From the NCBI RefSeq assembly GCF_030695525.1, contig NZ_JAUYSS010000025.1, forward strand, positions 1 through 64,000: a stretch of 64,000 nt of DNA. The letters run 5' to 3'. Origin of the DNA: Daejeonella sp. (GTDB lineage Bacteria > Bacteroidota > Bacteroidia > Sphingobacteriales > Sphingobacteriaceae). The position numbers were made by a program, and so were the translations under genes. The notes under the pieces were generated by a model. The model did no database searches. It was not told where the DNA came from and saw nothing but the letters and a program-made list of their open reading frames with translations. Shown here one piece after another: positions 1 to 64,000 of this stretch (positions within the stretch are counted from its first letter, which is position 1; each line of letters begins with the position of its first letter).

Positions 1-1317
1 GTAATAGAGATCATAATTGACTCTTCGCTGCATCGAACCCGGTGCAGAGGTTTCTCCCCTGCAGCCATTCACCTGGGCATAACCTGTAATCCCTGGTTTT
101 ACAAGATGCCGTAGCATATAACGATCTACATTTTGGATGGAAGAAATATTAAGAGGGGTAACATGTGGTCTTGGGCCGACTACAGACATATTGCCTTTGA
201 ATACATTCCAGAATTGCGGTAATTCATCAATGTTCCACGCCCGTAAAAATTTACCTAAGGGAGTTACACGCTGGTCATTTTTTGTAGCCTGCAGGAAATC
301 ACCATTGGAATCAGTTTCAGGACTTCCATTATACATTGTTCTGAATTTATAGCATATTATTTTTTTGTTATTCAAGCCCCATCTTTCCTGCTTAAAGAAT
401 ACAGGGCCTTTGGACGTCAGTTTTATCAGTAATGCTATGAATGGCATGAACCACCAACCTATCAGGATAAAAAATAAGATAGAGAATAAAAGATCAAAAA
501 ATCTTTTCAATAATTTGTTGGGCAGTCTGTCCTGGGGTAAGGATCTGAAATTTATTACGGGTAAAAGACCAATAGTATTGATACTGATATTACTCGCAGC
601 GTATAAATAAAGATCAGGGATCATCCGAACCCGTTTTGCATGAAAGTCACAAGCTTCAATGCAGGTGCTTATGTGCTGGTGCTGGGCATTAGGCAGGGCA
701 ATAATTACTTCATCAACAGGATATTCTGCCAGTATTTTGTTAATGTCGCTGATCTTCCCAAGGTATTTACAACCGTTCAGCTTAGTGTTCTCATCATCCA
801 GGAATCCAATACATTTATAACCATAATAGGTGTGCAAATTGATTGTATCGTAGAAATCTTTTGCTGCAGGTGTAGATCCTACCAGAATGATCTGCTCCTG
901 AAGTCTTCCGCTATAAAAAATGCTATGCAGGTATTTTCTGAACAGGTATTTGAAGGATAGGACCAGAGTAAACAGTATCGGAAAGTAAAGGAGCAGGAAA
1001 TTATTGCTTAACTCAACCCTGTTTCGAAAGAAAAATAAACAAGATGTTAGTGTTATCGCAAAAATTATTAATGTAACCAGTACATAGATGATTTCCTCAG
1101 CGAATTTATTGGAGCGTAAATCTCTGGATAATCCGGAAATTTGTGCTGCGCTATACCATGCAATAATTGATAGGAGTAGAAAAATATAAACAAAAGATTC
1201 CTGTCCGGACTGGATCTGACCTGCGGTTAAATAATCTGCTACCCAAAAGGACAGGATAAGCAGTGGGGTATCGATTAAATATCTGAATCCGTTATATAAA
1301 AAATAAGGTCTCGTCAT
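1..1317 (-). CDS. Exopolysaccharide-priming undecaprenyl-phosphate sugar phosphotransferase (WcaJ-like), 3' end cut by window
   Basis: Open frame read on the minus strand from ATG at 1317 to the window edge (439 codons, no stop), so the C-terminus is missing; the family is usually about 460-470 residues. The N-terminal third has several hydrophobic segments, followed by a Rossmann-like middle part (ILVGSTPAAKDFYD) and the bacterial sugar transferase domain with FFDLLFS, FRTM, DELPQFWNV, VGPRPH and KPGITGYAQVNG. By family it transfers a sugar phosphate (glucose or galactose) to undecaprenyl phosphate at the inner membrane, the first step of exopolysaccharide repeat-unit assembly. It begins 5 bases after the stop of the upstream glycosyltransferase, so they share an operon. 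The exact sugar cannot be told from the sequence. Confidence 0.9.
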   Translation of the reverse strand, partial: MTRPYFLYNGFRYLIDTPLLILSFWVADYLTAGQIQSGQESFVYIFLLLSIIAWYSAAQISGLSRDLRSNKFAEEIIYVLVTLIIFAITLTSCLFFFRNRVELSNNFLLLYFPILFTLVLSFKYLFRKYLHSIFYSGRLQEQIILVGSTPAAKDFYDTINLHTYYGYKCIGFLDDENTKLNGCKYLGKISDINKILAEYPVDEVIIALPNAQHQHISTCIEACDFHAKRVRMIPDLYLYAASNISINTIGLLPVINFRSLPQDRLPNKLLKRFFDLLFSILFFILIGWWFMPFIALLIKLTSKGPVFFKQERWGLNNKKIICYKFRTMYNGSPETDSNGDFLQATKNDQRVTPLGKFLRAWNIDELPQFWNVFKGNMSVVGPRPHVTPLNISSIQNVDRYMLRHLVKPGITGYAQVNGCRGETSAPGSMQRRVNYDLYY

Positions 1318-1322
1318 GAGAA

Positions 1323-2438
1323 TTATTTTTTTGATTTTGAATTGTACAACTCTATCATGGCATTTTGATACGCTGTTGTAACACAATCCCAGTTGTACTT
1401 ATCTGTTAATCCTGAGCTCACCGTCGATCTTAATTGTTTAATTAAAAATTCATCTTTCTCAAGATTCCTCATGCATTCCTGTATCGATTCGGTACTCTCG
1501 TCAAATAATAAGCCAAATTTACCATTTGTCAACATTTCCCGATTAAAACTAGTATTTAAGGCAAGTATAGCACAATTATTGGACATGGCTTTAAGCATAG
1601 CGGGGTTTGTGCCACCATATTTATGACCGTGAATATAAGAAAAGCAGTTTTGATACAGGGCCATAAGTTCATCACTATTGCGGACGTAACCTATAAAGTG
1701 TACTTTTTCACCAGCCAGTTTTTTCAGATCTTCAACATATTTATCCCGGTAGGGGACATCTCCAACTACTACTAATTTTTTTTCTGACCTGGACTCCAGA
1801 TATGCTTTGATAATCAGATCTGCATTATTATCGGGAATTAAACGACCAACAATCAGGTAATAATCATCAGGAATTACATTAAAACGCTTCAGTAGGTTTG
1901 GATCTGCTTTTTTGAAGGGGGGCGCCCCGTATGCAATAACAATGGACTCTTGTTTAAATTCCTGAAGATATACATCCCGCATTGCATCAGCATCTGTAAT
2001 GACCTGATCGTAGAGTTTAGTCGCAAGCCTTGCTGCTAAGCGGAAATAAGCCGCACCAAGCCCCTTCCATTTAGGCCTGAGCCATTCCATTCCGTCCACA
2101 TTGATCATTGTTTTTTTACCAGTGATCTTAGGTATCCAGCCCATTGGGCCAGCAGCCAGATTAACTACCAGAAGGATGTCAGTCCGGCTGAATGTAGCAT
2201 GGATAATAGACAAAAATGAATGTATGATCTGGTTAAGTGATTTTGTATTTACAGTAGGGATATAGTGAAGATAAATACCATTAACGATTTTCGGCTTTCC
2301 CTTAAATAAATTTGCCTGGCAGTAAACATGAACCTCTACATCTTTTTTTACCAGCCTCTCGCCAAGTTCTTTTACAAAGGTTTCGAAACCACCATAAACA
2401 TAGGGATAACCCCGGGTACCTATAATGGCTATTTTCAT
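1323..2438 (-). CDS. Glycosyltransferase, GT4 type with DUF1972 N-terminus
   Basis: A 371-residue cytoplasmic glycosyltransferase. The start, with GTRGYPYVYGGFETFV, is typical of the DUF1972 group, which includes rhamnosyltransferases such as Cps2T/WchF. The GT-B C-terminal domain shows IVGRLIPDNN and the donor-site segment GGTNPAMLKAMSNN. It probably adds the second sugar onto the lipid carrier primed by the neighbouring WcaJ-like enzyme, whose gene begins 5 bases downstream. A TACTTTTG box lies about 93 bases upstream. The acceptor and donor sugars are not determinable; calling it a rhamnosyltransferase would be a guess by family. Confidence 0.88.
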   Translation of the reverse strand: MKIAIIGTRGYPYVYGGFETFVKELGERLVKKDVEVHVYCQANLFKGKPKIVNGIYLHYIPTVNTKSLNQIIHSFLSIIHATFSRTDILLVVNLAAGPMGWIPKITGKKTMINVDGMEWLRPKWKGLGAAYFRLAARLATKLYDQVITDADAMRDVYLQEFKQESIVIAYGAPPFKKADPNLLKRFNVIPDDYYLIVGRLIPDNNADLIIKAYLESRSEKKLVVVGDVPYRDKYVEDLKKLAGEKVHFIGYVRNSDELMALYQNCFSYIHGHKYGGTNPAMLKAMSNNCAILALNTSFNREMLTNGKFGLLFDESTESIQECMRNLEKDEFLIKQLRSTVSSGLTDKYNWDCVTTAYQNAMIELYNSKSKK

Positions 2439-2531
2439 TTAATCATATAATCATTTTAAGGCAATCAGGGATATATTTTCTTAAAGATGGCATTCTGATG
2501 AATCCCAAAATATTCCTTTTTAAACCTTCGA

Positions 2532-2539
2532 CAAAAGTA
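2532..2539 (-). promoter_or_regulatory. Bacteroidota -7 promoter box (TACTTTTG)
   Basis: TACTTTTG on the minus strand matches the TAnnTTTG -7 consensus of the Bacteroidota primary sigma factor. It sits about 93 bases before the glycosyltransferase ATG at 2438. No clear TTTG -33 box is seen at the usual 19-21 base spacing. Confidence 0.5.
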
Positions 2540-2585
2540 TTTAATTAATTCTATATAGAGGAATTTAAAGAGAAGCTTCCTGCCC

Positions 2586-2627
2586 CTAATGGTAATACCC
2601 TCTGGTCGGTGTTCTCCTTACCATTAG
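2586..2627. repeat. Palindromic repeat with CCCTCTGGTCGGTGTT core, copy 1
   Basis: Perfect 10-bp arms CTAATGGTAA (2586-2595) and TTACCATTAG (2618-2627) enclose the 16-mer CCCTCTGGTCGGTGTT (2598-2613). The same 16-mer occurs at 7708 and 7759, where the flanking sequence is also similar. It is a dispersed repeat family; function unknown. Confidence 0.7.
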
Positions 2628-2936
2628 CTCAATCACATCACATGGTGGGTGAAAATATATAAACCAGGGGTGCAGTTTTGTTGATACAGAGGATTATCAC
2701 ACGCGACACGCTTGCGCCCAATGTCATTATTTAAGTTTGAGTTCAAGCCCCTGCTGATTGCTCTTTCGATTCGAAATTTTCTCCGCCGACCCCCAAATAT
2801 GGCCGCATATTTATAGATGACCCGTACCGGGACATTGCAATTCAATTAAAAAAGGAGATTACAATTGATATACTTTAGCTCTGTCAAGAAGATTTAAATG
2901 TACAATTTCATTGAATTTATTTTTCTGGAGACATTT

Positions 2937-3578
2937 TTAAATAGGCATTCTGTTTTCATGATTCTTGATAGATATCGCACAACTCACAATCCATAAAACA
3001 AAAATACCTTCTATAATGCGCTGGATTAATCCGGCATAATGGATTAAAGGGTTCGCAAATAAAATAAGAACAAAGAAAGCCGAACCGATGCCAAGTAAAA
3101 TGGAGACCTGCGATAATCGCCCCCGGGTGTTGACATTCTTTAATCCGAAACCAATGAACAGGAGGCAGAGGGGCATTCCAATATAAGTAAAGAGTCCGCT
3201 CAGATTATGGATGACCTGGGCGATACCCGGATTGATCATTTCTTTATTGCATCCGGCTTCGCAAGGGAAAATTCCAACAGTAATTGTTGCCAATCCATAA
3301 AATAAAGCAATTCCATAAAAACTGAGCCTGATCTGCCTTGATTGAGGCATATTCATGGGTGCCGCTAGTGCAAATATCATTACCAGTATTCCAGATGGAA
3401 TATATCCGAAATATCGAATTTCCTTTGAGTAAGGCCGGTCTTCGGACATGGACTCACTGATAAGCTGCAGGACAGAGTTATAATTTTCTGCAATAAAGCC
3501 TGCTACAATGGAAGCTATTACAAAAAATGCAGCTCCAAGTACACCACAGAGGAATATTGTTCTTTCGTTTAATCTCAT
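2937..3578 (-). CDS. DUF998 family membrane protein
   Basis: A 213-residue integral membrane protein with six likely transmembrane helices. The conserved DUF998 features are visible: an N-terminal helix, an SISES-like loop (SVLQLISESMSED), RYFGYIPSGI in the second helix and a GIFPCEAGC loop between helices. No catalytic function is established for this family. It stands alone, about 360 bases from the next minus-strand gene downstream, and no promoter box is obvious. The start ATG at 3578 precedes the first helix directly, so I keep it. Confidence 0.8.
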   Translation of the reverse strand: MRLNERTIFLCGVLGAAFFVIASIVAGFIAENYNSVLQLISESMSEDRPYSKEIRYFGYIPSGILVMIFALAAPMNMPQSRQIRLSFYGIALFYGLATITVGIFPCEAGCNKEMINPGIAQVIHNLSGLFTYIGMPLCLLFIGFGLKNVNTRGRLSQVSILLGIGSAFFVLILFANPLIHYAGLIQRIIEGIFVLWIVSCAISIKNHENRMPI

Positions 3579-3770
3579 GGTTGGGGAAAGGGGAAAAGAA
3601 AATAGGGAATGGAGAACAGGGAATGGCGAATAGGAAATACGGTTAACATCAGGTTCTCAAATTATAAATTCAATAAATCTGTACAATTATTTTTTTTAGC
3701 TGGTGCAGGCCTATGCTCATTTATTTCTCTAATTTATTTAGTATCTTGCTGATAAACAGACTAATCCATC

Positions 3771-4145
3771 ATGAAAAATCTTTCAGGTAAACCAGTGATA
3801 ATAATTTTTACTGTATTAATCATTGCTTTGCTGTACCTGGCGTTCCGTCCGATCCCGGTCAGCAGAGACAATTCAATTGTTATCAATACGACAATAGATA
3901 AAGTTAGTGAAGGTTCTGAGGATAACATAATCTTAAAGCTCAATAATGCCAGTGGAATTTTCTACATCAATCATGGCCTGCAGAAGGGATTAAACCTGGA
4001 CACACTGCAAAAGGAATTGCTGAGCCGTGAAGTAACGGTACTTTATTTAAAATCCGGTTTTTTTAGCGGTTTCAGTCCGGTTAAGAGCACCAGATATATA
4101 ACCGAACTTAAATTGGGTGATAAGGTAATTTATTCGGAATTATAG
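3771..4145 (+). CDS. Hypothetical membrane-anchored protein, 124 residues
   Basis: I do not recognise the family. Residues 7-25 form one hydrophobic helix after a short positively charged start, so the protein is probably anchored in the inner membrane with the rest in the periplasm. The soluble part is about 95 residues with alternating hydrophobic residues suggesting beta strands, no cysteines and no metal motif. The gene is divergent from the DUF998 gene and is followed by hairpin repeats, not by another gene. The start ATG at 3771 is the first in frame. Confidence 0.6.
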   Translation: MKNLSGKPVIIIFTVLIIALLYLAFRPIPVSRDNSIVINTTIDKVSEGSEDNIILKLNNASGIFYINHGLQKGLNLDTLQKELLSREVTVLYLKSGFFSGFSPVKSTRYITELKLGDKVIYSEL

Positions 4146-4147
4146 CG

Positions 4148-4258
4148 GAGGTCGTGGCTTTCGCCACGATGATAAATTGATTTTAAAATAGAAGTGTTGC
4201 ATTCGAGGTATTAACACTCGGTATTTTACAAATGAGGTCGTGGCTTTCGCCACGATGA
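4148..4258. repeat. Two identical 25-bp hairpin repeats
   Basis: Positions 4148-4172 and 4234-4258 are identical over 25 bases. Each contains the hairpin TCGTGGC-TTTC-GCCACGA with a 7-bp stem and 4-base loop. They follow the stop codon of the 124-residue gene at once, so the first may also end its transcript. They look like REP-type intergenic elements. Confidence 0.7.
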
Positions 4259-4283
4259 CAAGTCATAAGTTAAGAAAATAGGA

Positions 4284-4307
4284 GATTCCGGCTCGGAGGC
4301 CGGAATC
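4284..4307. repeat. Hairpin GATTCCGGC...GCCGGAATC, left copy
   Basis: Perfect 9-bp stem with a 6-base loop. An inverted near-copy lies at 4680-4705, and the two bracket the GIY-YIG pseudogene. Confidence 0.7.
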
Positions 4308-4411
4308 GGATGTAATAATATCTACCAGAAATTAAAATTTTTCCTTTTAATAATTATACACTACCGTTCACCTTAATTAGCACAAAGATCAAATGCAGGT
4401 ATTTTTGGTAT

Positions 4412-4677
4412 ATGAACGAATATTTTGTTTATATGCATGCAAATAAATATAACAACATGCTGTATACCAGGGTGTCCAATAACATTAGAAAACGAGTTTA
4501 TGAGCATAAAACGAAGGTGTTAAGCTCGTTTGGTATGAGCAATTTGAGGACATCAATTTGGCCATTTCCAGAGAGAAGCAATTGAAAAATTGAAAAAGAG
4601 CCTGGAAAAATGCACTTAACCCGAATTGGAATGATTTAGCAGAAAAGTGGTTTCTTAAATCATTTCCGGCAGGGTAG
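4412..4677 (+). pseudogene. Decayed GIY-YIG nuclease family gene
   Basis: Translation from ATG 4412 gives MNEYFVYMHANKYNNMLY, then SNNIRKRVYEHKTKVLSSF. This matches the start of small GIY-YIG proteins, but the frame is then lost. In another frame the text continues as YEQFEDINLAISREKQLKN, an in-frame TGA where a Trp codon is expected, KRAWKNALNPNWNDLAEKW, and a TAG at 4675. So there is one frameshift, apparently with loss of several codons near 4525, plus one premature stop. GIY-YIG proteins are single-domain endonucleases, often of mobile origin. Hairpins at 4284 and 4680 flank it in inverted orientation. Confidence 0.85.
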
Positions 4678-4679
4678 TC

Positions 4680-4705
4680 AGATTCCGGCCTTCGAGCCGG
4701 AATCT
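4680..4705. repeat. Hairpin AGATTCCGGC...GCCGGAATCT, right copy
   Basis: Perfect 10-bp stem, loop CTTCGA, followed by CCTTTTT on the plus strand, so it could act as a terminator. Its reverse complement nearly equals the hairpin at 4284-4307, making the two an inverted pair around the pseudogene. The 165 bases from here to 4870 hold nothing I recognise. Confidence 0.7.
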
Positions 4706-4870
4706 CCTTTTTACCCACCAACCAACTGTCATGGGGCTCGACCCGCCACCTTGCTGCCGGCGCTCGCCTGTGCCATCCTATTCAAACTGTCCTTGGGCAG
4801 AACTGTTCTTTCCTATTCATTACAATTATTGGTCCCTGTAATGCAGCTCGATGGCCTTCGCACAAGTGCC

Positions 4871-5581
4871 TCAAACCCCCTCCCTCAACCTCTCTCCAAA
4901 TTCATCAGGCAGCGGACTCTCCTCAATTCCTTTCGCTGCTTTATCAACATCATAGTCAAAACGAATGAATTCTACTTTAATAGGATTAATATCATCCAGT
5001 GTTAGCATCACATAACCTCCCTGCGGATTTCCATCCTTAGGCTTTCCAACCGAGCCTGTATTGACCACCTGTTTATCCTGATCGATAATCCGGTGATAGG
5101 GTTTATGAGAATGCCCTACGCATAACATATTGGCACCCGCCTCATTCATCAGTTCTGTGACATAAGCTGCTTCAGTATTTTCAAGAACGTACTCATCCAC
5201 GCTCCTGGGACTTCCATGAACCATCAATACATTGAACTCCTTATCTTGTATCTTAAACTCCAGTTTAATATGCGAAGGGAGTGTCAAAAGATAGACCCTG
5301 TTATCCGGTTCAATGATATGATAGGCATAATCTTTTCCGGTTTCCGCCAATGCTTCCCGACTGATTTGAGGCAATGCTTTAACTTTCAGATCATGATTGC
5401 CCACCAGCGTTGCTATACCCCGCTTCCGGATCTCATTTATAATCTCATTTGGCCATACATTATAGCCAACCAGATCACCGAGGCAGTAGAATGCATCTGC
5501 TTGTTTACTGTCCAGGTCTTTTAAAAATGCCTCAAATGCCGGCAAATTGGCATGGATATCCGAAAATAAGGCAATCTTCAT
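4871..5581 (-). CDS. Calcineurin-like metallophosphoesterase (YfcE/MJ0936 type)
   Basis: A 236-residue soluble phosphoesterase with all two-metal motifs: DIHAN (residues 8-12), [18 protein letters not shown] and GHSHKPY. Family members hydrolyse phosphodiesters or phosphomonoesters; the substrate is unknown. Its ATG overlaps the TGA of the arsenite pump gene in the form ATGA, so the two are translationally coupled and it is the last gene of the ars operon. A role linked to arsenate, for example removing arsenylated or phosphate-ester by-products, is inference only. Confidence 0.88.
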
Positions 5582-6657
5582 TCAATACTTGCTACAGGTT
5601 TGTAATATTTATTCCGAAGCCAGTATGCAACATTAACCAATGCAATTAATGCCGGCACTTCTACCAGCGGACCTATTACTCCGGCAAATGCCTGTCCGGA
5701 GTTAATTCCAAATACCCCAATCGCAACTGCAATGGCCAGCTCAAAATTATTTCCGGCTGCTGTAAAGGCGATGGATGCATTTTGAGAATAATCAGCTCCC
5801 AATGCCTTTCCAAAAAAGAAACTCACAAGGAACATGATGGCAAAGTAAATGACCAGAGGAATAGCAATTCTAACGACATCAAAAGGGATTTGTACTATTA
5901 ATTCACCCTTTAAACTAAACATAACCAGAATAGTAAAAAGTAAAGCGATGAGGGTGATTGGTGAGATAAAGGGGATGAACTTCTTTTCATACCAGTCTTC
6001 ACCTTTAATTCGAATCAGACCATAGCGACTAATCACACCTGCAGCGAAAGGCAAACCAAGATAGATTCCAACTGATTTGGCAATTTCTCCGATGGTTATA
6101 TTCACTTCCGAACCTTCAAAACCAAAGACCGGCAGCAGGAGCGTAATGAATACATAAGCATAAACACTGTATAAAAACACCTGAAAAATACTGTTTAAGG
6201 CAACTAAACCGGCAGCATATTCCCTGCTACCATCTGCAAGTTCATTCCAAACGATTACCATCGCAATGCAGCGGGCAAGTCCGATCAGGATTAAACCAAC
6301 CATGTATTCAGGCTTATCCGCCAGAAAAGTTATCGCCAGAAAAAACATAAGCACCGGTCCGATGATCCAGTTCAGGATCAGGGAGGCACTCAGTACCTTT
6401 GTATTGCGGAACACTTCACCAAGGTTTTCATATTTTACTTTCGCCAGTGGAGGATACATCATCAATATTAATCCGATAGCTAAGGGAATGTTTGTTGTCC
6501 CACTCGAATAGGAATTAATAAATCCCGCACCCGAAGGGATAAAATAGCCTATTGCTACACCAATAGCCATAGCAAGGAATATCCATAGGGTCAGGTAGCG
6601 ATCGAGGAATCCTAGTTTTTTTCGTTGATGCGCAGGAGCGCAGTTTGTTGCTGACAT
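5578..6657 (-). CDS. acr3: ACR3 family arsenite efflux permease
   Basis: A 359-residue inner-membrane protein with about ten transmembrane helices. The ACR3 signature is clear in [21 protein letters not shown] and [13 protein letters not shown], which contains the conserved Cys (Cys130), with [17 protein letters not shown] near the end. It exports arsenite As(III) in exchange for protons. It lies downstream of arsR and arsC on the same strand, after a 132-bp gap that contains two long palindromes, and upstream of the coupled phosphoesterase. It is not of the unrelated ArsB family. Confidence 0.95.
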
Positions 6658-6684
6658 GGTGGCTATGATTATGATACATTTACT

Positions 6685-6712
6685 AATTTGCTAATTAGCT
6701 AATTAGCAAATT
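6685..6712. repeat. Perfect 28-bp palindrome in the arsC-acr3 gap
   Basis: The sequence starts AATTTGCTAATTAG and is fully self-complementary over 28 bases. A 20-bp relative, AATTTGCTAATTAGCAAATT, lies at 6763-6782, also perfectly palindromic. Both are followed by TTCTC on the plus strand. They sit between two genes of one operon and could be an operator, an mRNA processing or attenuation hairpin, or repeat elements. Confidence 0.75.
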
Positions 6713-6762
6713 TTCTCTCCCGATAGTTTTCCGGATGTTAATTCCAATATATGTTTCCTTAG

Positions 6763-6782
6763 AATTTGCTAATTAGCAAATT
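6763..6782. repeat. Perfect 20-bp palindrome near the arsC stop
   Basis: AATTTGCTAATTAGCAAATT, the shorter relative of the palindrome at 6685-6712. It lies 7 bases beyond the stop codon of arsC. Confidence 0.7.
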
Positions 6783-6789
6783 TTCTCAA

Positions 6790-7206
6790 TTACGCTATCT
6801 TCTTCTGTACAAACTCAGCCGAATACACCTTAATCATCTCCCTCACCCTCCTGAACTCCTCCATTATCTCCTCCTCCGTTCCTTTGGCTTTCGCCGGATC
6901 GGGGAAATTAAAATGAAAGCGTTCCACATTTCCGGGGAAGTATGGACAGGCCTCATTCGCATTGTCGCAAACAGTAATCACATAATCGAATGGAATGTCG
7001 AGATATTCATTTACATTGTTGGAAGTATGTTTTGAGATATCGATATGATCTTCGGCCATCACTTTAATGGCTCTCGGGTTTACTCCATGAGTCTCAATTC
7101 CGGCGCTGTAAACTTTAGCCTTATCACCTGCATAATGTCTCAGATAACCTTCAGCTATCTGACTTCTGCAACTATTGCCAGTGCAGAGTACGAGTATGTT
7201 TTTCAT
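6790..7206 (-). CDS. arsC: Thioredoxin-coupled arsenate reductase
   Basis: A 138-residue cytoplasmic enzyme of the low-molecular-weight phosphatase fold. The P-loop CTGNSCRS begins at Cys8, and the redox pair Cys80 and Cys87 lies in CDNANEACPYFPG, the pattern of the Staphylococcus-type ArsC that passes electrons to thioredoxin. It reduces arsenate to arsenite, which ACR3 then exports. It lies 53 bases after arsR and before acr3, so it works within the arsenic operon. Confidence 0.95.
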   Translation of the reverse strand: MKNILVLCTGNSCRSQIAEGYLRHYAGDKAKVYSAGIETHGVNPRAIKVMAEDHIDISKHTSNNVNEYLDIPFDYVITVCDNANEACPYFPGNVERFHFNFPDPAKAKGTEEEIMEEFRRVREMIKVYSAEFVQKKIA

Positions 7207-7259
7207 CTATTTAAATTTATATCAATTTTTATTTTTGCCGCTTTCTCCAGCTATTGGTT

Positions 7260-7592
7260 CTACTGGCAACAGACAGTTTCACCTTTATAATTTGCCAGAA
7301 AATCTTGGATGATTGATTCCAATACCTTCCATGTATCCGGGTCAATGCAATAGCATACACTTGTTCCCTCGATCGAACCTTTGATCAATCCAGCACTTTT
7401 TAATTCTAAAAGATGCTGTGATATTGTTGCCTGCGCCAGACCTAATTCACCAACCAAATCCCCGCAAATACAGGTATTTGAGATCATGATCCTTTGCAGA
7501 ATAGCAATCCGTGCCGGATGAGCCAATGCCTTTAGCAGCATAGCCAATCTGTTCTGTTCTTTGCTGAAGATATCTGCTTTGGTTAATCCCAT
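7260..7592 (-). CDS. arsR: ArsR family arsenic-responsive repressor
   Basis: A winged-helix ArsR/SmtB protein of about 110 residues with the recognition helix AQATISQHLLELKSAGLIKG. The metalloid site is probably the Cys pair in ISNTCICGDLV, near the usual ELCVCDL position, and there is a C-terminal CC pair. I choose ATG 7592 (MGLTKADIF), which fits family starts. An ATG at 7607 would add five residues but lies inside the palindrome ATATTGCAATAT, which looks like the operator. It leads the operon arsR-arsC-acr3-phosphoesterase and probably represses it until As(III) binds. Confidence 0.92.
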   Translation of the reverse strand: MGLTKADIFSKEQNRLAMLLKALAHPARIAILQRIMISNTCICGDLVGELGLAQATISQHLLELKSAGLIKGSIEGTSVCYCIDPDTWKVLESIIQDFLANYKGETVCCQ

Positions 7593-7598
7593 AATTAT

Positions 7599-7640
7599 AT
7601 ATTGCAATATTACGATTGATTATTGTAAACTGCAATATTA
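7599..7640 (-). promoter_or_regulatory. Likely ArsR operator and ars promoter region
   Basis: The perfect palindrome ATATTGCAATAT (7599-7610) lies just before arsR, and its half TGCAATAT recurs at 7631-7638, 28 bases away in the same orientation. Dyads close to the start are typical for ArsR binding. No exact TAnnTTTG box is seen; TAATATTG is the nearest match. Confidence 0.5.
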
Positions 7641-7681
7641 TTTTGAAGGGTTTTTGCTTGCTGTACTGCTTTAAAAATCAC

Positions 7682-7809
7682 TATCTGAACTGTGATTTCT
7701 ATGATTACCCTCTGGTCGGTGTTATCACCGTACCAGTAGCAATCACAGTTCAGATATTCCCTCTGGTCGGTGTTATCACCGTACCAGTAGCAATCACAGT
7801 TCAGATATT
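7682..7809. repeat. Nested repeat: 16-bp inverted arms, hairpin core and a 51-bp tandem copy
   Basis: Arms TATCTGAACTGTGATT (7682-7697) and AATCACAGTTCAGATA (7741-7756) are perfect inverted repeats. Between them lies CCCTCTGGTCGGTGTT and a hairpin CTGGTCGGTG/CACCGTACCAG with one bulge. The 51-bp unit 7708-7758 is repeated directly at 7759-7809. The core recurs at 2598, and the arms recur at 21448-21486. The rest of the 7608-7838 gap holds no gene. Confidence 0.8.
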
Positions 7810-7838
7810 AGCATAAGACTATGTACAGTCCTGAATTT

Positions 7839-8045
7839 TCAGGAAGGTATTTTACTCCTGTAATTCAGGTAATAAACTAATGCGAAGGCAAAAAAGGGGG
7901 TAGCGAATAGGGCAAGCAAAACGGTACCCTCATACCCTAATGCAGTTCTGCGGCCATAATGCCCTATCCCAATGATCAGGAATAGGTACAAAATGATCAA
8001 AATGATTTCCGGGCCAGAGATATTTAGATATGCAAGGGTCATCAT
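7839..8045 (-). CDS. Small two-helix membrane protein, 68 residues
   Basis: No named family that I recognise with certainty. Two hydrophobic segments (about residues 10-27 and 40-60) are joined by a short basic loop GHYGRRTALGYEG. This architecture is like many short immunity or stress-associated membrane proteins of Bacteroidota. Starts MM; the second Met may be used. It is a lone gene between a repeat element and the terminator of the EF-hand gene. Confidence 0.6.
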   Translation of the reverse strand: MMTLAYLNISGPEIILIILYLFLIIGIGHYGRRTALGYEGTVLLALFATPFFAFALVYYLNYRSKIPS

Positions 8046-8172
8046 TTACAATACTATTACCTAAGATAAGATAATTTTTGGATTGGTTTTAGTTGATGAT
8101 TGGAAATTGCAGAAAATCTACGGAGAAATAGGAACCTAAATAAATGCATATACATAATGAATAATTGAGAAA

Positions 8173-8203
8173 TAAAAAAAGGCCACCCCGTCCAGGGGCG
8201 ACC
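8173..8203 (-). terminator. Rho-independent terminator of the EF-hand protein gene
   Basis: Read on the minus strand: GGTCGCCCC-TGGA-CGGGGTGGCC followed by TTTTTTTA. This gives a 9-bp GC-rich stem with two G-T pairs, a tight loop and a T tract, 22 bases after the stop at 8226. The remaining 8046-8172 shows no gene. Confidence 0.85.
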
Positions 8204-8225
8204 TTCATATTTGACTAATCTTTTT

Positions 8226-8705
8226 TTAATTATTTTTACGTCCAGCTCCGCCTGGCCTTCCAGCTCCAGCAGGTCGTCCCCCATCTGGTCTGTTTGTGTT
8301 TCCAACACCCTGCATCCTTTCACGGCTTTTGCCATTTGAGCGGGCAACATCACTTACCGCTTTGCCCTTTTCGCGTCCTTCATGCATAGTACCTCTGGCA
8401 GTACCGCTTACATCACGGCCGTGCATATTTTTATCGTTCGAGCCATTCAGCAAACCATCGTCCCTGCGATCAGCCTTACGATCCGCTCTACGCCCCATTT
8501 TATCAGCCTTGCGTGTTTCCCGCTCCTCTGGAGAGAAGATGCCGTCGTTATTGACATCGTACTTATGTTCGGTTCTGCCTTTGTCAGTTTTATCCTTGTC
8601 TTTAGCATATTCCCTTTGTTGGCCCTGCTTGGTTTTATCATTAGATTGAGCAAAAGCAGATACTGCAAATAGTGCAATAGCTGCCGACATAATTAATTTT
8701 TTCAT
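8226..8705 (-). CDS. Secreted basic protein with EF-hand-like loop, 159 residues
   Basis: ATG 8705 begins a clear signal peptide (MKKLIMSAAIALFAVSAFAQ). An upstream in-frame ATG would put 14 residues before it, so I reject that. The mature part is very hydrophilic and rich in Arg, Lys, Asp and Gly. It contains one canonical calcium loop DVNNDGIFSPEE, followed by repeated RxADRKADRR charge clusters, and ends in a Gly/Pro/Arg-rich tail (GRPAGAGRPGGAGRKNN). It probably binds calcium or nucleic acid or polymers outside the cytoplasm; no function is known. A strong terminator follows, so it is a single-gene unit. Confidence 0.75.
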   Translation of the reverse strand: MKKLIMSAAIALFAVSAFAQSNDKTKQGQQREYAKDKDKTDKGRTEHKYDVNNDGIFSPEERETRKADKMGRRADRKADRRDDGLLNGSNDKNMHGRDVSGTARGTMHEGREKGKAVSDVARSNGKSRERMQGVGNTNRPDGGRPAGAGRPGGAGRKNN

Positions 8706-8837
8706 GATTTCTATTTTTTGTTTCATATAAAAGTAATTGAGGAACATGAAGCGAACATGAAGATTGAAAAAAATGCCGGATTGTATCTGAAATTGAATTA
8801 TATGATTTTTGGGATTGCTATGATTTCAAGAACTAGT

Positions 8838-9746
8838 TTAAAATCCTTCTTCTATTAATTCTTTATTTACCATCATTCCTGCAGTGGTTCCCATTGCAAC
8901 TGCGTTAGCTACAGTCCGCATTCGAGTGCAATTGTCACCGCAAGCAAAAATTCCCCCGATGTTAGTTTTTTGAGCAGGGTCTACCCGGATATATCCCTCA
9001 TCATTTATTTCACAGCCCAGCATTTCCGGAATGCCGCTGTGCTGAACAAATGCACTCCGGGCATAAAGAGCTTTGACAGGAGTATTGCTTCCATCTTTAA
9101 AATGGACGTTTTTTACATATCCGTTTTCATGTTCCAATTGGTCAATTTCTGCCTCTTCTATTTTTATATTATGATTTCTGAGTTTTGCCATTTGCTCAAT
9201 GCTTAAATCTGATTTTCCGTTTGTGAACAAGGTCAGATCATCAGTCCAGTTGGAGATCAGAACAGAGAATTCGAACCCAAAATCACCGTTCCCCAAAATT
9301 CCGGTCTTCAGATTTCTGACCTCATAGCCATGACAATATGGACAGTGAAGAACACTGATGCCCCAGCTTTCTGCATAACCCGGGATTTCAGGAATAATGT
9401 CTTTGATACCTGTGGCTAAAATCAATTTCGATGCGTTGAATTTTTTACCCGAATCCGTCCGGATCTCAAAGCCATATTTGGTTTTTTTCCCATCCATTGC
9501 CAGTCCGCTGAAAAATTCTACCGTCGGATAGCACATCACCTGTTGTTTTGCAAGTGCAGCAATTTCATCAGGTTTCTTTCCATCTTGAGTAATAAAGTTA
9601 TGTGAATGCGGTGTTTGCCTATTGCAGGGTTGGCCAATGTCAATGATCAATACCTTTTTCAAAGACCTACCAAGGGCCATACCAGCTGCAAGTCCTGAAT
9701 AACTGCCCCCAATGATTATTACGTCATATTGATTATTGTTTTTCAT
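8838..9746 (-). CDS. Thioredoxin-reductase-like NAD(P)/FAD oxidoreductase
   Basis: A 302-residue flavoprotein with the FAD Rossmann motif GGSYSGLAAG near the N-terminus, a redox-active CPYC at Cys135-Cys138 (HCPYCHGYE), a second nucleotide motif GNGDFGFEFS and the closing FACGDN. CPYCHGYE differs from the CATCDG of true thioredoxin reductase, so the partner is probably another small thiol protein or disulfide. I start at ATG 9746, just before the FAD strand; the longer frame to 9800 lies inside the upstream gene. It overlaps the upstream 75-residue membrane protein gene by 14 bases, so they are coupled. Confidence 0.88.
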   Translation of the reverse strand: MKNNNQYDVIIIGGSYSGLAAGMALGRSLKKVLIIDIGQPCNRQTPHSHNFITQDGKKPDEIAALAKQQVMCYPTVEFFSGLAMDGKKTKYGFEIRTDSGKKFNASKLILATGIKDIIPEIPGYAESWGISVLHCPYCHGYEVRNLKTGILGNGDFGFEFSVLISNWTDDLTLFTNGKSDLSIEQMAKLRNHNIKIEEAEIDQLEHENGYVKNVHFKDGSNTPVKALYARSAFVQHSGIPEMLGCEINDEGYIRVDPAQKTNIGGIFACGDNCTRMRTVANAVAMGTTAGMMVNKELIEEGF

Positions 9747-9960
9747 AATCCTTTGATGAAAGTTTGCGAACAAGTATTTCAATAATTGGAATTCCTGCAA
9801 ACACCATCCACGGGACTAATGTAATGGTTAGCAGGAGTGTCCTCTGATACAATGGAATCGCAGATAATTGCTCTCCAAACAAATACAGAAATAGAGTGAT
9901 TGATGGATAGATAACAAGCCAAATTTTAAGGGATGTGATCAGTTTCATTTTTGTTTTCAT
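9733..9960 (-). CDS. Small membrane protein, 75 residues, coupled to the flavoenzyme
   Basis: I do not recognise the family. Two hydrophobic helices (about residues 10-28 and 41-63) are linked by FGEQLSAIPLYQRT, with a charged C-terminal tail. Its 3' end overlaps the start of the thioredoxin-reductase-like gene by 14 bases. ATG 9960 or 9948 are both possible starts. It is divergent from the barrel-protein gene at 10211, and its upstream region carries one of the TTGTCCTAT sites, suggesting shared control with that operon. Confidence 0.65.
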   Translation of the reverse strand: MKTKMKLITSLKIWLVIYPSITLFLYLFGEQLSAIPLYQRTLLLTITLVPWMVFAGIPIIEILVRKLSSKDYEKQ

Positions 9961-9992
9961 TCTTACATTTTATTTAAATCATTTACTGAATA

Positions 9993-10030
9993 CAAATCTC
10001 GCCTTCGCATGATCCTATTTGATAGGACAA
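9993..10030 (-). promoter_or_regulatory. Promoter with TTGTCCTAT site (minus strand)
   Basis: On the minus strand TTGTCCTAT (10022-10030) is followed after 21 bases by GAGATTTGTATTCA, similar to the TAATTTTGTTTCA found at the two plus-strand promoters. The site is also half of a palindrome TCCTAT-TTG-ATAGGA (10013-10027). It would drive the 75-residue protein and the flavoenzyme. Confidence 0.5.
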
Positions 10031-10151
10031 TGGCGGATTTGAATAGTACTAAGTCAAACTCTTGCATTAGTCCTATAGTATGGTCATGCTAAAATTTGTA
10101 AAGTATTGAAAATCAGATATAATTTAAGATATGTGCAATTCAATCACGTAA

Positions 10152-10188
10152 TTGTCCTATTCGTGGAAATGGTGCTGGTCTAATTTTG
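10152..10188 (+). promoter_or_regulatory. Promoter with TTGTCCTAT site before the barrel-protein gene
   Basis: TTGTCCTAT (10152-10160), 20 bases, then the -7 box TAATTTTG (10181-10188) with TTTCA after it. The same arrangement with the same 20-base spacing occurs at 12531-12567. A further TAGTCCTAT lies at 10068-10076. Confidence 0.65.
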
Positions 10189-10210
10189 TTTCATCAAAAA
10201 ACAAAAAATT

Positions 10211-10912
10211 ATGAAACCAACATTAAATGCAGGACTCATACTTGGTATGATTTTCCTGAGCACAAACACATTTGGCCAATCCTTGGATCTGGTTCCTGAG
10301 CACACAAAAAAGGACAGAACAACTCAAAGCACCTATCTTGATCCTGTCCTTAAAATGGTTAGTACTTCCATGAATTATGGTAGTTCAAACGCTTCATTAG
10401 CAGATTATAAGAAACAAAGCAGGGGAGTTCAAGCGGGTTTAACCTTCCAGGCTGGCCTGACACCTGATTTTTCATTGGCATCTGAGCTGTACCTGATCAT
10501 GAAGGGGGGCAAATTAAAGGGCAATAATCCAATTACTGGGAAAGAAACTAGTGACAAGTTATATTCCCTTGAACTACCGGTACTTGCCAGACTTCATGTC
10601 GGTAAATTCTATACCAATGCCGGACCTTCAGTATCCTTTAACCTTTACGGAAACCGGAAAATGGATGGGCAGAAAAGGGATCTCTCATTTGGAAATGCGG
10701 GTCAGGACTTCAAAAGTTTGGAGGCAGGTATTCAAGTTGGAGGAGGCTATACTTTCAAAGCAAAGCAGCGTATGGTTACCCTCGACTTCAGGTATAATCA
10801 TGGCTTGACCAATATCTCTAATACTAGGGAAATATATAACAGGAATGTAATGATCAGCATGCATGTTTATCAGCCATGGAAATCAAACCTTTTTTCAACA
10901 AATAAAAAATAA
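10211..10912 (+). CDS. Outer-membrane beta-barrel protein, PorT-like
   Basis: A 233-residue protein with a signal peptide (residues 1-22, ending TFGQ) and a mature part of alternating hydrophobic strands typical of the small eight- or ten-strand barrels of the OMP_b-brl_2/PorT group in Bacteroidota. The segment LYSLELPVLARLHVGKFYTNAGPSVSFNLYG is characteristic. Its role is unknown. It is the first gene of a unit with the DUF4386 protein (4 bases downstream) and the AraC regulator, behind a TTGTCCTAT promoter. Confidence 0.82.
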   Translation: MKPTLNAGLILGMIFLSTNTFGQSLDLVPEHTKKDRTTQSTYLDPVLKMVSTSMNYGSSNASLADYKKQSRGVQAGLTFQAGLTPDFSLASELYLIMKGGKLKGNNPITGKETSDKLYSLELPVLARLHVGKFYTNAGPSVSFNLYGNRKMDGQKRDLSFGNAGQDFKSLEAGIQVGGGYTFKAKQRMVTLDFRYNHGLTNISNTREIYNRNVMISMHVYQPWKSNLFSTNKK

Positions 10913-10916
10913 TAAA

Positions 10917-11627
10917 ATGGAAAGAAGTATCACATCTCAAAAGGATGCAATCACAACCGGTGCATTCTTTATAACTGCTACAGTAGCAGCAATCATTGGA
11001 ATTAGTTTGTATGATCCCATTTTAAATGATTCAAATACTTTGTCGGCAGCCTCCGCAAATTCAAATCAGATTGAACTAGGTGCATTATTTGAATTAATAC
11101 TGGCCTTTGCCAATATAGGAACAGGAATTATGTTATTTCCTTTTCTTAGAAGATACAGCGAGAGCTGGGGCCTGGCTTATGCCTGTTTCAGACTCCTGGA
11201 GGTTGTATTTATTCTAATTGGGATAATAAGTCTGTTGTCAATAGTAAAATTAAGTCAGGAATATTCCGGGACAGAATTGGCTGCACTTCAGTCCGCAGCA
11301 AAGACCTTAAAGACGATTCATTCCTGGTCATTTATACTCGGACCTCATTTTATGCTGGGTATCAATACCTTTATTTATAGCTATATCTTCTATCAATCGG
11401 GACTGGTGCCAAGGAGACTCTCAATTTTGGGACTTTTTGCTGCGGTTCTGATTTTGATTGCTGCGGTTCAGGAAATATTAGGATTTATGCCTCATTTCTC
11501 TGCACAGATTATACCCTATGCCTTCCCAATTGCCATTTATGAAATGATACTGGCAGTCTGGCTGATCCGCAAAGGTTTTAATCTGGAAATGATAAGGCCT
11601 GTGCAGTATTTGTCGGAAACTTATTAA
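10917..11627 (+). CDS. DUF4386 family membrane protein
   Basis: About 236 residues starting at ATG 10917, four bases after the stop of the barrel gene; the longer frame from 10863 would overlap that gene and lacks support. Six hydrophobic helices are visible, with DUF4386-like features such as the external loop rich in polar residues after helix 1 and LLEVVFILIGIISLL and PHFMLGINTFIYSYIFYQSGLVPR further on. No biochemical function is known. It sits in the same transcription unit as the barrel protein and an AraC regulator. Confidence 0.8.
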   Translation: MERSITSQKDAITTGAFFITATVAAIIGISLYDPILNDSNTLSAASANSNQIELGALFELILAFANIGTGIMLFPFLRRYSESWGLAYACFRLLEVVFILIGIISLLSIVKLSQEYSGTELAALQSAAKTLKTIHSWSFILGPHFMLGINTFIYSYIFYQSGLVPRRLSILGLFAAVLILIAAVQEILGFMPHFSAQIIPYAFPIAIYEMILAVWLIRKGFNLEMIRPVQYLSETY

Positions 11628-11647
11628 ATTGATTAACATTTTTACAA

Positions 11648-12511
11648 ATGAAGAGCATTCCTGTCAGACAAATCCGTTCTTCTTTCATGGAAGAAGCTAC
11701 TCCTGAGCGTTTTAACATACGCAGGCTGGAAGCTGTAGTAGGCAACAAGGACTTATTCCATGACCTGCACAGACATAATTTTTTCTTTATTCTGGCAGTA
11801 AAAGATGGGAATGGTACACATGATATTGACTTTAGTTCTTACCCGGTTAAAAGCAACTCTGTTTTTTTCATTAAGCCTGGTCAGGTGCACCAGCTTGAGA
11901 TGAAAGCCGGTTGCTCCGGGTATTTGCTGGAGTTTAATGCTGAGTTTTATCATCCGGCAAACAAAGCCGCAATTCAACATTTAAAAAAAGCAAGTAACCG
12001 GAATTTCTGCCAGTTTGATAAGGAAGGCTTTAAAGAGCTTAATCAGATATTGGAAATTATATTCAGTGAATATTCCGGTAAACAGGAGGCATATCAGGAA
12101 TGTATCAGGGCAAGTCTCGATATTTTAATGATCGGATTGTTTAGGCAGAGTCGTAATTCAGCCTCATCACCCTCAAGCACCCATCTTTATGCTCAGGAAA
12201 GACTGGAGGAGTTTTTCGAATTGCTTGAGACCCATGTCACGGATCATAAGCAAGTTTCATATTATACCGATTTAATGAATCTCTCTGCATTTCAACTCAA
12301 TGAAATTACAAAATCAACAGTAGGCAAAACCTCATCTGAACTCATAAATGATCACATCCTTCTTGAGGCAAAACGACATTTGCTGGCAACCCCAAATCAG
12401 GTTAAGGAGATAGCTGAACAGCTTGGTTACGAAGATGTATCTTATTTTATCCGCTTTTTCAAAAAACATACCGGATACTCTCCCGAAGTATACCGGATTA
12501 AGCACAGTTAA
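11648..12511 (+). CDS. AraC family transcriptional regulator
   Basis: A 287-residue regulator. Residues 1-150 form a cupin-like sensor domain (HDLHRHNFFFILAVKDG, FFIKPGQVHQLEM). The C-terminal 100 residues carry two helix-turn-helix motifs ending in VKEIAEQLGYEDVSYFIRFFKKHTGYSPEVYR. It lies 20 bases downstream of the DUF4386 gene and between two promoters that carry TTGTCCTAT. I infer that it binds these sites and controls the neighbouring genes, including its own unit. The effector is unknown; such cupin domains usually bind small organic molecules. Confidence 0.92.
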   Translation: MKSIPVRQIRSSFMEEATPERFNIRRLEAVVGNKDLFHDLHRHNFFFILAVKDGNGTHDIDFSSYPVKSNSVFFIKPGQVHQLEMKAGCSGYLLEFNAEFYHPANKAAIQHLKKASNRNFCQFDKEGFKELNQILEIIFSEYSGKQEAYQECIRASLDILMIGLFRQSRNSASSPSSTHLYAQERLEEFFELLETHVTDHKQVSYYTDLMNLSAFQLNEITKSTVGKTSSELINDHILLEAKRHLLATPNQVKEIAEQLGYEDVSYFIRFFKKHTGYSPEVYRIKHS

Positions 12512-12530
12512 ATCCTGCTAAACTCCTTTT

Positions 12531-12567
12531 TTGTCCTATCCTTCAGTTCCTGCCTACTATAATTTTG
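12531..12567 (+). promoter_or_regulatory. Promoter with TTGTCCTAT site before the SDR gene
   Basis: TTGTCCTAT (12531-12539), 20 bases, then TAATTTTG (12560-12567) followed by TTTCA. It matches the promoter at 10152-10188 in both boxes and spacing. Confidence 0.65.
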
Positions 12568-12600
12568 TTTCAATAAAATTTAATTAAAACGATTACAGAA

Positions 12601-13194
12601 ATGAAAATTATCATTGTTGGTGCTACAGGCACTATGGGCAGGTATTTAGCAAATGCATTCGAAAAAGATCATGAAATTATTAGGGTCGCTTCTTCGGGAG
12701 GAGACATTCAGGCCGATATTACCTCAACCGAATCAATAGAAAATATATTTAAGAAAGTTGGCTCGTTCGACGCACTGATTTCAACTGCCGGGCCTACATA
12801 TGTGGGTCCCTGGAAAACGCTTACCGACAAATTATTCAGGCAAGGTGTAGAGGGTAAGATGATGGGGCAGATCAATCTGGTACTTATCGGTCAACATTAC
12901 ATCAATGCCAAAGGCTCTTTTACTTTAATAACCGGAGAATTAACGCATAATCCTCAACTAAACTTTGCAAATGCATCTGCTGCGAATGGTGCGATTGAGG
13001 GTTTTGTTCGCGCGGCTGCAATTGAATTACAAACCGGAATCAGGATTAATGCAGTAAGTCCGACAGTTATTGAAGATTCTCCCCAATATTTTCCATTCTT
13101 TCCCGGAGAAATCCCTGTGAGCATGAAACACTTAGAGTATGCCTTTCGCAGAAGTGTGTTTGGTGCCAATACCGGACAAATAATAAAACTATAG
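12601..13194 (+). CDS. SDR-fold protein lacking the YxxxK catalytic pair
   Basis: A 197-residue short-chain dehydrogenase-like protein with the nucleotide motif GATGTMGRYLA at residues 7-17, the STAGP segment, and the C-terminal INAVSPTVIEDSPQYFPFFPG. It resembles the group of short SDRs similar to PRK07578. The usual catalytic YxxxK is absent: the corresponding stretch reads FANASAANGAIEGFVRAA. So it may bind NAD(P)H without normal carbonyl reduction, or use another mechanism. It has its own TTGTCCTAT promoter, suggesting control by the AraC protein encoded just upstream. Confidence 0.85.
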   Translation: MKIIIVGATGTMGRYLANAFEKDHEIIRVASSGGDIQADITSTESIENIFKKVGSFDALISTAGPTYVGPWKTLTDKLFRQGVEGKMMGQINLVLIGQHYINAKGSFTLITGELTHNPQLNFANASAANGAIEGFVRAAAIELQTGIRINAVSPTVIEDSPQYFPFFPGEIPVSMKHLEYAFRRSVFGANTGQIIKL

Positions 13195-13208
13195 GCTATC
13201 TAAAGGAA

Positions 13209-13245
13209 GGTGGTCGCATGTGTCGCTTTGTTACATTCGACCACC
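13209..13245. terminator. Possible bidirectional terminator hairpin
   Basis: GGTGGTCG (13209-13216) pairs with CGACCACC (13238-13245), and ATGT/ACAT extends the stem inside. It lies between convergent genes ending at 13194 and 13367. There is no T tract, so the role is uncertain. Confidence 0.4.
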
Positions 13246-13366
13246 GGGTCGGCTAATCTATTACGACATGTGGCCCCTACAGGGCAAATGGGCAAAAAGG
13301 CACCTAACAGAAATCTTGAATGCTTAAATATTGACATTGCGCATGCGCCAGCGTAACTTACCATTC

Positions 13367-14521
13367 CTATTTCAGGATATTCTCATAGAGCCTCAGAATA
13401 TTTTCCTTATGCAGCTCCAGACTGAAGTGTTTTTCAACCCTCTCCTTTGAACATTCACCAAATAATTTTAAGCTTGAAGGGTCATTCAAAAAAAGTCCAA
13501 TCTTATCTGCAAGATCTTCTGCATTTTTATTTTCAAACAAATAACCGTTCTGTGCATTTGCAATTTGTTCAGTAGTGCCTCCTGCATTGGATCCAATTAC
13601 AGGCAGACCTAAACTCATCGCTTCCATAATAACACCGCCAAAAGGTTCGGGCTCGCCCGAAGGCAAAACGAAAACATCAAATAATTTGTAAAAGGGGAGA
13701 GGATCGGGTAAATGTCCCAAAAAATGTATCCTGTCTTCCAGGTGATATTTTTTGATCAGCGCTGTTATGGTTTGCTTTTGCCATTCATAGCCCGGAACAT
13801 AATCTCCGATCAATACTGCCTGAATATTTTTTCCGGTTCTTTGAGTAATTATTCCAATGGCTTCAATCAGGTATTCCTGACCTTTTCTTATTAGTCTGAT
13901 CCTTGAAGTACAACCCAGCACCAGATCCGCCTGTTTCAGACTTTGCTGGAGTGCCTCAGGGATAGAAATGTTTGCTCTGCTCTGTGGAATTTCAAAACCA
14001 TTATAAATAGTCATTACATTTTGATGATCCTGAAATTGTGCAGCCATGGTTTTAGATACGCATACCACCCTGTCAGAAAATCGGGTCATGTAGGCAGAAT
14101 AAATTGGCCAGAACTTTTTAAAATCACCAAACCATTCCCTGATATGCCAGATATGTTTCCTCCCCGAGATTTTTGCAGCAAGTGCTGGAGCAGGAACAAC
14201 TCCCGAATTGGTGTGAATGATCCTGATATCGTATTTGCGAATAATTTTTCGGATTGTAAGCAGGTTATCGAAAAACCGGACAAGGGTAGATCCAATGAAT
14301 CTTAATTTAAAAGAATTACGGGTGAAGATGTAAAGACTCTCATACAACAGGATTCTGTCAGCAGGTAGTATCGCACTCAATTCGGCATTCAAACTGCCTG
14401 CTTCAGGTAATAAAACATAAACTTTGTACTTTGCATTCAGGATCCGAACCAGTTTAATCAATGAGCGGCTCGCGCCATACATATCGCCACTATGTCCGAC
14501 TAATAAGATGTTTTCCATCAT
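13367..14521 (-). CDS. GT4 family glycosyltransferase
   Basis: A 384-residue GT-B glycosyltransferase. The N-terminal domain starts LLVGHSGDMYGASRSLIKLV. The C-terminal donor domain shows CTSRIRLIRKGQEYLIEA and the EPFGGVIMEAMSLGLPVIGSNAGG segment with the E-x7-E signature. It probably adds a sugar to the exopolysaccharide repeat unit on the cytoplasmic face. Its ATG overlaps the asnB stop as ATGATGG, so it is translationally coupled to asnB and belongs to the acetyltransferase-asnB-GT4 unit. Sugar specificity cannot be told. Confidence 0.9.
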   Translation of the reverse strand: MMENILLVGHSGDMYGASRSLIKLVRILNAKYKVYVLLPEAGSLNAELSAILPADRILLYESLYIFTRNSFKLRFIGSTLVRFFDNLLTIRKIIRKYDIRIIHTNSGVVPAPALAAKISGRKHIWHIREWFGDFKKFWPIYSAYMTRFSDRVVCVSKTMAAQFQDHQNVMTIYNGFEIPQSRANISIPEALQQSLKQADLVLGCTSRIRLIRKGQEYLIEAIGIITQRTGKNIQAVLIGDYVPGYEWQKQTITALIKKYHLEDRIHFLGHLPDPLPFYKLFDVFVLPSGEPEPFGGVIMEAMSLGLPVIGSNAGGTTEQIANAQNGYLFENKNAEDLADKIGLFLNDPSSLKLFGECSKERVEKHFSLELHKENILRLYENILK

Positions 14522-16428
14522 TTCGTAAATCCAAATTTAGATTCATGTTGCCTGTGCCATTCCAAAAAGCAAAAAATATTCCATATTAATCGGAAATTCG
14601 TTCCGGGTTTTTGTTTTTGCACGTCCTGCCACAAATCGTTAACCTTGGCGGCATCCAGATATGGATTATTTTTCAGGTTTTCTTCCGAAAATAAAAAAGT
14701 AGATAGTTCAGACAGACTGGAATTGAGCCATTGAAGTTTCGGAGTTTCAAAACCCTGTTTTGGCCGGTTTGATATCAGCTCAGCGACAGAAGGCGGCAAT
14801 TTCTTTTTTAATAATTTCCTCAGATAGTTTTTTGATTGAAATAAATACTGATTAAAGTGAGAAGATGATTTTAATACCTCTTCAACAAGCTGATGATCCA
14901 GAAATGGGGTACGGGCTTCAACACTGCATGCCATCATCATTCGGTCTGTTTTTACAAGCAGGTCGTCGGGTAACCAGGTTAGAAGATCGAGCATGAGACT
15001 TGATTCCAGTTTACCTGATTTTTTTTCAAAGTCCTTAAGAAAACTATCAAATTGACTTTCGTAGTTCCCTGAGTTCTGTTTAGCAGTATTCAGGTAGTTG
15101 CGGCTTAGTTCCGGACTAAGAATGGATGTCCACCTGGAAACACCCGTATCTTTTTTGAAATTTCCGATACTCTGTAGTTTATTTCTGATACGGTCAAATT
15201 TATGGATTCCCAAACCCGAAATTATTTCCATAAAGGCACGGGCACCTTCAAAAGGTAATTTGCCTAATTGGTAATAATATTTCTCATAACGGTAATGATC
15301 GTAACCGTGAAAGAGTTCATCGGCACCTTCTCCCGATAAGACTACTTTAACATGCTGACTAATTGATTTTGAGATCAGGTAGGTAGGAATGATCGCTGAA
15401 TCACCCATGGGCTGATCGGCATGATATATTGAAGAAGAAAAATTTTCAACTGTGATATCATCCAGCCTTAGGGTAATGAGGTCAAGGTCAAGGGAAGTGG
15501 CTACTTTTTGTGCATAGAAAGATTCATCAATTGACTTTTCTGCGAAACTAACATTAAAGGCTTTTACTTTTTTTCCGGCCAGTTCATGCATATAACAGGC
15601 AAGCAGGGAGGAATCAATTCCACCACTAAGCAGCAGTCCGATATCGACATTGGCAACCAGCCTGTACTTTATACTTTCTGCAAGCAGGCTGTCAATCTCT
15701 TCGATCTCAGGTATATCTTTTCGTTCGCCAACAAAGTCAAACATACTCCAATAAGACAAGGTTTCTCCCTGGTCTTTATTGAGTTCATACCTGTATATAG
15801 TTGCCGGACTTATTTGTCTTACGTTTTTATAAATGGTAGCGGGACCCGGTATGTATTGCAGCGAGAGAAAATTCAACAGACTCTCCTCATTTATTTCAAG
15901 TGGTATGTTTTTGAATGCGTGGAAGAATTTTATTTCTGAAGAAAAGACAATAAGCTCTTCATTTTCAAACAGAAACAGAGGTTTTTTACCCAATCTGTCC
16001 CGGGCGAAAACCACCTCCTTTTCCTTACGGTCATAAATGACCATCGCGAACATTCCCCTCAGAACTTTGCAAAAGTCTGCGCCATATTGAATGTATGCAG
16101 CTATGATAACTTCTGTATCGCTTTCTGTCCTGAATGTATGGCCGAGTTTTTTCAGATCAGTTCTCAATTCCTGATAATTGTATATCTCACCATTAAAGAC
16201 AATGATATACCGTTCACAGGTAGATTGAAATGGCTGATTTCCATCGGCTGAAAGATCGATAATGGATAAGCGGCGATGGCCTAAGCAAATATCGTTTTCG
16301 GTCCATAATCCCTTATTATCGGGACCACGGTATTCCATCTGATCGAGTGCATGACTGAGGGGATCAAAATAATCTGAGCGGAAGTTTTTTACTTCCTTTT
16401 TTGATATTACACCAATGATACCACACAT
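14518..16428 (-). CDS. asnB: Glutamine-dependent asparagine synthetase
   Basis: A 636-residue two-domain enzyme. MCGIIG gives the N-terminal nucleophile Cys2 of the glutaminase domain, with RRLSIIDLS and FNGEIYN. The synthetase domain contains the ATP loop SGGIDSS around residue 266 and GEGADELFHGYDHY. It makes asparagine or amidates another carboxylate, at the cost of ATP and glutamine. AsnB copies inside polysaccharide clusters often amidate uronic acids, and this one is embedded between an acetyltransferase and a glycosyltransferase, so that role is plausible but inferred. Length and motifs look intact. Confidence 0.93.
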   Translation of the reverse strand: MCGIIGVISKKEVKNFRSDYFDPLSHALDQMEYRGPDNKGLWTENDICLGHRRLSIIDLSADGNQPFQSTCERYIIVFNGEIYNYQELRTDLKKLGHTFRTESDTEVIIAAYIQYGADFCKVLRGMFAMVIYDRKEKEVVFARDRLGKKPLFLFENEELIVFSSEIKFFHAFKNIPLEINEESLLNFLSLQYIPGPATIYKNVRQISPATIYRYELNKDQGETLSYWSMFDFVGERKDIPEIEEIDSLLAESIKYRLVANVDIGLLLSGGIDSSLLACYMHELAGKKVKAFNVSFAEKSIDESFYAQKVATSLDLDLITLRLDDITVENFSSSIYHADQPMGDSAIIPTYLISKSISQHVKVVLSGEGADELFHGYDHYRYEKYYYQLGKLPFEGARAFMEIISGLGIHKFDRIRNKLQSIGNFKKDTGVSRWTSILSPELSRNYLNTAKQNSGNYESQFDSFLKDFEKKSGKLESSLMLDLLTWLPDDLLVKTDRMMMACSVEARTPFLDHQLVEEVLKSSSHFNQYLFQSKNYLRKLLKKKLPPSVAELISNRPKQGFETPKLQWLNSSLSELSTFLFSEENLKNNPYLDAAKVNDLWQDVQKQKPGTNFRLIWNIFCFLEWHRQHESKFGFTK

Positions 16429-16463
16429 AATCAGATTATTCTTGTTCGGTCAAAATCAGGAAA

Positions 16464-17159
16464 TTATTTACGGCTCTTTATGACTTTTGCCGGAACTCCA
16501 CCTACAATACTGTAGGGGGGGACATCTTTGGTTACCACACTTCCTGCTGCAATTACTGAACCCCGCCCTATGGTTACGCCTGCCAGAATTACGGTATTTG
16601 CTGCAATCCAGCAATCATCTTCTATTTTGACAAATTCCCGTTTTACCCCCTGTTCTTTTATGCTTAGTTCGGGGTGGTCAAATAAATGGTTTTCGGCATA
16701 GATACTTACTCTGGGCGACATCATCACATTGTCTCCTATTTCAATAAAGCCAGAGCATCCGATATAAGAATAAGGTCCAATACTGGAGTTATTACCGATT
16801 TTGAGCCCTTCGCCAATTGCAGAGCCATAAATATTGGTGGGTCTGATGATTGCGTGCTTTCCGATGGTTACCCGGTCTCCTGCTACTATCCCACGGTAAG
16901 TCATGCAGTTTACCTCAGCATAATCCTCAACTATAAAATCCCTTCCAACACTCAGGTGCCGGGCATAACGTATGGAGGCTCCTTTACCAACTAATACCCA
17001 TCCGCTTGAACGTTTAAAAAACAGACGTTGAATCATCCCGCGGATGTAAAAGAAAGATAAACGGTATAGGGTAGTCAGAATATCATAGCTCTTCCATTCT
17101 GGGGGGAATCGGTCAACAATAAACTTGAATCTGCGGAAGAATCCTGTTTCTGAACTCAT
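16464..17159 (-). CDS. Hexapeptide-repeat O-acetyltransferase
   Basis: A 231-residue left-handed beta-helix acyltransferase. Hexapeptide repeats run from about residue 55 to the end, for example [22 protein letters not shown], and the active-site His is likely in [11 protein letters not shown]. The C-terminal [29 protein letters not shown] is typical of the WbbJ/LacA group. It probably acetylates a sugar of the exopolysaccharide using acetyl-CoA. A TAGTTTTG promoter box lies 10 bases before the ATG, so this gene opens the acetyltransferase-asnB-GT4 unit. Confidence 0.9.
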
Positions 17160-17169
17160 ATGATAAAAG

Positions 17170-17177
17170 CAAAACTA
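17170..17177 (-). promoter_or_regulatory. -7 promoter box TAGTTTTG
   Basis: Minus-strand match to TAnnTTTG, 10 bases before the acetyltransferase ATG at 17159, so the predicted leader is only a few bases long. Confidence 0.55.
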
Positions 17178-17427
17178 TGATTAAATTTTGAATTGCAGGA
17201 AAGCTGCATCTCAAAAGTATGGTATAAAATTTTAAGAATCTAAAATGGTGAAAACGGGAATTAAATTATTGCTGGATTTTTCAGCCTCTGCGCATTTTGC
17301 CGGTTCTTTGGAATTTTATACCTAAATGGAAATCTATCAGGTGTTTCAAAAATATTCATTATCAAAAAACAAAAGACCATTTTGGCGCTGAAGCACCAGT
17401 ATTTGTTCCGTTATGGTCGCTTTGGTT

Positions 17428-17650
17428 TTGGGCTGAAGCCCTCATGAAATCCTGATCCTGGCCCGGAGCTAAAGCACCGGGCTACTTAGCGACGGCTATC
17501 GCAAGGCCTGGAGTTTTTTATGGAATCATGACATTAGTTCGGTCGCTCAATAGACCCCAGCTTTAGCTGGGGTCTATGAGATTGTTTGTTTTAGGGCTTT
17601 AGCCCAATATTTAGAGAGATGTGAGGAGCTGTTACATTAGGCTTTAGCCC
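17428..17650. repeat. Cluster of GGGCTTTAGCCC-type hairpins
   Basis: In the 557-bp gene-free stretch 17160-17716 at least five hairpins occur: GGGCTGAAGCCC (17430-17441), GCCCGG/CCGGGC (17461-17482), a 26-base near-perfect dyad starting TAGACCCCAGCT (17551-17576, two-base loop), GGGCTTTAGCCC (17594-17605) and GGCTTTAGCC near 17640. All share GCTnnAGC. They look like REP-type elements, not terminators. No open frame here is supported. Confidence 0.75.
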
Positions 17651-17716
17651 AATCTGAAAACGGCATTTTCACCGGTATTAAAGCAACGGGTTGGACAGCA
17701 ATTCGGTAATCCCAGT

Positions 17717-18697
17717 TTAGTAGGAGCTTGGCGAGTTAAGATTTGAAAAGCTTAATTCGTGTTCAATCATGTTTTCAATGATTGAATTAAGTCCGAGTTT
17801 AGCTTTCCAATGTAGCTCTCTGTTGGCTTTGCCGGGATCAGCCCTGCCAATTTGTAAATCGCTAGGCCTCCTTAGCACTTCGTCAATAACGACATGTTCT
17901 TCCCAGTTCAAATCCAGGGCTCTGAATGTAAAATCAATAAATTCTTTCAGTGTATGGCTCTTGCCTGTAGCAATGATATAATCTTTTGGTACGTCTTGCT
18001 GCATCATTAGCCACATCGCCTCTACATAATCAGGTGCCCATCCCCAATCACGTTCGATATTGATATTCCCCAAACTAAGTTTATGTGATCTGTTCCTGTG
18101 AATTTTGCAGGCGGCTGAAATGATTTTTTTGGTTACAAAGTGTTCGGGTCTTAAGGGTGATTCATGATTGAACAAAATGCCTGTACAGGCAAAAAGGTTA
18201 TATGCTTCCCTGTAATTATCAATTTGCCAGAATGCAGTTGCTTTGGCTATAGCGTATGGGCTTCTTGGATGAAAAATGGTGTTTTCATTTGCAGGTATGC
18301 TGCTATCCCCGAAACACTCACTGGAGCCAGCATTATACAATTTGATAGCCAGATTACTGAATTTTATTGCCTCCAGAAGATTCAGGTTTCCAGTACTTAT
18401 ACTTTCGTGGGTTTCATGAGGCTGATCAAAAGATAAACGGACAGAACTCTGTCCAGCAAGATTATAAACTTCGTCGGGTTTTATCTTGTTAATACATTCA
18501 AGGGTATTGCCAAAATCAGTAATATTTATTGAAATCAGGTTGAGATCGTCTTTTATCCCAAGTTTTTTCAGATTGATAAATGGGGATGTTTGTGCATCAC
18601 GGGATGCCCCATATACATAATACCCTTTTTCAAGTAAAAATTTAGCCAGGTATGAACCATCTTGTCCAGAGACCCCACAAATTAAAGCTTTCTTCAC
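17717..18697 (-). CDS. gmd: GDP-mannose 4,6-dehydratase
   Basis: A 326-residue extended SDR enzyme with GVSGQDGSYLA for NADP binding, catalytic GSSECFG and YAIAK (YxxxK), and the GMD signature NHESPLRPEHFVTKKI. It converts GDP-mannose to GDP-4-keto-6-deoxymannose, the precursor of GDP-rhamnose, GDP-fucose or GDP-perosamine. It is somewhat shorter than the usual 345-375 residues. No reductase, epimerase or aminotransferase for the next step is seen in this window, so that step must be encoded elsewhere. It follows a GT4 gene by 65 bases on the same strand. Confidence 0.9.
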   Translation of the reverse strand: MKKALICGVSGQDGSYLAKFLLEKGYYVYGASRDAQTSPFINLKKLGIKDDLNLISINITDFGNTLECINKIKPDEVYNLAGQSSVRLSFDQPHETHESISTGNLNLLEAIKFSNLAIKLYNAGSSECFGDSSIPANENTIFHPRSPYAIAKATAFWQIDNYREAYNLFACTGILFNHESPLRPEHFVTKKIISAACKIHRNRSHKLSLGNINIERDWGWAPDYVEAMWLMMQQDVPKDYIIATGKSHTLKEFIDFTFRALDLNWEEHVVIDEVLRRPSDLQIGRADPGKANRELHWKAKLGLNSIIENMIEHELSFSNLNSPSSY

Positions 18698-18762
18698 GTA
18701 TTTAGTTTAATAGCCAGTATTCGATTGAATACGCAGTAAATGATAAATAGTTTACGAAAGTG

Positions 18763-19890
18763 CTAATTTTTATTGAGAGCTGCCTTAAAAGTTTTTATTA
18801 ATTCTACAGCGTTCTTTTCCCAGGAAAAAAGTTTCAATCGTTCACTTCCTTTTCTGATAAGTTCAAACCGGAGTTCATTATCCTCTATAAGGGCAATCAT
18901 TTTCTTACTGATGTCTTCAACATTAAAAGGATCAAAGCAGAGTACTGCATCGCCTCCAACCTCGGGCAGGCAGGTATTATCAGATACAATTACAGGCAGG
19001 CGGTGATGAAAAGCTTCAAGTACAGGCACTCCAAATCCCTCATTTATTGACGGGAAAGCATATATTTCGGCATATTTATAAAAATATGCCAGATCCTGAT
19101 CGCTTGCATATCCCGGGGTCAGAACAAATTCACTGAGTTCAAGCCTTTCAATAATTTCACGAATTGCGACACTATCATCCATGTCGCTTTTTGGGCTGGG
19201 CTGTCCAACAAGAATCAGTGAATAATCCTGGTGCCCTGAGTGTCTTAATAAATTAAAGGCCTCAATTAATCGTACTAAATTTTTTCTTTTTTCTAGTGTA
19301 CCTACGTGTAAAATAAATTTAGAGGTAGGAATATTGAATGTTGGAATATAGCCGGCTTCAGGCTCGGCTACAGCCATTTTCTTCGGTGCAAGATGAATTG
19401 CCTTGATCTTTTGGCAATCTATACCGGTGAAAAATGCAATTCTGTTTCTGGTATATTCTGATATTGTAATAATGAATGGTGCTTTTTTAGCAGCGCTTAC
19501 CCCGAAAATTTTGAATAATTTAAGCCATTGAGAATTATAATGGCTGGAATATTCAAAGAAAAAAGCATCATAAAATACAGGGATGGCTTTGAATCCCGGC
19601 GTAAAGTACGGGACAAAGTAATCGGTACAAAATAGGATATCGCAATTGTTAAGGTTTGCTTTGATTGGAAGCATGATCTGTTTCCATATTATAAAGCGGA
19701 TATGTTCAATCAATTTAAGCAGCTTATAACGTCCGGTATAAACCGGAACAGTAGTGTCGAAAAATACGAATTCACAATCGTACTTTCCACTCTTAAATTG
19801 ATTGTAAATTTCTTCCAGATAAGTTTTTGAACCTGTCTTTGCAATCCTGAGGTCACGAATGTCAAGTCCTACTCTTATTTTATTCGACAT
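18763..19890 (-). CDS. GT4 family glycosyltransferase
   Basis: A 375-residue GT-B enzyme. The N-terminus RVGLDIRDLRIAKTGSKTYLEEI is typical of mannosyltransferase-like GT4 proteins. The donor domain shows HVGTLEKRKNLVRLIEAF and EGFGVPVLEAFHHRLPVIVSDNTCLPEVGG with the E-x7-E pair. It probably transfers a GDP- or UDP-sugar in exopolysaccharide assembly, and GDP-mannose-derived donors are plausible given the adjacent gmd. A TATTTTTG box precedes it by about 25 bases, so it may start the GT4-gmd transcript. Confidence 0.9.
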   Translation of the reverse strand: MSNKIRVGLDIRDLRIAKTGSKTYLEEIYNQFKSGKYDCEFVFFDTTVPVYTGRYKLLKLIEHIRFIIWKQIMLPIKANLNNCDILFCTDYFVPYFTPGFKAIPVFYDAFFFEYSSHYNSQWLKLFKIFGVSAAKKAPFIITISEYTRNRIAFFTGIDCQKIKAIHLAPKKMAVAEPEAGYIPTFNIPTSKFILHVGTLEKRKNLVRLIEAFNLLRHSGHQDYSLILVGQPSPKSDMDDSVAIREIIERLELSEFVLTPGYASDQDLAYFYKYAEIYAFPSINEGFGVPVLEAFHHRLPVIVSDNTCLPEVGGDAVLCFDPFNVEDISKKMIALIEDNELRFELIRKGSERLKLFSWEKNAVELIKTFKAALNKN

Positions 19891-19915
19891 GTAAGGGTAT
19901 AGGTCATAAATGCTG

Positions 19916-19923
19916 CAAAAATA
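19916..19923 (-). promoter_or_regulatory. -7 promoter box TATTTTTG
   Basis: Minus-strand match to TAnnTTTG, 25 bases before the GT4 ATG at 19890 and inside the 60-bp gap after the polymerase gene. Confidence 0.55.
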
Positions 19924-19950
19924 ATTTATTTATCGTTATTTGGTTGCTGT

Positions 19951-21336
19951 TTAAGATTTTTCCACCGGCAAGGGTTTAATATCAGTTGCATGTCCCGCAA
20001 TCATATGTACAAACAGGCCGGATAGAAACCAGCTCAAATAAGAAATGTAGACTGATGATTCAAGTTCTGAAGTTAAGAGCGGTATGATAAAACCGATTTT
20101 CATTAGTAGCAGACTTAAACAAACCTGTCTTTCTTTACCCTGTAATTTCGGAAACCATTTCCAGCATGTTTTGATGAAGTAAATATGCATCCATAGATAG
20201 AGCAGCAAAGTTAAAATTCCTGTTTGTACGCCAATAATAATATATTGGTTTTCTCCGCCAACCGTATCGCTTAAACTTACTGCAACCCTCCCTGATTCAC
20301 CCAAACCTAATCCTAATGGATTAGCGGCAATAGCTTCTATACCTTCAATCCAGGCAAGTACATGCCCAATACTTGATGGGTTAGTAAATGTGATTGTTTC
20401 ATAGATAAACTCGTACAGATCAGGGTTCATTACGAGCATAAAGAATATAAAGTAAACTGAAACTGCTATAAAGCCGGCATATATGATATTTAGAATTAGT
20501 TTTTTCTTTGTGATCAGTGCATAAATAAAGATCATAATGAAATAGCTCGCGAGGGAAGATCTTGATAATGCGAAAAAAATTGAAAACTGAGTCGCAATAA
20601 TAGCAATGATACCCAGAGTATCAACTTTGATTCGGTTGTCATCAGTTGTATACAGACCGGCCAGGATTGCCAGGGTTAAAAGCGTAGATGCGGCAAATTC
20701 AAGAGGGTTTGCAAAAAAACTGGCAAATCTTCTGAGGCCTGTTGATGTCTCGAAAGTCCATGAAAGATCGTAATTGCCACTTGCTTCCTGATTAAAAAAA
20801 TAGAAGTTAAAATCGGCATATCCTGTCAGGGTTTGAAAATGCTGGTTGCTGATAATTTCAAAAAACAAAATCCCCGCGGCTGCAATAAAAACCGCGAGTA
20901 TGTAATGATAATACTTGCTGATATAAATCCGCGCGGGGTCAAAAATACGCCCGGCAAAATAAATGAATGTAAAAAAACTCGAACTTTTGAATGCAATTAG
21001 CTTATCGCCTAAACCATATTGGCCAATTGGCAGAATAACATAAAGCAAGGTGTAGAAAAAGTAGGCCAGAATTGCATAATCTATAGATTGGAATCTGATT
21101 TGTCTTTTCAATTCCCATATGCCTATCCCCAGGGTCATTAAGATCAGTATTTCCTTAAATGGCTGCATTAAAGGAACAAGGTCTGCAAAACCGGATTGCA
21201 GGGCCACCGATAAACTTGTGGTATAGATAGGAAGGCCGAAAATCAGAAATATAAAAATCCCCTGTTTGTTCCTCGAAATCAGATTTTTAAGTGCAATAAA
21301 AAAGGCAGAGAAATATATGAGTGCGAATATGAACAT
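19951..21336 (-). CDS. O-antigen ligase/polymerase-like membrane protein (Wzy type)
   Basis: A 461-residue, strongly hydrophobic protein with about ten to twelve transmembrane helices and one large periplasmic loop around residues 300-350. GLRRFASFFANPLEFAASTLL and the loop GNPLGLGLGESGRV-like region (AANPLGLGLGESGRVAVS) fit the O-antigen ligase/Wzy superfamily. It probably polymerises lipid-linked repeat units in the periplasm or ligates a finished chain. It is the first gene of the minus-strand block polymerase-GT4-gmd. No exact -7 box is seen upstream. Confidence 0.82.
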   Translation of the reverse strand: MFIFALIYFSAFFIALKNLISRNKQGIFIFLIFGLPIYTTSLSVALQSGFADLVPLMQPFKEILILMTLGIGIWELKRQIRFQSIDYAILAYFFYTLLYVILPIGQYGLGDKLIAFKSSSFFTFIYFAGRIFDPARIYISKYYHYILAVFIAAAGILFFEIISNQHFQTLTGYADFNFYFFNQEASGNYDLSWTFETSTGLRRFASFFANPLEFAASTLLTLAILAGLYTTDDNRIKVDTLGIIAIIATQFSIFFALSRSSLASYFIMIFIYALITKKKLILNIIYAGFIAVSVYFIFFMLVMNPDLYEFIYETITFTNPSSIGHVLAWIEGIEAIAANPLGLGLGESGRVAVSLSDTVGGENQYIIIGVQTGILTLLLYLWMHIYFIKTCWKWFPKLQGKERQVCLSLLLMKIGFIIPLLTSELESSVYISYLSWFLSGLFVHMIAGHATDIKPLPVEKS

Positions 21337-21447
21337 TCTTACCTTTAATTATTTAATGATGAAGAGCTCTGGACGAAAATTTTGTAAAAATATAGGAATT
21401 ATTGATTGTGGACTAAATTTTATTAACAATTGATGTTGTTCATTTTG

Positions 21448-21486
21448 TCTGAACTGTGAATAAATCACCCGGAATCATAGTTCAGA
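21448..21486. repeat. Inverted repeat TCTGAACTGTGA...TCATAGTTCAGA
   Basis: Arms 21448-21459 and 21475-21486 are 12 bp with one mismatch. They match the outer arms of the repeat at 7682-7756, so they belong to the same dispersed family. The element lies between divergent genes of the exopolysaccharide block. Confidence 0.7.
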
Positions 21487-21533
21487 TAAGGGGCTGCAGT
21501 TGGAAGCTGACAAAATAAATTAAAATAATCCGC

Positions 21534-21541
21534 TATTTTTG
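21534..21541 (+). promoter_or_regulatory. -7 promoter box TATTTTTG very close to the start codon
   Basis: TATTTTTG ends 7 bases before the ATG at 21549, so the message would have almost no leader. Confidence 0.55.
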
Positions 21542-21548
21542 CCGAAGA

Positions 21549-22520
21549 ATGAATGCAATTTACACAGTATGCACTTATAACCACATCGGAAGGGCTTTGT
21601 CATTGGCCGATTCAGTTAGCACTCATTGCCAGGACACCAAATTTATTATATGCCTGATCGATACTGTTGATTCAGGTTTAATTCCTGAAGGGATTGAACT
21701 GATTACTGCTCAGGAGATGAATTTATCATTCCTTAATGAAATGTGTTCAAAGTACTCCCCCCTTGAATTGAACAGCGCCCTGAAGCCCTATTTTGGTAAT
21801 TACATATTCGAAAAATATAAAGAGCTTGATCAGCTTATCTTTTTGGACAGTGATATCTTATTGTTTGACGATTTGCATCCTGTTTATGAGAGTTTAAGTT
21901 CCAATAGCATTGTGCTAAGTCCTCATTCCCTTAGCTCGGTACCCGACGGTACGGATTTTGACGACAGAGTGTTTCTCAGATCTGGAATTTACAATGCGGG
22001 GTTCTTCGGACTGAAAAGGGATCAGAATTCAAAAGCATTTCTTGACTGGTGGATGGGCAAACTCAGGAATGAGTGCTTTTTTGATTCTAAACGTGGCATG
22101 TTTGCCGAGCAACTCTGGCTAAATCTGGTTCCGCTTTATTTTGAAAGTGTAGATATTCTGAAACATGTGGGCTGTAATGTAGCTTACTGGAATCTCCACG
22201 ATCGCATATTGTCAAAAAATGACGGAGTTTTTTATGTGAATGGTAGTGTTCCTCTTATATTCTTTCATTACAGTGGAGCCTCAATATCCTGTATCGAAGA
22301 AAACAGGGTTTCGCAGCATCAGCAACGGTATACATTTACGAATCGCCCCGATCTTTTCGAAGTTTTTAAGCTTTATACCGATTCACTCAATAAGCATTCT
22401 TATGAAAAGTTCAATCAGGTTTATACCCTGAACAGCTCATTCAGAACCCGCTCCACCTTAGTGAAAGCAGTTGGTGAGTTTTATAAGAAAGTGATTAAGA
22501 AGTTATTTTATATTAAATAA
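21549..22520 (+). CDS. GT-A fold glycosyltransferase
   Basis: A 323-residue nucleotide-diphospho-sugar transferase. YTVCTYNHIGRALSLADSV starts the GT-A fold and IFLDSDILLFDDL carries the DxD metal-binding motif; NAGFFGLKRD follows. It resembles GT8-like or related uncharacterised transferases; the exact family is not certain. It faces the opposite way from the polymerase gene, on its own promoter, and converges on dxs with only 34 bases between stops. A role in the same surface polysaccharide is likely by position. Confidence 0.82.
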   Translation: MNAIYTVCTYNHIGRALSLADSVSTHCQDTKFIICLIDTVDSGLIPEGIELITAQEMNLSFLNEMCSKYSPLELNSALKPYFGNYIFEKYKELDQLIFLDSDILLFDDLHPVYESLSSNSIVLSPHSLSSVPDGTDFDDRVFLRSGIYNAGFFGLKRDQNSKAFLDWWMGKLRNECFFDSKRGMFAEQLWLNLVPLYFESVDILKHVGCNVAYWNLHDRILSKNDGVFYVNGSVPLIFFHYSGASISCIEENRVSQHQQRYTFTNRPDLFEVFKLYTDSLNKHSYEKFNQVYTLNSSFRTRSTLVKAVGEFYKKVIKKLFYIK

Positions 22521-22554
22521 GGAAGATTCCCTCTTAAGATTCCTGTAAAAATAA

Positions 22555-24483
22555 TTAGGACGCTAAAACACTGGTAGTCCGGCTGAGTGCGAATTCTTTA
22601 ACCTTTTTAATTATCCCTTTCGCATCAAAACCGCACTCCCTCCATAATTCGGGTTGTTCGCCGTGCTCTATAACCTGATCTGGTATTCCTAAACGCAGTA
22701 TAGTGGAAGCGTAATTATTATCAGCCATAAATTCAAGAATAGCACTACCTACACCACCTTGCAGACATCCATCTTCAATAGTGATGATATATTTAAATTT
22801 TTTAAATACCTGATGAAGAAGTTCCTGATCAAGTGGTTTGGCAAAACGAAGGTCATAATGTGCCGGATGAATACCTTCTGCATTAAGCTCATTACAGGCT
22901 TTAACAGCTTCGTTCCCGATATGTCCGATACTTAAAATTGCCACATCCTCACCTTCACAGACCGTTCTTCCTTTACCTATGTCGATTGCCTTCATCGGGC
23001 GTCTCCATTCAGGCATTACTCCGTTTCCTCTTGGATAACGGATACTGAAAGGCCCCATATTTTCCTGTTGTGCAGTGAACATCAGGTTTCTTAATTCTTC
23101 TTCGTTCATCGGTGCCGAAACAATCATATTCGGAATACAGCGCATATAAGCAAGGTCATAGGCGCCATGATGTGTAGGGCCATCTGATCCTGCAAACCCG
23201 GCACGGTCGAGGCAGAAAACTACATTCAGATTCTGCAGAGCTACATCATGAATAACCTGATCATAAGCTCTTTGCATGAATGTTGAATAGATATTGCAGA
23301 AGGGAACCATTCCTCTGGTTGCAAGTCCGGCCGAGAACGTTACGGCATGCTGTTCAGCGATTCCTACATCAAAAGCACGATCCGGCATTGCCTTCATCAT
23401 GATATTCAGCGATGAACCCGAAGGCATTGCCGGAGTAATTCCCATTATTTTTGAATTCAACTCGGCCAGTTCAACAAGGGTATGTCCAAATACCTCCTGA
23501 TATTTTGGGGCTGCCGGTTTCTCGCTCGCAGTCTTTTGTATTTCTCCGGTAATTTTATCGAACAATCCTGGCGAATGCCATTTGGTTTGATCTTTTTCTG
23601 CCAGAGAATATCCTTTGCCCTTAACAGTAACACAATGCAATAACTTTGGCCCTGGTATATGTTTAAGGTCATCTAGTATCTTGGCCAGGTGCTTTACATC
23701 ATGCCCGTCAATTGGTCCAAAGTATCTGAACTTGAGTGCTTCAAAGAAATTACTTTTCTTTAATAATCCACCTTTTATTGTTTTCTCAATCTTTTTGACA
23801 ATTTCATGGGCATTAGGGCCAAGTTCTGATATTTTTGACAAGACATTCGAAATATCATCTCTGAAACGGTTGTATGATTTTGAAGTGGTAATATCGGTTA
23901 GGTATTCCTTTAATGCACCTACATTCGGGTCGATTGACATGCAGTTATCATTCAGGATTACGAGAATATTTGAGTTCTCAATACCCCCATGGTTCAGGGC
24001 CTCAAAGGCTAGCCCCCCGGTCATTGCACCATCCCCAATCACAGCGACGTGCTGTCTGTCGGTTTCACCCTTATAATTGGAGGCAACTGCCATTCCTAGT
24101 GCGGCAGAAATAGAGGTTGAAGAATGTCCTACACCAAAAGTATCATACTCACTTTCAGATCTTTTCGGAAAACCACTAAGGCCTTTGTATATCCGGTTGG
24201 TATGGAAATCCGCTCTTCGTCCGGTTAGGATTTTATGGCCATATGCCTGATGTCCTACATCCCAAACAAGCTGGTCATAGGGCGTATTTAGCACATAATG
24301 TAAGGCTACCGTTAATTCAACAACGCCTAAACTGGATCCAAAATGACCGCCATTTACTGAGACGGTATCAACAATAAACTGTCTTAATTCTGAGCAGATA
24401 CGTTCAAGATCTTCTTCTTTAAATTTTTTTAAATCCGAAGGATAATTAATCTGTTCAAGAAATTCGCCCGCCTTAACTTCCAT
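22555..24483 (-). CDS. dxs: 1-deoxy-D-xylulose-5-phosphate synthase
   Basis: A 642-residue thiamine diphosphate enzyme. It joins pyruvate and glyceraldehyde 3-phosphate, the first step of the MEP isoprenoid pathway. Visible motifs are WDVGHQAYGHKILTGR, the ThDP/Mg motif GDGAMTGG...NDN, GPIDGHD, the catalytic segment DVGIAEQHAVTFSAGLA and DGPTHHGAYDL. Length matches the family. A TATTTTTG promoter box lies 24 bases upstream, and the gene is divergent from scpA. No related pathway gene is adjacent. Confidence 0.97.
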   Translation of the reverse strand: MEVKAGEFLEQINYPSDLKKFKEEDLERICSELRQFIVDTVSVNGGHFGSSLGVVELTVALHYVLNTPYDQLVWDVGHQAYGHKILTGRRADFHTNRIYKGLSGFPKRSESEYDTFGVGHSSTSISAALGMAVASNYKGETDRQHVAVIGDGAMTGGLAFEALNHGGIENSNILVILNDNCMSIDPNVGALKEYLTDITTSKSYNRFRDDISNVLSKISELGPNAHEIVKKIEKTIKGGLLKKSNFFEALKFRYFGPIDGHDVKHLAKILDDLKHIPGPKLLHCVTVKGKGYSLAEKDQTKWHSPGLFDKITGEIQKTASEKPAAPKYQEVFGHTLVELAELNSKIMGITPAMPSGSSLNIMMKAMPDRAFDVGIAEQHAVTFSAGLATRGMVPFCNIYSTFMQRAYDQVIHDVALQNLNVVFCLDRAGFAGSDGPTHHGAYDLAYMRCIPNMIVSAPMNEEELRNLMFTAQQENMGPFSIRYPRGNGVMPEWRRPMKAIDIGKGRTVCEGEDVAILSIGHIGNEAVKACNELNAEGIHPAHYDLRFAKPLDQELLHQVFKKFKYIITIEDGCLQGGVGSAILEFMADNNYASTILRLGIPDQVIEHGEQPELWRECGFDAKGIIKKVKEFALSRTTSVLAS

Positions 24484-24506
24484 TTAGGGTTTATAATTAT
24501 TTCACG

Positions 24507-24514
24507 CAAAAATA
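24507..24514 (-). promoter_or_regulatory. -7 promoter box TATTTTTG of dxs
   Basis: Minus-strand match to TAnnTTTG with a leader of roughly 18-20 bases before the dxs ATG at 24483. Confidence 0.55.
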
Positions 24515-24545
24515 ATGTATTTGTTAAACATTTTTATTTTTTTAG

Positions 24546-24567
24546 AGAGACATAATTATATGTCTCT
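24546..24567. promoter_or_regulatory. Perfect 9-bp dyad in the dxs-scpA intergenic region
   Basis: AGAGACATA-ATTA-TATGTCTCT, 22 bases in all. It lies between divergent genes, 22 bases before the chosen scpA start, and could be an operator. Confidence 0.5.
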
Positions 24568-24588
24568 GCATTACATTTGAAAATAGTT

Positions 24589-25350
24589 ATGAATGTAAGT
24601 GACGCTTTTGAGATCAGACTACCCCAATTTGAAGGCCCTTTTGATCTGCTTTTATTCTTTATTGAAAGGGATGAACTGGATATTCAGGATGTTCCTATAG
24701 CCAAAATTACGGATGATTTTCTGGACTATCTTCATCATATGAATTCATTGAACATAGAGCTGGCCAGTGAATTTATATATGTAGCTGCAACTCTGATGCG
24801 GATAAAGGCAAAAATGCTTTTGCCCCGGCCGGATCTCGATGATGAAGGAAATGAAATTGATTTAAAGCGCGATCTGATTCAGAAACTGATTGAGTATAAG
24901 AAGTTCAAACAACTGGCTGAGCAATTCAAATTACTCGAAAATGAGCGTTTTTTGCAAGAAAAGCGCGGCAATATAGCTTCTGATGTTTTGCAAATGGCAC
25001 TTTCGGCAGATCCGGGAGAAGAATTGGAATCATTCGATCTTTATAAACTGATGATGACTTTTAATAAAGTTCTTCAACGAAGTTTGCAGCGGGATAATAA
25101 ACAGGAACACATTGTAGAACAATACCCCTATGATATTGAGTCTCAGAAAAAAGTAATTGACAGGCTTCTGTCTATAAATAAGCGGCTGGATTTCAGGGAT
25201 ATTGTTACTAATTCTGACAATAAAGTTCATTTTGTTTACAATTTTTTGGCCTTGCTTGAAATGTTGCAACAGGACCTGATCTCAATTCAGACAGGCATTG
25301 GATTTAATAATTTCTGGATTGAAGCTAAAGTCGGTTCAATCAATTCTTAA
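24589..25350 (+). CDS. scpA: Segregation and condensation protein A (ScpA kleisin)
   Basis: About 253 residues. FEIRLPQFEGPFDLLLFFIERDELDI at the N-terminus is the kleisin helix that contacts SMC, and the C-terminal winged helix ends in LLEMLQQDLISIQTG. With SMC and ScpB it forms the chromosome condensation complex; neither partner gene is adjacent. I choose ATG 24589; a TTG at 24577 would add four residues. A perfect dyad at 24546-24567 lies upstream and glyA follows 62 bases downstream. Confidence 0.92.
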   Translation: MNVSDAFEIRLPQFEGPFDLLLFFIERDELDIQDVPIAKITDDFLDYLHHMNSLNIELASEFIYVAATLMRIKAKMLLPRPDLDDEGNEIDLKRDLIQKLIEYKKFKQLAEQFKLLENERFLQEKRGNIASDVLQMALSADPGEELESFDLYKLMMTFNKVLQRSLQRDNKQEHIVEQYPYDIESQKKVIDRLLSINKRLDFRDIVTNSDNKVHFVYNFLALLEMLQQDLISIQTGIGFNNFWIEAKVGSINS

Positions 25351-25354
25351 TTTG

Positions 25355-25362
25355 TATTTTTG
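25355..25362 (+). promoter_or_regulatory. -7 promoter box TATTTTTG of glyA
   Basis: TATTTTTG lies just after the scpA stop and 50 bases before the glyA ATG. No clear -33 TTTG. Confidence 0.5.
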
Positions 25363-25412
25363 CTTTACAATTCTTATAATATAATCATTCAAACAAACAC
25401 CATATTACATCC

Positions 25413-26684
25413 ATGAAGAGAGATAAACTTATTTTCAGCCTGATTGATGAGGAACAAGAGCGTCAGGAAACCGGTTTAGAATTAATAGCATCAGAAAATT
25501 TTGTAAGCAAGCAGGTTATGGAAGCTGCGGGCTCAGTACTTACCAATAAATATGCTGAGGGTTTACCGGGCAAGAGGTATTATGGTGGATGTGAAGTAGT
25601 TGATGAAGTTGAAAATATAGCAATTGAACGGGCTAAGGAATTATTTAATGCAAGCTGGGCCAATGTTCAGCCCCATTCTGGTGCACAGGCCAATGCGGCT
25701 GTGCTTCTTGGTCTTCTGAACGCAGGGGATAAAATTTTAGGCTTTGATCTTTCACATGGGGGTCACCTGACTCATGGTTCACCGGTCAATTTTTCGGGTA
25801 AATTATATAAACCGCATTTTTATGGGGTTGACCGTGAATCTGGTCTTATCGACTATAAGAAGCTGGAACAAGTGGCTTTAAAGGAAAAACCAAAAGTAAT
25901 TATTTGTGGCGCATCTGCCTATTCCCGCGATTGGGACTATAAGTTCATCAGATCTGTTGCCGATCAGATAGGAGCTTTGGTTATGGCTGATATCTCTCAT
26001 CCATCCGGGCTTATCGCCCGCGGCTTGTTAAACGATCCGCTTCCGCATTGTCATGTAGTAACAACCACAACTCATAAAACACTGAGAGGCCCGAGAGGTG
26101 GTATGATTATGATGGGACAGGATTTTGAAAACCCGATGGGAATTAAAACCCCAAAAGGAGAATTGAGGATGATGTCTTCAGTTTTAGATATGGCTGTATT
26201 TCCGGGTACTCAGGGTGGACCACTGGAGCATATCATCGCCGCAAAAGCGATTGCATTTGGTGAGGCTTTGAGTGAGGCATACATGAAATACATCATTCAG
26301 GTAAAGAAAAATGCCGAGGCAATGGCGGCAGCCCTGGTGAATCGTGGTTACCAGCTTATTTCAGGCGGTACAGATAATCACATGATGCTGATTGATCTTC
26401 GCAATAAAAATATTACCGGACGGGATGCCGAAAACGCACTTGGTGAAGCCGCAATAACTGTTAATAAAAATATGGTTCCTTTTGACGATAAATCTCCATT
26501 CGTAACTTCCGGTATTCGGGTTGGTACTGCTGCGGTCAGCACGAGGGGATTAAAGGAAAAGCACATGGAAAAAATTGTTGAACTCATTGACGAGGTGATC
26601 TCAAATCCAAATAGCCTAACTAATGCAAAAAAGGTTCGTAAGAAAGTAAATGAGATGATGGGCAAGCATCCTCTGTATAAATAA
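25413..26684 (+). CDS. glyA: Serine hydroxymethyltransferase
   Basis: A 423-residue PLP enzyme that interconverts serine and glycine with tetrahydrofolate, supplying one-carbon units. Key motifs are [24 protein letters not shown], the PLP-lysine segment [11 protein letters not shown], and [20 protein letters not shown]. Full length compared with the family. It has its own -7 box, and the sensor kinase gene starts 24 bases downstream, so they may be cotranscribed. Confidence 0.97.
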
Positions 26685-26708
26685 TTTAATCAATTCAAAA
26701 GAATTCGT

Positions 26709-29700
26709 ATGTCAGAAAGCGTCGTGGGAAAAGAGAAGGAAGATCTCAGATTAAAGGCACTTTTTGAATACCAGGTGTTGGGTACTTTACCTGAAATTGA
26801 ATTTGATTCTATCACACGTTTAGCTTCTTATATAAGTAAAAAGCCCATAGCTACAATCAGTTTTCTGGGCAGGGAGTATCAATTCATCAAGTCACAAGTT
26901 GGATTTATTGATCAGAAATCTTATGTTGAGGATTCTCTTTGTCAGTTTGCGATCAAAGGATCAGGGATCCTTGAAATCAATGATACTCTGGAGGATGCCA
27001 GAACCTCAACTCTCAAATGTGTTAAAGGGGGAGAAAAAATCAGATTTTATGCCGGTGCCCCGATAATAAATCCTGAAGGGTATGCACTGGGGTCATTATG
27101 TGTAATGGATGTGGTCCCGGGTACCCTTGACGGACAGCAAAGGGAGGCACTGAATATTCTGGCTAAACAGGTCATGACTCATCTGGAAGTTAAACGTCAA
27201 AACAGGACATTAAAAGATCTGATCCGGAAGCATGAGGAAATCAGCATCATGTTCGACAGTTCAGCCGAACTGCATTGTGTATTAGATCGTGAAGGAACTA
27301 TTGAACTGATGAACGGTATAGCAGAGCGAATGCTCGGCTACACTCCTGATGAAGTTATTGGTAGATCAATCTGGGAATTCTTTTATGAAGATGATATAAA
27401 AGCCATGGTTCCTCAACTTGAGAAGGGTTTGGGAAGCGGTCAAAAAAGTTTTGAACTCGAGGGCAGGATCAAATTAAAGGATGGCTCAACCAAATGGATG
27501 GGCTGGTCCGTTGCTGTGAGGAATGAAAAATGGTTTGCTAATGGCCGGGATATTAGCGATAAGAAGAAAATGGTCGAAGAACTCGAGCAATTGTCCCTTG
27601 TCGCTAATAAAGTGAACAATGGCGTAATCATTAGTGATAAGAATAGTAATGTGATCTGGGCAAATGAAGCTTCAGTCGAAATTACAGGGTATAGCCTTAA
27701 TGATTTGAAAGGTCGTAAACTTGGCGATGTACTTAAAGGTAAGGATACAGATACCGAAGTAATACTTCATGCCCGTGAGTTAACTAAAAACAAACAACCT
27801 TTTTCGGTTGATCTGCTTGCATACCGAAAAGACGGCTCTCCGATTTGGTTGTCAATTTTGAATTCCGTAATTCTGGATAGGGATGGTAATATCGACAAGG
27901 AAGTCGAGGTAATCATCGACATTACTGAAAGAAAGAACTCCGAACTGGAACTTGAAATTTTATCAATGGTTGCCAGTAAATCATCAAGCGGTATCGCAAT
28001 CAGGGATTGGAATGGCAGAGTTACATGGGTTAATGCTGCACTCGAAAACCTACTTGGTTATAAGTTCAGTGATATGGAAGGAAAGCGCTTGGGTGATATT
28101 GTAATCGGTAAAGACACATCGCCTCAATCGCTTGAAATTGCGGAAAAGGCTATAAAGGCTAAAAAACCATATAATATTGACCTTCTGATTTATAAAAAAG
28201 ACCAGTCCCCAATATGGGTCAATGCTGCTACGACTCCCATACTTAATGAAAAAGGTGAAATAGAGCGTCAGGTAGAGATCATCACTGATATCACCGAACG
28301 TAAATTTGCAGAAGAACAGCTCACATTGCTTTCACTTGTAGCCAGCAAAACGATTAATGGTGTAGCCATCAGTGGCAGTGATGGTAAGATCAAATGGATA
28401 AACCAGTCGCTGCAGGATTTAACAGGCTATACACTTGAGGAATTTCAAAATACCCGTCCGGGTGATTTGTTGGCAGGCGAGGGTACTGACATGGAATTGC
28501 TGAATAAGGCAAGAAAGGATGCTGCGGACTGTAAACCTTCAAATATTGAATTGCTTAGCTATAAAAAAGATGGAACCCAGGTTTGGCTATCCATTTCAAA
28601 TACCCCTACATTTAATAAGGATGGGAGTCTTGATCAGCAGGTTGAGATTATCAATGACATCTCAGAAAGAAAACTGGCTGAACAGGAACTGATCAAAACC
28701 CGTGAAGAGGCCCTGCAGCTTAGCAAGGCAAAGGAAACTTTCCTTTCTGTAATGAGTCATGAAATCAGAACCCCTTTGAATGCTGTAATTGGGATGTCCT
28801 ATATCCTGATGGATGATAATCCGACAGAAGCGCAAATTGAAAATCTTAAGATATTAAACTTTTCTGCCCAGAATCTGTTGAAACTCATCAATGACGTTTT
28901 GGATTTTACAAAAATCGAGACCGGAAATATGGTTCTTGAAAAGGCAGATGTCAACCTGAAAGAACTAGTTGCTCAAACCCTGAATTCACTTCAATTCAAG
29001 ACTGCAGAAAAGCATGTGATTTTAAAATCAGAGATAGACTATCGTATTCCTGCAAATGTTATCGGTGATAATACCCGCTTGTATCAGATCCTGATTAATC
29101 TATTGGGTAATGCTGTTAAATTTACAGAACAGGGAGAGGTTAAATTAAAACTCGATCTTGTTGAAGAAAATAAGAAATTTGTTATAGTTCGTTTTGAAGT
29201 TTCAGATACCGGTATCGGTATACCTGCCGATAAGATTGATGATATTTTTAATTCCTATACTCAGGCCAGTACTGACACCACAAGAAAATATGGGGGGACT
29301 GGTCTTGGTTTAGCAATCACAAAGAGTCTCATAGAACTCCATCATTCAGAAATAAGTGTAAGCAGCGAAATAGGAAAAGGATCGGCATTCAGTTTTATTA
29401 TTCAGTTTGAACGCTCAACTACATCAGTTGTTAGTGTTGACAACAAAACCCAGTTACAACAATTGTCCGGATTTGTTCTGGTGGTCGATGATAATGAAAT
29501 TAACCGTTTACTTGCGAGTAAAGTGATCTCAAGATGGGGCCTGAGTGTAGATTTTGCCGAAAATGGAAAGATAGCCTTTGAAAAAGTGCAGGAGAATAAG
29601 TATGATTTAATCCTGATGGATCTCCATATGCCTGTGATGGATGGAATGGAGTCTTCCAAAGCAATCAGGAGGCTTGGAGGTTATCATGCAGAGGTACCTA

Positions 29701-29846
29701 TAATTGCTCTTACAGCCTCTTTATTTGCACACGAACTCGAAACTATCGCGGATTGCGGCATGGATGGATTTGTAATCAAGCCTTTTGTACCTAATGATCT
29801 GTACAATAAAATCAGACCCTATCTTAGTGTTAAATCTCCACTTTAA
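26709..29846 (+). CDS. Hybrid sensor histidine kinase (GAF, four PAS, HisKA, HATPase, receiver)
   Basis: A 1045-residue soluble hybrid kinase without membrane helices. Domains in order: GAF at about 20-165; PAS 1 at about 179-290; three closely similar PAS units at about 295-660, each with VAxK...NGV/GIAI, GD-L and a closing DITERK; HisKA with the phosphate-accepting His684 in SHEIRTPLN; HATPase with NLLGNAVKF, DTGIGI and GGTGLGLAI; and a C-terminal receiver with VVDDNEINR and acceptor Asp971 in LMDLHMPVMDG. The signal is unknown; GAF/PAS suggests a cytoplasmic small molecule, redox or light cue. No output regulator is next to it. Confidence 0.95.
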   Translation: MSESVVGKEKEDLRLKALFEYQVLGTLPEIEFDSITRLASYISKKPIATISFLGREYQFIKSQVGFIDQKSYVEDSLCQFAIKGSGILEINDTLEDARTSTLKCVKGGEKIRFYAGAPIINPEGYALGSLCVMDVVPGTLDGQQREALNILAKQVMTHLEVKRQNRTLKDLIRKHEEISIMFDSSAELHCVLDREGTIELMNGIAERMLGYTPDEVIGRSIWEFFYEDDIKAMVPQLEKGLGSGQKSFELEGRIKLKDGSTKWMGWSVAVRNEKWFANGRDISDKKKMVEELEQLSLVANKVNNGVIISDKNSNVIWANEASVEITGYSLNDLKGRKLGDVLKGKDTDTEVILHARELTKNKQPFSVDLLAYRKDGSPIWLSILNSVILDRDGNIDKEVEVIIDITERKNSELELEILSMVASKSSSGIAIRDWNGRVTWVNAALENLLGYKFSDMEGKRLGDIVIGKDTSPQSLEIAEKAIKAKKPYNIDLLIYKKDQSPIWVNAATTPILNEKGEIERQVEIITDITERKFAEEQLTLLSLVASKTINGVAISGSDGKIKWINQSLQDLTGYTLEEFQNTRPGDLLAGEGTDMELLNKARKDAADCKPSNIELLSYKKDGTQVWLSISNTPTFNKDGSLDQQVEIINDISERKLAEQELIKTREEALQLSKAKETFLSVMSHEIRTPLNAVIGMSYILMDDNPTEAQIENLKILNFSAQNLLKLINDVLDFTKIETGNMVLEKADVNLKELVAQTLNSLQFKTAEKHVILKSEIDYRIPANVIGDNTRLYQILINLLGNAVKFTEQGEVKLKLDLVEENKKFVIVRFEVSDTGIGIPADKIDDIFNSYTQASTDTTRKYGGTGLGLAITKSLIELHHSEISVSSEIGKGSAFSFIIQFERSTTSVVSVDNKTQLQQLSGFVLVVDDNEINRLLASKVISRWGLSVDFAENGKIAFEKVQENKYDLILMDLHMPVMDGMESSKAIRRLGGYHAEVPIIALTASLFAHELETIADCGMDGFVIKPFVPNDLYNKIRPYLSVKSPL

Positions 29847-29850
29847 CCAG

Positions 29851-29882
29851 AAAAAGCTGATACCTATGGCAATCAGCTTTTT
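29851..29882 (+). terminator. Rho-independent terminator after the hybrid kinase
   Basis: AAAAAGCTGAT and ATCAGCTTTTT form a perfect 11-bp stem with a 10-base loop, starting 4 bases after the kinase stop and ending in a T run. Confidence 0.85.
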
Positions 29883-30006
29883 CAATCTAAATTAACGCTC
29901 TCGAATTCTTTTACGGAACAGAGTTTTATAAGTTTCAATAATTTTTATTTAACAGATTTCTCCACAGCACAAACTCCAACCTTTAGAAGAAAATACTGCC
30001 GCTGTG

Positions 30007-30041
30007 TTCGAAATGACGGATTCCTATCCCGTCATTTCGAA
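30007..30041. repeat. 13-bp inverted repeat TTCGAAATGACGG...CCGTCATTTCGAA
   Basis: Perfect arms at 30007-30019 and 30029-30041 with a 9-base spacer. It lies between convergent genes; no T tract follows. Confidence 0.7.
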
Positions 30042-30176
30042 GGGGGCACGACTGAGAAATCTCGTTCTTACCGGCACTGCCTTAATAAACAGATTACTCC
30101 TCGCGCTGATAAGTGGTGTGTTTATTTCAATTCGGTTTGTTCATCGAAATTACGGGCTGGGAGGCCGATAATACCG

Positions 30177-30875
30177 TCACTCAGCATACGCCAGCGTGCA
30201 AATGCTCACCTTAAGACCTTCAATTTTCAATAATTCAATACTACAGGCTTCCATTGTAGCCCCGGTGGTCATTACGTCGTCTACCAGGATAATGTGTTTC
30301 TGGACCAGTTCAAATGAATTTTTAATGATGAATGCATCTTTCAGATTTTCATATCTGGCAAATCTCGATTTTTTGGTTTGCGATTCTGTATTTTCTGTCC
30401 GAATCAGATTCTGTGTACTTAGAGGTAGTTTTAGTACCGCAGCCATACCTTTGGATATTTGCTCGCTTTGATTATATCCTCTTTTTTTTAATCTCTTTGG
30501 ATGCAAAGGGATTGGAATGATCAAATCTGCTTTCTTCCAGCCTTCAGAACGCAGTAGTTGCCATGCATAGAGCTCTCCTATTCTGACTCCAACTTCCGGC
30601 TTTTTATTGTATTTAAGCTGGTGCATTAAATTCTGTACCCTGTTTCCTTTTTGGAAATAAACAAAGGCTGCTGCCTGTTCGAAGGGAAATCTACCCCATA
30701 ATTGCCTTGCCATCTTATTTTGAGGATCATTGTGAAAATTAGTCCGGGGAAGATGATAAAGACAATTGGTGCAGATGATCTTTTCGTTTCTAAACAGGTT
30801 TTGTCCACATGCTGCACAGAGCTCAGGAAAGAACAGACAAAACAAATCATTGAAATAAGCCAGTAACCTTTTCAT
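30177..30875 (-). CDS. comF: ComF family phosphoribosyltransferase-like protein
   Basis: A 232-residue ComF protein. The N-terminus has two CxxC pairs (CAACGQNL and CTNCLYHLP) forming a zinc ribbon. The C-terminal phosphoribosyltransferase domain shows IPIPLHPKRLKKRGYNQSEQI and the PRPP loop ILVDDVMTTGATMEA. In competent bacteria ComF helps bring single-stranded DNA into the cytoplasm; in others the function is unknown. It is a single gene here with long gaps on both sides. Confidence 0.92.
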   Translation of the reverse strand: MKRLLAYFNDLFCLFFPELCAACGQNLFRNEKIICTNCLYHLPRTNFHNDPQNKMARQLWGRFPFEQAAAFVYFQKGNRVQNLMHQLKYNKKPEVGVRIGELYAWQLLRSEGWKKADLIIPIPLHPKRLKKRGYNQSEQISKGMAAVLKLPLSTQNLIRTENTESQTKKSRFARYENLKDAFIIKNSFELVQKHIILVDDVMTTGATMEACSIELLKIEGLKVSICTLAYAE

Positions 30876-31360
30876 GAGATGAAGTTAGGAGGTATCTGTA
30901 TTGGAAGGGAGGTGCTGTAGGTAATGGTTTAGGAAACGGTAATAACAGGCCAATTAAAATGAATTAATCTTAATGAAATTTACTGCTCATAGTGATGAGA
31001 TCCTTCGTCGCCTCTCATTATCACTAAATTGAGAAATTCCGTTGGCTCCGCCCCGGGCGGATGACAGGTGGAACAAATGCTCATTCCTACCATCGACAAA
31101 TTACAAATGGACAAATCGCCCCTGATTTTACTCAAGCGGATGTGACTGAAGGATGTGACTGACGAAATCTACTTTCAGATCGCCTATGTGATTTCGTAAG
31201 TCTTTAGCCCATCGACAAATTGACATATCGCCTCATCGACAAATCATTCCTCAGTTGCCCGTGATAGTCTGCGACTGACGAAATCAACTTTCTAACCGCC
31301 TAGGTGATTTCGCAAGTCTCATTTGCTCATTTGCTAATTCTCTCATTTGCTAATTGATTC
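30876..31360. other. 485-bp gene-free stretch between comF and rlmN
   Basis: Besides the 47-bp direct repeat pair (31157-31203, 31273-31319) it carries several short CGACAAATT and ATTTGCTAATT repeats, the latter resembling the palindrome half-sites in the ars operon. No supported open frame. Confidence 0.5.
31157..31319. repeat. 47-bp direct repeat pair, each with internal dyad
   Basis: 31157-31203 and 31273-31319 agree at 41 of 47 bases by my count. Each starts GACTGACGAAATC and ends GATTTCG(T/C)AAGTCT, so each is itself an imperfect inverted repeat. Confidence 0.7.
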
Positions 31361-32404
31361 TCAGCTTTTCACCGCTAGTTGCCCGCAGGCCGCGTCAATA
31401 TCTTTTCCCCGGCTTCTCCTGATATTGGTATTGATCCCACTTTTGCGCAAGTGTGCTGCAAATGCTTCAATCTTATCTTCACCAGCATTTTCAAAATCTG
31501 CAAAAGAGATTGGATTGTATTCGATGATATTTACTTTGCATGGTATATGCCTGCAGAATTTTACCAGCTCTTCGGCATCCGAAATATTATCATTGAAATC
31601 ATTGAAAACAATGTATTCGTATGTAACCGGGTTTTTGGTTTTTGAGAAATAGTACTTAAGCGCTTCTGCCAGGGCTTTAAGTGAATTTTGCTCATTAATT
31701 GGCATTATGGTGTTCCGTTTCTCATCATTTGCTGCATGCAGGGAAAGGGCAAGATTAAAGCGTACAGCATCATCACCCAGCTTCTTGATCATTTTTGCAA
31801 TTCCGGCAGTAGAAACGGTAATCCGCTTGGCTGCCATGTTCAGTCCGTCGGGAGCTGTGATTCGCTCAATGGATTTCATGACATTGGCATAATTCAGCAA
31901 GGGCTCACCCATCCCCATGTAAACGATATTTGTCAGCGGTACATTGTAATTCTCCCTGGCTTGTTTATCGATCAGCACTACCTGATCGTAAATTTCATCG
32001 GCATTCAGGTTACGTTTTCTATCCATATAACCTGTTGCACAAAATTTGCAGGTCAGGCTGCATCCTACCTGTGAACTCACACATGCAGTCATCCGGTCGG
32101 TAGCAGGTATAAGAACCCCCTCAATAATATTGCTATCAAACAACTTAAAAGTGCTTTTTATGGTCTTGTCATTACTGAATTGCGAATGATGAACCTCCAC
32201 ATTATTGATGGTAAAAGTTTCTTTTAATTTCTCTCTCAGAGATTTCGAAAGATTGCTCATTTCATCAAAATCAGTGCATGATTTTTCCCACAACCATTCA
32301 TAAACCTGTTTAGCACGGAATGCTGGTTCTCCCATTGCAATGAACTCCTGCTTCAGTTGCTCCATGGATTGGCTTCGAATGTCTTTTTTCTCTGATAATG
32401 GCAT
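31361..32404 (-). CDS. rlmN: Dual-specificity 23S rRNA/tRNA adenine-C2 methyltransferase
   Basis: A 347-residue radical SAM enzyme. GCSLTCKFCATGYM holds the CxxxCxxC iron-sulfur cluster motif, YMGMGEPLLNY the SAM site, and the C-terminal AACGQLA the second catalytic Cys used in the methyl relay. It methylates C2 of A2503 in 23S rRNA and A37 of some tRNAs. A TACTTTTG box lies only 7 bases before the ATG, suggesting a leaderless or nearly leaderless transcript. Confidence 0.96.
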   Translation of the reverse strand: MPLSEKKDIRSQSMEQLKQEFIAMGEPAFRAKQVYEWLWEKSCTDFDEMSNLSKSLREKLKETFTINNVEVHHSQFSNDKTIKSTFKLFDSNIIEGVLIPATDRMTACVSSQVGCSLTCKFCATGYMDRKRNLNADEIYDQVVLIDKQARENYNVPLTNIVYMGMGEPLLNYANVMKSIERITAPDGLNMAAKRITVSTAGIAKMIKKLGDDAVRFNLALSLHAANDEKRNTIMPINEQNSLKALAEALKYYFSKTKNPVTYEYIVFNDFNDNISDAEELVKFCRHIPCKVNIIEYNPISFADFENAGEDKIEAFAAHLRKSGINTNIRRSRGKDIDAACGQLAVKS

Positions 32405-32411
32405 TGTTTTG

Positions 32412-32419
32412 CAAAAGTA
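32412..32419 (-). promoter_or_regulatory. -7 promoter box TACTTTTG of rlmN
   Basis: Minus-strand match to TAnnTTTG, 7 bases before the rlmN ATG. Confidence 0.55.
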
Positions 32420-32629
32420 CGGAAATAAAGTTTAGTGATTCGTTGGTTGGTAGTTCGTTGGTTAGATCTTTTTGGTTAGAATATTGGTTGCTGATATGAA
32501 ATTAGTAGATCAGGGCTTGTATGTTTCTCTTACCGGATTATGGTTAAAAGCTCAGTATTTGAAATGAAACCGAATCTATCTCAATACTCAATACTCAATA
32601 CTCACTACTCATTACTAATTAATAACTCC

Positions 32630-32637
32630 TATTTTTG
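32630..32637 (+). promoter_or_regulatory. -7 promoter box TATTTTTG of the amidohydrolase
   Basis: TATTTTTG followed by only CTTC before the ATG at 32642. The 100 bases upstream contain tandem ATACTCA/CTCACTACTC low-complexity repeats. Confidence 0.55.
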
Positions 32638-32641
32638 CTTC

Positions 32642-33817
32642 ATGCTCAGATACCTCAGCGCAGATTATATCTTCCCGGTTAGTTCTGAACCAGTCAAGGA
32701 TGGGGTGGTCGTGTTGAATGAATCAGGAGAAATCATGGATGTTCTAAATCCAACCCAGAGTTCTACGATTCCCGGGACCATTGAGCATTTTCAGGGTATC
32801 ATCACCCCCGGCTTTGTAAATTCACACTGTCATCTTGAGCTTTCGCATTTGCATGGTAAAATTCCGGAAGGTACCGGCCTGGTCTCCTTTGTTAAAAATG
32901 TTATATCTCAGAGGACAGCCGGGGAAGAACAGGTATTATCAGCCATGAAGACAAACGATCGGCTGATGTTTGAGAATGGAATAGTGGCTGTTGGTGATAT
33001 TTCAAATAATCATTTGTCGAAATCAATTAAGCAAAACAGCAGTATATATTACCATACCTTCATAGAGTTACTTGGTTTTGACCCTGAAAAAGCCGAAGCG
33101 GTATTTAACAGAGCACTTGAATTGAAATCGGAGTTTGCGCCATTTCCTGCCTCTGTCGTCCCTCATGCACCTTATTCTGTTTCTGAAAAACTTTTTGGTC
33201 TGCTTCGTGAGTATTCAGAGAGGCACGAGAATTTATGTAGTATGCACAATCAGGAAAGCCGGGCGGAAAATGATCTTTTCATCAGTAAAAGTGGGGAATT
33301 TCCCGATTTTTATAAGTGGATGAAGCAGGATCTGAACTTTTTCAATGCCAGGTATCAAAGCTCCATCCAGTGTATATTACCTTTGCTTTCGGCAAAACAA
33401 AAGACATTACTGGTTCATAATACCTTTACAAAGCCTGAGGATATAGCCGCTATGGTTGCTTCCGGAAAGGAAATTAATTGGTGTTTTTGTCCAAATGCCA
33501 ACCTGTATATCGAAGGGAAACTTCCGGAAATCAATAAGTTTCTTGATCATAGTCATAAGATTACTGTCGGGACTGATAGTCTGGCATCAAATGATAAACT
33601 TTGTATATTATCTGAACTCAAGGTTTTAAAGGAGCATTTTCCGGAATTGCCTTTTTCTCAAACGATACGCTGGGCTACTCTCAATGGAGCTGCATTTTTA
33701 GGGATTGATAATCGATATGGTTCGATTGAAAAGGGAAAAACTCCGGGCCTAAACCTGGTAAAAAATGTAAATGGGTCTGAATTAGCCCCATATTCAACAA
33801 TAAAAAAGCTCATATAG
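32642..33817 (+). CDS. Metal-dependent amidohydrolase family protein
   Basis: About 391 residues from ATG 32642; the upstream frame (to 32540) runs through low-complexity repeats and would lie over the promoter box. Amidohydrolase motifs: HCHLEL (HxH metal ligands), HAPYSV, a later His in CSMHNQES, and the metal Asp in GTDSLASND. The best guess is the Atz/Trz or aminodeoxyfutalosine-deaminase side of the superfamily, acting on a ring-bound amino group, but I cannot name the substrate. A nitronate monooxygenase gene follows after 43 bases. Confidence 0.82.
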   Translation: MLRYLSADYIFPVSSEPVKDGVVVLNESGEIMDVLNPTQSSTIPGTIEHFQGIITPGFVNSHCHLELSHLHGKIPEGTGLVSFVKNVISQRTAGEEQVLSAMKTNDRLMFENGIVAVGDISNNHLSKSIKQNSSIYYHTFIELLGFDPEKAEAVFNRALELKSEFAPFPASVVPHAPYSVSEKLFGLLREYSERHENLCSMHNQESRAENDLFISKSGEFPDFYKWMKQDLNFFNARYQSSIQCILPLLSAKQKTLLVHNTFTKPEDIAAMVASGKEINWCFCPNANLYIEGKLPEINKFLDHSHKITVGTDSLASNDKLCILSELKVLKEHFPELPFSQTIRWATLNGAAFLGIDNRYGSIEKGKTPGLNLVKNVNGSELAPYSTIKKLI

Positions 33818-33860
33818 GACAATTTTACTGATTTTGCTAAATAGTCTGAATCTCATTGAA

Positions 33861-34802
33861 ATGAACAATATCAACAAACTCTTCAATATTAAATACCCCA
33901 TTATTCAGGGGGGAATGGTTTGGTGTAGTGGCTGGCGACTGGCTTCGGCGGTATCGAATGCCGGCGGACTGGGTTTAATTGGTGCAGGATCTATGTATCC
34001 GGAAGTATTGCGGGAACATATTCAAAAATGCAGGCTTGCCACTTCAATGCCGTTTGGAGTTAATGTTCCATTGTTATATCCTGATATTGAGAAGATTATG
34101 GAAATAATCGTGGAAGAGAAGGTTGAGGTTGTTTTCAGCTCTGCCGGAAACCCGGCACTTTGGACTCCATTCCTGAAAAAAAATAATATCAAAGTGGTTC
34201 ATGTTATCGCGAATAAGAAATTTGCAAAAAAGGCTGAGGATTGCGGTGCTGATGCGATTGTTGCCGAAGGTTTTGAAGCCGGAGGGCACAATGGTCGCGA
34301 GGAAACTACAACTTTATGCCTGATCCCTGAAATCTGTGATGCAGTATCCGTTCCGGTTATCGCTGCAGGCGGAATTGGCAGTGGAAGGGCAATGCTTGCT
34401 GCATTTGCACTTGGTGCTGAGGGTGTGCAAGTAGGGTCTGTATTTGCAGCATCAGTTGAATCTTCTGCACATCAGAATTTTAAAGAGGCTATTATTCAGG
34501 CAGCTGAGGGCGATACTAAACTGAGTATGAAATCATTGATGCCGGTACGACTGCTCAAAAATGATTTCTACAGAGAAGTTGAAAAGGCGGAGGCTGAAGG
34601 AGCAAGCCGGACTGAATTGATGGAATTATTAGGCCGGGGCAGGGCAAAAAGGGGAATGTTTGAAGGAGATATGATTGAGGGGGAACTTGAAATCGGACAG
34701 GTTTCTTCATACATACATGAAATAAAGCCCGCCGCAAAAATTCTGATTGAGATATGGAAGGAATTTGTAGAAGAAAAGGAACGCATTAGTAAATTAACGT
34801 GA
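33861..34802 (+). CDS. Nitronate monooxygenase / FabK-like FMN enzyme
   Basis: About 313 residues from ATG 33861; a TTG at 33834 would add nine residues and is less likely. TIM-barrel FMN enzyme with YPIIQGGMVWCSGWRLASAVSNAGGLG at the start, AEGFEAGGHNGREETTTL containing the catalytic or substrate-site His, and VIAAGGIGSGRAM plus GAEGVQVGSVFAAS for FMN phosphate binding. It oxidises nitronates or reduces enoyl-ACP; the two activities cannot be separated here. Its last codons and stop (ACG TGA) coincide with the left end of the inverted-repeat element at 34794-34998. Confidence 0.88.
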   Translation: MNNINKLFNIKYPIIQGGMVWCSGWRLASAVSNAGGLGLIGAGSMYPEVLREHIQKCRLATSMPFGVNVPLLYPDIEKIMEIIVEEKVEVVFSSAGNPALWTPFLKKNNIKVVHVIANKKFAKKAEDCGADAIVAEGFEAGGHNGREETTTLCLIPEICDAVSVPVIAAGGIGSGRAMLAAFALGAEGVQVGSVFAASVESSAHQNFKEAIIQAAEGDTKLSMKSLMPVRLLKNDFYREVEKAEAEGASRTELMELLGRGRAKRGMFEGDMIEGELEIGQVSSYIHEIKPAAKILIEIWKEFVEEKERISKLT

Positions 34803-34998
34803 GCTCGATATTAAACAATCTAAAGATTAATATTTAACCACATAGATTGAATTTCTAGTGCTTTAAAGGAAACATAGATTGTAAATCATATAGATTGAAG
34901 CGAAGCTTCAAGGCTATCTGTGCCTAAAATTTAGGCTAGATGCTATAGAATGCTATGTTTCTATGTGGTTTTAAAGTATTATGTCGAGTTCACGTTAA
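34794..34998. mobile_element. ~205-bp inverted-repeat element with AACCACATAG core, copy A
   Basis: Ends TTAACGTGAGCTCGA and TCGAGTTCACGTTAA are near-perfect inverted repeats (one mismatch). Inside lies a second pair AACCACATAG (34836-34845) / CTATGTGGTT (34961-34970), several CATAGATTG-like units, and a TTGAAGC-GAA-GCTTCAA hairpin. A reverse-oriented relative lies at 54981-55178. It has no coding capacity, so it resembles a MITE-like or structured intergenic element. Confidence 0.65.
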
Positions 34999-35020
34999 AT
35001 TAAGTTTTTAGAACAATTCA

Positions 35021-35293
35021 ATGAAACATCTTGATATCATTATTAGCGGAAAAGTACAGGGTGTATTTTTCAGATCAACGAGTAAAGCTGTGGCCGATCA
35101 GCTTGGAATCAAAGGTACAGCCCGCAACCGGCCCGATGGAACTGTATTTATTGAAGCCGAAGGGGATGATTTCTCACTCGAACTCTTTCTTGAATTTTGC
35201 AATAAAGGCTCAGACAGGGCAGTAGTTGAAAATGTATCTTACAGCGAAGCTGAATTGAAAAACTATGTTAATTTTGAAGTAGTAAAAAGATAA
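35021..35293 (+). CDS. acyP: Acylphosphatase
   Basis: A 90-residue enzyme that hydrolyses carboxyl-phosphate bonds in acyl phosphates. Both catalytic residues are present: the Arg in SGKVQGVFFRSTS and the Asn in GTARNRPDGTV. The C-terminal strand NFEVVKR is typical. It stands just after the inverted-repeat element and 26 bases before the flippase gene. Confidence 0.95.
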   Translation: MKHLDIIISGKVQGVFFRSTSKAVADQLGIKGTARNRPDGTVFIEAEGDDFSLELFLEFCNKGSDRAVVENVSYSEAELKNYVNFEVVKR

Positions 35294-35319
35294 TTAATAC
35301 GATTTAATCTTATCTCTCA

Positions 35320-36822
35320 TTGTCAGCAATTAAAAAATTTGCCGGTCAGACTGCTATTTACGGGATAAGTACTGTCATAGCCCGTTTTTTAAACTTTTTT
35401 CTTACGCCTGTTTATGTGGGGCTTTACTCCCCGAAAGTTTACGGTATTTTTTCTGTAATGTATAGCTGGGCTTCCATGCTTAATGCTTTTCTGGCATTCG
35501 GAATGGAAACCACCTATTTCAGGTACCTCAATAAATATGAAAACGACAAGCAAAAAGTATATAACAATACTTTTTTTACGGTCTCATTGATGGCGATGAT
35601 ATTCTTGCTTTTCACTTTTCTTTTTGTGGATGATATTGCTGCATGGATGCAGAAGGGTGATGGGTATGATCCTGATTATGCACGTTATGTTAAATATTTC
35701 ATATACATCCTGGTGGCTGATGCTCTGGCGGTTATCCCATTTGCAAAAGTGAGGGCTGATGGCCGCCCTATACGCTATAGCATTATCAAGTTTGTCAATA
35801 TTTTAACATTTATAAGTTTAAACCTGATCTTCATATTTGTATTTCCGCTGATCATAAAGGAAGGCTGGTTTGGTGCTGATTATTTAATTGGCTGGTATAG
35901 GGAGGGTTGGGTAGGCTATGTATTCCTTTCCAACCTGATTGCAAGCCTGATTACTCTCTTGCTGCTTATACCAGAGCTTTTGAAATTGACATTTACCTAT
36001 GATATCACATTGCTGAAGGAAATGTTTGTTTATAGTCTGCCAGTACTGATTGCCAATATTTCCTTCATTGTCAATGAAAATATTGACAAGATATTTCTGG
36101 GACAGCTTTTGCCCGCTGATATAGCCGAACAGGAGGTAGGAATCTATGCAGCCTGTTGTAAGATCGCTGTGTTTCTGAGTATTTTCATCAGTGCATTTCG
36201 CCTGGGTGCTGAGCCTTTCTTCTTCAGTCATGCTAAAAATAAAAATTCATCCGAAACGTATGCCCGGATTATGAATTTCTTTGTGATTGCCATTTCCCTG
36301 ATCTTTGTATTGCTTGTAGTGAATATCGAGTTGCTCAAGTACTTTATTAAAGGTAAGGATGCTGCCGAGCAGGCACTTTATTGGTCGGGCTTAAGAATAG
36401 TCCCAATTTTATTGTTTGGTTATGTTAGTCTTGGAATTTATATCAATTTATCGATCTGGTATAAATTATCTGATCAAACGCGTTATGGATTATATATTTC
36501 GGGGATCGGCGCTATTTTAACGATCATCCTCAATGTAATCTTCATTCCTGAGTACAGTTATATGGCTTCGGCCTGGATCTCTCTGACTGCCTATACTGTG
36601 ATGATGATCCTTTCGTATTTATGGGGCCAGCGAAATTACCCCATACCATATAAGCTCAAGAAGAACATTATTTACCTTTTAACTTCCATTTGTATTGTTT
36701 TTGTAGCATTTGTAGTATTTGAACGTAATCTGATCATAGGAAATGCCTTGTTTCTTATATTTACAGGAATCATCCTATTCTCTGAAAGAAAGGAAATTAG
36801 GTTAATCTTAGGCACAAAATGA
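35320..36822 (+). CDS. Polysaccharide flippase (Wzx/MVF type)
   Basis: A 500-residue membrane protein with about twelve to fourteen transmembrane helices of the oligosaccharide flippase family, starting [23 protein letters not shown] and ending in a cluster of hydrophobic segments. It probably moves lipid-linked saccharides across the inner membrane. The start is TTG at 35320: no ATG lies near, and homologous N-termini begin at this point. Its stop overlaps the dut start (ATGA), so they are coupled. This gene with dut, a TPR protein, DUF4292 and EnvC-like genes forms an order I associate with Bacteroidota. Confidence 0.9.
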
Positions 36823-37250
36823 ACATTCGCATTATAAACAGATCATCCCATCAATTGCCGGCTTACGAAACAGCTGCATCAGCAGGGATGGATCTCAGAG
36901 CCAATCTTTCGGAAGTCCTGATTTTAAAGCCGATGGAGCGTAAGCTGGTTCCGACTGGTTTGTTTATTGAATTACCTGTAGGTTTTGAGGCGCAGATTAG
37001 GCCAAGAAGCGGACTTGCATTGAAGCATGGTATCAGCATTTTGAATTCTCCTGGAACAATTGATGCCGATTACAGGGGAGAAATTAAAATTCTGCTGATC
37101 AATTTTTCTGATATTGATTTTGAAATAAATAGTGGTGACCGTATAGCACAAATGATTATTTCAAGACACGAACAGGTAAGCTGGGAGGAAGTTGAAGTAT
37201 TAAGCGACACAGTTCGTGGATCAGGTGGTTATGGTCATACCGGATTATAA
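36819..37250 (+). CDS. dut: dUTP diphosphatase
   Basis: A 143-residue homotrimeric dUTPase with all five motifs: [41 protein letters not shown] and the C-terminal [11 protein letters not shown]. It hydrolyses dUTP to dUMP, keeping uracil out of DNA and supplying dTMP synthesis. ATGA overlap with the flippase stop; the TPR gene begins 4 bases after its stop. Confidence 0.97.
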
Positions 37251-37254
37251 AGTT

Positions 37255-38991
37255 ATGATTAAAAGGATCTTAGCTATATCGTTTTTATTGCTTTGTGCAA
37301 TTTCTCTATCCGCGCAGCGGAACAGAGTTGAAAAGACTGAGCCTGTAATTGTAATAGGTAAGACCCTAAATCAGAGGGATAGTATCCGGGTAAAGGAATT
37401 ATTCTTTGATGGACTGCAGGAAAAACTCTCAATGAATTATGCTCAGGCAGAATCAAGTTTTTCAAAAGTACTTGAATTGGATCCTGCTAATGATGCGGCT
37501 ATGTATGAGTTGGCTAATATCAGTTTAGCCGCTAACAAGCCCGGGGATGCAGAAAGATTGCTGAGAAAAGCCGTCACAGTAAGCCCTGAAAATGAATGGT
37601 ACTGGGCATTGCTCTCCGATATCTATAAAAGAACAAATAAAATTGATGACCTGGTTTTTGTACTGGAGGAATTATCCAGGATATCACCCAAAAATGAGTC
37701 TTATTACTATGACAAGGCAAATGCACTCCTGATACTAAAACGTGTTGAAGATGCTGAAGATGCCTATGACGAAATAGAGAAGAGATTTGGATCTTCAGAC
37801 AATCTGGTATCAGCCAGACAGCGTGTTCTGATGCAGCAAGGTAAATCGGCTAAACTCAGCGATGAACTCGAAAAGCAAATTCTTTCAAAACCCGAAGACT
37901 TAAGAAACTATATTTATCTGAGCGAGGTTTATGTCAAGGCAGGTGAAAGACAAAAGGCCGTTGAGATTTTGAACAGGGCAAAGGAGATATCACCTGCGAA
38001 TGCAATGGTCCGTCTTGCCCTTGCGGATAATTATAAGGCACTCAGGCAATTTGAAAATACATTTATTGAGCTGAAAGTTGCTTTTGAAGACCCTGATTTA
38101 AATATTGACGAGAAGGTGAGGATTGTACTTTCCTTTTTCCCAATGTTTGCTGATATGAAGGCAAGGGCTTATGCGAATGAACTGGCCTCAATCATGGTGA
38201 GGGTTCATCCTGATGAGGCGAAAGCCCATGCTGTAAATGGAGATGTTTTGTTTCAGGAGCGAAAATATCCGCAAGCTCAGGAATCCTACAAAAAAGCACT
38301 TGCAATTAATGATCAGGTCTATCAGATTTGGGAACAACTCTTGCGAATAGAAGTTAGCCGTGGTGAATTTGAGCTGGCTATCGCTGACGGGGATCAAGCA
38401 CTAAGTATTTTTCCGAATCAGGCTGCACTATATTTATATACGGGTATTGGTTATGCGCAAACTCAAAAACATGATAAGGCAATCGTTTATTTAAAAAGTG
38501 CATTAGATCTTGAAACTGAGGACAAAGAGATACTTGTTCAGATCTATTCTGCCATGGGTGATTCATTTAATTACCTGAAACAATTTAAGGAATCTGATCA
38601 GGCCTACACCAAAGCACTTGAGCTGGATCCCAAAAATTCCTATGTTTTGAATAATTATGCTTATTATTTATCGTTAAGAGGGGAGAATCTGGATGAGGCC
38701 GAAAGAATGTCAAGGCGTTCAAACGAACTGGATCCTGATAATGCATCATCTGAAGATACCTATGCATGGATTCTTTTTAAATTAAAGAAATATACTGAAG
38801 CAAGAACCTGGATTGAGAGAGCATTGCGGCATAATTCGAAAAGTGCAGTACAGGTAGAACATTACGGAGATATTTTATATTTCCTCGGAGAAAAGGAAAA
38901 GGCCGTCGAACAATGGCAAAAGGCAAAAGAAATTGGATCGCGCTCAGACACACTGGAAAAAAAAATAAATGAAAAAAAATATATTGATTAA
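37255..38991 (+). CDS. Secreted tetratricopeptide repeat protein
   Basis: About 578 residues from ATG 37255, which starts a clear signal peptide (IKRILAISFLLLCAISLSAQ); the longer frame would overlap dut. Roughly twelve TPR units follow, seen as repeats of the AxxxYxxALxLDPxN type, such as KALELDPKNSYVLNNYAYYL near the C-terminus. It is a periplasmic scaffold for protein-protein contact. Its 3' end overlaps the DUF4292 lipoprotein gene by 23 bases, so the two are tightly coupled and may act together in envelope assembly (inference). Confidence 0.9.
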   Translation: MIKRILAISFLLLCAISLSAQRNRVEKTEPVIVIGKTLNQRDSIRVKELFFDGLQEKLSMNYAQAESSFSKVLELDPANDAAMYELANISLAANKPGDAERLLRKAVTVSPENEWYWALLSDIYKRTNKIDDLVFVLEELSRISPKNESYYYDKANALLILKRVEDAEDAYDEIEKRFGSSDNLVSARQRVLMQQGKSAKLSDELEKQILSKPEDLRNYIYLSEVYVKAGERQKAVEILNRAKEISPANAMVRLALADNYKALRQFENTFIELKVAFEDPDLNIDEKVRIVLSFFPMFADMKARAYANELASIMVRVHPDEAKAHAVNGDVLFQERKYPQAQESYKKALAINDQVYQIWEQLLRIEVSRGEFELAIADGDQALSIFPNQAALYLYTGIGYAQTQKHDKAIVYLKSALDLETEDKEILVQIYSAMGDSFNYLKQFKESDQAYTKALELDPKNSYVLNNYAYYLSLRGENLDEAERMSRRSNELDPDNASSEDTYAWILFKLKKYTEARTWIERALRHNSKSAVQVEHYGDILYFLGEKEKAVEQWQKAKEIGSRSDTLEKKINEKKYID

Positions 38992-39772
38992 AACGGTTTA
39001 TGCACTGCTACTTCTGGTGGCCTTAACGAGCTGTAAGGCTAAAAAAGTAGTTTTGGTGCCCCCTGCTGTCCCTGAAACCTCAGCTATTCCATCAGATCCG
39101 GATAATTCCAGAGATAATAAATTGAAATCTATAAATGAAAGTGATTTGGTCTTTAGTACCATGGCAGTCAGATCTAAGGCGGTGCTAAGTATCAACGATA
39201 AAAGCAATGATGTGAACATGAGTTTCCGTATCAGGAACAATGAAGTGATATGGGTTTCGGTAACAGCACTTGCGGGGCTGGAGGTGGCCAGGGCATTGAT
39301 CACTCCAGATAGTGTCAAAATACTGAATCGATTAGATAATGTGTACATAAAGAAACCATTCAGCTATATCTATGAGTTTACCAATGAGCAGATCAGCTTC
39401 AGAACACTTCAGTCTATCCTGATTGGAAACACTATTTCAGAATTTATTACTGATTCAACTGAGCTAAATATGGAGCGTGATGAAGTTAAGCTGAGAACTA
39501 TTTTAGGGGCAATGACTTATAATTTACGGGTGAGCCCTCAAAATAAAGTAATCTATTCAAATTTGAATGACGAGCTTGCAAAACAGGAACTTACTGCCAA
39601 TTACTCTGATTTCATATTGGTAAATCAGCAACAGATTCCACATACAGTTGTGATGAATTCCAAAGTTAAAACTAAGAAGTTTCTGCTTGATCTGAAGTTT
39701 CTAAAAGTAGATTTGGATGGTCCTTTGGAACTTCCATTCAGGGTTCCTGAACGGTTTTTGATTAAAAATTAA
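38969..39772 (+). CDS. DUF4292 lipoprotein
   Basis: A 267-residue lipoprotein: signal peptide with lipobox LTSC at residues 19-22, then a spacer and a beta-rich domain (SFRIRNNEVIWVSVTALAGLEVARALITPDSV) that resembles the LolA/LolB-like fold. The fold parallel is from memory, not a computed match. It overlaps the TPR gene by 23 bases and precedes the EnvC-like gene by 14. A role in outer-membrane lipoprotein or lipid handling is possible but unproven. Confidence 0.88.
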   Translation: MKKNILIKTVYALLLLVALTSCKAKKVVLVPPAVPETSAIPSDPDNSRDNKLKSINESDLVFSTMAVRSKAVLSINDKSNDVNMSFRIRNNEVIWVSVTALAGLEVARALITPDSVKILNRLDNVYIKKPFSYIYEFTNEQISFRTLQSILIGNTISEFITDSTELNMERDEVKLRTILGAMTYNLRVSPQNKVIYSNLNDELAKQELTANYSDFILVNQQQIPHTVVMNSKVKTKKFLLDLKFLKVDLDGPLELPFRVPERFLIKN

Positions 39773-39786
39773 ATACATTTGACAGA

Positions 39787-41052
39787 ATGAAGCGTTTAAA
39801 GTGTATCCTTTTTCTTGTATTATTTTGTTCTGTAAGTGCTGTATTTGCTCAGAGTAGCTCAGAGCTTAGGAGGCGAAAGGAGGCATTGACCAGGGAAATA
39901 GAATCTTTGAACAAGAGCCTGAATCAGACTGCCAATAACAAGAACCTTTCCCTGAAGGAGATCCGTGCCCTGAATGCCCAGATCCGCCTGCGTGAGAATA
40001 AGATTAATATTATCAATTCAGAGGTTAAATTATTAGATAACCAGATTTCAGATAATACGAACACAGTCCGTTCGCTTCAGTCCCAGCTCAGTAAATTAAA
40101 AAAGGAATATGCAGCAATGGTACTGTTTGCTTTCCGAAATCAGAGTTCTTACAGTAAACTGATGTTTATTTTTGCAGCAGACAATTTCAATCAGGCTTAT
40201 AAACGGTTGAAATACCTTCAGCAATTCAGTGAATACAGAAAGAAACAGGCACAGTATATTGAAGGAACCCAAAAAGAACTAAATGTTAAGATCAGTGAAC
40301 TTGACAGAAACAAGAAGGAGAAAAGTGAAATATTGACAGATCAGCAGAAGGAAAAGCAGACTCTCGGTATACAAAAGAACAGTAAGTCCAAGGTTCTGAA
40401 CACTTTGACAAGTCAGGAGAAAAAGTTGAAACAGGAGCTTACTCAAAAGCAAAGGGAATCAGCCATTTTAAACAGGGCGATCCAGAATGCGATCAACCGG
40501 GAAATTGAAGAGGCAAGGAAAAGGGCTGAGGCTGAAGCCAGGGCCGCCGCCGCAAAGGCCAAAGCAGAGAATAAGGATGCGCCTGATTATAAGCCTGTTG
40601 CAAGTGGGTCGAGTATTTTGGCGGCAACACCTGAATCTGCAAAACTATCTTCCGATTTTCTGGGAAGCAGGGGAAGCCTTCCCTGGCCGGTAACGAATGG
40701 AATGATCATCGAGGATTTTGGGAATCATACAATCGGGCGAAATGTAACTACCGAAAACAATGGGGTTGATATTAAAACAGCTCCGGGTTCAGCTGTTCGT
40801 GCTGTATTTGGCGGCGATGTTGCTGCGGTTCAGAATATTTCAGGTTCCTACGCTGTTTTGATCAGGCACGGTGAATATTTTACCGTATATTCGAATTTAA
40901 AGAGTGTAAGTGTATCAAGAGGACAGAAAGTTACGTTAAAACAAAATATAGGTATTGTAATCACTGATCCTATTGACGGGACAACTGAAGTGCACTTTGA
41001 AGTACGTAAAGGAGCGACTCCAATGAATCCTGCCGGTTGGCTGGCAAATTAA
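39787..41052 (+). CDS. EnvC-like murein hydrolase activator (degenerate M23/LytM)
   Basis: A 421-residue periplasmic protein. Signal peptide 1-21; residues about 22-265 form a long coiled coil; the C-terminal LytM domain runs from NGMIIEDFGNH to the end. The zinc ligands are incomplete: the position of the first His reads TENNGVDIKT, while EVHFEVRK keeps one. This degeneracy is as in EnvC, which activates amidases instead of cutting peptidoglycan itself. It probably controls septal cell-wall splitting. It ends the flippase-dut-TPR-DUF4292 series. Confidence 0.9.
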   Translation: MKRLKCILFLVLFCSVSAVFAQSSSELRRRKEALTREIESLNKSLNQTANNKNLSLKEIRALNAQIRLRENKINIINSEVKLLDNQISDNTNTVRSLQSQLSKLKKEYAAMVLFAFRNQSSYSKLMFIFAADNFNQAYKRLKYLQQFSEYRKKQAQYIEGTQKELNVKISELDRNKKEKSEILTDQQKEKQTLGIQKNSKSKVLNTLTSQEKKLKQELTQKQRESAILNRAIQNAINREIEEARKRAEAEARAAAAKAKAENKDAPDYKPVASGSSILAATPESAKLSSDFLGSRGSLPWPVTNGMIIEDFGNHTIGRNVTTENNGVDIKTAPGSAVRAVFGGDVAAVQNISGSYAVLIRHGEYFTVYSNLKSVSVSRGQKVTLKQNIGIVITDPIDGTTEVHFEVRKGATPMNPAGWLAN

Positions 41053-41055
41053 TTA

Positions 41056-41087
41056 TTGAGAAAAAGGCAATTTATTGCCTATATTTG
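41056..41087 (+). promoter_or_regulatory. Promoter TTG-N21-TATATTTG before tatA
   Basis: TTG (41056-41058), 21 bases, TATATTTG (41080-41087), then 8 bases to the ATG. A hairpin AGGCAAT-TT-ATTGCCT (41066-41081) lies between the boxes and may end the upstream transcript or regulate the promoter. Confidence 0.55.
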
Positions 41088-41095
41088 TATATAGT

Positions 41096-41557
41096 ATGAT
41101 GAGTATGGTTAATTCTGTGTTATTGTTTATGAATATCGGAGGGCCGGAGATGATCCTGATATTCCTTGTTGTTCTCTTATTGTTTGGTGGTAAAAAGCTT
41201 CCAGAACTTGCCCGCGGTTTGGGTAAAGGCCTTAGAGAGTTTAAGGATGCATCTGATGGAATTAAAAGGGAGATCCATAACAACATTAATAGTGTTAATG
41301 AGGTTGCTGAGCAGGTAAAATCAGAAGTTCAGACTGCTGCAGATTATATAGATACCGAAACCTCTGCCGTAACAGGCTATTCCAATCCTGATGAGGCTGT
41401 ATTGGAGCATGGATATGCATCCCAAACAGAACTGGAACATGAAAATAGTAATCCTGTAGCCGGATATGAACCTGAAAACACATTTGTTGAACCGGGTTCA
41501 GAAATTACAAATAATCCCGAAGATACGGGGCTTGAGCATACAAAAATCGCACATTAA
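41096..41557 (+). CDS. tatA: TatA/E family translocase with extended C-terminus
   Basis: About 153 residues. The TatA core is clear: one helix [39 protein letters not shown] with the FGGKKLPEL hinge. After the amphipathic helix comes an unusually long, acidic, low-complexity tail of about 100 residues. It forms the pore of the twin-arginine export system. Start could be ATG 41096, 41099 or 41105; a TTG at 41075 lies in the promoter and is rejected. A second tatA follows 10 bases after. Confidence 0.92.
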
Positions 41558-41567
41558 ATAAATTATT

Positions 41568-41771
41568 ATGTCAAATTCAATGTTATTATTTGCAGGACTG
41601 GGAGCCACTGAAGTTATCTTAATTGTCGTGGTAGTACTGTTAATGTTTGGAGGTAAAAAAATCCCTGAGCTAATGCGCGGGTTGGGTAAAGGAATTAAAG
41701 AATTCAAGACTGCTCAGAATGGCGAGGGAGAAACTCCTGCCTCTACTTCAAAAGACCAGGAGACTAAATAA
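41568..41771 (+). CDS. tatA: TatA/E family translocase, short
   Basis: A 67-residue TatA with the membrane helix [37 protein letters not shown] and a short polar tail. It follows the longer paralogue by 10 bases, so the two were probably duplicated in tandem and are cotranscribed. Neither TatB nor TatC is in the window. A Tat substrate with an NRREAVRR signal is encoded at 61526. Confidence 0.94.
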
Positions 41772-41789
41772 TATATTCTATCTGGAATT

Positions 41790-41824
41790 AATTTCCTCTG
41801 GTATAATCATTGCCGGAGGAAATT
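41790..41824. terminator. Likely terminator after the tatA pair
   Basis: AATTTCCTC (41790-41798) pairs perfectly with GAGGAAATT (41816-41824), 18 bases after the second tatA stop, followed by TCTATTTT. The AT-rich remainder to 41966 shows no gene. Confidence 0.6.
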
Positions 41825-41966
41825 TCTATTTTAAACTAAATTGCCTTATTTGGAATCTATAGAGACGATAGAAAGCCAATCCTGGCTTATCAATACGTAT
41901 GATTCTTGTTTGCATCTTGTGGCATAATCATAAATTTTATTTCTATTAAATTACACTATTAGAGGC

Positions 41967-43406
41967 ATGGAAGGTATTTCTTCTCTTTCCAAAATTCAAT
42001 CTGCCCTGGCAAAGCATGATAAAGAATTTACGTTATCCCTACTTGTAGAACATTACTTAAAACGTATCGACGAAACAACTGAGCTGAATGCTTTTGTAGA
42101 GGTCTTTATTGATGAAGTGCGTTCTGAAGCCTTTCGGATTCAGCAAAAGCTGGTTGCTGGTAAGGCGGGAAAGCTTGCCGGAATGGTAATAGCCATTAAA
42201 GATAATATCTGCTACAAAAATCATAAAGTTTCTGCCTGTTCCAGGATTCTTGAAAATTATGTTTCACCCTTTTCTTCAACGGTTGTTGAGCGACTTCTTG
42301 CCGAAGATGCATTGATTATTGGGAGACTAAATTGCGATGAATTTGCAATGGGGGCATCTAATGAATCCTCTTATTATGGCCCGGTAAAAAATAATGCCGA
42401 CCAGACCAAAGTTTCGGGAGGTTCCTCCGGGGGCGCAGCCGTTGCTGTTCAGGCCGGATTATGCCTTGCCGCTTTGGGTACTGATACGGGTGGATCAGTT
42501 CGTCAGCCCGCAGCATTTTGCGGGGTTGTAGGCTTGAAACCAAGTTATGGTAGGGTTTCGAGGCATGGAATTATTTCTTATGCTTCCTCATTTGACCAGG
42601 TTGGGCCGATCACAAATTGTGTGGAAGATGCCGCAATACTACTTGAAGTTATAGCTGGCTCAGATAATTATGATAGTACGGCTTCGCAAAGGATGGTGCC
42701 TTCATATACCTCAGAAAACAAAGGAGGCAAAAAGGAAAAGATTGCTTACCTGTCTGAAGCCCTGCATTCTAAAGGGCTGGATCCTGAAGTTAAATGTGCA
42801 TTTGAAAATAGCATAGATTCATTAAAGGCTGCAGGACATGTTGTAGAGCCTGTGTCTTTTGAATATCTGGAATATGTTGTTCCCACCTACTATATTCTGA
42901 CAATGGCTGAGGCATCTTCTAATCTGGCGCGGTACGATGGGGTACATTATGGCTATCGCAGCAAACGTGCATATGATCTGGAATCAACATACAAGACTTC
43001 CCGTTCTGAAGGTTTCGGGCCTGAAGTGAAGCGAAGGATTGTGCTCGGAACTTTTGTACTCAGTGCCGGGTATTATGATGCTTACTATTCAAAGGCACAA
43101 AAAGTACGCCGGCTGATTCGGGATAAAACCAATCATATTTTAGAAGAGTATGATTTTATCATGCTACCTACCGCGCCAACACCAGCCTTTAATATTGGTG
43201 AGGAAAGTGATGATCCGGTGGTGAATTATCTTGCAGACATTTTTACTGTACAGGCTTCATTGGCAGGTATTCCTGCAATTTCCTTGCCTGTAGGCAATAA
43301 TGAAGCCGGTTTGCCGTTAGGAATTCAGTTTTTAGGCAAGCGCTTCGAAGAAGCTGATCTGTTGGCTTTTTCAAAAAAATTCCTGGAGCTACTTAAAACC
43401 GTATAA
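41967..43406 (+). CDS. gatA: Aspartyl/glutamyl-tRNA amidotransferase subunit A
   Basis: A 479-residue amidase-signature enzyme with the Ser-cisSer-Lys triad: Lys in VIAIKDNIC, Ser in GGSSGGAAVAVQAG and Ser in GTDTGGSVRQPA. It frees ammonia from glutamine to convert Glu-tRNA(Gln) or Asp-tRNA(Asn) into the correct amide. gatB and gatC are not adjacent, which is common in Bacteroidota. Full length. Confidence 0.95.
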   Translation: MEGISSLSKIQSALAKHDKEFTLSLLVEHYLKRIDETTELNAFVEVFIDEVRSEAFRIQQKLVAGKAGKLAGMVIAIKDNICYKNHKVSACSRILENYVSPFSSTVVERLLAEDALIIGRLNCDEFAMGASNESSYYGPVKNNADQTKVSGGSSGGAAVAVQAGLCLAALGTDTGGSVRQPAAFCGVVGLKPSYGRVSRHGIISYASSFDQVGPITNCVEDAAILLEVIAGSDNYDSTASQRMVPSYTSENKGGKKEKIAYLSEALHSKGLDPEVKCAFENSIDSLKAAGHVVEPVSFEYLEYVVPTYYILTMAEASSNLARYDGVHYGYRSKRAYDLESTYKTSRSEGFGPEVKRRIVLGTFVLSAGYYDAYYSKAQKVRRLIRDKTNHILEEYDFIMLPTAPTPAFNIGEESDDPVVNYLADIFTVQASLAGIPAISLPVGNNEAGLPLGIQFLGKRFEEADLLAFSKKFLELLKTV

Positions 43407-43438
43407 AGTTCCAGGTTTCTATATGTTGTTTAATCTGG

Positions 43439-43446
43439 TAAATTTG
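43439..43446 (+). promoter_or_regulatory. -7 promoter box TAAATTTG
   Basis: Match to TAnnTTTG 19 bases before the lytic transglycosylase ATG at 43466. Confidence 0.5.
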
Positions 43447-43465
43447 CCTACTCTATTTTCAAAAT

Positions 43466-44686
43466 ATGAGAAAAACGATAGCTTCTGTGTTTTTTACCTC
43501 CTTATTGCTGATAATTTCTATTCATGCATCAGCCCTGATGAAACAGGATTCGATTCTTAAAAGCTCAGGTAAGAGTATTCATCCAGGAGATACACTTTTT
43601 ACTCCTAATTCTATTGACGACCCTATCCTGAGCTACCAGAACCTTGTTTATAAAAACAGGCTTGAGTCTATCCAAAAAGATGTTTCATTAAGTTATAATG
43701 AACATGTTCAGCGATATATTGACATATATACGGGAAGAAAAGAACAAATTGGGAAGATGCTCGGTCTGTCTGAATATTACTTTCCCATCTTTGAAAGAGC
43801 ATTGAAAGAGGCTGGTATTCCTGAAGAACTTAAATTTCTTACAGTGGTGGAATCGGCACTAAATCCTCAGGCGGTTTCCCGATCAGGTGCAGTAGGGCCC
43901 TGGCAGTTTATGTATGCTACCGCCAAAGGCTATGGTTTGATTATGGATAACTATACCGATGAGCGTAAGGACCCTGTGAAGGCAAGTTATGCAGCAGCAA
44001 GATACCTCGTTGATGCGCATGCCAGAATAGGCGACTGGCTGTTGGCCATTGCGGCCTTTAACTGTGGAACAGGTGCTGTTACCAGGGCCATTGCAAAATC
44101 TGGTGGAGTAGCTGATTTTTGGAAGGTAAGGCCATTTTTACCGGTCGAAACCCAGAATTATGTTCCTGCGTTTATCGCTACTGTTTATTCGATGAAATAT
44201 TTTAAGGATCATGAAATTTCTGTTAAACCGGCAGGCTTCAGTACATTGACTGATGTGATCCCTGTAAATAAAAGGATATCTATCAGTAGCATTGCCGCTG
44301 CTTCTGGTCTTGATGTGAATGAACTCCTCCTTCTGAATCCCTCTTTTAAAAGGGAAATCATCAATGGATCAGAATCCATGCCAATGCCATTGGTGCTTCC
44401 GGAAGTAAAGAATACTACTTATTCTTCTTTATATGATCTTTTTAATGGAACGGCTGAACAGATTAAACCGGCACCACTTCTTACAGCAGTAAAAAAGTCA
44501 GTACCCTCGAAATCTGAACAGCCGAAAAAAGCAAGTCCATTTTTATACTACACAGTAAAACCTGGTGATACTCTTTCAGAGATTGCAGAAAAAAACGGTT
44601 CAAGTGTAAGTAAAATAAAAGCTCTTAACGGACTTAAAACGTCGTCGATAAATGTTGGAATGCGGCTTAAAATCAATAAAACTTAA
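43466..44686 (+). CDS. Lytic transglycosylase with LysM domain (MltD-like)
   Basis: A 406-residue envelope protein. Signal peptide 1-23; SLT domain with the catalytic Glu129 in VVESALNPQAVSRSGAVGPWQF and AAFNCGTGAV; C-terminal LysM domain (YYTVKPGDTLSEIAEKNGSS...IKALNGL) that binds peptidoglycan. It cleaves the glycan strand between MurNAc and GlcNAc, leaving an anhydro end. It has its own promoter box and follows gatA. Confidence 0.93.
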   Translation: MRKTIASVFFTSLLLIISIHASALMKQDSILKSSGKSIHPGDTLFTPNSIDDPILSYQNLVYKNRLESIQKDVSLSYNEHVQRYIDIYTGRKEQIGKMLGLSEYYFPIFERALKEAGIPEELKFLTVVESALNPQAVSRSGAVGPWQFMYATAKGYGLIMDNYTDERKDPVKASYAAARYLVDAHARIGDWLLAIAAFNCGTGAVTRAIAKSGGVADFWKVRPFLPVETQNYVPAFIATVYSMKYFKDHEISVKPAGFSTLTDVIPVNKRISISSIAAASGLDVNELLLLNPSFKREIINGSESMPMPLVLPEVKNTTYSSLYDLFNGTAEQIKPAPLLTAVKKSVPSKSEQPKKASPFLYYTVKPGDTLSEIAEKNGSSVSKIKALNGLKTSSINVGMRLKINKT

Positions 44687-44744
44687 ATTAATAGTTATAC
44701 AGGAGTCTTATTGTTGTTAATTACATCTATAACGAAAAGAATTG

Positions 44745-44752
44745 TAATTTTG
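44745..44752 (+). promoter_or_regulatory. -7 promoter box TAATTTTG of the malic enzyme gene
   Basis: Match to TAnnTTTG, 25 bases before the ATG at 44778. Confidence 0.55.
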
Positions 44753-44777
44753 CCCACCTGACCAATTCCCAAACTTA

Positions 44778-47108
44778 ATGAGTAAAACTAACCGTAAACA
44801 AGACGCATTGGACTACCATTCTCATGGCCGTCCCGGGAAAATACAGGTTGTACCAACCAAACCCACCAATTCTCAGCGTGATTTGTCGCTGGCCTATTCA
44901 CCCGGTGTAGCAGAACCATGCCTCAGGATTGCAGAAAATAAAGAAGATGTCTATAAATATACCGCCAAGGGAAACCTTGTTGCAGTAATCAGCAATGGCT
45001 CAGCGGTTCTTGGTCTGGGTGATATTGGCCCTGAAGCCGGGAAACCGGTAATGGAAGGGAAGGGATTACTCTTTAAAATATTTGCAGATATCGATGTGTT
45101 TGACCTCGAGCTGGATACTCAGAACATTGAGGAATTTGTCACCATTGTTAAGGCACTTGAGCCTACTTTCGGTGGTATTAATCTGGAGGATATCAAGGCA
45201 CCGGAATGCTTTGAAATTGAGCGTCGTCTTAAGGAGGAAATGTCAATTCCGGTTATGCATGATGATCAGCATGGTACAGCAATCATTTCTGCCGCTGCAT
45301 TAATCAATGCCTGTGAATTGCAGAAGAAGAAGCTGGATAAAGTTAAAATTGTAGTTAATGGTGCAGGTGCGGCAGCAATTTCCTGTACCCGTTTATATGT
45401 AAGCCTTGGTGCACGAAAAGAAAATATTGTGATGCTTGACCGTTCGGGGGTTATTCGCAGCGATCGTGCAAATCTTGAGGGTACTAAAGCTGAATTCGCC
45501 ACTACCCGTAAGATTAATACGCTGGCGGAGGCCGTTAAAGATTCGGATGTATTTATCGGACTTTCTTCTCCTGATGTATTGACTGCCGAGATGCTTAAAA
45601 CAATGGCAAAAAATCCGATTGTATTTGCAATGGCAAACCCTGATCCTGAAATTGCCTATGAGCTTGCAATCAAAACCCGAAAGGATATTATTATGGCAAC
45701 CGGCCGATCAGATTATCCGAATCAGGTAAATAATGTACTCGGTTTTCCATATATATTCAGAGGGGCACTCGACGTAAGGGCTACCGGAATAAATGAAGAA
45801 ATGAAAAAGGCAGCAGTATTTGCAATCGCTGAACTGGCCAAGAAAACGGTTCCTGAATCAGTAAATCTTGCCTATAATGTAAAAAATATAAAATTCGGGA
45901 AAGATTATATCATTCCAAAGCCTATTGACCTTCGCTTAATCACTTCAGTATCACCTGCAGTTGCCAAAGCAGCAATGGATTCGGGTGTGGCACGCAAAGT
46001 AATAAACGACTGGGAAGCGTATAATGAGGAATTAAAAACCCGCCTTGGCCTTGACGATAAGTTAATGCGTACCATCACAAATAAGGCTAAAAGTGCTCCT
46101 AAGCGCGTAGTTTTCGCAGAAGCTGATAATTACAAAATTTTGAAGGCCGCACAGATTGTTCGTGATGAAGGTATTGCGATACCGATTTTACTGGGGAATA
46201 AAGGCCTGATCAGTCGCATTATGCAGGAAAACGAACTTGAACTGGATGGAGTAAACATTATCGATCCGCTAGAAGAACTTGAAAAAAGAAACAAGTTTGC
46301 TGATTTCCTGTACAAAAAACGTCAGCGCCGGGGAATTACCCTGTTTGAGGCAAAAAAACTGATGAAGGACCGGAATTATTATGGTGCTGCAATGGTTCAG
46401 TTTGGGGAAGCAGATGCTTTGATCTCCGGGCTGACCAAAGATTATCCTTCTACCATCAAGCCTGCACTTCAGGTAATTGGGATTGAAGAGGGAATTAACC
46501 GTGTTGCCGGGATGTATATGATGCTGACAAAAAAGGGTCCTGTATTTTTTGGTGATACTACAGTTAATGAAAATCCTAGCGTTGATGAGCTGGTTGACAT
46601 AACTACTTTACTTGATCATTCTGTCAGGAAATTTAATATTCAGCCAAGAGTTGCAATGCTATCCTATTCAAATTTTGGATCGAATGATGGGGCAGTTCCT
46701 GACAAGGTTCGTCAGGCAGTCAAGATTCTCCATGAAAAGCATAAGGAAATCACTGTTGACGGCGATATGCAGGCAAATTTTGCGATGAATCCTGATTTGC
46801 TCAAAGATAATTATCCTTTCAGTACTTTAGTAGGCGCACCTGCAAATGTGTTGGTATTCCCAAATCTTGAGTCCGGAAATATTGCCTATAAATTACTGCA
46901 GGAAATAGGTGGTGCTGAGGCTGTAGGTCCAATCTTGCTGGGACTGAATAAACCGGTGCACATCTTGCAATTAGGAAGTTCTGTACGGGAGATTGTGAAT
47001 ATGGTTACCATAGCTGTTGTGGATGTTCAGACCAAGGAGGAAGAAAGTTCAGCACTGCTTAGTCCAAAACCAAAAGGCATATTTAAAAGGCCTTTAAAAA
47101 AAGAATGA
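44778..47108 (+). CDS. maeB: NADP-dependent malic enzyme with phosphotransacetylase-like domain
   Basis: A 776-residue two-domain protein. Residues 1-430 are the malic enzyme part ([35 protein letters not shown]), converting malate to pyruvate and CO2 with NADP. Residues about 440-770 resemble phosphotransacetylase ([51 protein letters not shown]), usually an inactive, acetyl-CoA-sensing regulatory domain in MaeB. Length matches the family. Single gene with its own promoter; ruvA follows 45 bases later. Confidence 0.95.
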
Positions 47109-47153
47109 ATAATAACAGACCGAATTATTGTGAATTAATATTAATCGAAAAAG

Positions 47154-47738
47154 ATGTACGCATATATAAGTGGTAAACTGGTATTCAAGTCTCCAAACTA
47201 TGTGGTTTTAGACGCTAATGGAATAGGTTATCACATTAATATTTCGCTGAATACTTATGCGGCACTTGAGGAGAAGGAACATTGCAAGCTTTATACCTGG
47301 CTTCATGTAAAAGAGGATGCTCACACCCTGTATGGTTTTTATGAGGAGGGTGAGCGTCGTTTGTTTCTGCACCTGATTTCTGTTTCAGGAATAGGGCCCA
47401 ATACCGGCAGAATGATTCTGTCGTCAATTACACCGTCTGAGATCCAGGCGGCAATCGTTAAAGGCGATGTGCCCCTGATTCAAAGGATTAAAGGTATCGG
47501 CCCTAAATCTGCACAAAGGATGATACTTGAACTGCAGGACAAACTAAAAAAGGAAGGCCCTGACTCACTCATCTCCATGCCTGTTCATAATACGGCAAAA
47601 GATGAAGCGTTATCAGCTTTGGTTATGTTAGGTTTTAACAAAAATATTGCTGAAAAGTCGCTTGAAAGCGCAATCAAAGCTTCAACAGAAAATTTATCTG
47701 TTGAAGCTTTGATAAAAATTGCCCTTAAAAGCTTATAA
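47154..47738 (+). CDS. ruvA: Holliday junction DNA helicase subunit RuvA
   Basis: A 194-residue protein: N-terminal OB domain (MYAYISGKLVFKSPNYVVLD), paired helix-hairpin-helix motifs (VSGIGPNTGRMILS and IKGIGPKSAQRMILEL) and a C-terminal domain III that contacts RuvB. It binds four-way junctions and loads RuvB for branch migration. sprA starts 15 bases after its stop, an order seen in several Bacteroidota. Confidence 0.96.
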   Translation: MYAYISGKLVFKSPNYVVLDANGIGYHINISLNTYAALEEKEHCKLYTWLHVKEDAHTLYGFYEEGERRLFLHLISVSGIGPNTGRMILSSITPSEIQAAIVKGDVPLIQRIKGIGPKSAQRMILELQDKLKKEGPDSLISMPVHNTAKDEALSALVMLGFNKNIAEKSLESAIKASTENLSVEALIKIALKSL

Positions 47739-47753
47739 TTATAACAATATCCT

Positions 47754-50700
47754 TTGAAATTGAGAAGTGCCGCTACTTTTTGCCTGAAGAGCTTTTTGTG
47801 TGTCTTCCTTCTTCTGTCTGCAGGACGGGTATTTGCCCAAAATACCCCTGTTGCCAAGGATACTGTTAAACTCGTTTATCCTTTTCAGGATTCCAAAACA
47901 CTGCAGTTCAAACCGCAAACAGGAATTATACTTCCAAACCCATCGAATATTCAGAGAAGCGTTGAATTTGATCCGGTTTCAAAGCGTTATATCATTCGGG
48001 AAAAAATTGGGGAAAGACTCTACCGGGCTCCTCAATATCTAAGTATTGAGGAGTATCAGAGATATGAAAATGAACTGATAAAAAGGAATTACTGGCGTGA
48101 ATTGGCAGATTTGCCGCTTTCCGAGGCCCGTGAACCCGGGTTCATCCCCCCTGTAATGGTAAACAGTAAATCTTTTGAAAAATTATTTGGCGGAAATACG
48201 ATAGAAATCAGGCCACAGGGATCCGCTGACCTTACTTTTTCTGGACGATTAAGCCGAAATGAGAACCCCTTGTTCAATGAACGGCAACGCAGGCAGGGTA
48301 ATTTTGATTTCGATCAGCGGATACAAATGAATGTCGTTGGGCAAATCGGTGAAAAGATGCGGATCAGCACCAATTATAATACGGAAGCCCAGTTCGATTT
48401 CGAGAACCAGGTCAAGCTCGATTATACAGGTAAGGATGATGAAATCATCAGAAAGATAGAAGCAGGTAACGTGAGTCTGCCATTGAGCTCTTCCCTGATT
48501 AGCGGCAGTCAGGCTCTGTTTGGATTAAAGACCCAGCTGCAATTTGGAAAATTGAATGTAACCAGCATTTTTTCTCAGCAAAAATCACAGCAAAAGGAGA
48601 TTACAATTACCAATGGTTCCCAACAAAATGAATTCAGTATCTCGGCGGATAATTATGAAACCAATAAGCATTATTTCCTGGCTCAGTATTTCAGGGATAC
48701 TTATAATAAAGCTTTGGAAAATATACCGCTCAATAGCTCTAATATTAATATTACAAAAATTGAAGTTTGGATAACCAATCGTGCAAACAGCACCGTAAAT
48801 TCAAGAGATGTTCTGGGCTTACTCGATCTGGGTGAAAATAAGGTTTACAATACCTTTCAGGTTCAGGGTGGGCAGGGATTTTCTGTTCTTCCATCTGGCT
48901 TCGCCGGTCCGGGATTTGGTCAACAGTCAAATAATTTGCTGCAGATTCTTCCACCAGGGGTAAGACAGACCAATTCCAATGATGCAATTTCCTTTTTTCA
49001 GGCTGCAGGAGGCGGTACCGACAATTTTGCAAAACTGACATTTGCCAGAAATCTTACTGATAAGGAATTTATATTAAACCCCAGGCTCGGGTATATATCC
49101 CTAAACACTGCCTTGAATGCAGATGAGGTTCTGGCTGTCGCTTTTCGCTATACAATCAATGGAGTTGAATATCAGGTTGGGGAATTCTCCACTGATAATC
49201 CAGTGAATAATTCCACGCCGGAAGTATTATATGTTAAATTATTAAAGAATGAAACCCTGAAAACAAGTCTGCCAACCTGGGATTTGATGATGAAGAATAT
49301 TTATACCCTTGGGGCGTATCAGGTTAGCCGAAACGATTTTAAACTAAATATTTTCAGGCTTGATGAGGATACGGGTATAGAAAAACCGCAGATGACTGAA
49401 GGGCAGAACACCAACAATAAATTATGGATACAGTTAACCAATCTGGATAATCTGAATCAGCAGAACGACCGTAAGCCAGATGGTTATTTCGATTTTCTGG
49501 AAGGCATCACCATCGATCCACAGAATGGAAGGATTACTTTCCCACTAGTAGAACCTTTTGGTTCTGACCTGGCTAAGCGTTTTAATCCGGTATCTGAGCG
49601 TAATCTGATCGATAAATATGTTTATCAGCCTCTGTATGACTCTACAAAGGTGATCGCTCAGCAATTGTTTGCAAGATTGAACAGATATCTGATCCGGGGT
49701 ACCTATCAGTCGCAGGGAGGTTCAGAATTTCAGCTGAATGCTATTAATGTCCCCCCGGGTTCGGTACAAGTAGTTGCAGGATCAATGCCATTGCAGGAGG
49801 GGGTCGATTTTACAGTCGATTATAATATTGGTGTGGTCAGAATCTTAAATTCTGCCCTGCTTAGTTCAGGGCAGCAAATTAGAATCAAACTTGAAAACAA
49901 TGAACTTTTTGGATTACAGCAGCGTTCGCTCACCGGCTCACGTTTTGATTATCGCGTAAACGATAAGCTGAATCTGGGAGGTACATTCATGAACCTGACG
50001 GAAAAGCCCCTTACCCAGAAAGTGAATATTGGAGAAGAAGCAATTTCGAATACGATATGGGGTATAGATGCAAGCTATAATTCCCCTTCCAGATGGCTGA
50101 CACGAATGGTAGATAAGATTCCATTCATCAATACTAAGGAACCTTCTAGTATTACCTTCAATGGGGAGTATGCCAGTCTTGTTCCCGGCCATCCCAGAGC
50201 ACTGAATTTTGCAGGAAGCAGAAACGGAGCAAGTTATCTCGATGATTTTGAAGCAAGCCGGTCCATGATCGATATTAAAAGTGCCATATCTTGGCATATT
50301 TCAGGCACCCCTCAGCACTTTCCGGAATCAAGGCTTAACAATGACCTGGCTTATGGTTATAACCGGGCGAGACTTGCTTTTTATAATATCGATCCAATAT
50401 TTTTCCTGAATGGAAATTCACTTACGCCCGAAAATATCAGAAGGGATAAGAATGAATTGTCAAATCATTATGTCCGTCAGGTTTTTGAGCGGGAGGTTTT
50501 TCCTTTCAAGGATTCCAACACGGGGCAGGCAATTATTCTCCCAACCTTCGATCTTGCTTTTTATCCAACCATCAGGGGTCCATATAATTTCACTACTTCT
50601 GGCCTGACTTCTCAAGGTACCTTAACTAATCCACGAAGCAGGTGGGGTGGGATTTTCAGGAAACTTGAAACAAACGATTTTGAGGCATTGAATATTGAGT

Positions 50701-53700
50701 TTATCGAAATGTGGATGCTCGACCCATTCATATATAATACTACTAGCCCGGGTGGTGATCTCTACTTCAATCTGGGTAATATTTCTGAAGATATTCTGAA
50801 AGATGGAAGGAAAAGTATGGAGAATGGTTTACCGATAGATGGAAATATTACCAAAACGGAAAATACTATATGGGGTAGAGTCCCAAAACTTCAGCCGGTC
50901 ATACAGGCATTTGATAATAACCCCACGGCCAGAGAATTTCAGGATATAGGTATCGACGGTTTGAGTAGTGAAGATGAGAGACAGCAGTTCAGTTCCTTTT
51001 TGAATCAGGTAAAGGCAAGTATTAATCCTCAGGCTGCAATTGAGCTTGAAAGTGATCCTGCATCAGATGATTATCAATACTACAGGGGATCAAATCTGGA
51101 TCAGGCAAATGCCGGTATTCTAAAGAGGTATGAGAAATATAATAATACTGAAGGAAATTCAAAAACCGCTCAGCAATCTTTAGCACTGACGGGAATTGAG
51201 AATACCGCAGCAACATCATTTCCGGATGGAGAGGATATCAACCGGGATAACAATTCAACACAGGCCGATGAGTATTTTCAGTACAAGGTTTCTATTCGGC
51301 CTCAGGATCTGCTTTCGGTAGGAACTAATTATGTTTCAGACATTGTTCCTGCAACGGTCAGACTGGCTAATGGAACACAGGAAACAGTCAGGTGGATTCA
51401 ATTTAAAATCCCAATTGCAGAATATTTGCAGAAAGTTGGGAATATTGAGGATTTTAAATCGATTCGCTTTATCAGGATGTTTATGACTGATTTTGCAGAT
51501 ACTACTGTGATGCGTCTGGCAAGACTGCAATTGGTTAGAGGTGAATGGAGAAGGTACAATTCCGAGAATAATCCATCCAAGGTCATCGCTGATCCATCTT
51601 TAATTAATCCTGGTCTCGACAATTCTGTAATTGATGTCAGTGCAGTCAATATTGAGGAGAATGGAAAACGCACCCCGATTCCATATGTTCTTCCACCGGG
51701 TATTACCAGGGAAATCGATTTTACAAATTTCAGGGGGGAATCCCGTCAGAATGAACAATCATTGGCTTTAAGTGTCCGGAATCTTCGGGATGGCTACGGG
51801 CGTGCAGCCTTCAGAACTACTATGCATGATTTTCGTTCCTATAAGCGTCTCGAAATGTTCATTCATGCTGAAGGTGATCAGTTGCGGGATAACGACCTCA
51901 GGGCTTTCCTTAGGGTGGGTACCGATAATCAGGATAATTATTATGATTATGAGATTCCATTAAAAGTCACCAGTCCGGGAACCAGTGCCCCCAGCCTGAT
52001 CTGGCCCGATCAGAATAAGGTGGATGTAGAATTAAGGTTGTTTTTAGAAGCCAAAGCTGCCCGCAACAGGGCCGTTTTTAATGGGCAACCATGGCCGATT
52101 AATCGACCCTATATTTATCAGGATGGGCAAAATATAATCACCGTAAAAGGGCAGCCCGATCTGAGCAAGGTCAGGGTTTATATGCTTGGCGTTCGTAATC
52201 CATTGCGAAGTTTAGCAAATCCGGGTCTTGATGATGGACTCGATAAATCAGCTCAAATCTGGTTTAATGAGATGCGGCTCACCGATTTTGATGAGCGGGG
52301 AGGATGGGCTGCAACTGCCCGTATGAATGCCAGACTTGCAGATTTTGCAGATGTTACCATCTCGGGTAGCAAGAGTACCATTGGCTTCGGTTCAATAGAC
52401 CGCAGAGTGAGTGAGCGAAACCGGGATGATGATATGCTTTTTGACCTTTCAGGCAATGTAGAGCTTGGCAAATTCTTCCCTGAACGTACAGGATTGAAAG
52501 TGCCCATGTATGTGAACTTCTCAAAGCAGATAGCATCACCACAATATGATCCGCGAATTCAGGATACTGAATTTAAAACCACGCTCGAAAATTCTACAAA
52601 GGAAGTACGGGATTCACTGAAATTCATCACCGAGGATTATACTGCCAGGAAGAGTATTAATTTTACCGATGTCCGCAAGATCAAAACCAATCCTGAAAGT
52701 AAAATCCACCTTTGGGATATTGAAAATCTGAGTGCAAGCTATGCATTCAATGAGTTTAATCACCGCGATTTCATTAATGAAAACACCTTACAGAAGACCT
52801 ACCGGGCCGGATTGCAGTATAATTATTCGAAACAGGCCAAAAGCATTACTCCATTCGAGAAACTAATCAAATCTAAAAGTCTTTCATTGATCAGGGACTT
52901 TAATTTCAGTCTTTTACCATCAATTCTAAATTTCCGGATAGATGTTGACCGATTATATTCAGAGAATACCCTGCGCGATAATGACCCCAATAATTTTCTT
53001 CCGATTAATACCAATTTTAATAAGAATTTCCAGATGTCGCGTCTCTACGGCATCAGCTGGAACCTGACCCGTTCCATGCAAATAGACTTCAATGCAACCA
53101 ACTATTCTATTATTGATGAACCCGAGGGTCGAATAAACGGACTAAAACGGGACACACTCTGGCAAAACCTGATGAAGCTGGGTCGGACAACTGATTACGG
53201 TCATACGATGAACCTGACCTATAATTTACCTATCAATAAAATTCCCGGTATGGACTGGATTACAGTTGCAGCCCGTTATGGTTCGGGTTTTAACTGGCAG
53301 ACAGAACCCTTGTTGACAATGAATGATCCCAGAATTAATGTGGGGAACACGATTCAGAACTCACGTACAGTCCAGCTCAACCCTACCTTAAATATGGTTG
53401 CATTGTATAATAAATTCGGTTTTGTCAGAAGCATGAACCAGGCTGATAAAAGTAATGCAGCCGGCTTCCTGATTAATCTGATTACCAGTCTGAAAAATGT
53501 CAGCGGGGCATACACCAAAACAGAGGGTACTTTTCTTCCCGGTTATCTTCCTAAAACAGGTTTCATTGGGCAGGATCTCAGTTTTAATGCTCCTGGGTAT
53601 GATTTTATATTTGGCGGGCAAAGGGATATCAGAAGCCGTTCGCTGGAAAATGGCTGGATCACGCGGGACTCATTGCTGAATCAGTTATACATTAATACCA

Positions 53701-54812
53701 TTAAAGAAGATATGAGTTTCAGGGGTTTAATTGAGCCAATCCGTGACCTTCGTATTGAATTGACTGCTATCAAAAGTCAGAGTTTTAATTATTCATCAAA
53801 TTTCAAATTCCTTCCTTCAAGCGATAGCTTCGAAAATTTGAGTCCGGTTACCACCGGGGATTTCAGTATCTCCTTTTTCTCAATGAAAACAGCGTTCAGT
53901 AAGGAGAATAAATTAAACAATTCTTCGCGTCTGTTTACACAGTTTCAGGAGAACAGAGCCATAATCTCCCGGAGGCTGGGCGCTCAAAATCCAAATTCTA
54001 CAGGATCTTCGGGCGGATTTGCGGATGGTTATAACAGGAGTTCCCAGGATGTATTGATTGCCTCATTCATGGCAGCCTATACTGGTAAGGATGCCAATAA
54101 TATTTCACTTAACCGCTTTCCTAAAATTCCGATTCCTAACTGGAGGCTTAGCTATAACGGACTGACAAAGTATTCTTTCTTCAATGAAATTTTTACCTCG
54201 GTTGATATCAATCATGCCTATCGATCGACCTACAGTGTGAATGGATTTAATTCACTGATACGTTATCAGGAATCAAATGGTGCAGTCAATGTGAAAGATG
54301 CAAGCGGGAACTTCCTTCCTTTTTATCAGTTTTCGCAAATTACTTTATTTGAGCAGTTTCTGCCCTTATTTGGTGTTGATGTCAGACTGAAAAATAATAT
54401 GACCCTGAACCTGGAGTACCGTAAATCAAGGGCTCTTGGTTTTAGTTTAGCAAACAGTCAGCTGGCTCAACAAAAAGAAGACGGTGCAGTATTTGGTATG
54501 GGTTACCGTACCACTACATTTCGTTTCCCATTCGGTTTGTTTAAGTCATTGAAACTGGATAATGACATGAATTTTAAAATGGATTTTGCCTTAACCGACC
54601 GTAAACTGGTGATCTACCGTGCAGATGTTGATGATGCAGAAGTTTCATCAGGAGCAAAGAATATTACCGTCAGACCCTCAGTTGATTATGTGCTGAACCA
54701 GCGGTTCACAATGAGGTTATTCTATGATGGTAATATCACCAAACCTTATACCTCCCAGACCTTTAATACTTCATTCAGCAATTTTGGGGTTAATTTAAGG
54801 TTTAACCTGTAA
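47754..54812 (+). CDS. sprA: Cell-surface protein SprA, type IX secretion translocon
   Basis: A 2352-residue outer-membrane protein, in the size range of SprA. Signal peptide ends RVFAQ (residue 29). The N-terminal part carries the SprA-family segments such as FGGNTIEIRPQGSADLTFSGR and NPRLGYISLN; the rest is a very large barrel (36 strands in the known homologue). It forms the outer-membrane pore through which T9SS clients, including gliding adhesins, are exported. The start is TTG at 47754, with another TTG two codons on and no nearby ATG. The frame is intact over 7 kb. Confidence 0.95.
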   Translation: MKLRSAATFCLKSFLCVFLLLSAGRVFAQNTPVAKDTVKLVYPFQDSKTLQFKPQTGIILPNPSNIQRSVEFDPVSKRYIIREKIGERLYRAPQYLSIEEYQRYENELIKRNYWRELADLPLSEAREPGFIPPVMVNSKSFEKLFGGNTIEIRPQGSADLTFSGRLSRNENPLFNERQRRQGNFDFDQRIQMNVVGQIGEKMRISTNYNTEAQFDFENQVKLDYTGKDDEIIRKIEAGNVSLPLSSSLISGSQALFGLKTQLQFGKLNVTSIFSQQKSQQKEITITNGSQQNEFSISADNYETNKHYFLAQYFRDTYNKALENIPLNSSNINITKIEVWITNRANSTVNSRDVLGLLDLGENKVYNTFQVQGGQGFSVLPSGFAGPGFGQQSNNLLQILPPGVRQTNSNDAISFFQAAGGGTDNFAKLTFARNLTDKEFILNPRLGYISLNTALNADEVLAVAFRYTINGVEYQVGEFSTDNPVNNSTPEVLYVKLLKNETLKTSLPTWDLMMKNIYTLGAYQVSRNDFKLNIFRLDEDTGIEKPQMTEGQNTNNKLWIQLTNLDNLNQQNDRKPDGYFDFLEGITIDPQNGRITFPLVEPFGSDLAKRFNPVSERNLIDKYVYQPLYDSTKVIAQQLFARLNRYLIRGTYQSQGGSEFQLNAINVPPGSVQVVAGSMPLQEGVDFTVDYNIGVVRILNSALLSSGQQIRIKLENNELFGLQQRSLTGSRFDYRVNDKLNLGGTFMNLTEKPLTQKVNIGEEAISNTIWGIDASYNSPSRWLTRMVDKIPFINTKEPSSITFNGEYASLVPGHPRALNFAGSRNGASYLDDFEASRSMIDIKSAISWHISGTPQHFPESRLNNDLAYGYNRARLAFYNIDPIFFLNGNSLTPENIRRDKNELSNHYVRQVFEREVFPFKDSNTGQAIILPTFDLAFYPTIRGPYNFTTSGLTSQGTLTNPRSRWGGIFRKLETNDFEALNIEFIEMWMLDPFIYNTTSPGGDLYFNLGNISEDILKDGRKSMENGLPIDGNITKTENTIWGRVPKLQPVIQAFDNNPTAREFQDIGIDGLSSEDERQQFSSFLNQVKASINPQAAIELESDPASDDYQYYRGSNLDQANAGILKRYEKYNNTEGNSKTAQQSLALTGIENTAATSFPDGEDINRDNNSTQADEYFQYKVSIRPQDLLSVGTNYVSDIVPATVRLANGTQETVRWIQFKIPIAEYLQKVGNIEDFKSIRFIRMFMTDFADTTVMRLARLQLVRGEWRRYNSENNPSKVIADPSLINPGLDNSVIDVSAVNIEENGKRTPIPYVLPPGITREIDFTNFRGESRQNEQSLALSVRNLRDGYGRAAFRTTMHDFRSYKRLEMFIHAEGDQLRDNDLRAFLRVGTDNQDNYYDYEIPLKVTSPGTSAPSLIWPDQNKVDVELRLFLEAKAARNRAVFNGQPWPINRPYIYQDGQNIITVKGQPDLSKVRVYMLGVRNPLRSLANPGLDDGLDKSAQIWFNEMRLTDFDERGGWAATARMNARLADFADVTISGSKSTIGFGSIDRRVSERNRDDDMLFDLSGNVELGKFFPERTGLKVPMYVNFSKQIASPQYDPRIQDTEFKTTLENSTKEVRDSLKFITEDYTARKSINFTDVRKIKTNPESKIHLWDIENLSASYAFNEFNHRDFINENTLQKTYRAGLQYNYSKQAKSITPFEKLIKSKSLSLIRDFNFSLLPSILNFRIDVDRLYSENTLRDNDPNNFLPINTNFNKNFQMSRLYGISWNLTRSMQIDFNATNYSIIDEPEGRINGLKRDTLWQNLMKLGRTTDYGHTMNLTYNLPINKIPGMDWITVAARYGSGFNWQTEPLLTMNDPRINVGNTIQNSRTVQLNPTLNMVALYNKFGFVRSMNQADKSNAAGFLINLITSLKNVSGAYTKTEGTFLPGYLPKTGFIGQDLSFNAPGYDFIFGGQRDIRSRSLENGWITRDSLLNQLYINTIKEDMSFRGLIEPIRDLRIELTAIKSQSFNYSSNFKFLPSSDSFENLSPVTTGDFSISFFSMKTAFSKENKLNNSSRLFTQFQENRAIISRRLGAQNPNSTGSSGGFADGYNRSSQDVLIASFMAAYTGKDANNISLNRFPKIPIPNWRLSYNGLTKYSFFNEIFTSVDINHAYRSTYSVNGFNSLIRYQESNGAVNVKDASGNFLPFYQFSQITLFEQFLPLFGVDVRLKNNMTLNLEYRKSRALGFSLANSQLAQQKEDGAVFGMGYRTTTFRFPFGLFKSLKLDNDMNFKMDFALTDRKLVIYRADVDDAEVSSGAKNITVRPSVDYVLNQRFTMRLFYDGNITKPYTSQTFNTSFSNFGVNLRFNL

Positions 54813-54980
54813 TAAGCTTTCTATCTTTTGGAAAGATGCTTCTGTGCTCTTTTTAATTGAAGTTCCCGCTTTTCGCTCATACCCCACAGGCCTTAATCAC
54901 AGGCCGGTATCCGCTTCAATCGCGTTTAAGCATATCAGACAGTGCGATTAAAACCTGATCTATCCCCAATTATAAATAAC
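54813..54980. other. Gene-free stretch after sprA
   Basis: Part of the 462-bp gap before gcvH. ATCTTT-TGG-AAAGAT (near 54827-54841) is a small hairpin shortly after the sprA stop without a clear T tract. The part 54860-54960 (CGCTTTTCGCTCATACC, AGGCC...GGCC, CGCTTCAATCGCG) resembles dispersed intergenic repeats I know from related genomes. No gene is supported. Confidence 0.4.
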
Positions 54981-55178
54981 TTAAGTGAACTCAACATGAT
55001 ATTTAAAAACCACATAGCAACATAGCATTTTATAGCTTCCAACCTATAATTAGACACAGATAGCCTTGAAGCTTTGCTTCAATCTATATGATTTACAATC
55101 TATGTTTCCTTTAAAGCATAATAAATTCAATCTATGTGGTTAAATATTAATCTTTAGATAGTTTAATATAGTACTTAG
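54981..55178. mobile_element. ~200-bp inverted-repeat element with AACCACATAG core, copy B (reverse orientation)
   Basis: Inner pair AACCACATAG (55008-55017) / CTATGTGGTT (55132-55141) encloses a TTGAAGC-TTT-GCTTCAA hairpin. Its reverse complement aligns with the element at 34794-34998 over nearly its whole length, including about 30 bases outside the inner arms on each side. No coding capacity. Confidence 0.65.
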
Positions 55179-55221
55179 GTTAATTAAGCTTATTATAACC
55201 CAAATAACCCTCAATTAAGAA

Positions 55222-55252
55222 TTGCAAGTCTGCTATTCTTAGAGTATTTTTG
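55222..55252 (+). promoter_or_regulatory. Promoter TTG-N20-TATTTTTG of gcvH
   Basis: TTG (55222-55224), 20 bases, TATTTTTG (55245-55252), a full match to the Bacteroidota consensus, 22 bases before the gcvH ATG. Confidence 0.7.
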
Positions 55253-55274
55253 CAAAAACTAAAACCAAATCACA

Positions 55275-55655
55275 ATGAATTTTCCTGCAGAATTAAAATA
55301 CACCAAAGATCACGAATGGGTGCGCGTTGAAGGTAATCATGCCTATGTGGGTATTACTGAATTTGCACAGCATGAACTGGGCGATATCGTATACGTCGAT
55401 ATTAATACCTTAGGTAAAGAAGTAGCTCGTGAAGATGTATTTGGAACAGTTGAGGCTGTAAAAACAGTTTCAGATCTGTTCATGCCATTAACAGGTAGGA
55501 TTCTTGAAATCAATAAAAAACTGGATGCAAAGCCTGAACTGGTTAATAGTGATCCTTATGGCGATGGCTGGATGGTTAAGATAGAGCTTACTGACACCGC
55601 TCAGGTCGAAGAATTATTATCAGCCGGAGATTATAAAACACAGATTGGGGTTTAA
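55275..55655 (+). CDS. gcvH: Glycine cleavage system H protein
   Basis: A 126-residue lipoyl carrier. The lipoylated Lys63 is in [13 protein letters not shown], and [13 protein letters not shown] starts the fold. It shuttles the aminomethyl group between the P, T and L proteins of glycine cleavage, none of which are adjacent. Its stop overlaps the next start (TAATG), so the VanZ-like gene is translationally coupled. A consensus promoter lies upstream. Confidence 0.97.
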
Positions 55656-56056
55656 TGTTCAAATCCTTACGATATCAGTATCTTTCAATACTTTGGGCCA
55701 TCTTTGTAGTTATACTCTGCGAGATGCCCCCGATTGGTACTGACAAGGTGGGCTTTACCTTCTTTGAAGGGTTTGATAAATTAGCCCATACCGGCTTTTT
55801 CTTCGTGTTAACGGTGTTTTTATTTTATGGGAAAATCAGACAACAGGCGAGTTATTCCTATCGCCCACTGACAATCCTAAAAATCCTGGGCATCACGCTG
55901 TTTTTGGGTGCCGGTATTGAGTTGCTGCAGCTCAAGGTTTTTACCTATCGTTCTGCCGAGTGGTGGGATCTTTTCGCGGATATGACAGGTGTTGGAATGG
56001 GAATCTTCAGCTATATTTTTTTACATAGAGTTCGCTTCAATGAAAAACTGCTTTAA
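55655..56056 (+). CDS. VanZ-like membrane protein
   Basis: A 133-residue protein with four transmembrane helices and the VanZ-like pattern of FDKLAHTGFFFVLTVFLFYG and GAGIELLQLKVFTYRSAEWWDLFADMTGVGMG. VanZ of enterococci gives low teicoplanin resistance; the function of these distant relatives is not known. It is coupled to gcvH by TAATG and overlaps the next small lipoprotein gene by 17 bases. Confidence 0.85.
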   Translation: MFKSLRYQYLSILWAIFVVILCEMPPIGTDKVGFTFFEGFDKLAHTGFFFVLTVFLFYGKIRQQASYSYRPLTILKILGITLFLGAGIELLQLKVFTYRSAEWWDLFADMTGVGMGIFSYIFLHRVRFNEKLL

Positions 56057-56174
56057 AATTGCGATTCTATTGCTTGTTCTGAGCCTGAGTTCCTGCAGTG
56101 TTTTTAAAAAAGGCTGCAAATGCCCAAAATTCATCCGTACTCATACTCCTTCAGGATTAACGATTCAGCCCTGA
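56040..56174 (+). CDS. Very small lipoprotein, 44 residues
   Basis: ATG 56040, inside the 3' end of the VanZ-like gene, begins a lipoprotein signal peptide with lipobox LSSC at residues 16-19. The mature part is only 26 residues with two more Cys (KKGCKCPKF) and ends TPSGLTIQP. The hydrophobic core and overlap with the upstream gene support it being real. Unknown function; similar short KxCxCPKF lipoproteins occur in related bacteria, from memory. Confidence 0.65.
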   Translation: MKNCFKIAILLLVLSLSSCSVFKKGCKCPKFIRTHTPSGLTIQP

Positions 56175-56202
56175 TTTCTAATTATTGTGTAAAATCAATG
56201 TT

Positions 56203-56238
56203 CTTATTTGGAATTAATTCAAATAAGCATTATTTTTG
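56203..56238 (+). promoter_or_regulatory. feoAB promoter with overlapping dyad operator
   Basis: TTTG (56207-56210), 20 bases, TATTTTTG (56231-56238): a full consensus promoter, 21 bases before the feoA ATG. A perfect dyad CTTATTTG (56203-56210) / CAAATAAG (56220-56227) covers the -33 box, a good place for a repressor such as Fur. That assignment is inference. Confidence 0.65.
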
Positions 56239-56259
56239 ATTCATCATTAAAACAGGGAT

Positions 56260-56475
56260 ATGAAGCTTTCACAATTAATACCGGGGCAAACAGGGATCAT
56301 CAAAGAATTTACTGATCTTGAAATGTCTGTTAAGTTGATGGAAATGGGTTGTTTGCCGGGTGAATCTATCGTTGTTGAGCGCTTAGCCCCACTGGGTGAT
56401 CCGATGGCTATCAGGGTTTCAGGTTATCAGTTAACCTTGAGAAAGAAGGAAGCTTCAACCATTATCATGCAATAA
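56260..56475 (+). CDS. feoA: Ferrous iron transport protein A (FeoA)
   Basis: A 71-residue SH3-like protein (KLMEMGCLPGESIVVERLAPLGDPMAIRVSGYQLTLRKKEA) that accompanies FeoB in Fe(II) uptake and probably modulates it. It precedes feoB by 7 bases under one promoter with an overlapping dyad. Confidence 0.95.
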   Translation: MKLSQLIPGQTGIIKEFTDLEMSVKLMEMGCLPGESIVVERLAPLGDPMAIRVSGYQLTLRKKEASTIIMQ

Positions 56476-56482
56476 TCTCCAG

Positions 56483-58597
56483 GTGAGCGGCGATTTAAAA
56501 ATTGCATTAGTTGGTAACCCCAACTCCGGAAAATCTACTCTATTTAATGTTCTAACTGGATTAAATCAAAAAATCGGCAATTTTCCGGGAGTCACTGTCG
56601 AGAAAAAGACAGGATATTGTAAACTCCCCGACCAGCGTACTGCACAAATCACAGATCTCCCGGGTACCTACAGTTTTTATCCAAAAAGCAGGGATGAACG
56701 TATTGTACTGGATGCACTTAGCGATAAAACAGGATCCAACTATCCTGATCTCATTATTTTTGTTGCAGATGCATCTAATTTAAAAAGAAATTTACTGCTT
56801 TTTTCTCAGATTGCAGATCTCAAGATTCCAGTCATTATTGCTCTGAATATGATGGATCTGGCGGCTCGCTCAGGGATTGAAATTTCTGTTGATGAGCTGG
56901 CCCTAAAACTGGGGGTTCAGGTCATTCCAATTTCTGCCCGGAAGCAGGAGGGAATTGATCGTCTCAAGCAGGCTATACTGAACAATAGTTCTATTCCTCT
57001 TCAGTTGCCTTCTATCGAGGTTGAAAGCATAGCACCGGAGCTGATCAGGAGAATTCAGGACGAGTTGATGATTGAAAAGCCATATACGGCATTACAGATT
57101 GCTCATCAGTATGAACACCTGGCATTTCTGTCTCAAAAGGATAAGCAGTGGGTCGCCACGCTCAATAAGGAATTCAATTTTCATTCACAAAAAGCACAAG
57201 CCACCGAGACCATTGCCCGGTATAACTTTATCAATGATGTGCTTTTCGATGCAGTTAAGGTTCATTCTGATCCCAAACAGGAAACAATGAGTAACCGAAT
57301 CGATAAAGTACTTACTCATCAGATATTTGGTTTCGTCATTTTTTTCGCGATACTTTTCATGATATTTCAGGCCATATTTTCATGGTCTGAATATCCGATG
57401 TCCTTAATTGAGGATTTGTTCCTTTGGTTATCAGAATTGAGCCTCCGGATTCTGCCCTCCGGAGTATTTACTGACCTATTGGTAAATGGAGTTCTTGCGG
57501 GATTAAGCGGAGTTATAATTTTCATTCCGCAGATCGCCATTTTATTTGCATGTATCTCTGTACTGGAGGATACCGGATATATGTCGAGGGTTACTTTCAT
57601 GATGGATAAAATCATGCGCAAAGTGGGTCTGAGTGGTAAATCTATTGTTCCATTGATCGGTGGATTTGCCTGTGCCGTTCCTTCAATTATGAGTGCCCGG
57701 AATATTGAGAGCTGGAAAGACAGGATGATTACTATTATGGTCACTCCACTGATTGCCTGCTCAGCACGGCTTCCGGTATATACCTTATTGATTTCACTGG
57801 TGGTACCTAATGAGAAGGTTTGGGGCTTTATTAATATGCAAGGATTGGCATTGATGTCTTTGTATCTTCTGAGTATAATAAGCGCAATACTGGTGGCCTG
57901 GGTAATGAAATATATGATCCGTGCACGCGAACGCGGATATTTTATCATGGAGCTTCCGGTTTATCGAATGCCGCGTTGGAATAATGTGATTTTAACCATG
58001 TACCGCAGTGTAAAGACCTTCGTAATTGAAGCAGGAAAGGTCATTATTGCAGTGTCCATTATTTTGTGGGTTCTTTCATCTTACGGACCTGTAGATCGTT
58101 TTGATAAAATTGAGGTTAAATACAACGAAGTATCAATAAGAAAGCAACTTGAAGCTTCAGAAATTGATCGTCTGATTGCCTCCGAAAAACTGGAGAACTC
58201 CTATGCCGGAATTTTAGGTAAATCAATTGAACCTGTAATCAGACCTCTGGGTTTTGACTGGAAGATCGGCATCGCATTGATTACTTCTTTTGCCGCCCGT
58301 GAAGTATTTGTAGGGACTATGGCCACCATTTATAGTGTGGAAGGCGACGATTCCCACCTGGAATCTGTACGTGAGAAAATGGCTTCTGCCCGAAATTCCG
58401 AAACCGGATTGCCTGTATTTACGACTGCGGTTGCCTTTTCACTGATGATGTTCTACGCTTTCTCCATGCAATGTATCAGTACTATCGCAGTAGTCTATCG
58501 CGAAACCAAAGGCTGGAGATGGCCTTTAATTCAAATTGTATACATGACCGCTTTGGCTTATCTTGCGAGCCTGTTAGTATACCAGCTTCTGAAATAA
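56483..58597 (+). CDS. feoB: Ferrous iron transporter FeoB
   Basis: A 704-residue inner-membrane Fe(II) transporter. The N-terminal G domain shows GNPNSGKS (residues 11-18), the DLPGTYS switch and NMMD; the membrane part has gate segments such as GFACAVPSIMSARN and ITSFAAREVFVGTM. It starts with GTG at 56483, 7 bases after the feoA stop. The family is usually 700-770 residues, so it is complete. Cotranscribed with feoA and followed after 2 bases by a SprT-like gene. Confidence 0.96.
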   Translation: MSGDLKIALVGNPNSGKSTLFNVLTGLNQKIGNFPGVTVEKKTGYCKLPDQRTAQITDLPGTYSFYPKSRDERIVLDALSDKTGSNYPDLIIFVADASNLKRNLLLFSQIADLKIPVIIALNMMDLAARSGIEISVDELALKLGVQVIPISARKQEGIDRLKQAILNNSSIPLQLPSIEVESIAPELIRRIQDELMIEKPYTALQIAHQYEHLAFLSQKDKQWVATLNKEFNFHSQKAQATETIARYNFINDVLFDAVKVHSDPKQETMSNRIDKVLTHQIFGFVIFFAILFMIFQAIFSWSEYPMSLIEDLFLWLSELSLRILPSGVFTDLLVNGVLAGLSGVIIFIPQIAILFACISVLEDTGYMSRVTFMMDKIMRKVGLSGKSIVPLIGGFACAVPSIMSARNIESWKDRMITIMVTPLIACSARLPVYTLLISLVVPNEKVWGFINMQGLALMSLYLLSIISAILVAWVMKYMIRARERGYFIMELPVYRMPRWNNVILTMYRSVKTFVIEAGKVIIAVSIILWVLSSYGPVDRFDKIEVKYNEVSIRKQLEASEIDRLIASEKLENSYAGILGKSIEPVIRPLGFDWKIGIALITSFAAREVFVGTMATIYSVEGDDSHLESVREKMASARNSETGLPVFTTAVAFSLMMFYAFSMQCISTIAVVYRETKGWRWPLIQIVYMTALAYLASLLVYQLLK

Positions 58598-58599
58598 AA

Positions 58600-59229
58600 T
58601 TGGATAAGATTGCAGTCCTGAATAATTACCTGCCACCCGGCGCAGCGCCTGTTATTGCGCGCTGGATAGATTATTTTGAATGTGAATTTAAAGTCTCCAG
58701 AAACCGGAGTACCAAGCACGGAGATTATCGCCACCCTTTTAAAAACGCCGGACACCGGATTTCGGTTAATTATAACCTCAATCCCTACGCCTTTCTGATT
58801 ACTACCGTTCATGAGTTCGCCCATTTATTGACATGGAATGAACATAAGCGAAAAGCTAAGCCCCATGGGCAAGAATGGAAAAACAATTTTAAGCGAATGA
58901 TGAAGCCTTTTTTTGAGCAATCTATCTTTCCGCCGGATATTAATCATGCCATTCAAAATTACCTTGATAACCCAGCTGCTTCAAGCTGTGTGGATCTCAA
59001 TCTTTATCGCATCCTGAAGCAATACGACAGTAAACCTGAACACATTATTTGTGTAGAAAAACTTCCGGTGAAAACTATGTTCTCATTGCCTGACGGACGT
59101 GTGTTCAGAAAAGAAACCCTGGTCAGAAAACGTTACCGCTGCGTCGAAATTAAAACCGGTAATGTGTATTTATTCAATGCTCTTTCTGAGGTGACGGTTG
59201 TTGAGCCGCAGGGAATGCTGAAAGGGTAA
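58600..59229 (+). CDS. SprT-like zinc-binding domain protein
   Basis: About 209 residues. H71-E-F-A-H75 gives the zinc metalloprotease motif of the SprT/Spartan group, with HGQEWKNNFKRMM behind it as the likely third-ligand region. I choose TTG 58600 as start (LDKIAVLNNYLPPGAAP), 2 bases after the feoB stop; the open frame extends back to 58471 only by overlapping feoB. Eukaryotic relatives cleave DNA-protein crosslinks; the bacterial role is unknown. It is cotranscribed with feoB by spacing. Confidence 0.83.
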   Translation: MDKIAVLNNYLPPGAAPVIARWIDYFECEFKVSRNRSTKHGDYRHPFKNAGHRISVNYNLNPYAFLITTVHEFAHLLTWNEHKRKAKPHGQEWKNNFKRMMKPFFEQSIFPPDINHAIQNYLDNPAASSCVDLNLYRILKQYDSKPEHIICVEKLPVKTMFSLPDGRVFRKETLVRKRYRCVEIKTGNVYLFNALSEVTVVEPQGMLKG

Positions 59230-59393
59230 AGCTGAAAGCTAAAAGCAGAAAGATATGCTGGATTACCAAATTACCTTCATCACCGAAGATTGTGATAATT
59301 CCTGGACAGAATTTAGATACAGATCTGACAATAGTTTCTGGCAGTTTTATTGCTCTGGAATCTTGTTTAAAATATTTATCAAATTTTATACTC

Positions 59394-59849
59394 ATGAAAA
59401 CATATAATATTCTACTTCTCGCAGTTCTTCTGGCCTCATGCAATAATCAGATCAAGGAGACAGAATCAAGCAGTTCGACAATCATAAATAAGGATAAACC
59501 TTCATCTGTAAATTGTTATTTGTACGCCAGTGCAACTGATACAGTAAGTTTAAACCTAATTCATTTAGGAGACTCAATTACCGGCACTTTGGTTTATAAT
59601 TATAAAGAAAAGGATAAAAATACCGGTACCATAAATGGAAGGATGAATGGAAATATTTTAATCGCAGAGTATACATTTCTTTCTGAAGGGATTCAATCCT
59701 GCAGGCAGGTAGCATTTAAGTTAGAAGGCGACAATTTTGTAGAAGGGTATGGAGAAAGTTATAGCCAAAATGATAGATTCTTTTTCAAATATCCCGACTC
59801 TCTGAACTTTGAAAGTTCATTTAAATTAAGAGAAACAGACTGTCAATAA
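59394..59849 (+). CDS. Hypothetical lipoprotein, 151 residues
   Basis: ATG 59394 begins a short signal peptide with lipobox LLASC (Cys near residue 16); the longer frame from 59292 has no support. After a Ser-rich linker comes a beta-rich domain with SVNCYLYASATDTVSLNLIHLGDSITGTLVYNYKEKDKNTGTINGRMNGNILIAEYTF, the pattern of small lipocalin-like or META-like lipoproteins. I do not assign a family firmly. It stands alone between the SprT-like gene and the AT-rich region before the mobile mystery pair. Confidence 0.7.
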   Translation: MKTYNILLLAVLLASCNNQIKETESSSSTIINKDKPSSVNCYLYASATDTVSLNLIHLGDSITGTLVYNYKEKDKNTGTINGRMNGNILIAEYTFLSEGIQSCRQVAFKLEGDNFVEGYGESYSQNDRFFFKYPDSLNFESSFKLRETDCQ

Positions 59850-59969
59850 TCATTATCCTTAAAACGTTTTCGCCAGAGAGCCAATAGAGGGGGGAGTTTC
59901 AAAGCAAAAGTGCGTTTCATGCTGCAATTAAATCATTAATCAATTTAATCTGAGTTATATTTTAGCTAT

Positions 59970-60093
59970 ATAAACATGTTTATTTTTTTTAAATCGTAAA
60001 CTATATTGTTTACTTTTATATTAAAATATAAATAAAAATATTTACAAAATATTAACAATGTAAATTAATATGTTTATTTTTAAGATATTTTTG
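59970..60093 (+). promoter_or_regulatory. Promoter and palindromic operators of the mobile mystery pair
   Basis: ATAAACATGTTTAT (59970-59983) is a perfect 14-bp palindrome and GTAAAC-TATATT-GTTTAC (59996-60013) is another; both share (A)TAAAC/GTTTA half-sites. A -7 box TATTTTTG (60086-60093) ends 5 bases before the ATG. The whole stretch is extremely AT-rich. Autoregulation by the HTH protein is likely. Confidence 0.6.
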
Positions 60094-60098
60094 TAGTT

Positions 60099-60560
60099 AT
60101 GAGAACAAAAAGGAAGTTATTGGTTGAGCAACTGGATAGAAAGCTTAAACCATTTTCGGGTACTGCCAATATAATCATACCTGAAAGGGGCTGGATTAAC
60201 ACCATCAGGGTAACGCTAAATATGACCTTAGAGCAATTAGGGGTTAAACTTAAAATGACCAGACAAGGAGCAAAAAAAGTAGAAGAAAGTGAATCCTCCG
60301 GCTCAATATCTATAAAGTCATTAAAGGAAATTGGAGAAGTTCTGGAAATGAAATTTGTTTATGGCTTTGTTCCAAAGCACGGATCAGTGCAAAACCTGAT
60401 TAGTTACAAAGCAGGGGCTCTTGCTGAAAAAATAGTTCTAAGAACGAGTCAAAATATGAAGCTGGAGAATCAGGGAAATAATGATGAGGAGATTAAGCGG
60501 GCTATCATTGATTTGACAGATGAATTGAAAAGAGAGATGAGTAAAGCTTTATGGGATTAG
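60099..60560 (+). CDS. Mobile mystery protein A (HTH regulator, probable antitoxin)
   Basis: A 153-residue protein of the mobile mystery A family. The central region TLNMTLEQLGVKLKMTRQGAKKVEESESSGSISIKSLKEIGEVLEMKFVYGFVP is a Cro/C1-type helix-turn-helix. It is always paired with a Fic-type protein B, and here the B gene overlaps its last 10 bases. By analogy with Fic toxin systems it is probably the antitoxin and autorepressor; the upstream palindromes fit that. These pairs are found in accessory, often transferred regions. Confidence 0.9.
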   Translation: MRTKRKLLVEQLDRKLKPFSGTANIIIPERGWINTIRVTLNMTLEQLGVKLKMTRQGAKKVEESESSGSISIKSLKEIGEVLEMKFVYGFVPKHGSVQNLISYKAGALAEKIVLRTSQNMKLENQGNNDEEIKRAIIDLTDELKREMSKALWD

Positions 60561-61147
60561 AAATTGCTTTAGAAGATGGCCAAACACCCCTCAGTGAAGA
60601 GGAGAAGGAAGGTTTGTTACTGAGAACGATTACCACACATGCTGAATTGGATGAACATGAGCAATTAAACATTGAAAAGGCTGTTGAGTGGACAATTAAA
60701 ACAAAATTTCGAAAAGAGCAGATACTGACAGAAAAATTTATAAAAATACTCCATAAAAAAATGCTTGGTGAAGTTTGGTCATGGGCAGGGGAGTTCAGGA
60801 GATCAGAAAGGAATTTGGGTGTAAAATGGATACTTATTAGTGTAGAACTTAAATCCTTACTGGATGATACAAGGTTTTGGATTGATAATAACACTTATCC
60901 AACTAAAGAAATAGCCATCCGGTTTAAACATCGTCTGGTTAATATCCATTGTTTTCCAAACGGAAATGGGAGACATTCCAGAATGATGGCAGATATCATA
61001 ATGGAAAACATATTTTCTGAAAATATTTTTTCCTGGAGTCAATCCAAAATGAACAGGCCAGACCAGACCAGAAAAAATTATATCAATGCGTTAAAAGAAG
61101 CCGACAGGGGAAATATCCGGGATTTGCTGGATTTTGCAAGAAACTAA
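60551..61147 (+). CDS. Mobile mystery protein B (Fic-domain probable toxin)
   Basis: A 198-residue Fic protein. The catalytic motif is HCFPNGNGRHSR with His133, close to HPFxxGNGR; the flap and helical core (EVWSWAGEFRRSERNLGVKW) are normal. Fic enzymes usually transfer AMP from ATP onto protein side chains. Before the Fic core, TTHAELDEHEQLN resembles the inhibitory helix but ends in Leu where Gly or Asn is usual, so self-inhibition is uncertain and protein A may be needed for control. Its start overlaps the partner gene by 10 bases. Confidence 0.9.
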   Translation: MGLEIALEDGQTPLSEEEKEGLLLRTITTHAELDEHEQLNIEKAVEWTIKTKFRKEQILTEKFIKILHKKMLGEVWSWAGEFRRSERNLGVKWILISVELKSLLDDTRFWIDNNTYPTKEIAIRFKHRLVNIHCFPNGNGRHSRMMADIIMENIFSENIFSWSQSKMNRPDQTRKNYINALKEADRGNIRDLLDFARN

Positions 61148-61525
61148 TAATAAGTGTTTCTGTTTATTTGATAGCGTGTCAATCCTTAATATCCAAAAGA
61201 ATTAGGATGGCAAAATGGATTGCTTTTACGAATAAAAGTATCATGCACTAAACAGATTATGTGCTATTTTTAGTTGGGATTGGGTAGACAGATTCCTGAA
61301 CACTGAAGGCTTATTTCAGTCCTCACAATATTGGAAAAATAATAAAACATCCCTCTCCGTTTAAAGAAAATTACTTATTATAGTCAAATATTAGAGATTC
61401 ATGTGTTTCCTGCCAGATTGAAGCCTGGTAAGCCAGAATTATCTAAGGTTTAGATCATTTGTAAAGATATACAACCACGGCAATTGCCTGGATTAAAACG
61501 AATAATAATTATTTAAAACAGATAG
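61148..61525. other. 378-bp gap, nothing recognised
   Basis: AT-rich, with one small hairpin CTTTTA-CGAA-TAAAAG near 61226-61241. No gene, promoter consensus or repeat shared with the rest of the window is visible. Confidence 0.4.
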
Positions 61526-62098
61526 ATGAATAGAAGAGAAGCAGTCAGGAGGGCTACCTTTTTATTGGGGGGAGCAATTACTTTTTCAGGCTTTGCAGCC
61601 TGTGCCGAGGTGCTCAGCCCACTTGCAGTTAAGGGTATTGAATCAAAACCGATAGCATCCCAGGAATCATTGATCGCTGAAATTGCCGATACCATTATTC
61701 CGGATACGAAAGGGGTTCCCGGTGCCAAGGCTGCGGGTCTGGGACCATTTATAGTGATGATGATGCAGGATTGTTATACCGCAGATGTTCAAAAGCATTT
61801 CGCGGATGGTTTAATGAAAGTGGATGAAGTCTCTCAAAGCCAGTACAAGAAATTATTTGTATCATTAACTCTTAAAGAGCGTGAGGAGATCTTTAAATTC
61901 TTTAAAGCTGAAGCTCAGGCACAGATCAAAGCCGGTACCAGCCCTTCGAACTTTTTCCTGCTTTTCTACGAACTCACCTGTCTGGGTTATTATACCTCTG
62001 AGATCGGAGCAACCCAGGCTTTACGGTATGTCCATATTCCCGGCAAATATGAGTCCTGTATTCCTTTGCAGCCCGGACAAAAGGCATGGGCTACCTAA
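61526..62098 (+). CDS. Gluconate 2-dehydrogenase subunit 3 family protein (Tat-exported)
   Basis: A 190-residue small subunit. NRREAVRRATFLLGG at the N-terminus is a twin-arginine signal. The mature part has the family segments IAEIADTIIPDTKGVPGAKAAGLGPFI and FYELTCLGYYTSEIGATQALRYVHIPGKYE. Such subunits pair with a GMC-type flavoprotein, here encoded 31 bases downstream, and carry it across the membrane as a folded complex. The two tatA genes at 41-42 kb could serve its export. Confidence 0.92.
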   Translation: MNRREAVRRATFLLGGAITFSGFAACAEVLSPLAVKGIESKPIASQESLIAEIADTIIPDTKGVPGAKAAGLGPFIVMMMQDCYTADVQKHFADGLMKVDEVSQSQYKKLFVSLTLKEREEIFKFFKAEAQAQIKAGTSPSNFFLLFYELTCLGYYTSEIGATQALRYVHIPGKYESCIPLQPGQKAWAT

Positions 62099-62129
62099 TT
62101 ATTGATTAACAGAATATTGAATTAGACAG

Positions 62130-63833
62130 ATGAATATTAATATAAAAGCAGAGAAGCAAAATACCTACGATGCAATTGTAGTTGGTTCGGGTATTAGTGG
62201 TGGTTGGGCAGCTAAGGAATTGACTGAAAAGGGACTAAAAGTATTGATGCTGGAGCGTGGCCGTAATGTGGAGCATGTTAAGGATTATGATACCGCTTTA
62301 ATGAAGCCCTGGGAATTCAAACACCGTGGCAGGATTACTCCTGAAGAACGCAGCAGGCATTTGGTTCAAACCCGTGCTGGACAGTACAGCGAGTTTAATG
62401 CTAAGTTTTGGGTAGACGATGTCGATTGTCCTTATACTGAAGTAAAACGCTTCGACTGGTATCGCGGGTATCACGTAGGTGGAAGATCCCTTACCTGGGG
62501 GCGTGGTTGTCTCCGTTTAAGTGAGATGGATTTTTCAGCTAATGCCAAGGATGGCTATGGTGTTGACTGGCCTGTTCGTTACAAGGATATCTCGCCATGG
62601 TATGATTATGTTGAGCGCTTTGCCGGTATCAGTGGACAAAACGAGGGACTTGCTCAATTGCCTGATGGCATATTTCTTCCGCCTTTTGAGATGAACTGTG
62701 TCGAAAAAGCAGTAAAAGAAAGGATTGAAAAGCATTATAACAAAGAACGGATGATGACCGTTTACCGGATGGCTAATCTGACTGTCCCTCATAATGGCAG
62801 AGGTACCTGTCAAAATAGAAACCTTTGTAGCAGAGGATGTCCTTTTGGGGCTTATTTCAGTACACAATCGGCGACCCTTCCCGCTGCAATGGCCACTGGT
62901 AACCTGACCCTTCGTCCTTATTCAATTGTGAGTGAGGTTCTTTATGACAAAGAAACAAGGAAGGCCAAAGGAGTTATGGTGATTGATTCGGAGACCAATG
63001 AGCATATCGAATATTCTGCCAAGGTGATCTTCATGAACGCCTCAACTCTGGGAACTACTCAAATCCTGCTGAATTCAACTTCTGATACCTTCCCTGATGG
63101 ATTGGGTAATAGCAGTGGGCATCTGGGTCATAACCTGATGGATCATCACTTTCATGTTGGAGCATCAGGACGGGCAGAGGGCTTTGATGATAAATATTAC
63201 TATGGTCGTCGCCCAATAGGTGTCTATATTCCGCGTTACCGCAACCTCGGTGATAAGCCTGAGCGGGATTATTTACGTGGTTTCCACTACGGAGGAGGTG
63301 CAAGCCGTACAGGTTGGCAACGCGCTATTCCTGAAATGGGCTTTGGTCAGGATTTTAAAGAGGAAATGACAGAACCGGGGCCATGGACCATGGGGCTGGG
63401 ATCATTCGGTGAACATTTACCGGAATTTAAGAACCGTGCTTTTCTGGATAGCACAAAGAAGGATAAATGGGGACTTCCTCTACTGGCTGTGGATTGCGAG
63501 TTTGGAGAGAACGAGCGAAAGATGCGTATCGATATGAGAAACGATGCTGCTGAGATCCTGGAAGCAGCTGGAATGAAAGATGTTCAATCATTCGACCGAC
63601 CAGCAATACCTGGAATGGCGATCCATGAGATGGGTACTGCACGCATGGGACATGATCCCAAAACCTCAGTATTGAACAAATGGAATCAAATGCATGATGT
63701 GAAGAATGTATTCGTCACCGATGGTGCATTCATGACTTCGAACGCCTGTCAGAATCCATCATTGACTTATATGGCCTTCACAGCAAGGGCTTGTGATCAT
63801 GCGGTGAGCGAACTAAAGAAAGGTAACTTATAA
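62130..63833 (+). CDS. GMC family FAD oxidoreductase
   Basis: A 567-residue flavoenzyme with the FAD motif YDAIVVGSGISGGWAAKEL, a CxxxxxCSRGCPFGA Cys-rich segment (CQNRNLCSRGCPFG), HNLMDHHFH and the C-terminal catalytic His region HEMGTARMGHDP...NVFVTDGA. It oxidises an alcohol or the C2/C3 of a sugar; the substrate is unknown. It has no signal peptide and is probably exported with the Tat-signal subunit encoded just upstream. Confidence 0.93.
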   Translation: MNINIKAEKQNTYDAIVVGSGISGGWAAKELTEKGLKVLMLERGRNVEHVKDYDTALMKPWEFKHRGRITPEERSRHLVQTRAGQYSEFNAKFWVDDVDCPYTEVKRFDWYRGYHVGGRSLTWGRGCLRLSEMDFSANAKDGYGVDWPVRYKDISPWYDYVERFAGISGQNEGLAQLPDGIFLPPFEMNCVEKAVKERIEKHYNKERMMTVYRMANLTVPHNGRGTCQNRNLCSRGCPFGAYFSTQSATLPAAMATGNLTLRPYSIVSEVLYDKETRKAKGVMVIDSETNEHIEYSAKVIFMNASTLGTTQILLNSTSDTFPDGLGNSSGHLGHNLMDHHFHVGASGRAEGFDDKYYYGRRPIGVYIPRYRNLGDKPERDYLRGFHYGGGASRTGWQRAIPEMGFGQDFKEEMTEPGPWTMGLGSFGEHLPEFKNRAFLDSTKKDKWGLPLLAVDCEFGENERKMRIDMRNDAAEILEAAGMKDVQSFDRPAIPGMAIHEMGTARMGHDPKTSVLNKWNQMHDVKNVFVTDGAFMTSNACQNPSLTYMAFTARACDHAVSELKKGNL

Positions 63834-63851
63834 TAGAACGCTGACAGGGTT

Positions 63852-63880
63852 TTTAACCACATAGATACATAGATTTGTAT
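63852..63880. repeat. AACCACATAG-type repeat before the GxxExxY gene
   Basis: TTTAACCACATAGATACATAG lies between the GMC gene and the GxxExxY start. The AACCACATAG motif matches the arms of the elements at 34836 and 55008. Confidence 0.6.
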
Positions 63881-63894
63881 TAGTGAATCAACAG

Positions 63895-64000
63895 ATGATA
63901 ACGCAAAGATATTTGGACGAATTGACTTATGTTGTTGTGGGTGCGGCCATTGAAGTTCATAAAATAATGGGAAGAGGTTTGCTTGAAAGCGTTTATCATC
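63895..64000 (+). CDS. GxxExxY protein, N-terminal part (cut by window end)
   Basis: From ATG 63895 the frame runs to the window end (35 codons). YVVVGAAIEVHKIMGRGLLESVYH contains the defining GLLESVY (GxxExxY). The family is about 120-130 residues, so about 90 are missing. It is related by fold prediction in the literature to nuclease-like proteins, but no function is established. The leader carries the AACCACATAG repeat. Confidence 0.85.
   Translation, partial: MITQRYLDELTYVVVGAAIEVHKIMGRGLLESVYH

Follow-up and report, generated by a model that had tools for sequence, protein, structure and literature searches.

Short non-coding transposons in Daejeonella share a core hairpin with GxxExxY cassettes: hints of a nuclease and hairpin partnership

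Two oppositely oriented elements, A and B, in the Daejeonella sp. contig studied here are MITEs, non-autonomous transposons. The account that we regard as probable joins two layers, a MITE carrying a GxxExxY-type hairpin and a second system made up of a nuclease and its cognate arms. The first layer is well documented and looks ordinary. For the second, related nuclease genes often come with their own matching hairpins, which hints at a previously undescribed partnership of gene and hairpin.

Within the window (the whole stretch of 64,000 nucleotides that was analysed), copy A extends from terminal inverted repeat (TIR) to TIR at 34796..34996 on the forward strand, and copy B, which has eroded ends and no exact target duplication, at about 54982..55181 on the reverse strand. 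The two are ~200 bp long, are reverse complements of each other almost end to end (88%) and contain no open frame of at least 80 amino acids. Both hold AACCACATAG/CTATGTGGTT inner arms, CATAGATTG units and a TTGAAGC hairpin. A preliminary description had recognized the pair at 34794-34998 and 54981-55178, ends that are refined here, and the inner arms, CATAGAT units and TTGAAGC hairpin that it listed are all present; it made no mention of outer terminal inverted repeats or of a target duplication. In A, the outer repeats are located at 34796..34811 (left, forward strand, AACGTGAGCTCGATAT) and 34981..34996 (right, reverse strand), and they are flanked by the target duplication AAATT at 34791..34795, found once in the empty sites of relatives, and at 34997..35001. 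Further inside are the left inner arm AACCACATAG (34836..34845, forward), the hairpin TTGAAGC-GAA-GCTTCAA (34895..34911, forward) and the right inner arm AACCACATAGAAACATAG (34953..34970, reverse), which is identical to dispersed hairpin arms. The corresponding parts of B are the inner right arm AACCACATAGCAACATAG (55008..55025, forward), the TTGAAGC hairpin with a different 3-base loop (55066..55082, reverse) and the inner left arm AACCACATAG (55132..55141, reverse).

The insertion of A gave the upstream nitronate monooxygenase/FabK-like gene a new stop codon (34800..34802, forward), so that the protein ends in KLT-stop inside the left end of the element; in relatives that lack A the same gene is one codon longer, ending in KLSF-stop in genome G109, as read by eye. 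A ~150-bp interspersed repeat at 54822-54971 adjoins B and is also found beside related copies in loci L006, L058/L079 and L029. No RNA family matched the window or 18 loci that were searched.

MITEs are recognized by terminal inverted repeats and a target duplication. A whole-genome search of the genome under study (G000; other G numbers denote the genomes compared and L numbers denote loci), in which 40 of 52 candidates were scored, gave 35 hits with E<=0.001 when copy A was the query, some of them partial. With this many hits, the likeness of A and B is not accidental. The earlier suggestion of a multi-copy, MITE-like, mobile non-coding family that shares its arms with a GxxExxY cassette is borne out. 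Thirty matches to this family (family I) align as one ~200-bp non-coding element, in which the outer inverted ends AACGTGAGTTCGATAT / AACGTGAACTCGACAT are followed inward by an A/T-rich spacer and by the arms AACCACATAGATTG and CTATGTTTCTATGTGGTT flanking the TTGAAGC hairpin. The outer terminal inverted repeats of the family are AACSTGARYTCGAYAT. The consensus ends agree at 17 of 24 positions, and the end pattern is found at 73 sites in G000 (reversed pattern, 0). Three copies (L013, L024 and L029) have a CCTGCCTGCCGGCAGGCAGG-type palindrome added at one right-arm position.

Exact 5-bp A/T-rich target duplications flank 22 of the 60 full-length copies with distinct flanks, whereas shuffled pairs averaged 3.5 and never exceeded 10 in 300 rounds; because the same insertion in sister species was counted (for A, L001, L138 and L139), these are not 60 independent events. 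Family I is present in 10 of 20 genus genomes searched, and the copy A site is filled in three of the 20 (G000, G104 and G129). The site is uninterrupted in G109, G114, G124, G144 and G086, where TAAATTAA (TAATTTAA in G086) occurs once rather than twice, and G119, G092, G098 and G134 have a near-clean join without A. Copy B is missing in all 16 assessable relatives, with both flanks on one locus (L179 and L192 could not be judged). The preliminary description had proposed that empty sites in relatives be compared for target duplications; both A and B have empty sites in relatives, which speaks against a fixed structure. Beyond the genus, a search of 151 Sphingobacteriaceae genomes yielded nothing of family I but fragments of 27-42 bp, in 4 genomes. 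Family I is classed as a MITE because it combines terminal inverted repeats, target duplications and empty sites in relatives. Transcription terminators were considered as an identity for A and B and rejected on the ends, the duplications and the empty sites.

A transposase that makes 5-bp duplications would act in trans on the outer inverted repeats of A and B. A second structured non-coding family of ~460 bp, family II (for example L157:1083-1540), has the same outer ends as family I and shows 5-bp duplications in 3 of 18 cases (shuffled mean 0.46, maximum 3). No transposase was found between outer ends at 40 TIR loci, and the enzyme is therefore one that we only infer: 38 of these loci hold a copy of one or the other family, and Pfam annotation, which covered only the remaining pair (L171 and L231), showed ordinary genes and no transposase there.

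The core arm AACCACATAGAAACATAG is common to A and B, to a GxxExxY cassette at 63855, and to gene-less hairpins of ~62-146 bp that are related to the cassette and lack the outer repeats. The left arm of the cassette, AACCACATAGATACATAG, is located at 63855..63872 on the forward strand, and is the third motif copy that had been noted ahead of the GxxExxY gene; its inverted partner, the right arm, lies beyond the window end at G000:C2:64312-64329. The gene (TIGR04256, PF13366) begins at 63883 on the forward strand and is cut by the window end (63883..64000). A and B have only the core hairpin in common with the cassette.

Exact AACCACATAG is found six times in the window, comprising four occurrences in A and B, the one at 63855 preceding GxxExxY, and one at 47198 that lies within an open frame and is probably a chance occurrence. 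Allowing one mismatch, the window has 9 sites against 3.6 expected, and 9 was reached in 1 of 100 shuffles. The 18-base arm, searched as AACCACATAGANACATAG with at most one mismatch, is present in 10 of the 20 genus genomes and at 36 sites in G000 (control pattern, 0), and chance sharing of AACCACATAG was rejected on these counts. By a count made by hand, 28 of the 36 sites lie within family I matches; the others are the cassette arms, the hairpins L396/L397 (120 and 146 bp) and L405 (~62 bp), and the lone site L406. Movement of a gene-less hairpin was not observed; one orthologous-looking site varies in tandem number, the single L405 hairpin of G000 being replaced at seemingly the same place by two in G104 and G109 (L399 and L400).

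The cassette is situated between a GMC oxidoreductase gene and the next gene. At this orthologous site, G000 and G104 have arms and gene (L033 and L198), so that complete GxxExxY copies between the same arms, which the preliminary description had suggested looking for, do exist. In G109 the site holds a hairpin, an internally deleted gene and the right arm. Nothing but a 63-64-bp hairpin consisting of both arms is present in G144, G124, G114, G098 and G134; a remnant is found in G086, and nothing in G129, G119, G149 and G092. At the second cassette, L034, the gene is absent from the orthologous site in relatives whose flanks are 84-288 bp apart; the boundaries are too diverged to place, and in G104 and G109 the flanks are ~1.9 kb apart. 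Neither a target duplication nor a sharp boundary was seen in comparisons of the 63855 and L034 sites. A further GxxExxY gene of G000, L031, contains an in-frame stop, yet its arms match each other.

GxxExxY protein scores 127.4 bits against TIGR04256, for which the curated cut-off is 35, and is placed by Pfam in PF13366, a PD-(D/E)XK family. Of 151 Sphingobacteriaceae genomes in the sample, 73 encode it, and plasmids of several phyla carry it too. We assembled 114 loci from Sphingobacteriaceae, 34 from searches and 80 picked among the matches listed, and in all 114 the residues E22, Y25, D62, E72, K74, Q86, Y90, N103 and F104 are invariant; the invariant D and ExK residues are in line with the PD-(D/E)XK assignment. 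A structure model built from two sequences gave the order helix-helix-strand-strand-strand-helix at a pLDDT of 43, too weak to use, and a search of the PDB by sequence returned no match. In the excerpts of the literature found, GxxExxY is named merely in passing, and no link between it and RAYT/REPIN-like hairpins turned up in the literature searched.

Inverted arms are a common property of these loci. When upstream sequence was scored against reverse-complemented downstream sequence at 108 of the 114 loci (the other six had too little flank), the median was 31, compared with 19 in cross-paired controls (p=3.5e-37); 64 of the 108 loci attained or exceeded the 95% level of the controls, and 44 fell short of it. 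Similarity in direct orientation was raised as well (median 21 versus 19, upper quarter 37 versus 21, p=1.7e-6), as is expected at loci with repeated units or with a complete hairpin on either side of the gene. Two classes of arm could be distinguished: C-class arms consist of C[AG]C[AGT][AGT]AG units, often preceded by TTTAAC, and G-class arms of GAATT, GGATT or GATT units, often preceded by TGTCTGAAC. Neighbouring units are spaced 8-9 bp apart in 63 of 111 cases in the C class and 69 of 107 in the G class, and opposite-strand units, which are fewer, have the same preference.

Arm class follows the protein. On a protein tree of 118 columns, in which many forks lack resolution, arm class changes 4 times among 76 classified loci (48 C-type and 28 G-type; the 38 unclassified loci are excluded from this two-class count). 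With three labels, C requires 17 changes versus 36.9 when shuffled and G 10 versus 25.1, and none of 500 shuffles was as low. Across 4649 pairs of loci that belong to different genera, cross-side arm similarity rises with protein identity (Spearman 0.24, a value that none of 500 permutations reached), although this correlation is weak and could stem in part from the common ancestry of gene and arms.

Similar arrangements are found on mobile and viral DNA. Five of eight plasmid matches to GxxExxY were read, and inverted arms are present in those of Bacteroides finegoldii, Bernardetia, Sphingomonas parapaucimobilis and Gemmatirosa, with complete hairpins flanking the gene on both sides in Gemmatirosa; the Fusobacteria plasmid has a direct repeat only and no inverted arms. 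On the S. parapaucimobilis plasmid (L384), the GxxExxY gene is located between fabD and fabG. In viral contigs, GxxExxY has two clear relatives, L377 and L378 (L381 is the L378 contig), and two weak ones, L379 and L380. Of the two IMG/VR contigs with clear relatives, L377 has arms and L378 is without inverted arms; in L378 the gene lies between hsdM-like and hsdS-like frames, named by eye.

Dispersed copies of a second arm type are found with the GAATT clade of the protein, ten genes that a branch of support 86 separates from the rest. Exact TGTCTGAACYNGAATT occurs in 15 of the 151 genomes, and its reversed control gives single hits in 3. Nine of the 151 have at least three exact sites, with up to 39 in G136, and all nine carry a GAATT-clade gene (7 from the sampled set and 2 added later). 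In G002 and G044, the cassette's own arms, which bracket the gene over spans of 517 and 514 bp respectively, supply two of the three sites. G126 carries a GAATT-clade gene, yet has no exact site. One or two sites are found in six genomes, five of them (G051, G106 and G146 included) without a GxxExxY match; some of their sites resemble decayed hairpins and others chance hits. Twelve distinct pairs of opposite sites were read, ten spanning 91-103 bp, one 120 and one 219, and the dispersed hairpins of this clade are ~93 bp long. For both the CATAG and the GAATT types, the arms that bracket the gene are also present as gene-less hairpins elsewhere in the genome.

When seven hairpins were folded, three each of the GAATT and CATAG types plus the core of A, all proved far stronger than their shuffles, with z of -5 to -9. 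Hairpins of this strength would also suit an explanation that we consider unlikely, though deserving of weight, in which the GxxExxY arms are regulatory or terminator hairpins, or homology arms, inherited or transferred along with the gene and not a substrate of the nuclease; the agreement between arm and clade could then come from common inheritance. However, between loci of different genera the similarity of upstream to downstream arms rises with protein identity, the 8-9-bp spacing is common to the two arm classes (although opposite-strand units have it as well), and gene-less copies are dispersed in genomes.

The preliminary description had offered two origins for A and B, as MITE-like forms or as deletion derivatives of a GxxExxY cassette. 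The first is upheld by the terminal inverted repeats, duplications and empty sites. The second, that A and B derive from a cassette once enclosed by the same outer ends, now appears decidedly improbable. The core arms of A and B do match the cassette arms, and G109 provides an internally deleted gene between arms, but no TIR-like site lies within 250 bp of any of the 4 GxxExxY genes of G000, and a single, degenerate and unpaired TIR match was found at 4 of the 114 loci, compared with 1 of 114 when the pattern was reversed. None of the 114 loci, among them all 4 of G000, has outer ends that pair within 250 bp. Because A and B have their own outer repeats with 5-bp duplications, unpaired at the 114 loci, they are not simply deleted cassettes. 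It is very doubtful that a conventional RAYT (Y1 HUH) encoded at another site moves the hairpins as REPINs, with GxxExxY as a passenger, for while hairpin size and dispersal are REPIN-like (by the excerpted account in PMC3116915), the gene between the arms is PF13366 and arm type tracks the GxxExxY clade.

In the account that we favor, of a MITE joined to a nuclease system, the core hairpin of A and B would belong to that system, in which a PD-(D/E)XK nuclease gene is often bracketed by inverted arms. The association of gene and arms is observed; nuclease action and hairpin movement are inferred. Most likely, the GxxExxY nuclease would recognize its own arms, extruded as a hairpin or cruciform, and cut them, and the cutting would allow hairpins, and now and then the gene, to move or be copied, as is thought for RAYTs with REPINs. 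An ancestral MITE would have enclosed or captured a hairpin of this type, and the composite would then have spread. Taken at its broadest, as a widespread REPIN-like selfish system in which each PD-(D/E)XK GxxExxY lineage recognizes and moves or maintains its own hairpins of 8-9-bp units, one of them hijacked by a transposon to form a composite MITE, the proposal has in our judgment an even chance of being correct. The tie of GxxExxY to specific repeats could account for a class of intergenic repeats, and it lends itself to a direct biochemical test with cognate and non-cognate arms.

Three known kinds of element invite comparison. Intervening sequences of 23S rRNA can hold an internal four-helix-bundle ORF. 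GxxExxY cassettes resemble them in having a small gene within inverted arms but differ in encoding another protein and, in the cases read, in adjoining protein genes. Family I is like bacterial MITEs in being short, non-coding and present in many copies, and unlike known ones in its own end sequence, in its GxxExxY-type hairpin core and in that an autonomous partner was not found. Reported examples of bacterial MITEs come from Porphyromonas gingivalis (PMC4596501) and Cardinium (PMC9769881). The GxxExxY system is like RAYT/REPIN, as far as the excerpt of PMC3116915 describes the latter, in that a gene lies between palindromes, gene-less hairpins are dispersed and the hairpin sequence is lineage-specific. 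It differs in that its arms consist of arrayed units at 8-9-bp spacing and in that a genome often has several GxxExxY genes. The system thus resembles RAYT/REPIN in arrangement, yet is no member of it because its gene encodes a PD-(D/E)XK nuclease and not a Y1 HUH transposase. If the proposal holds, the RAYT/REPIN arrangement would exist in a second and independent form with GxxExxY.
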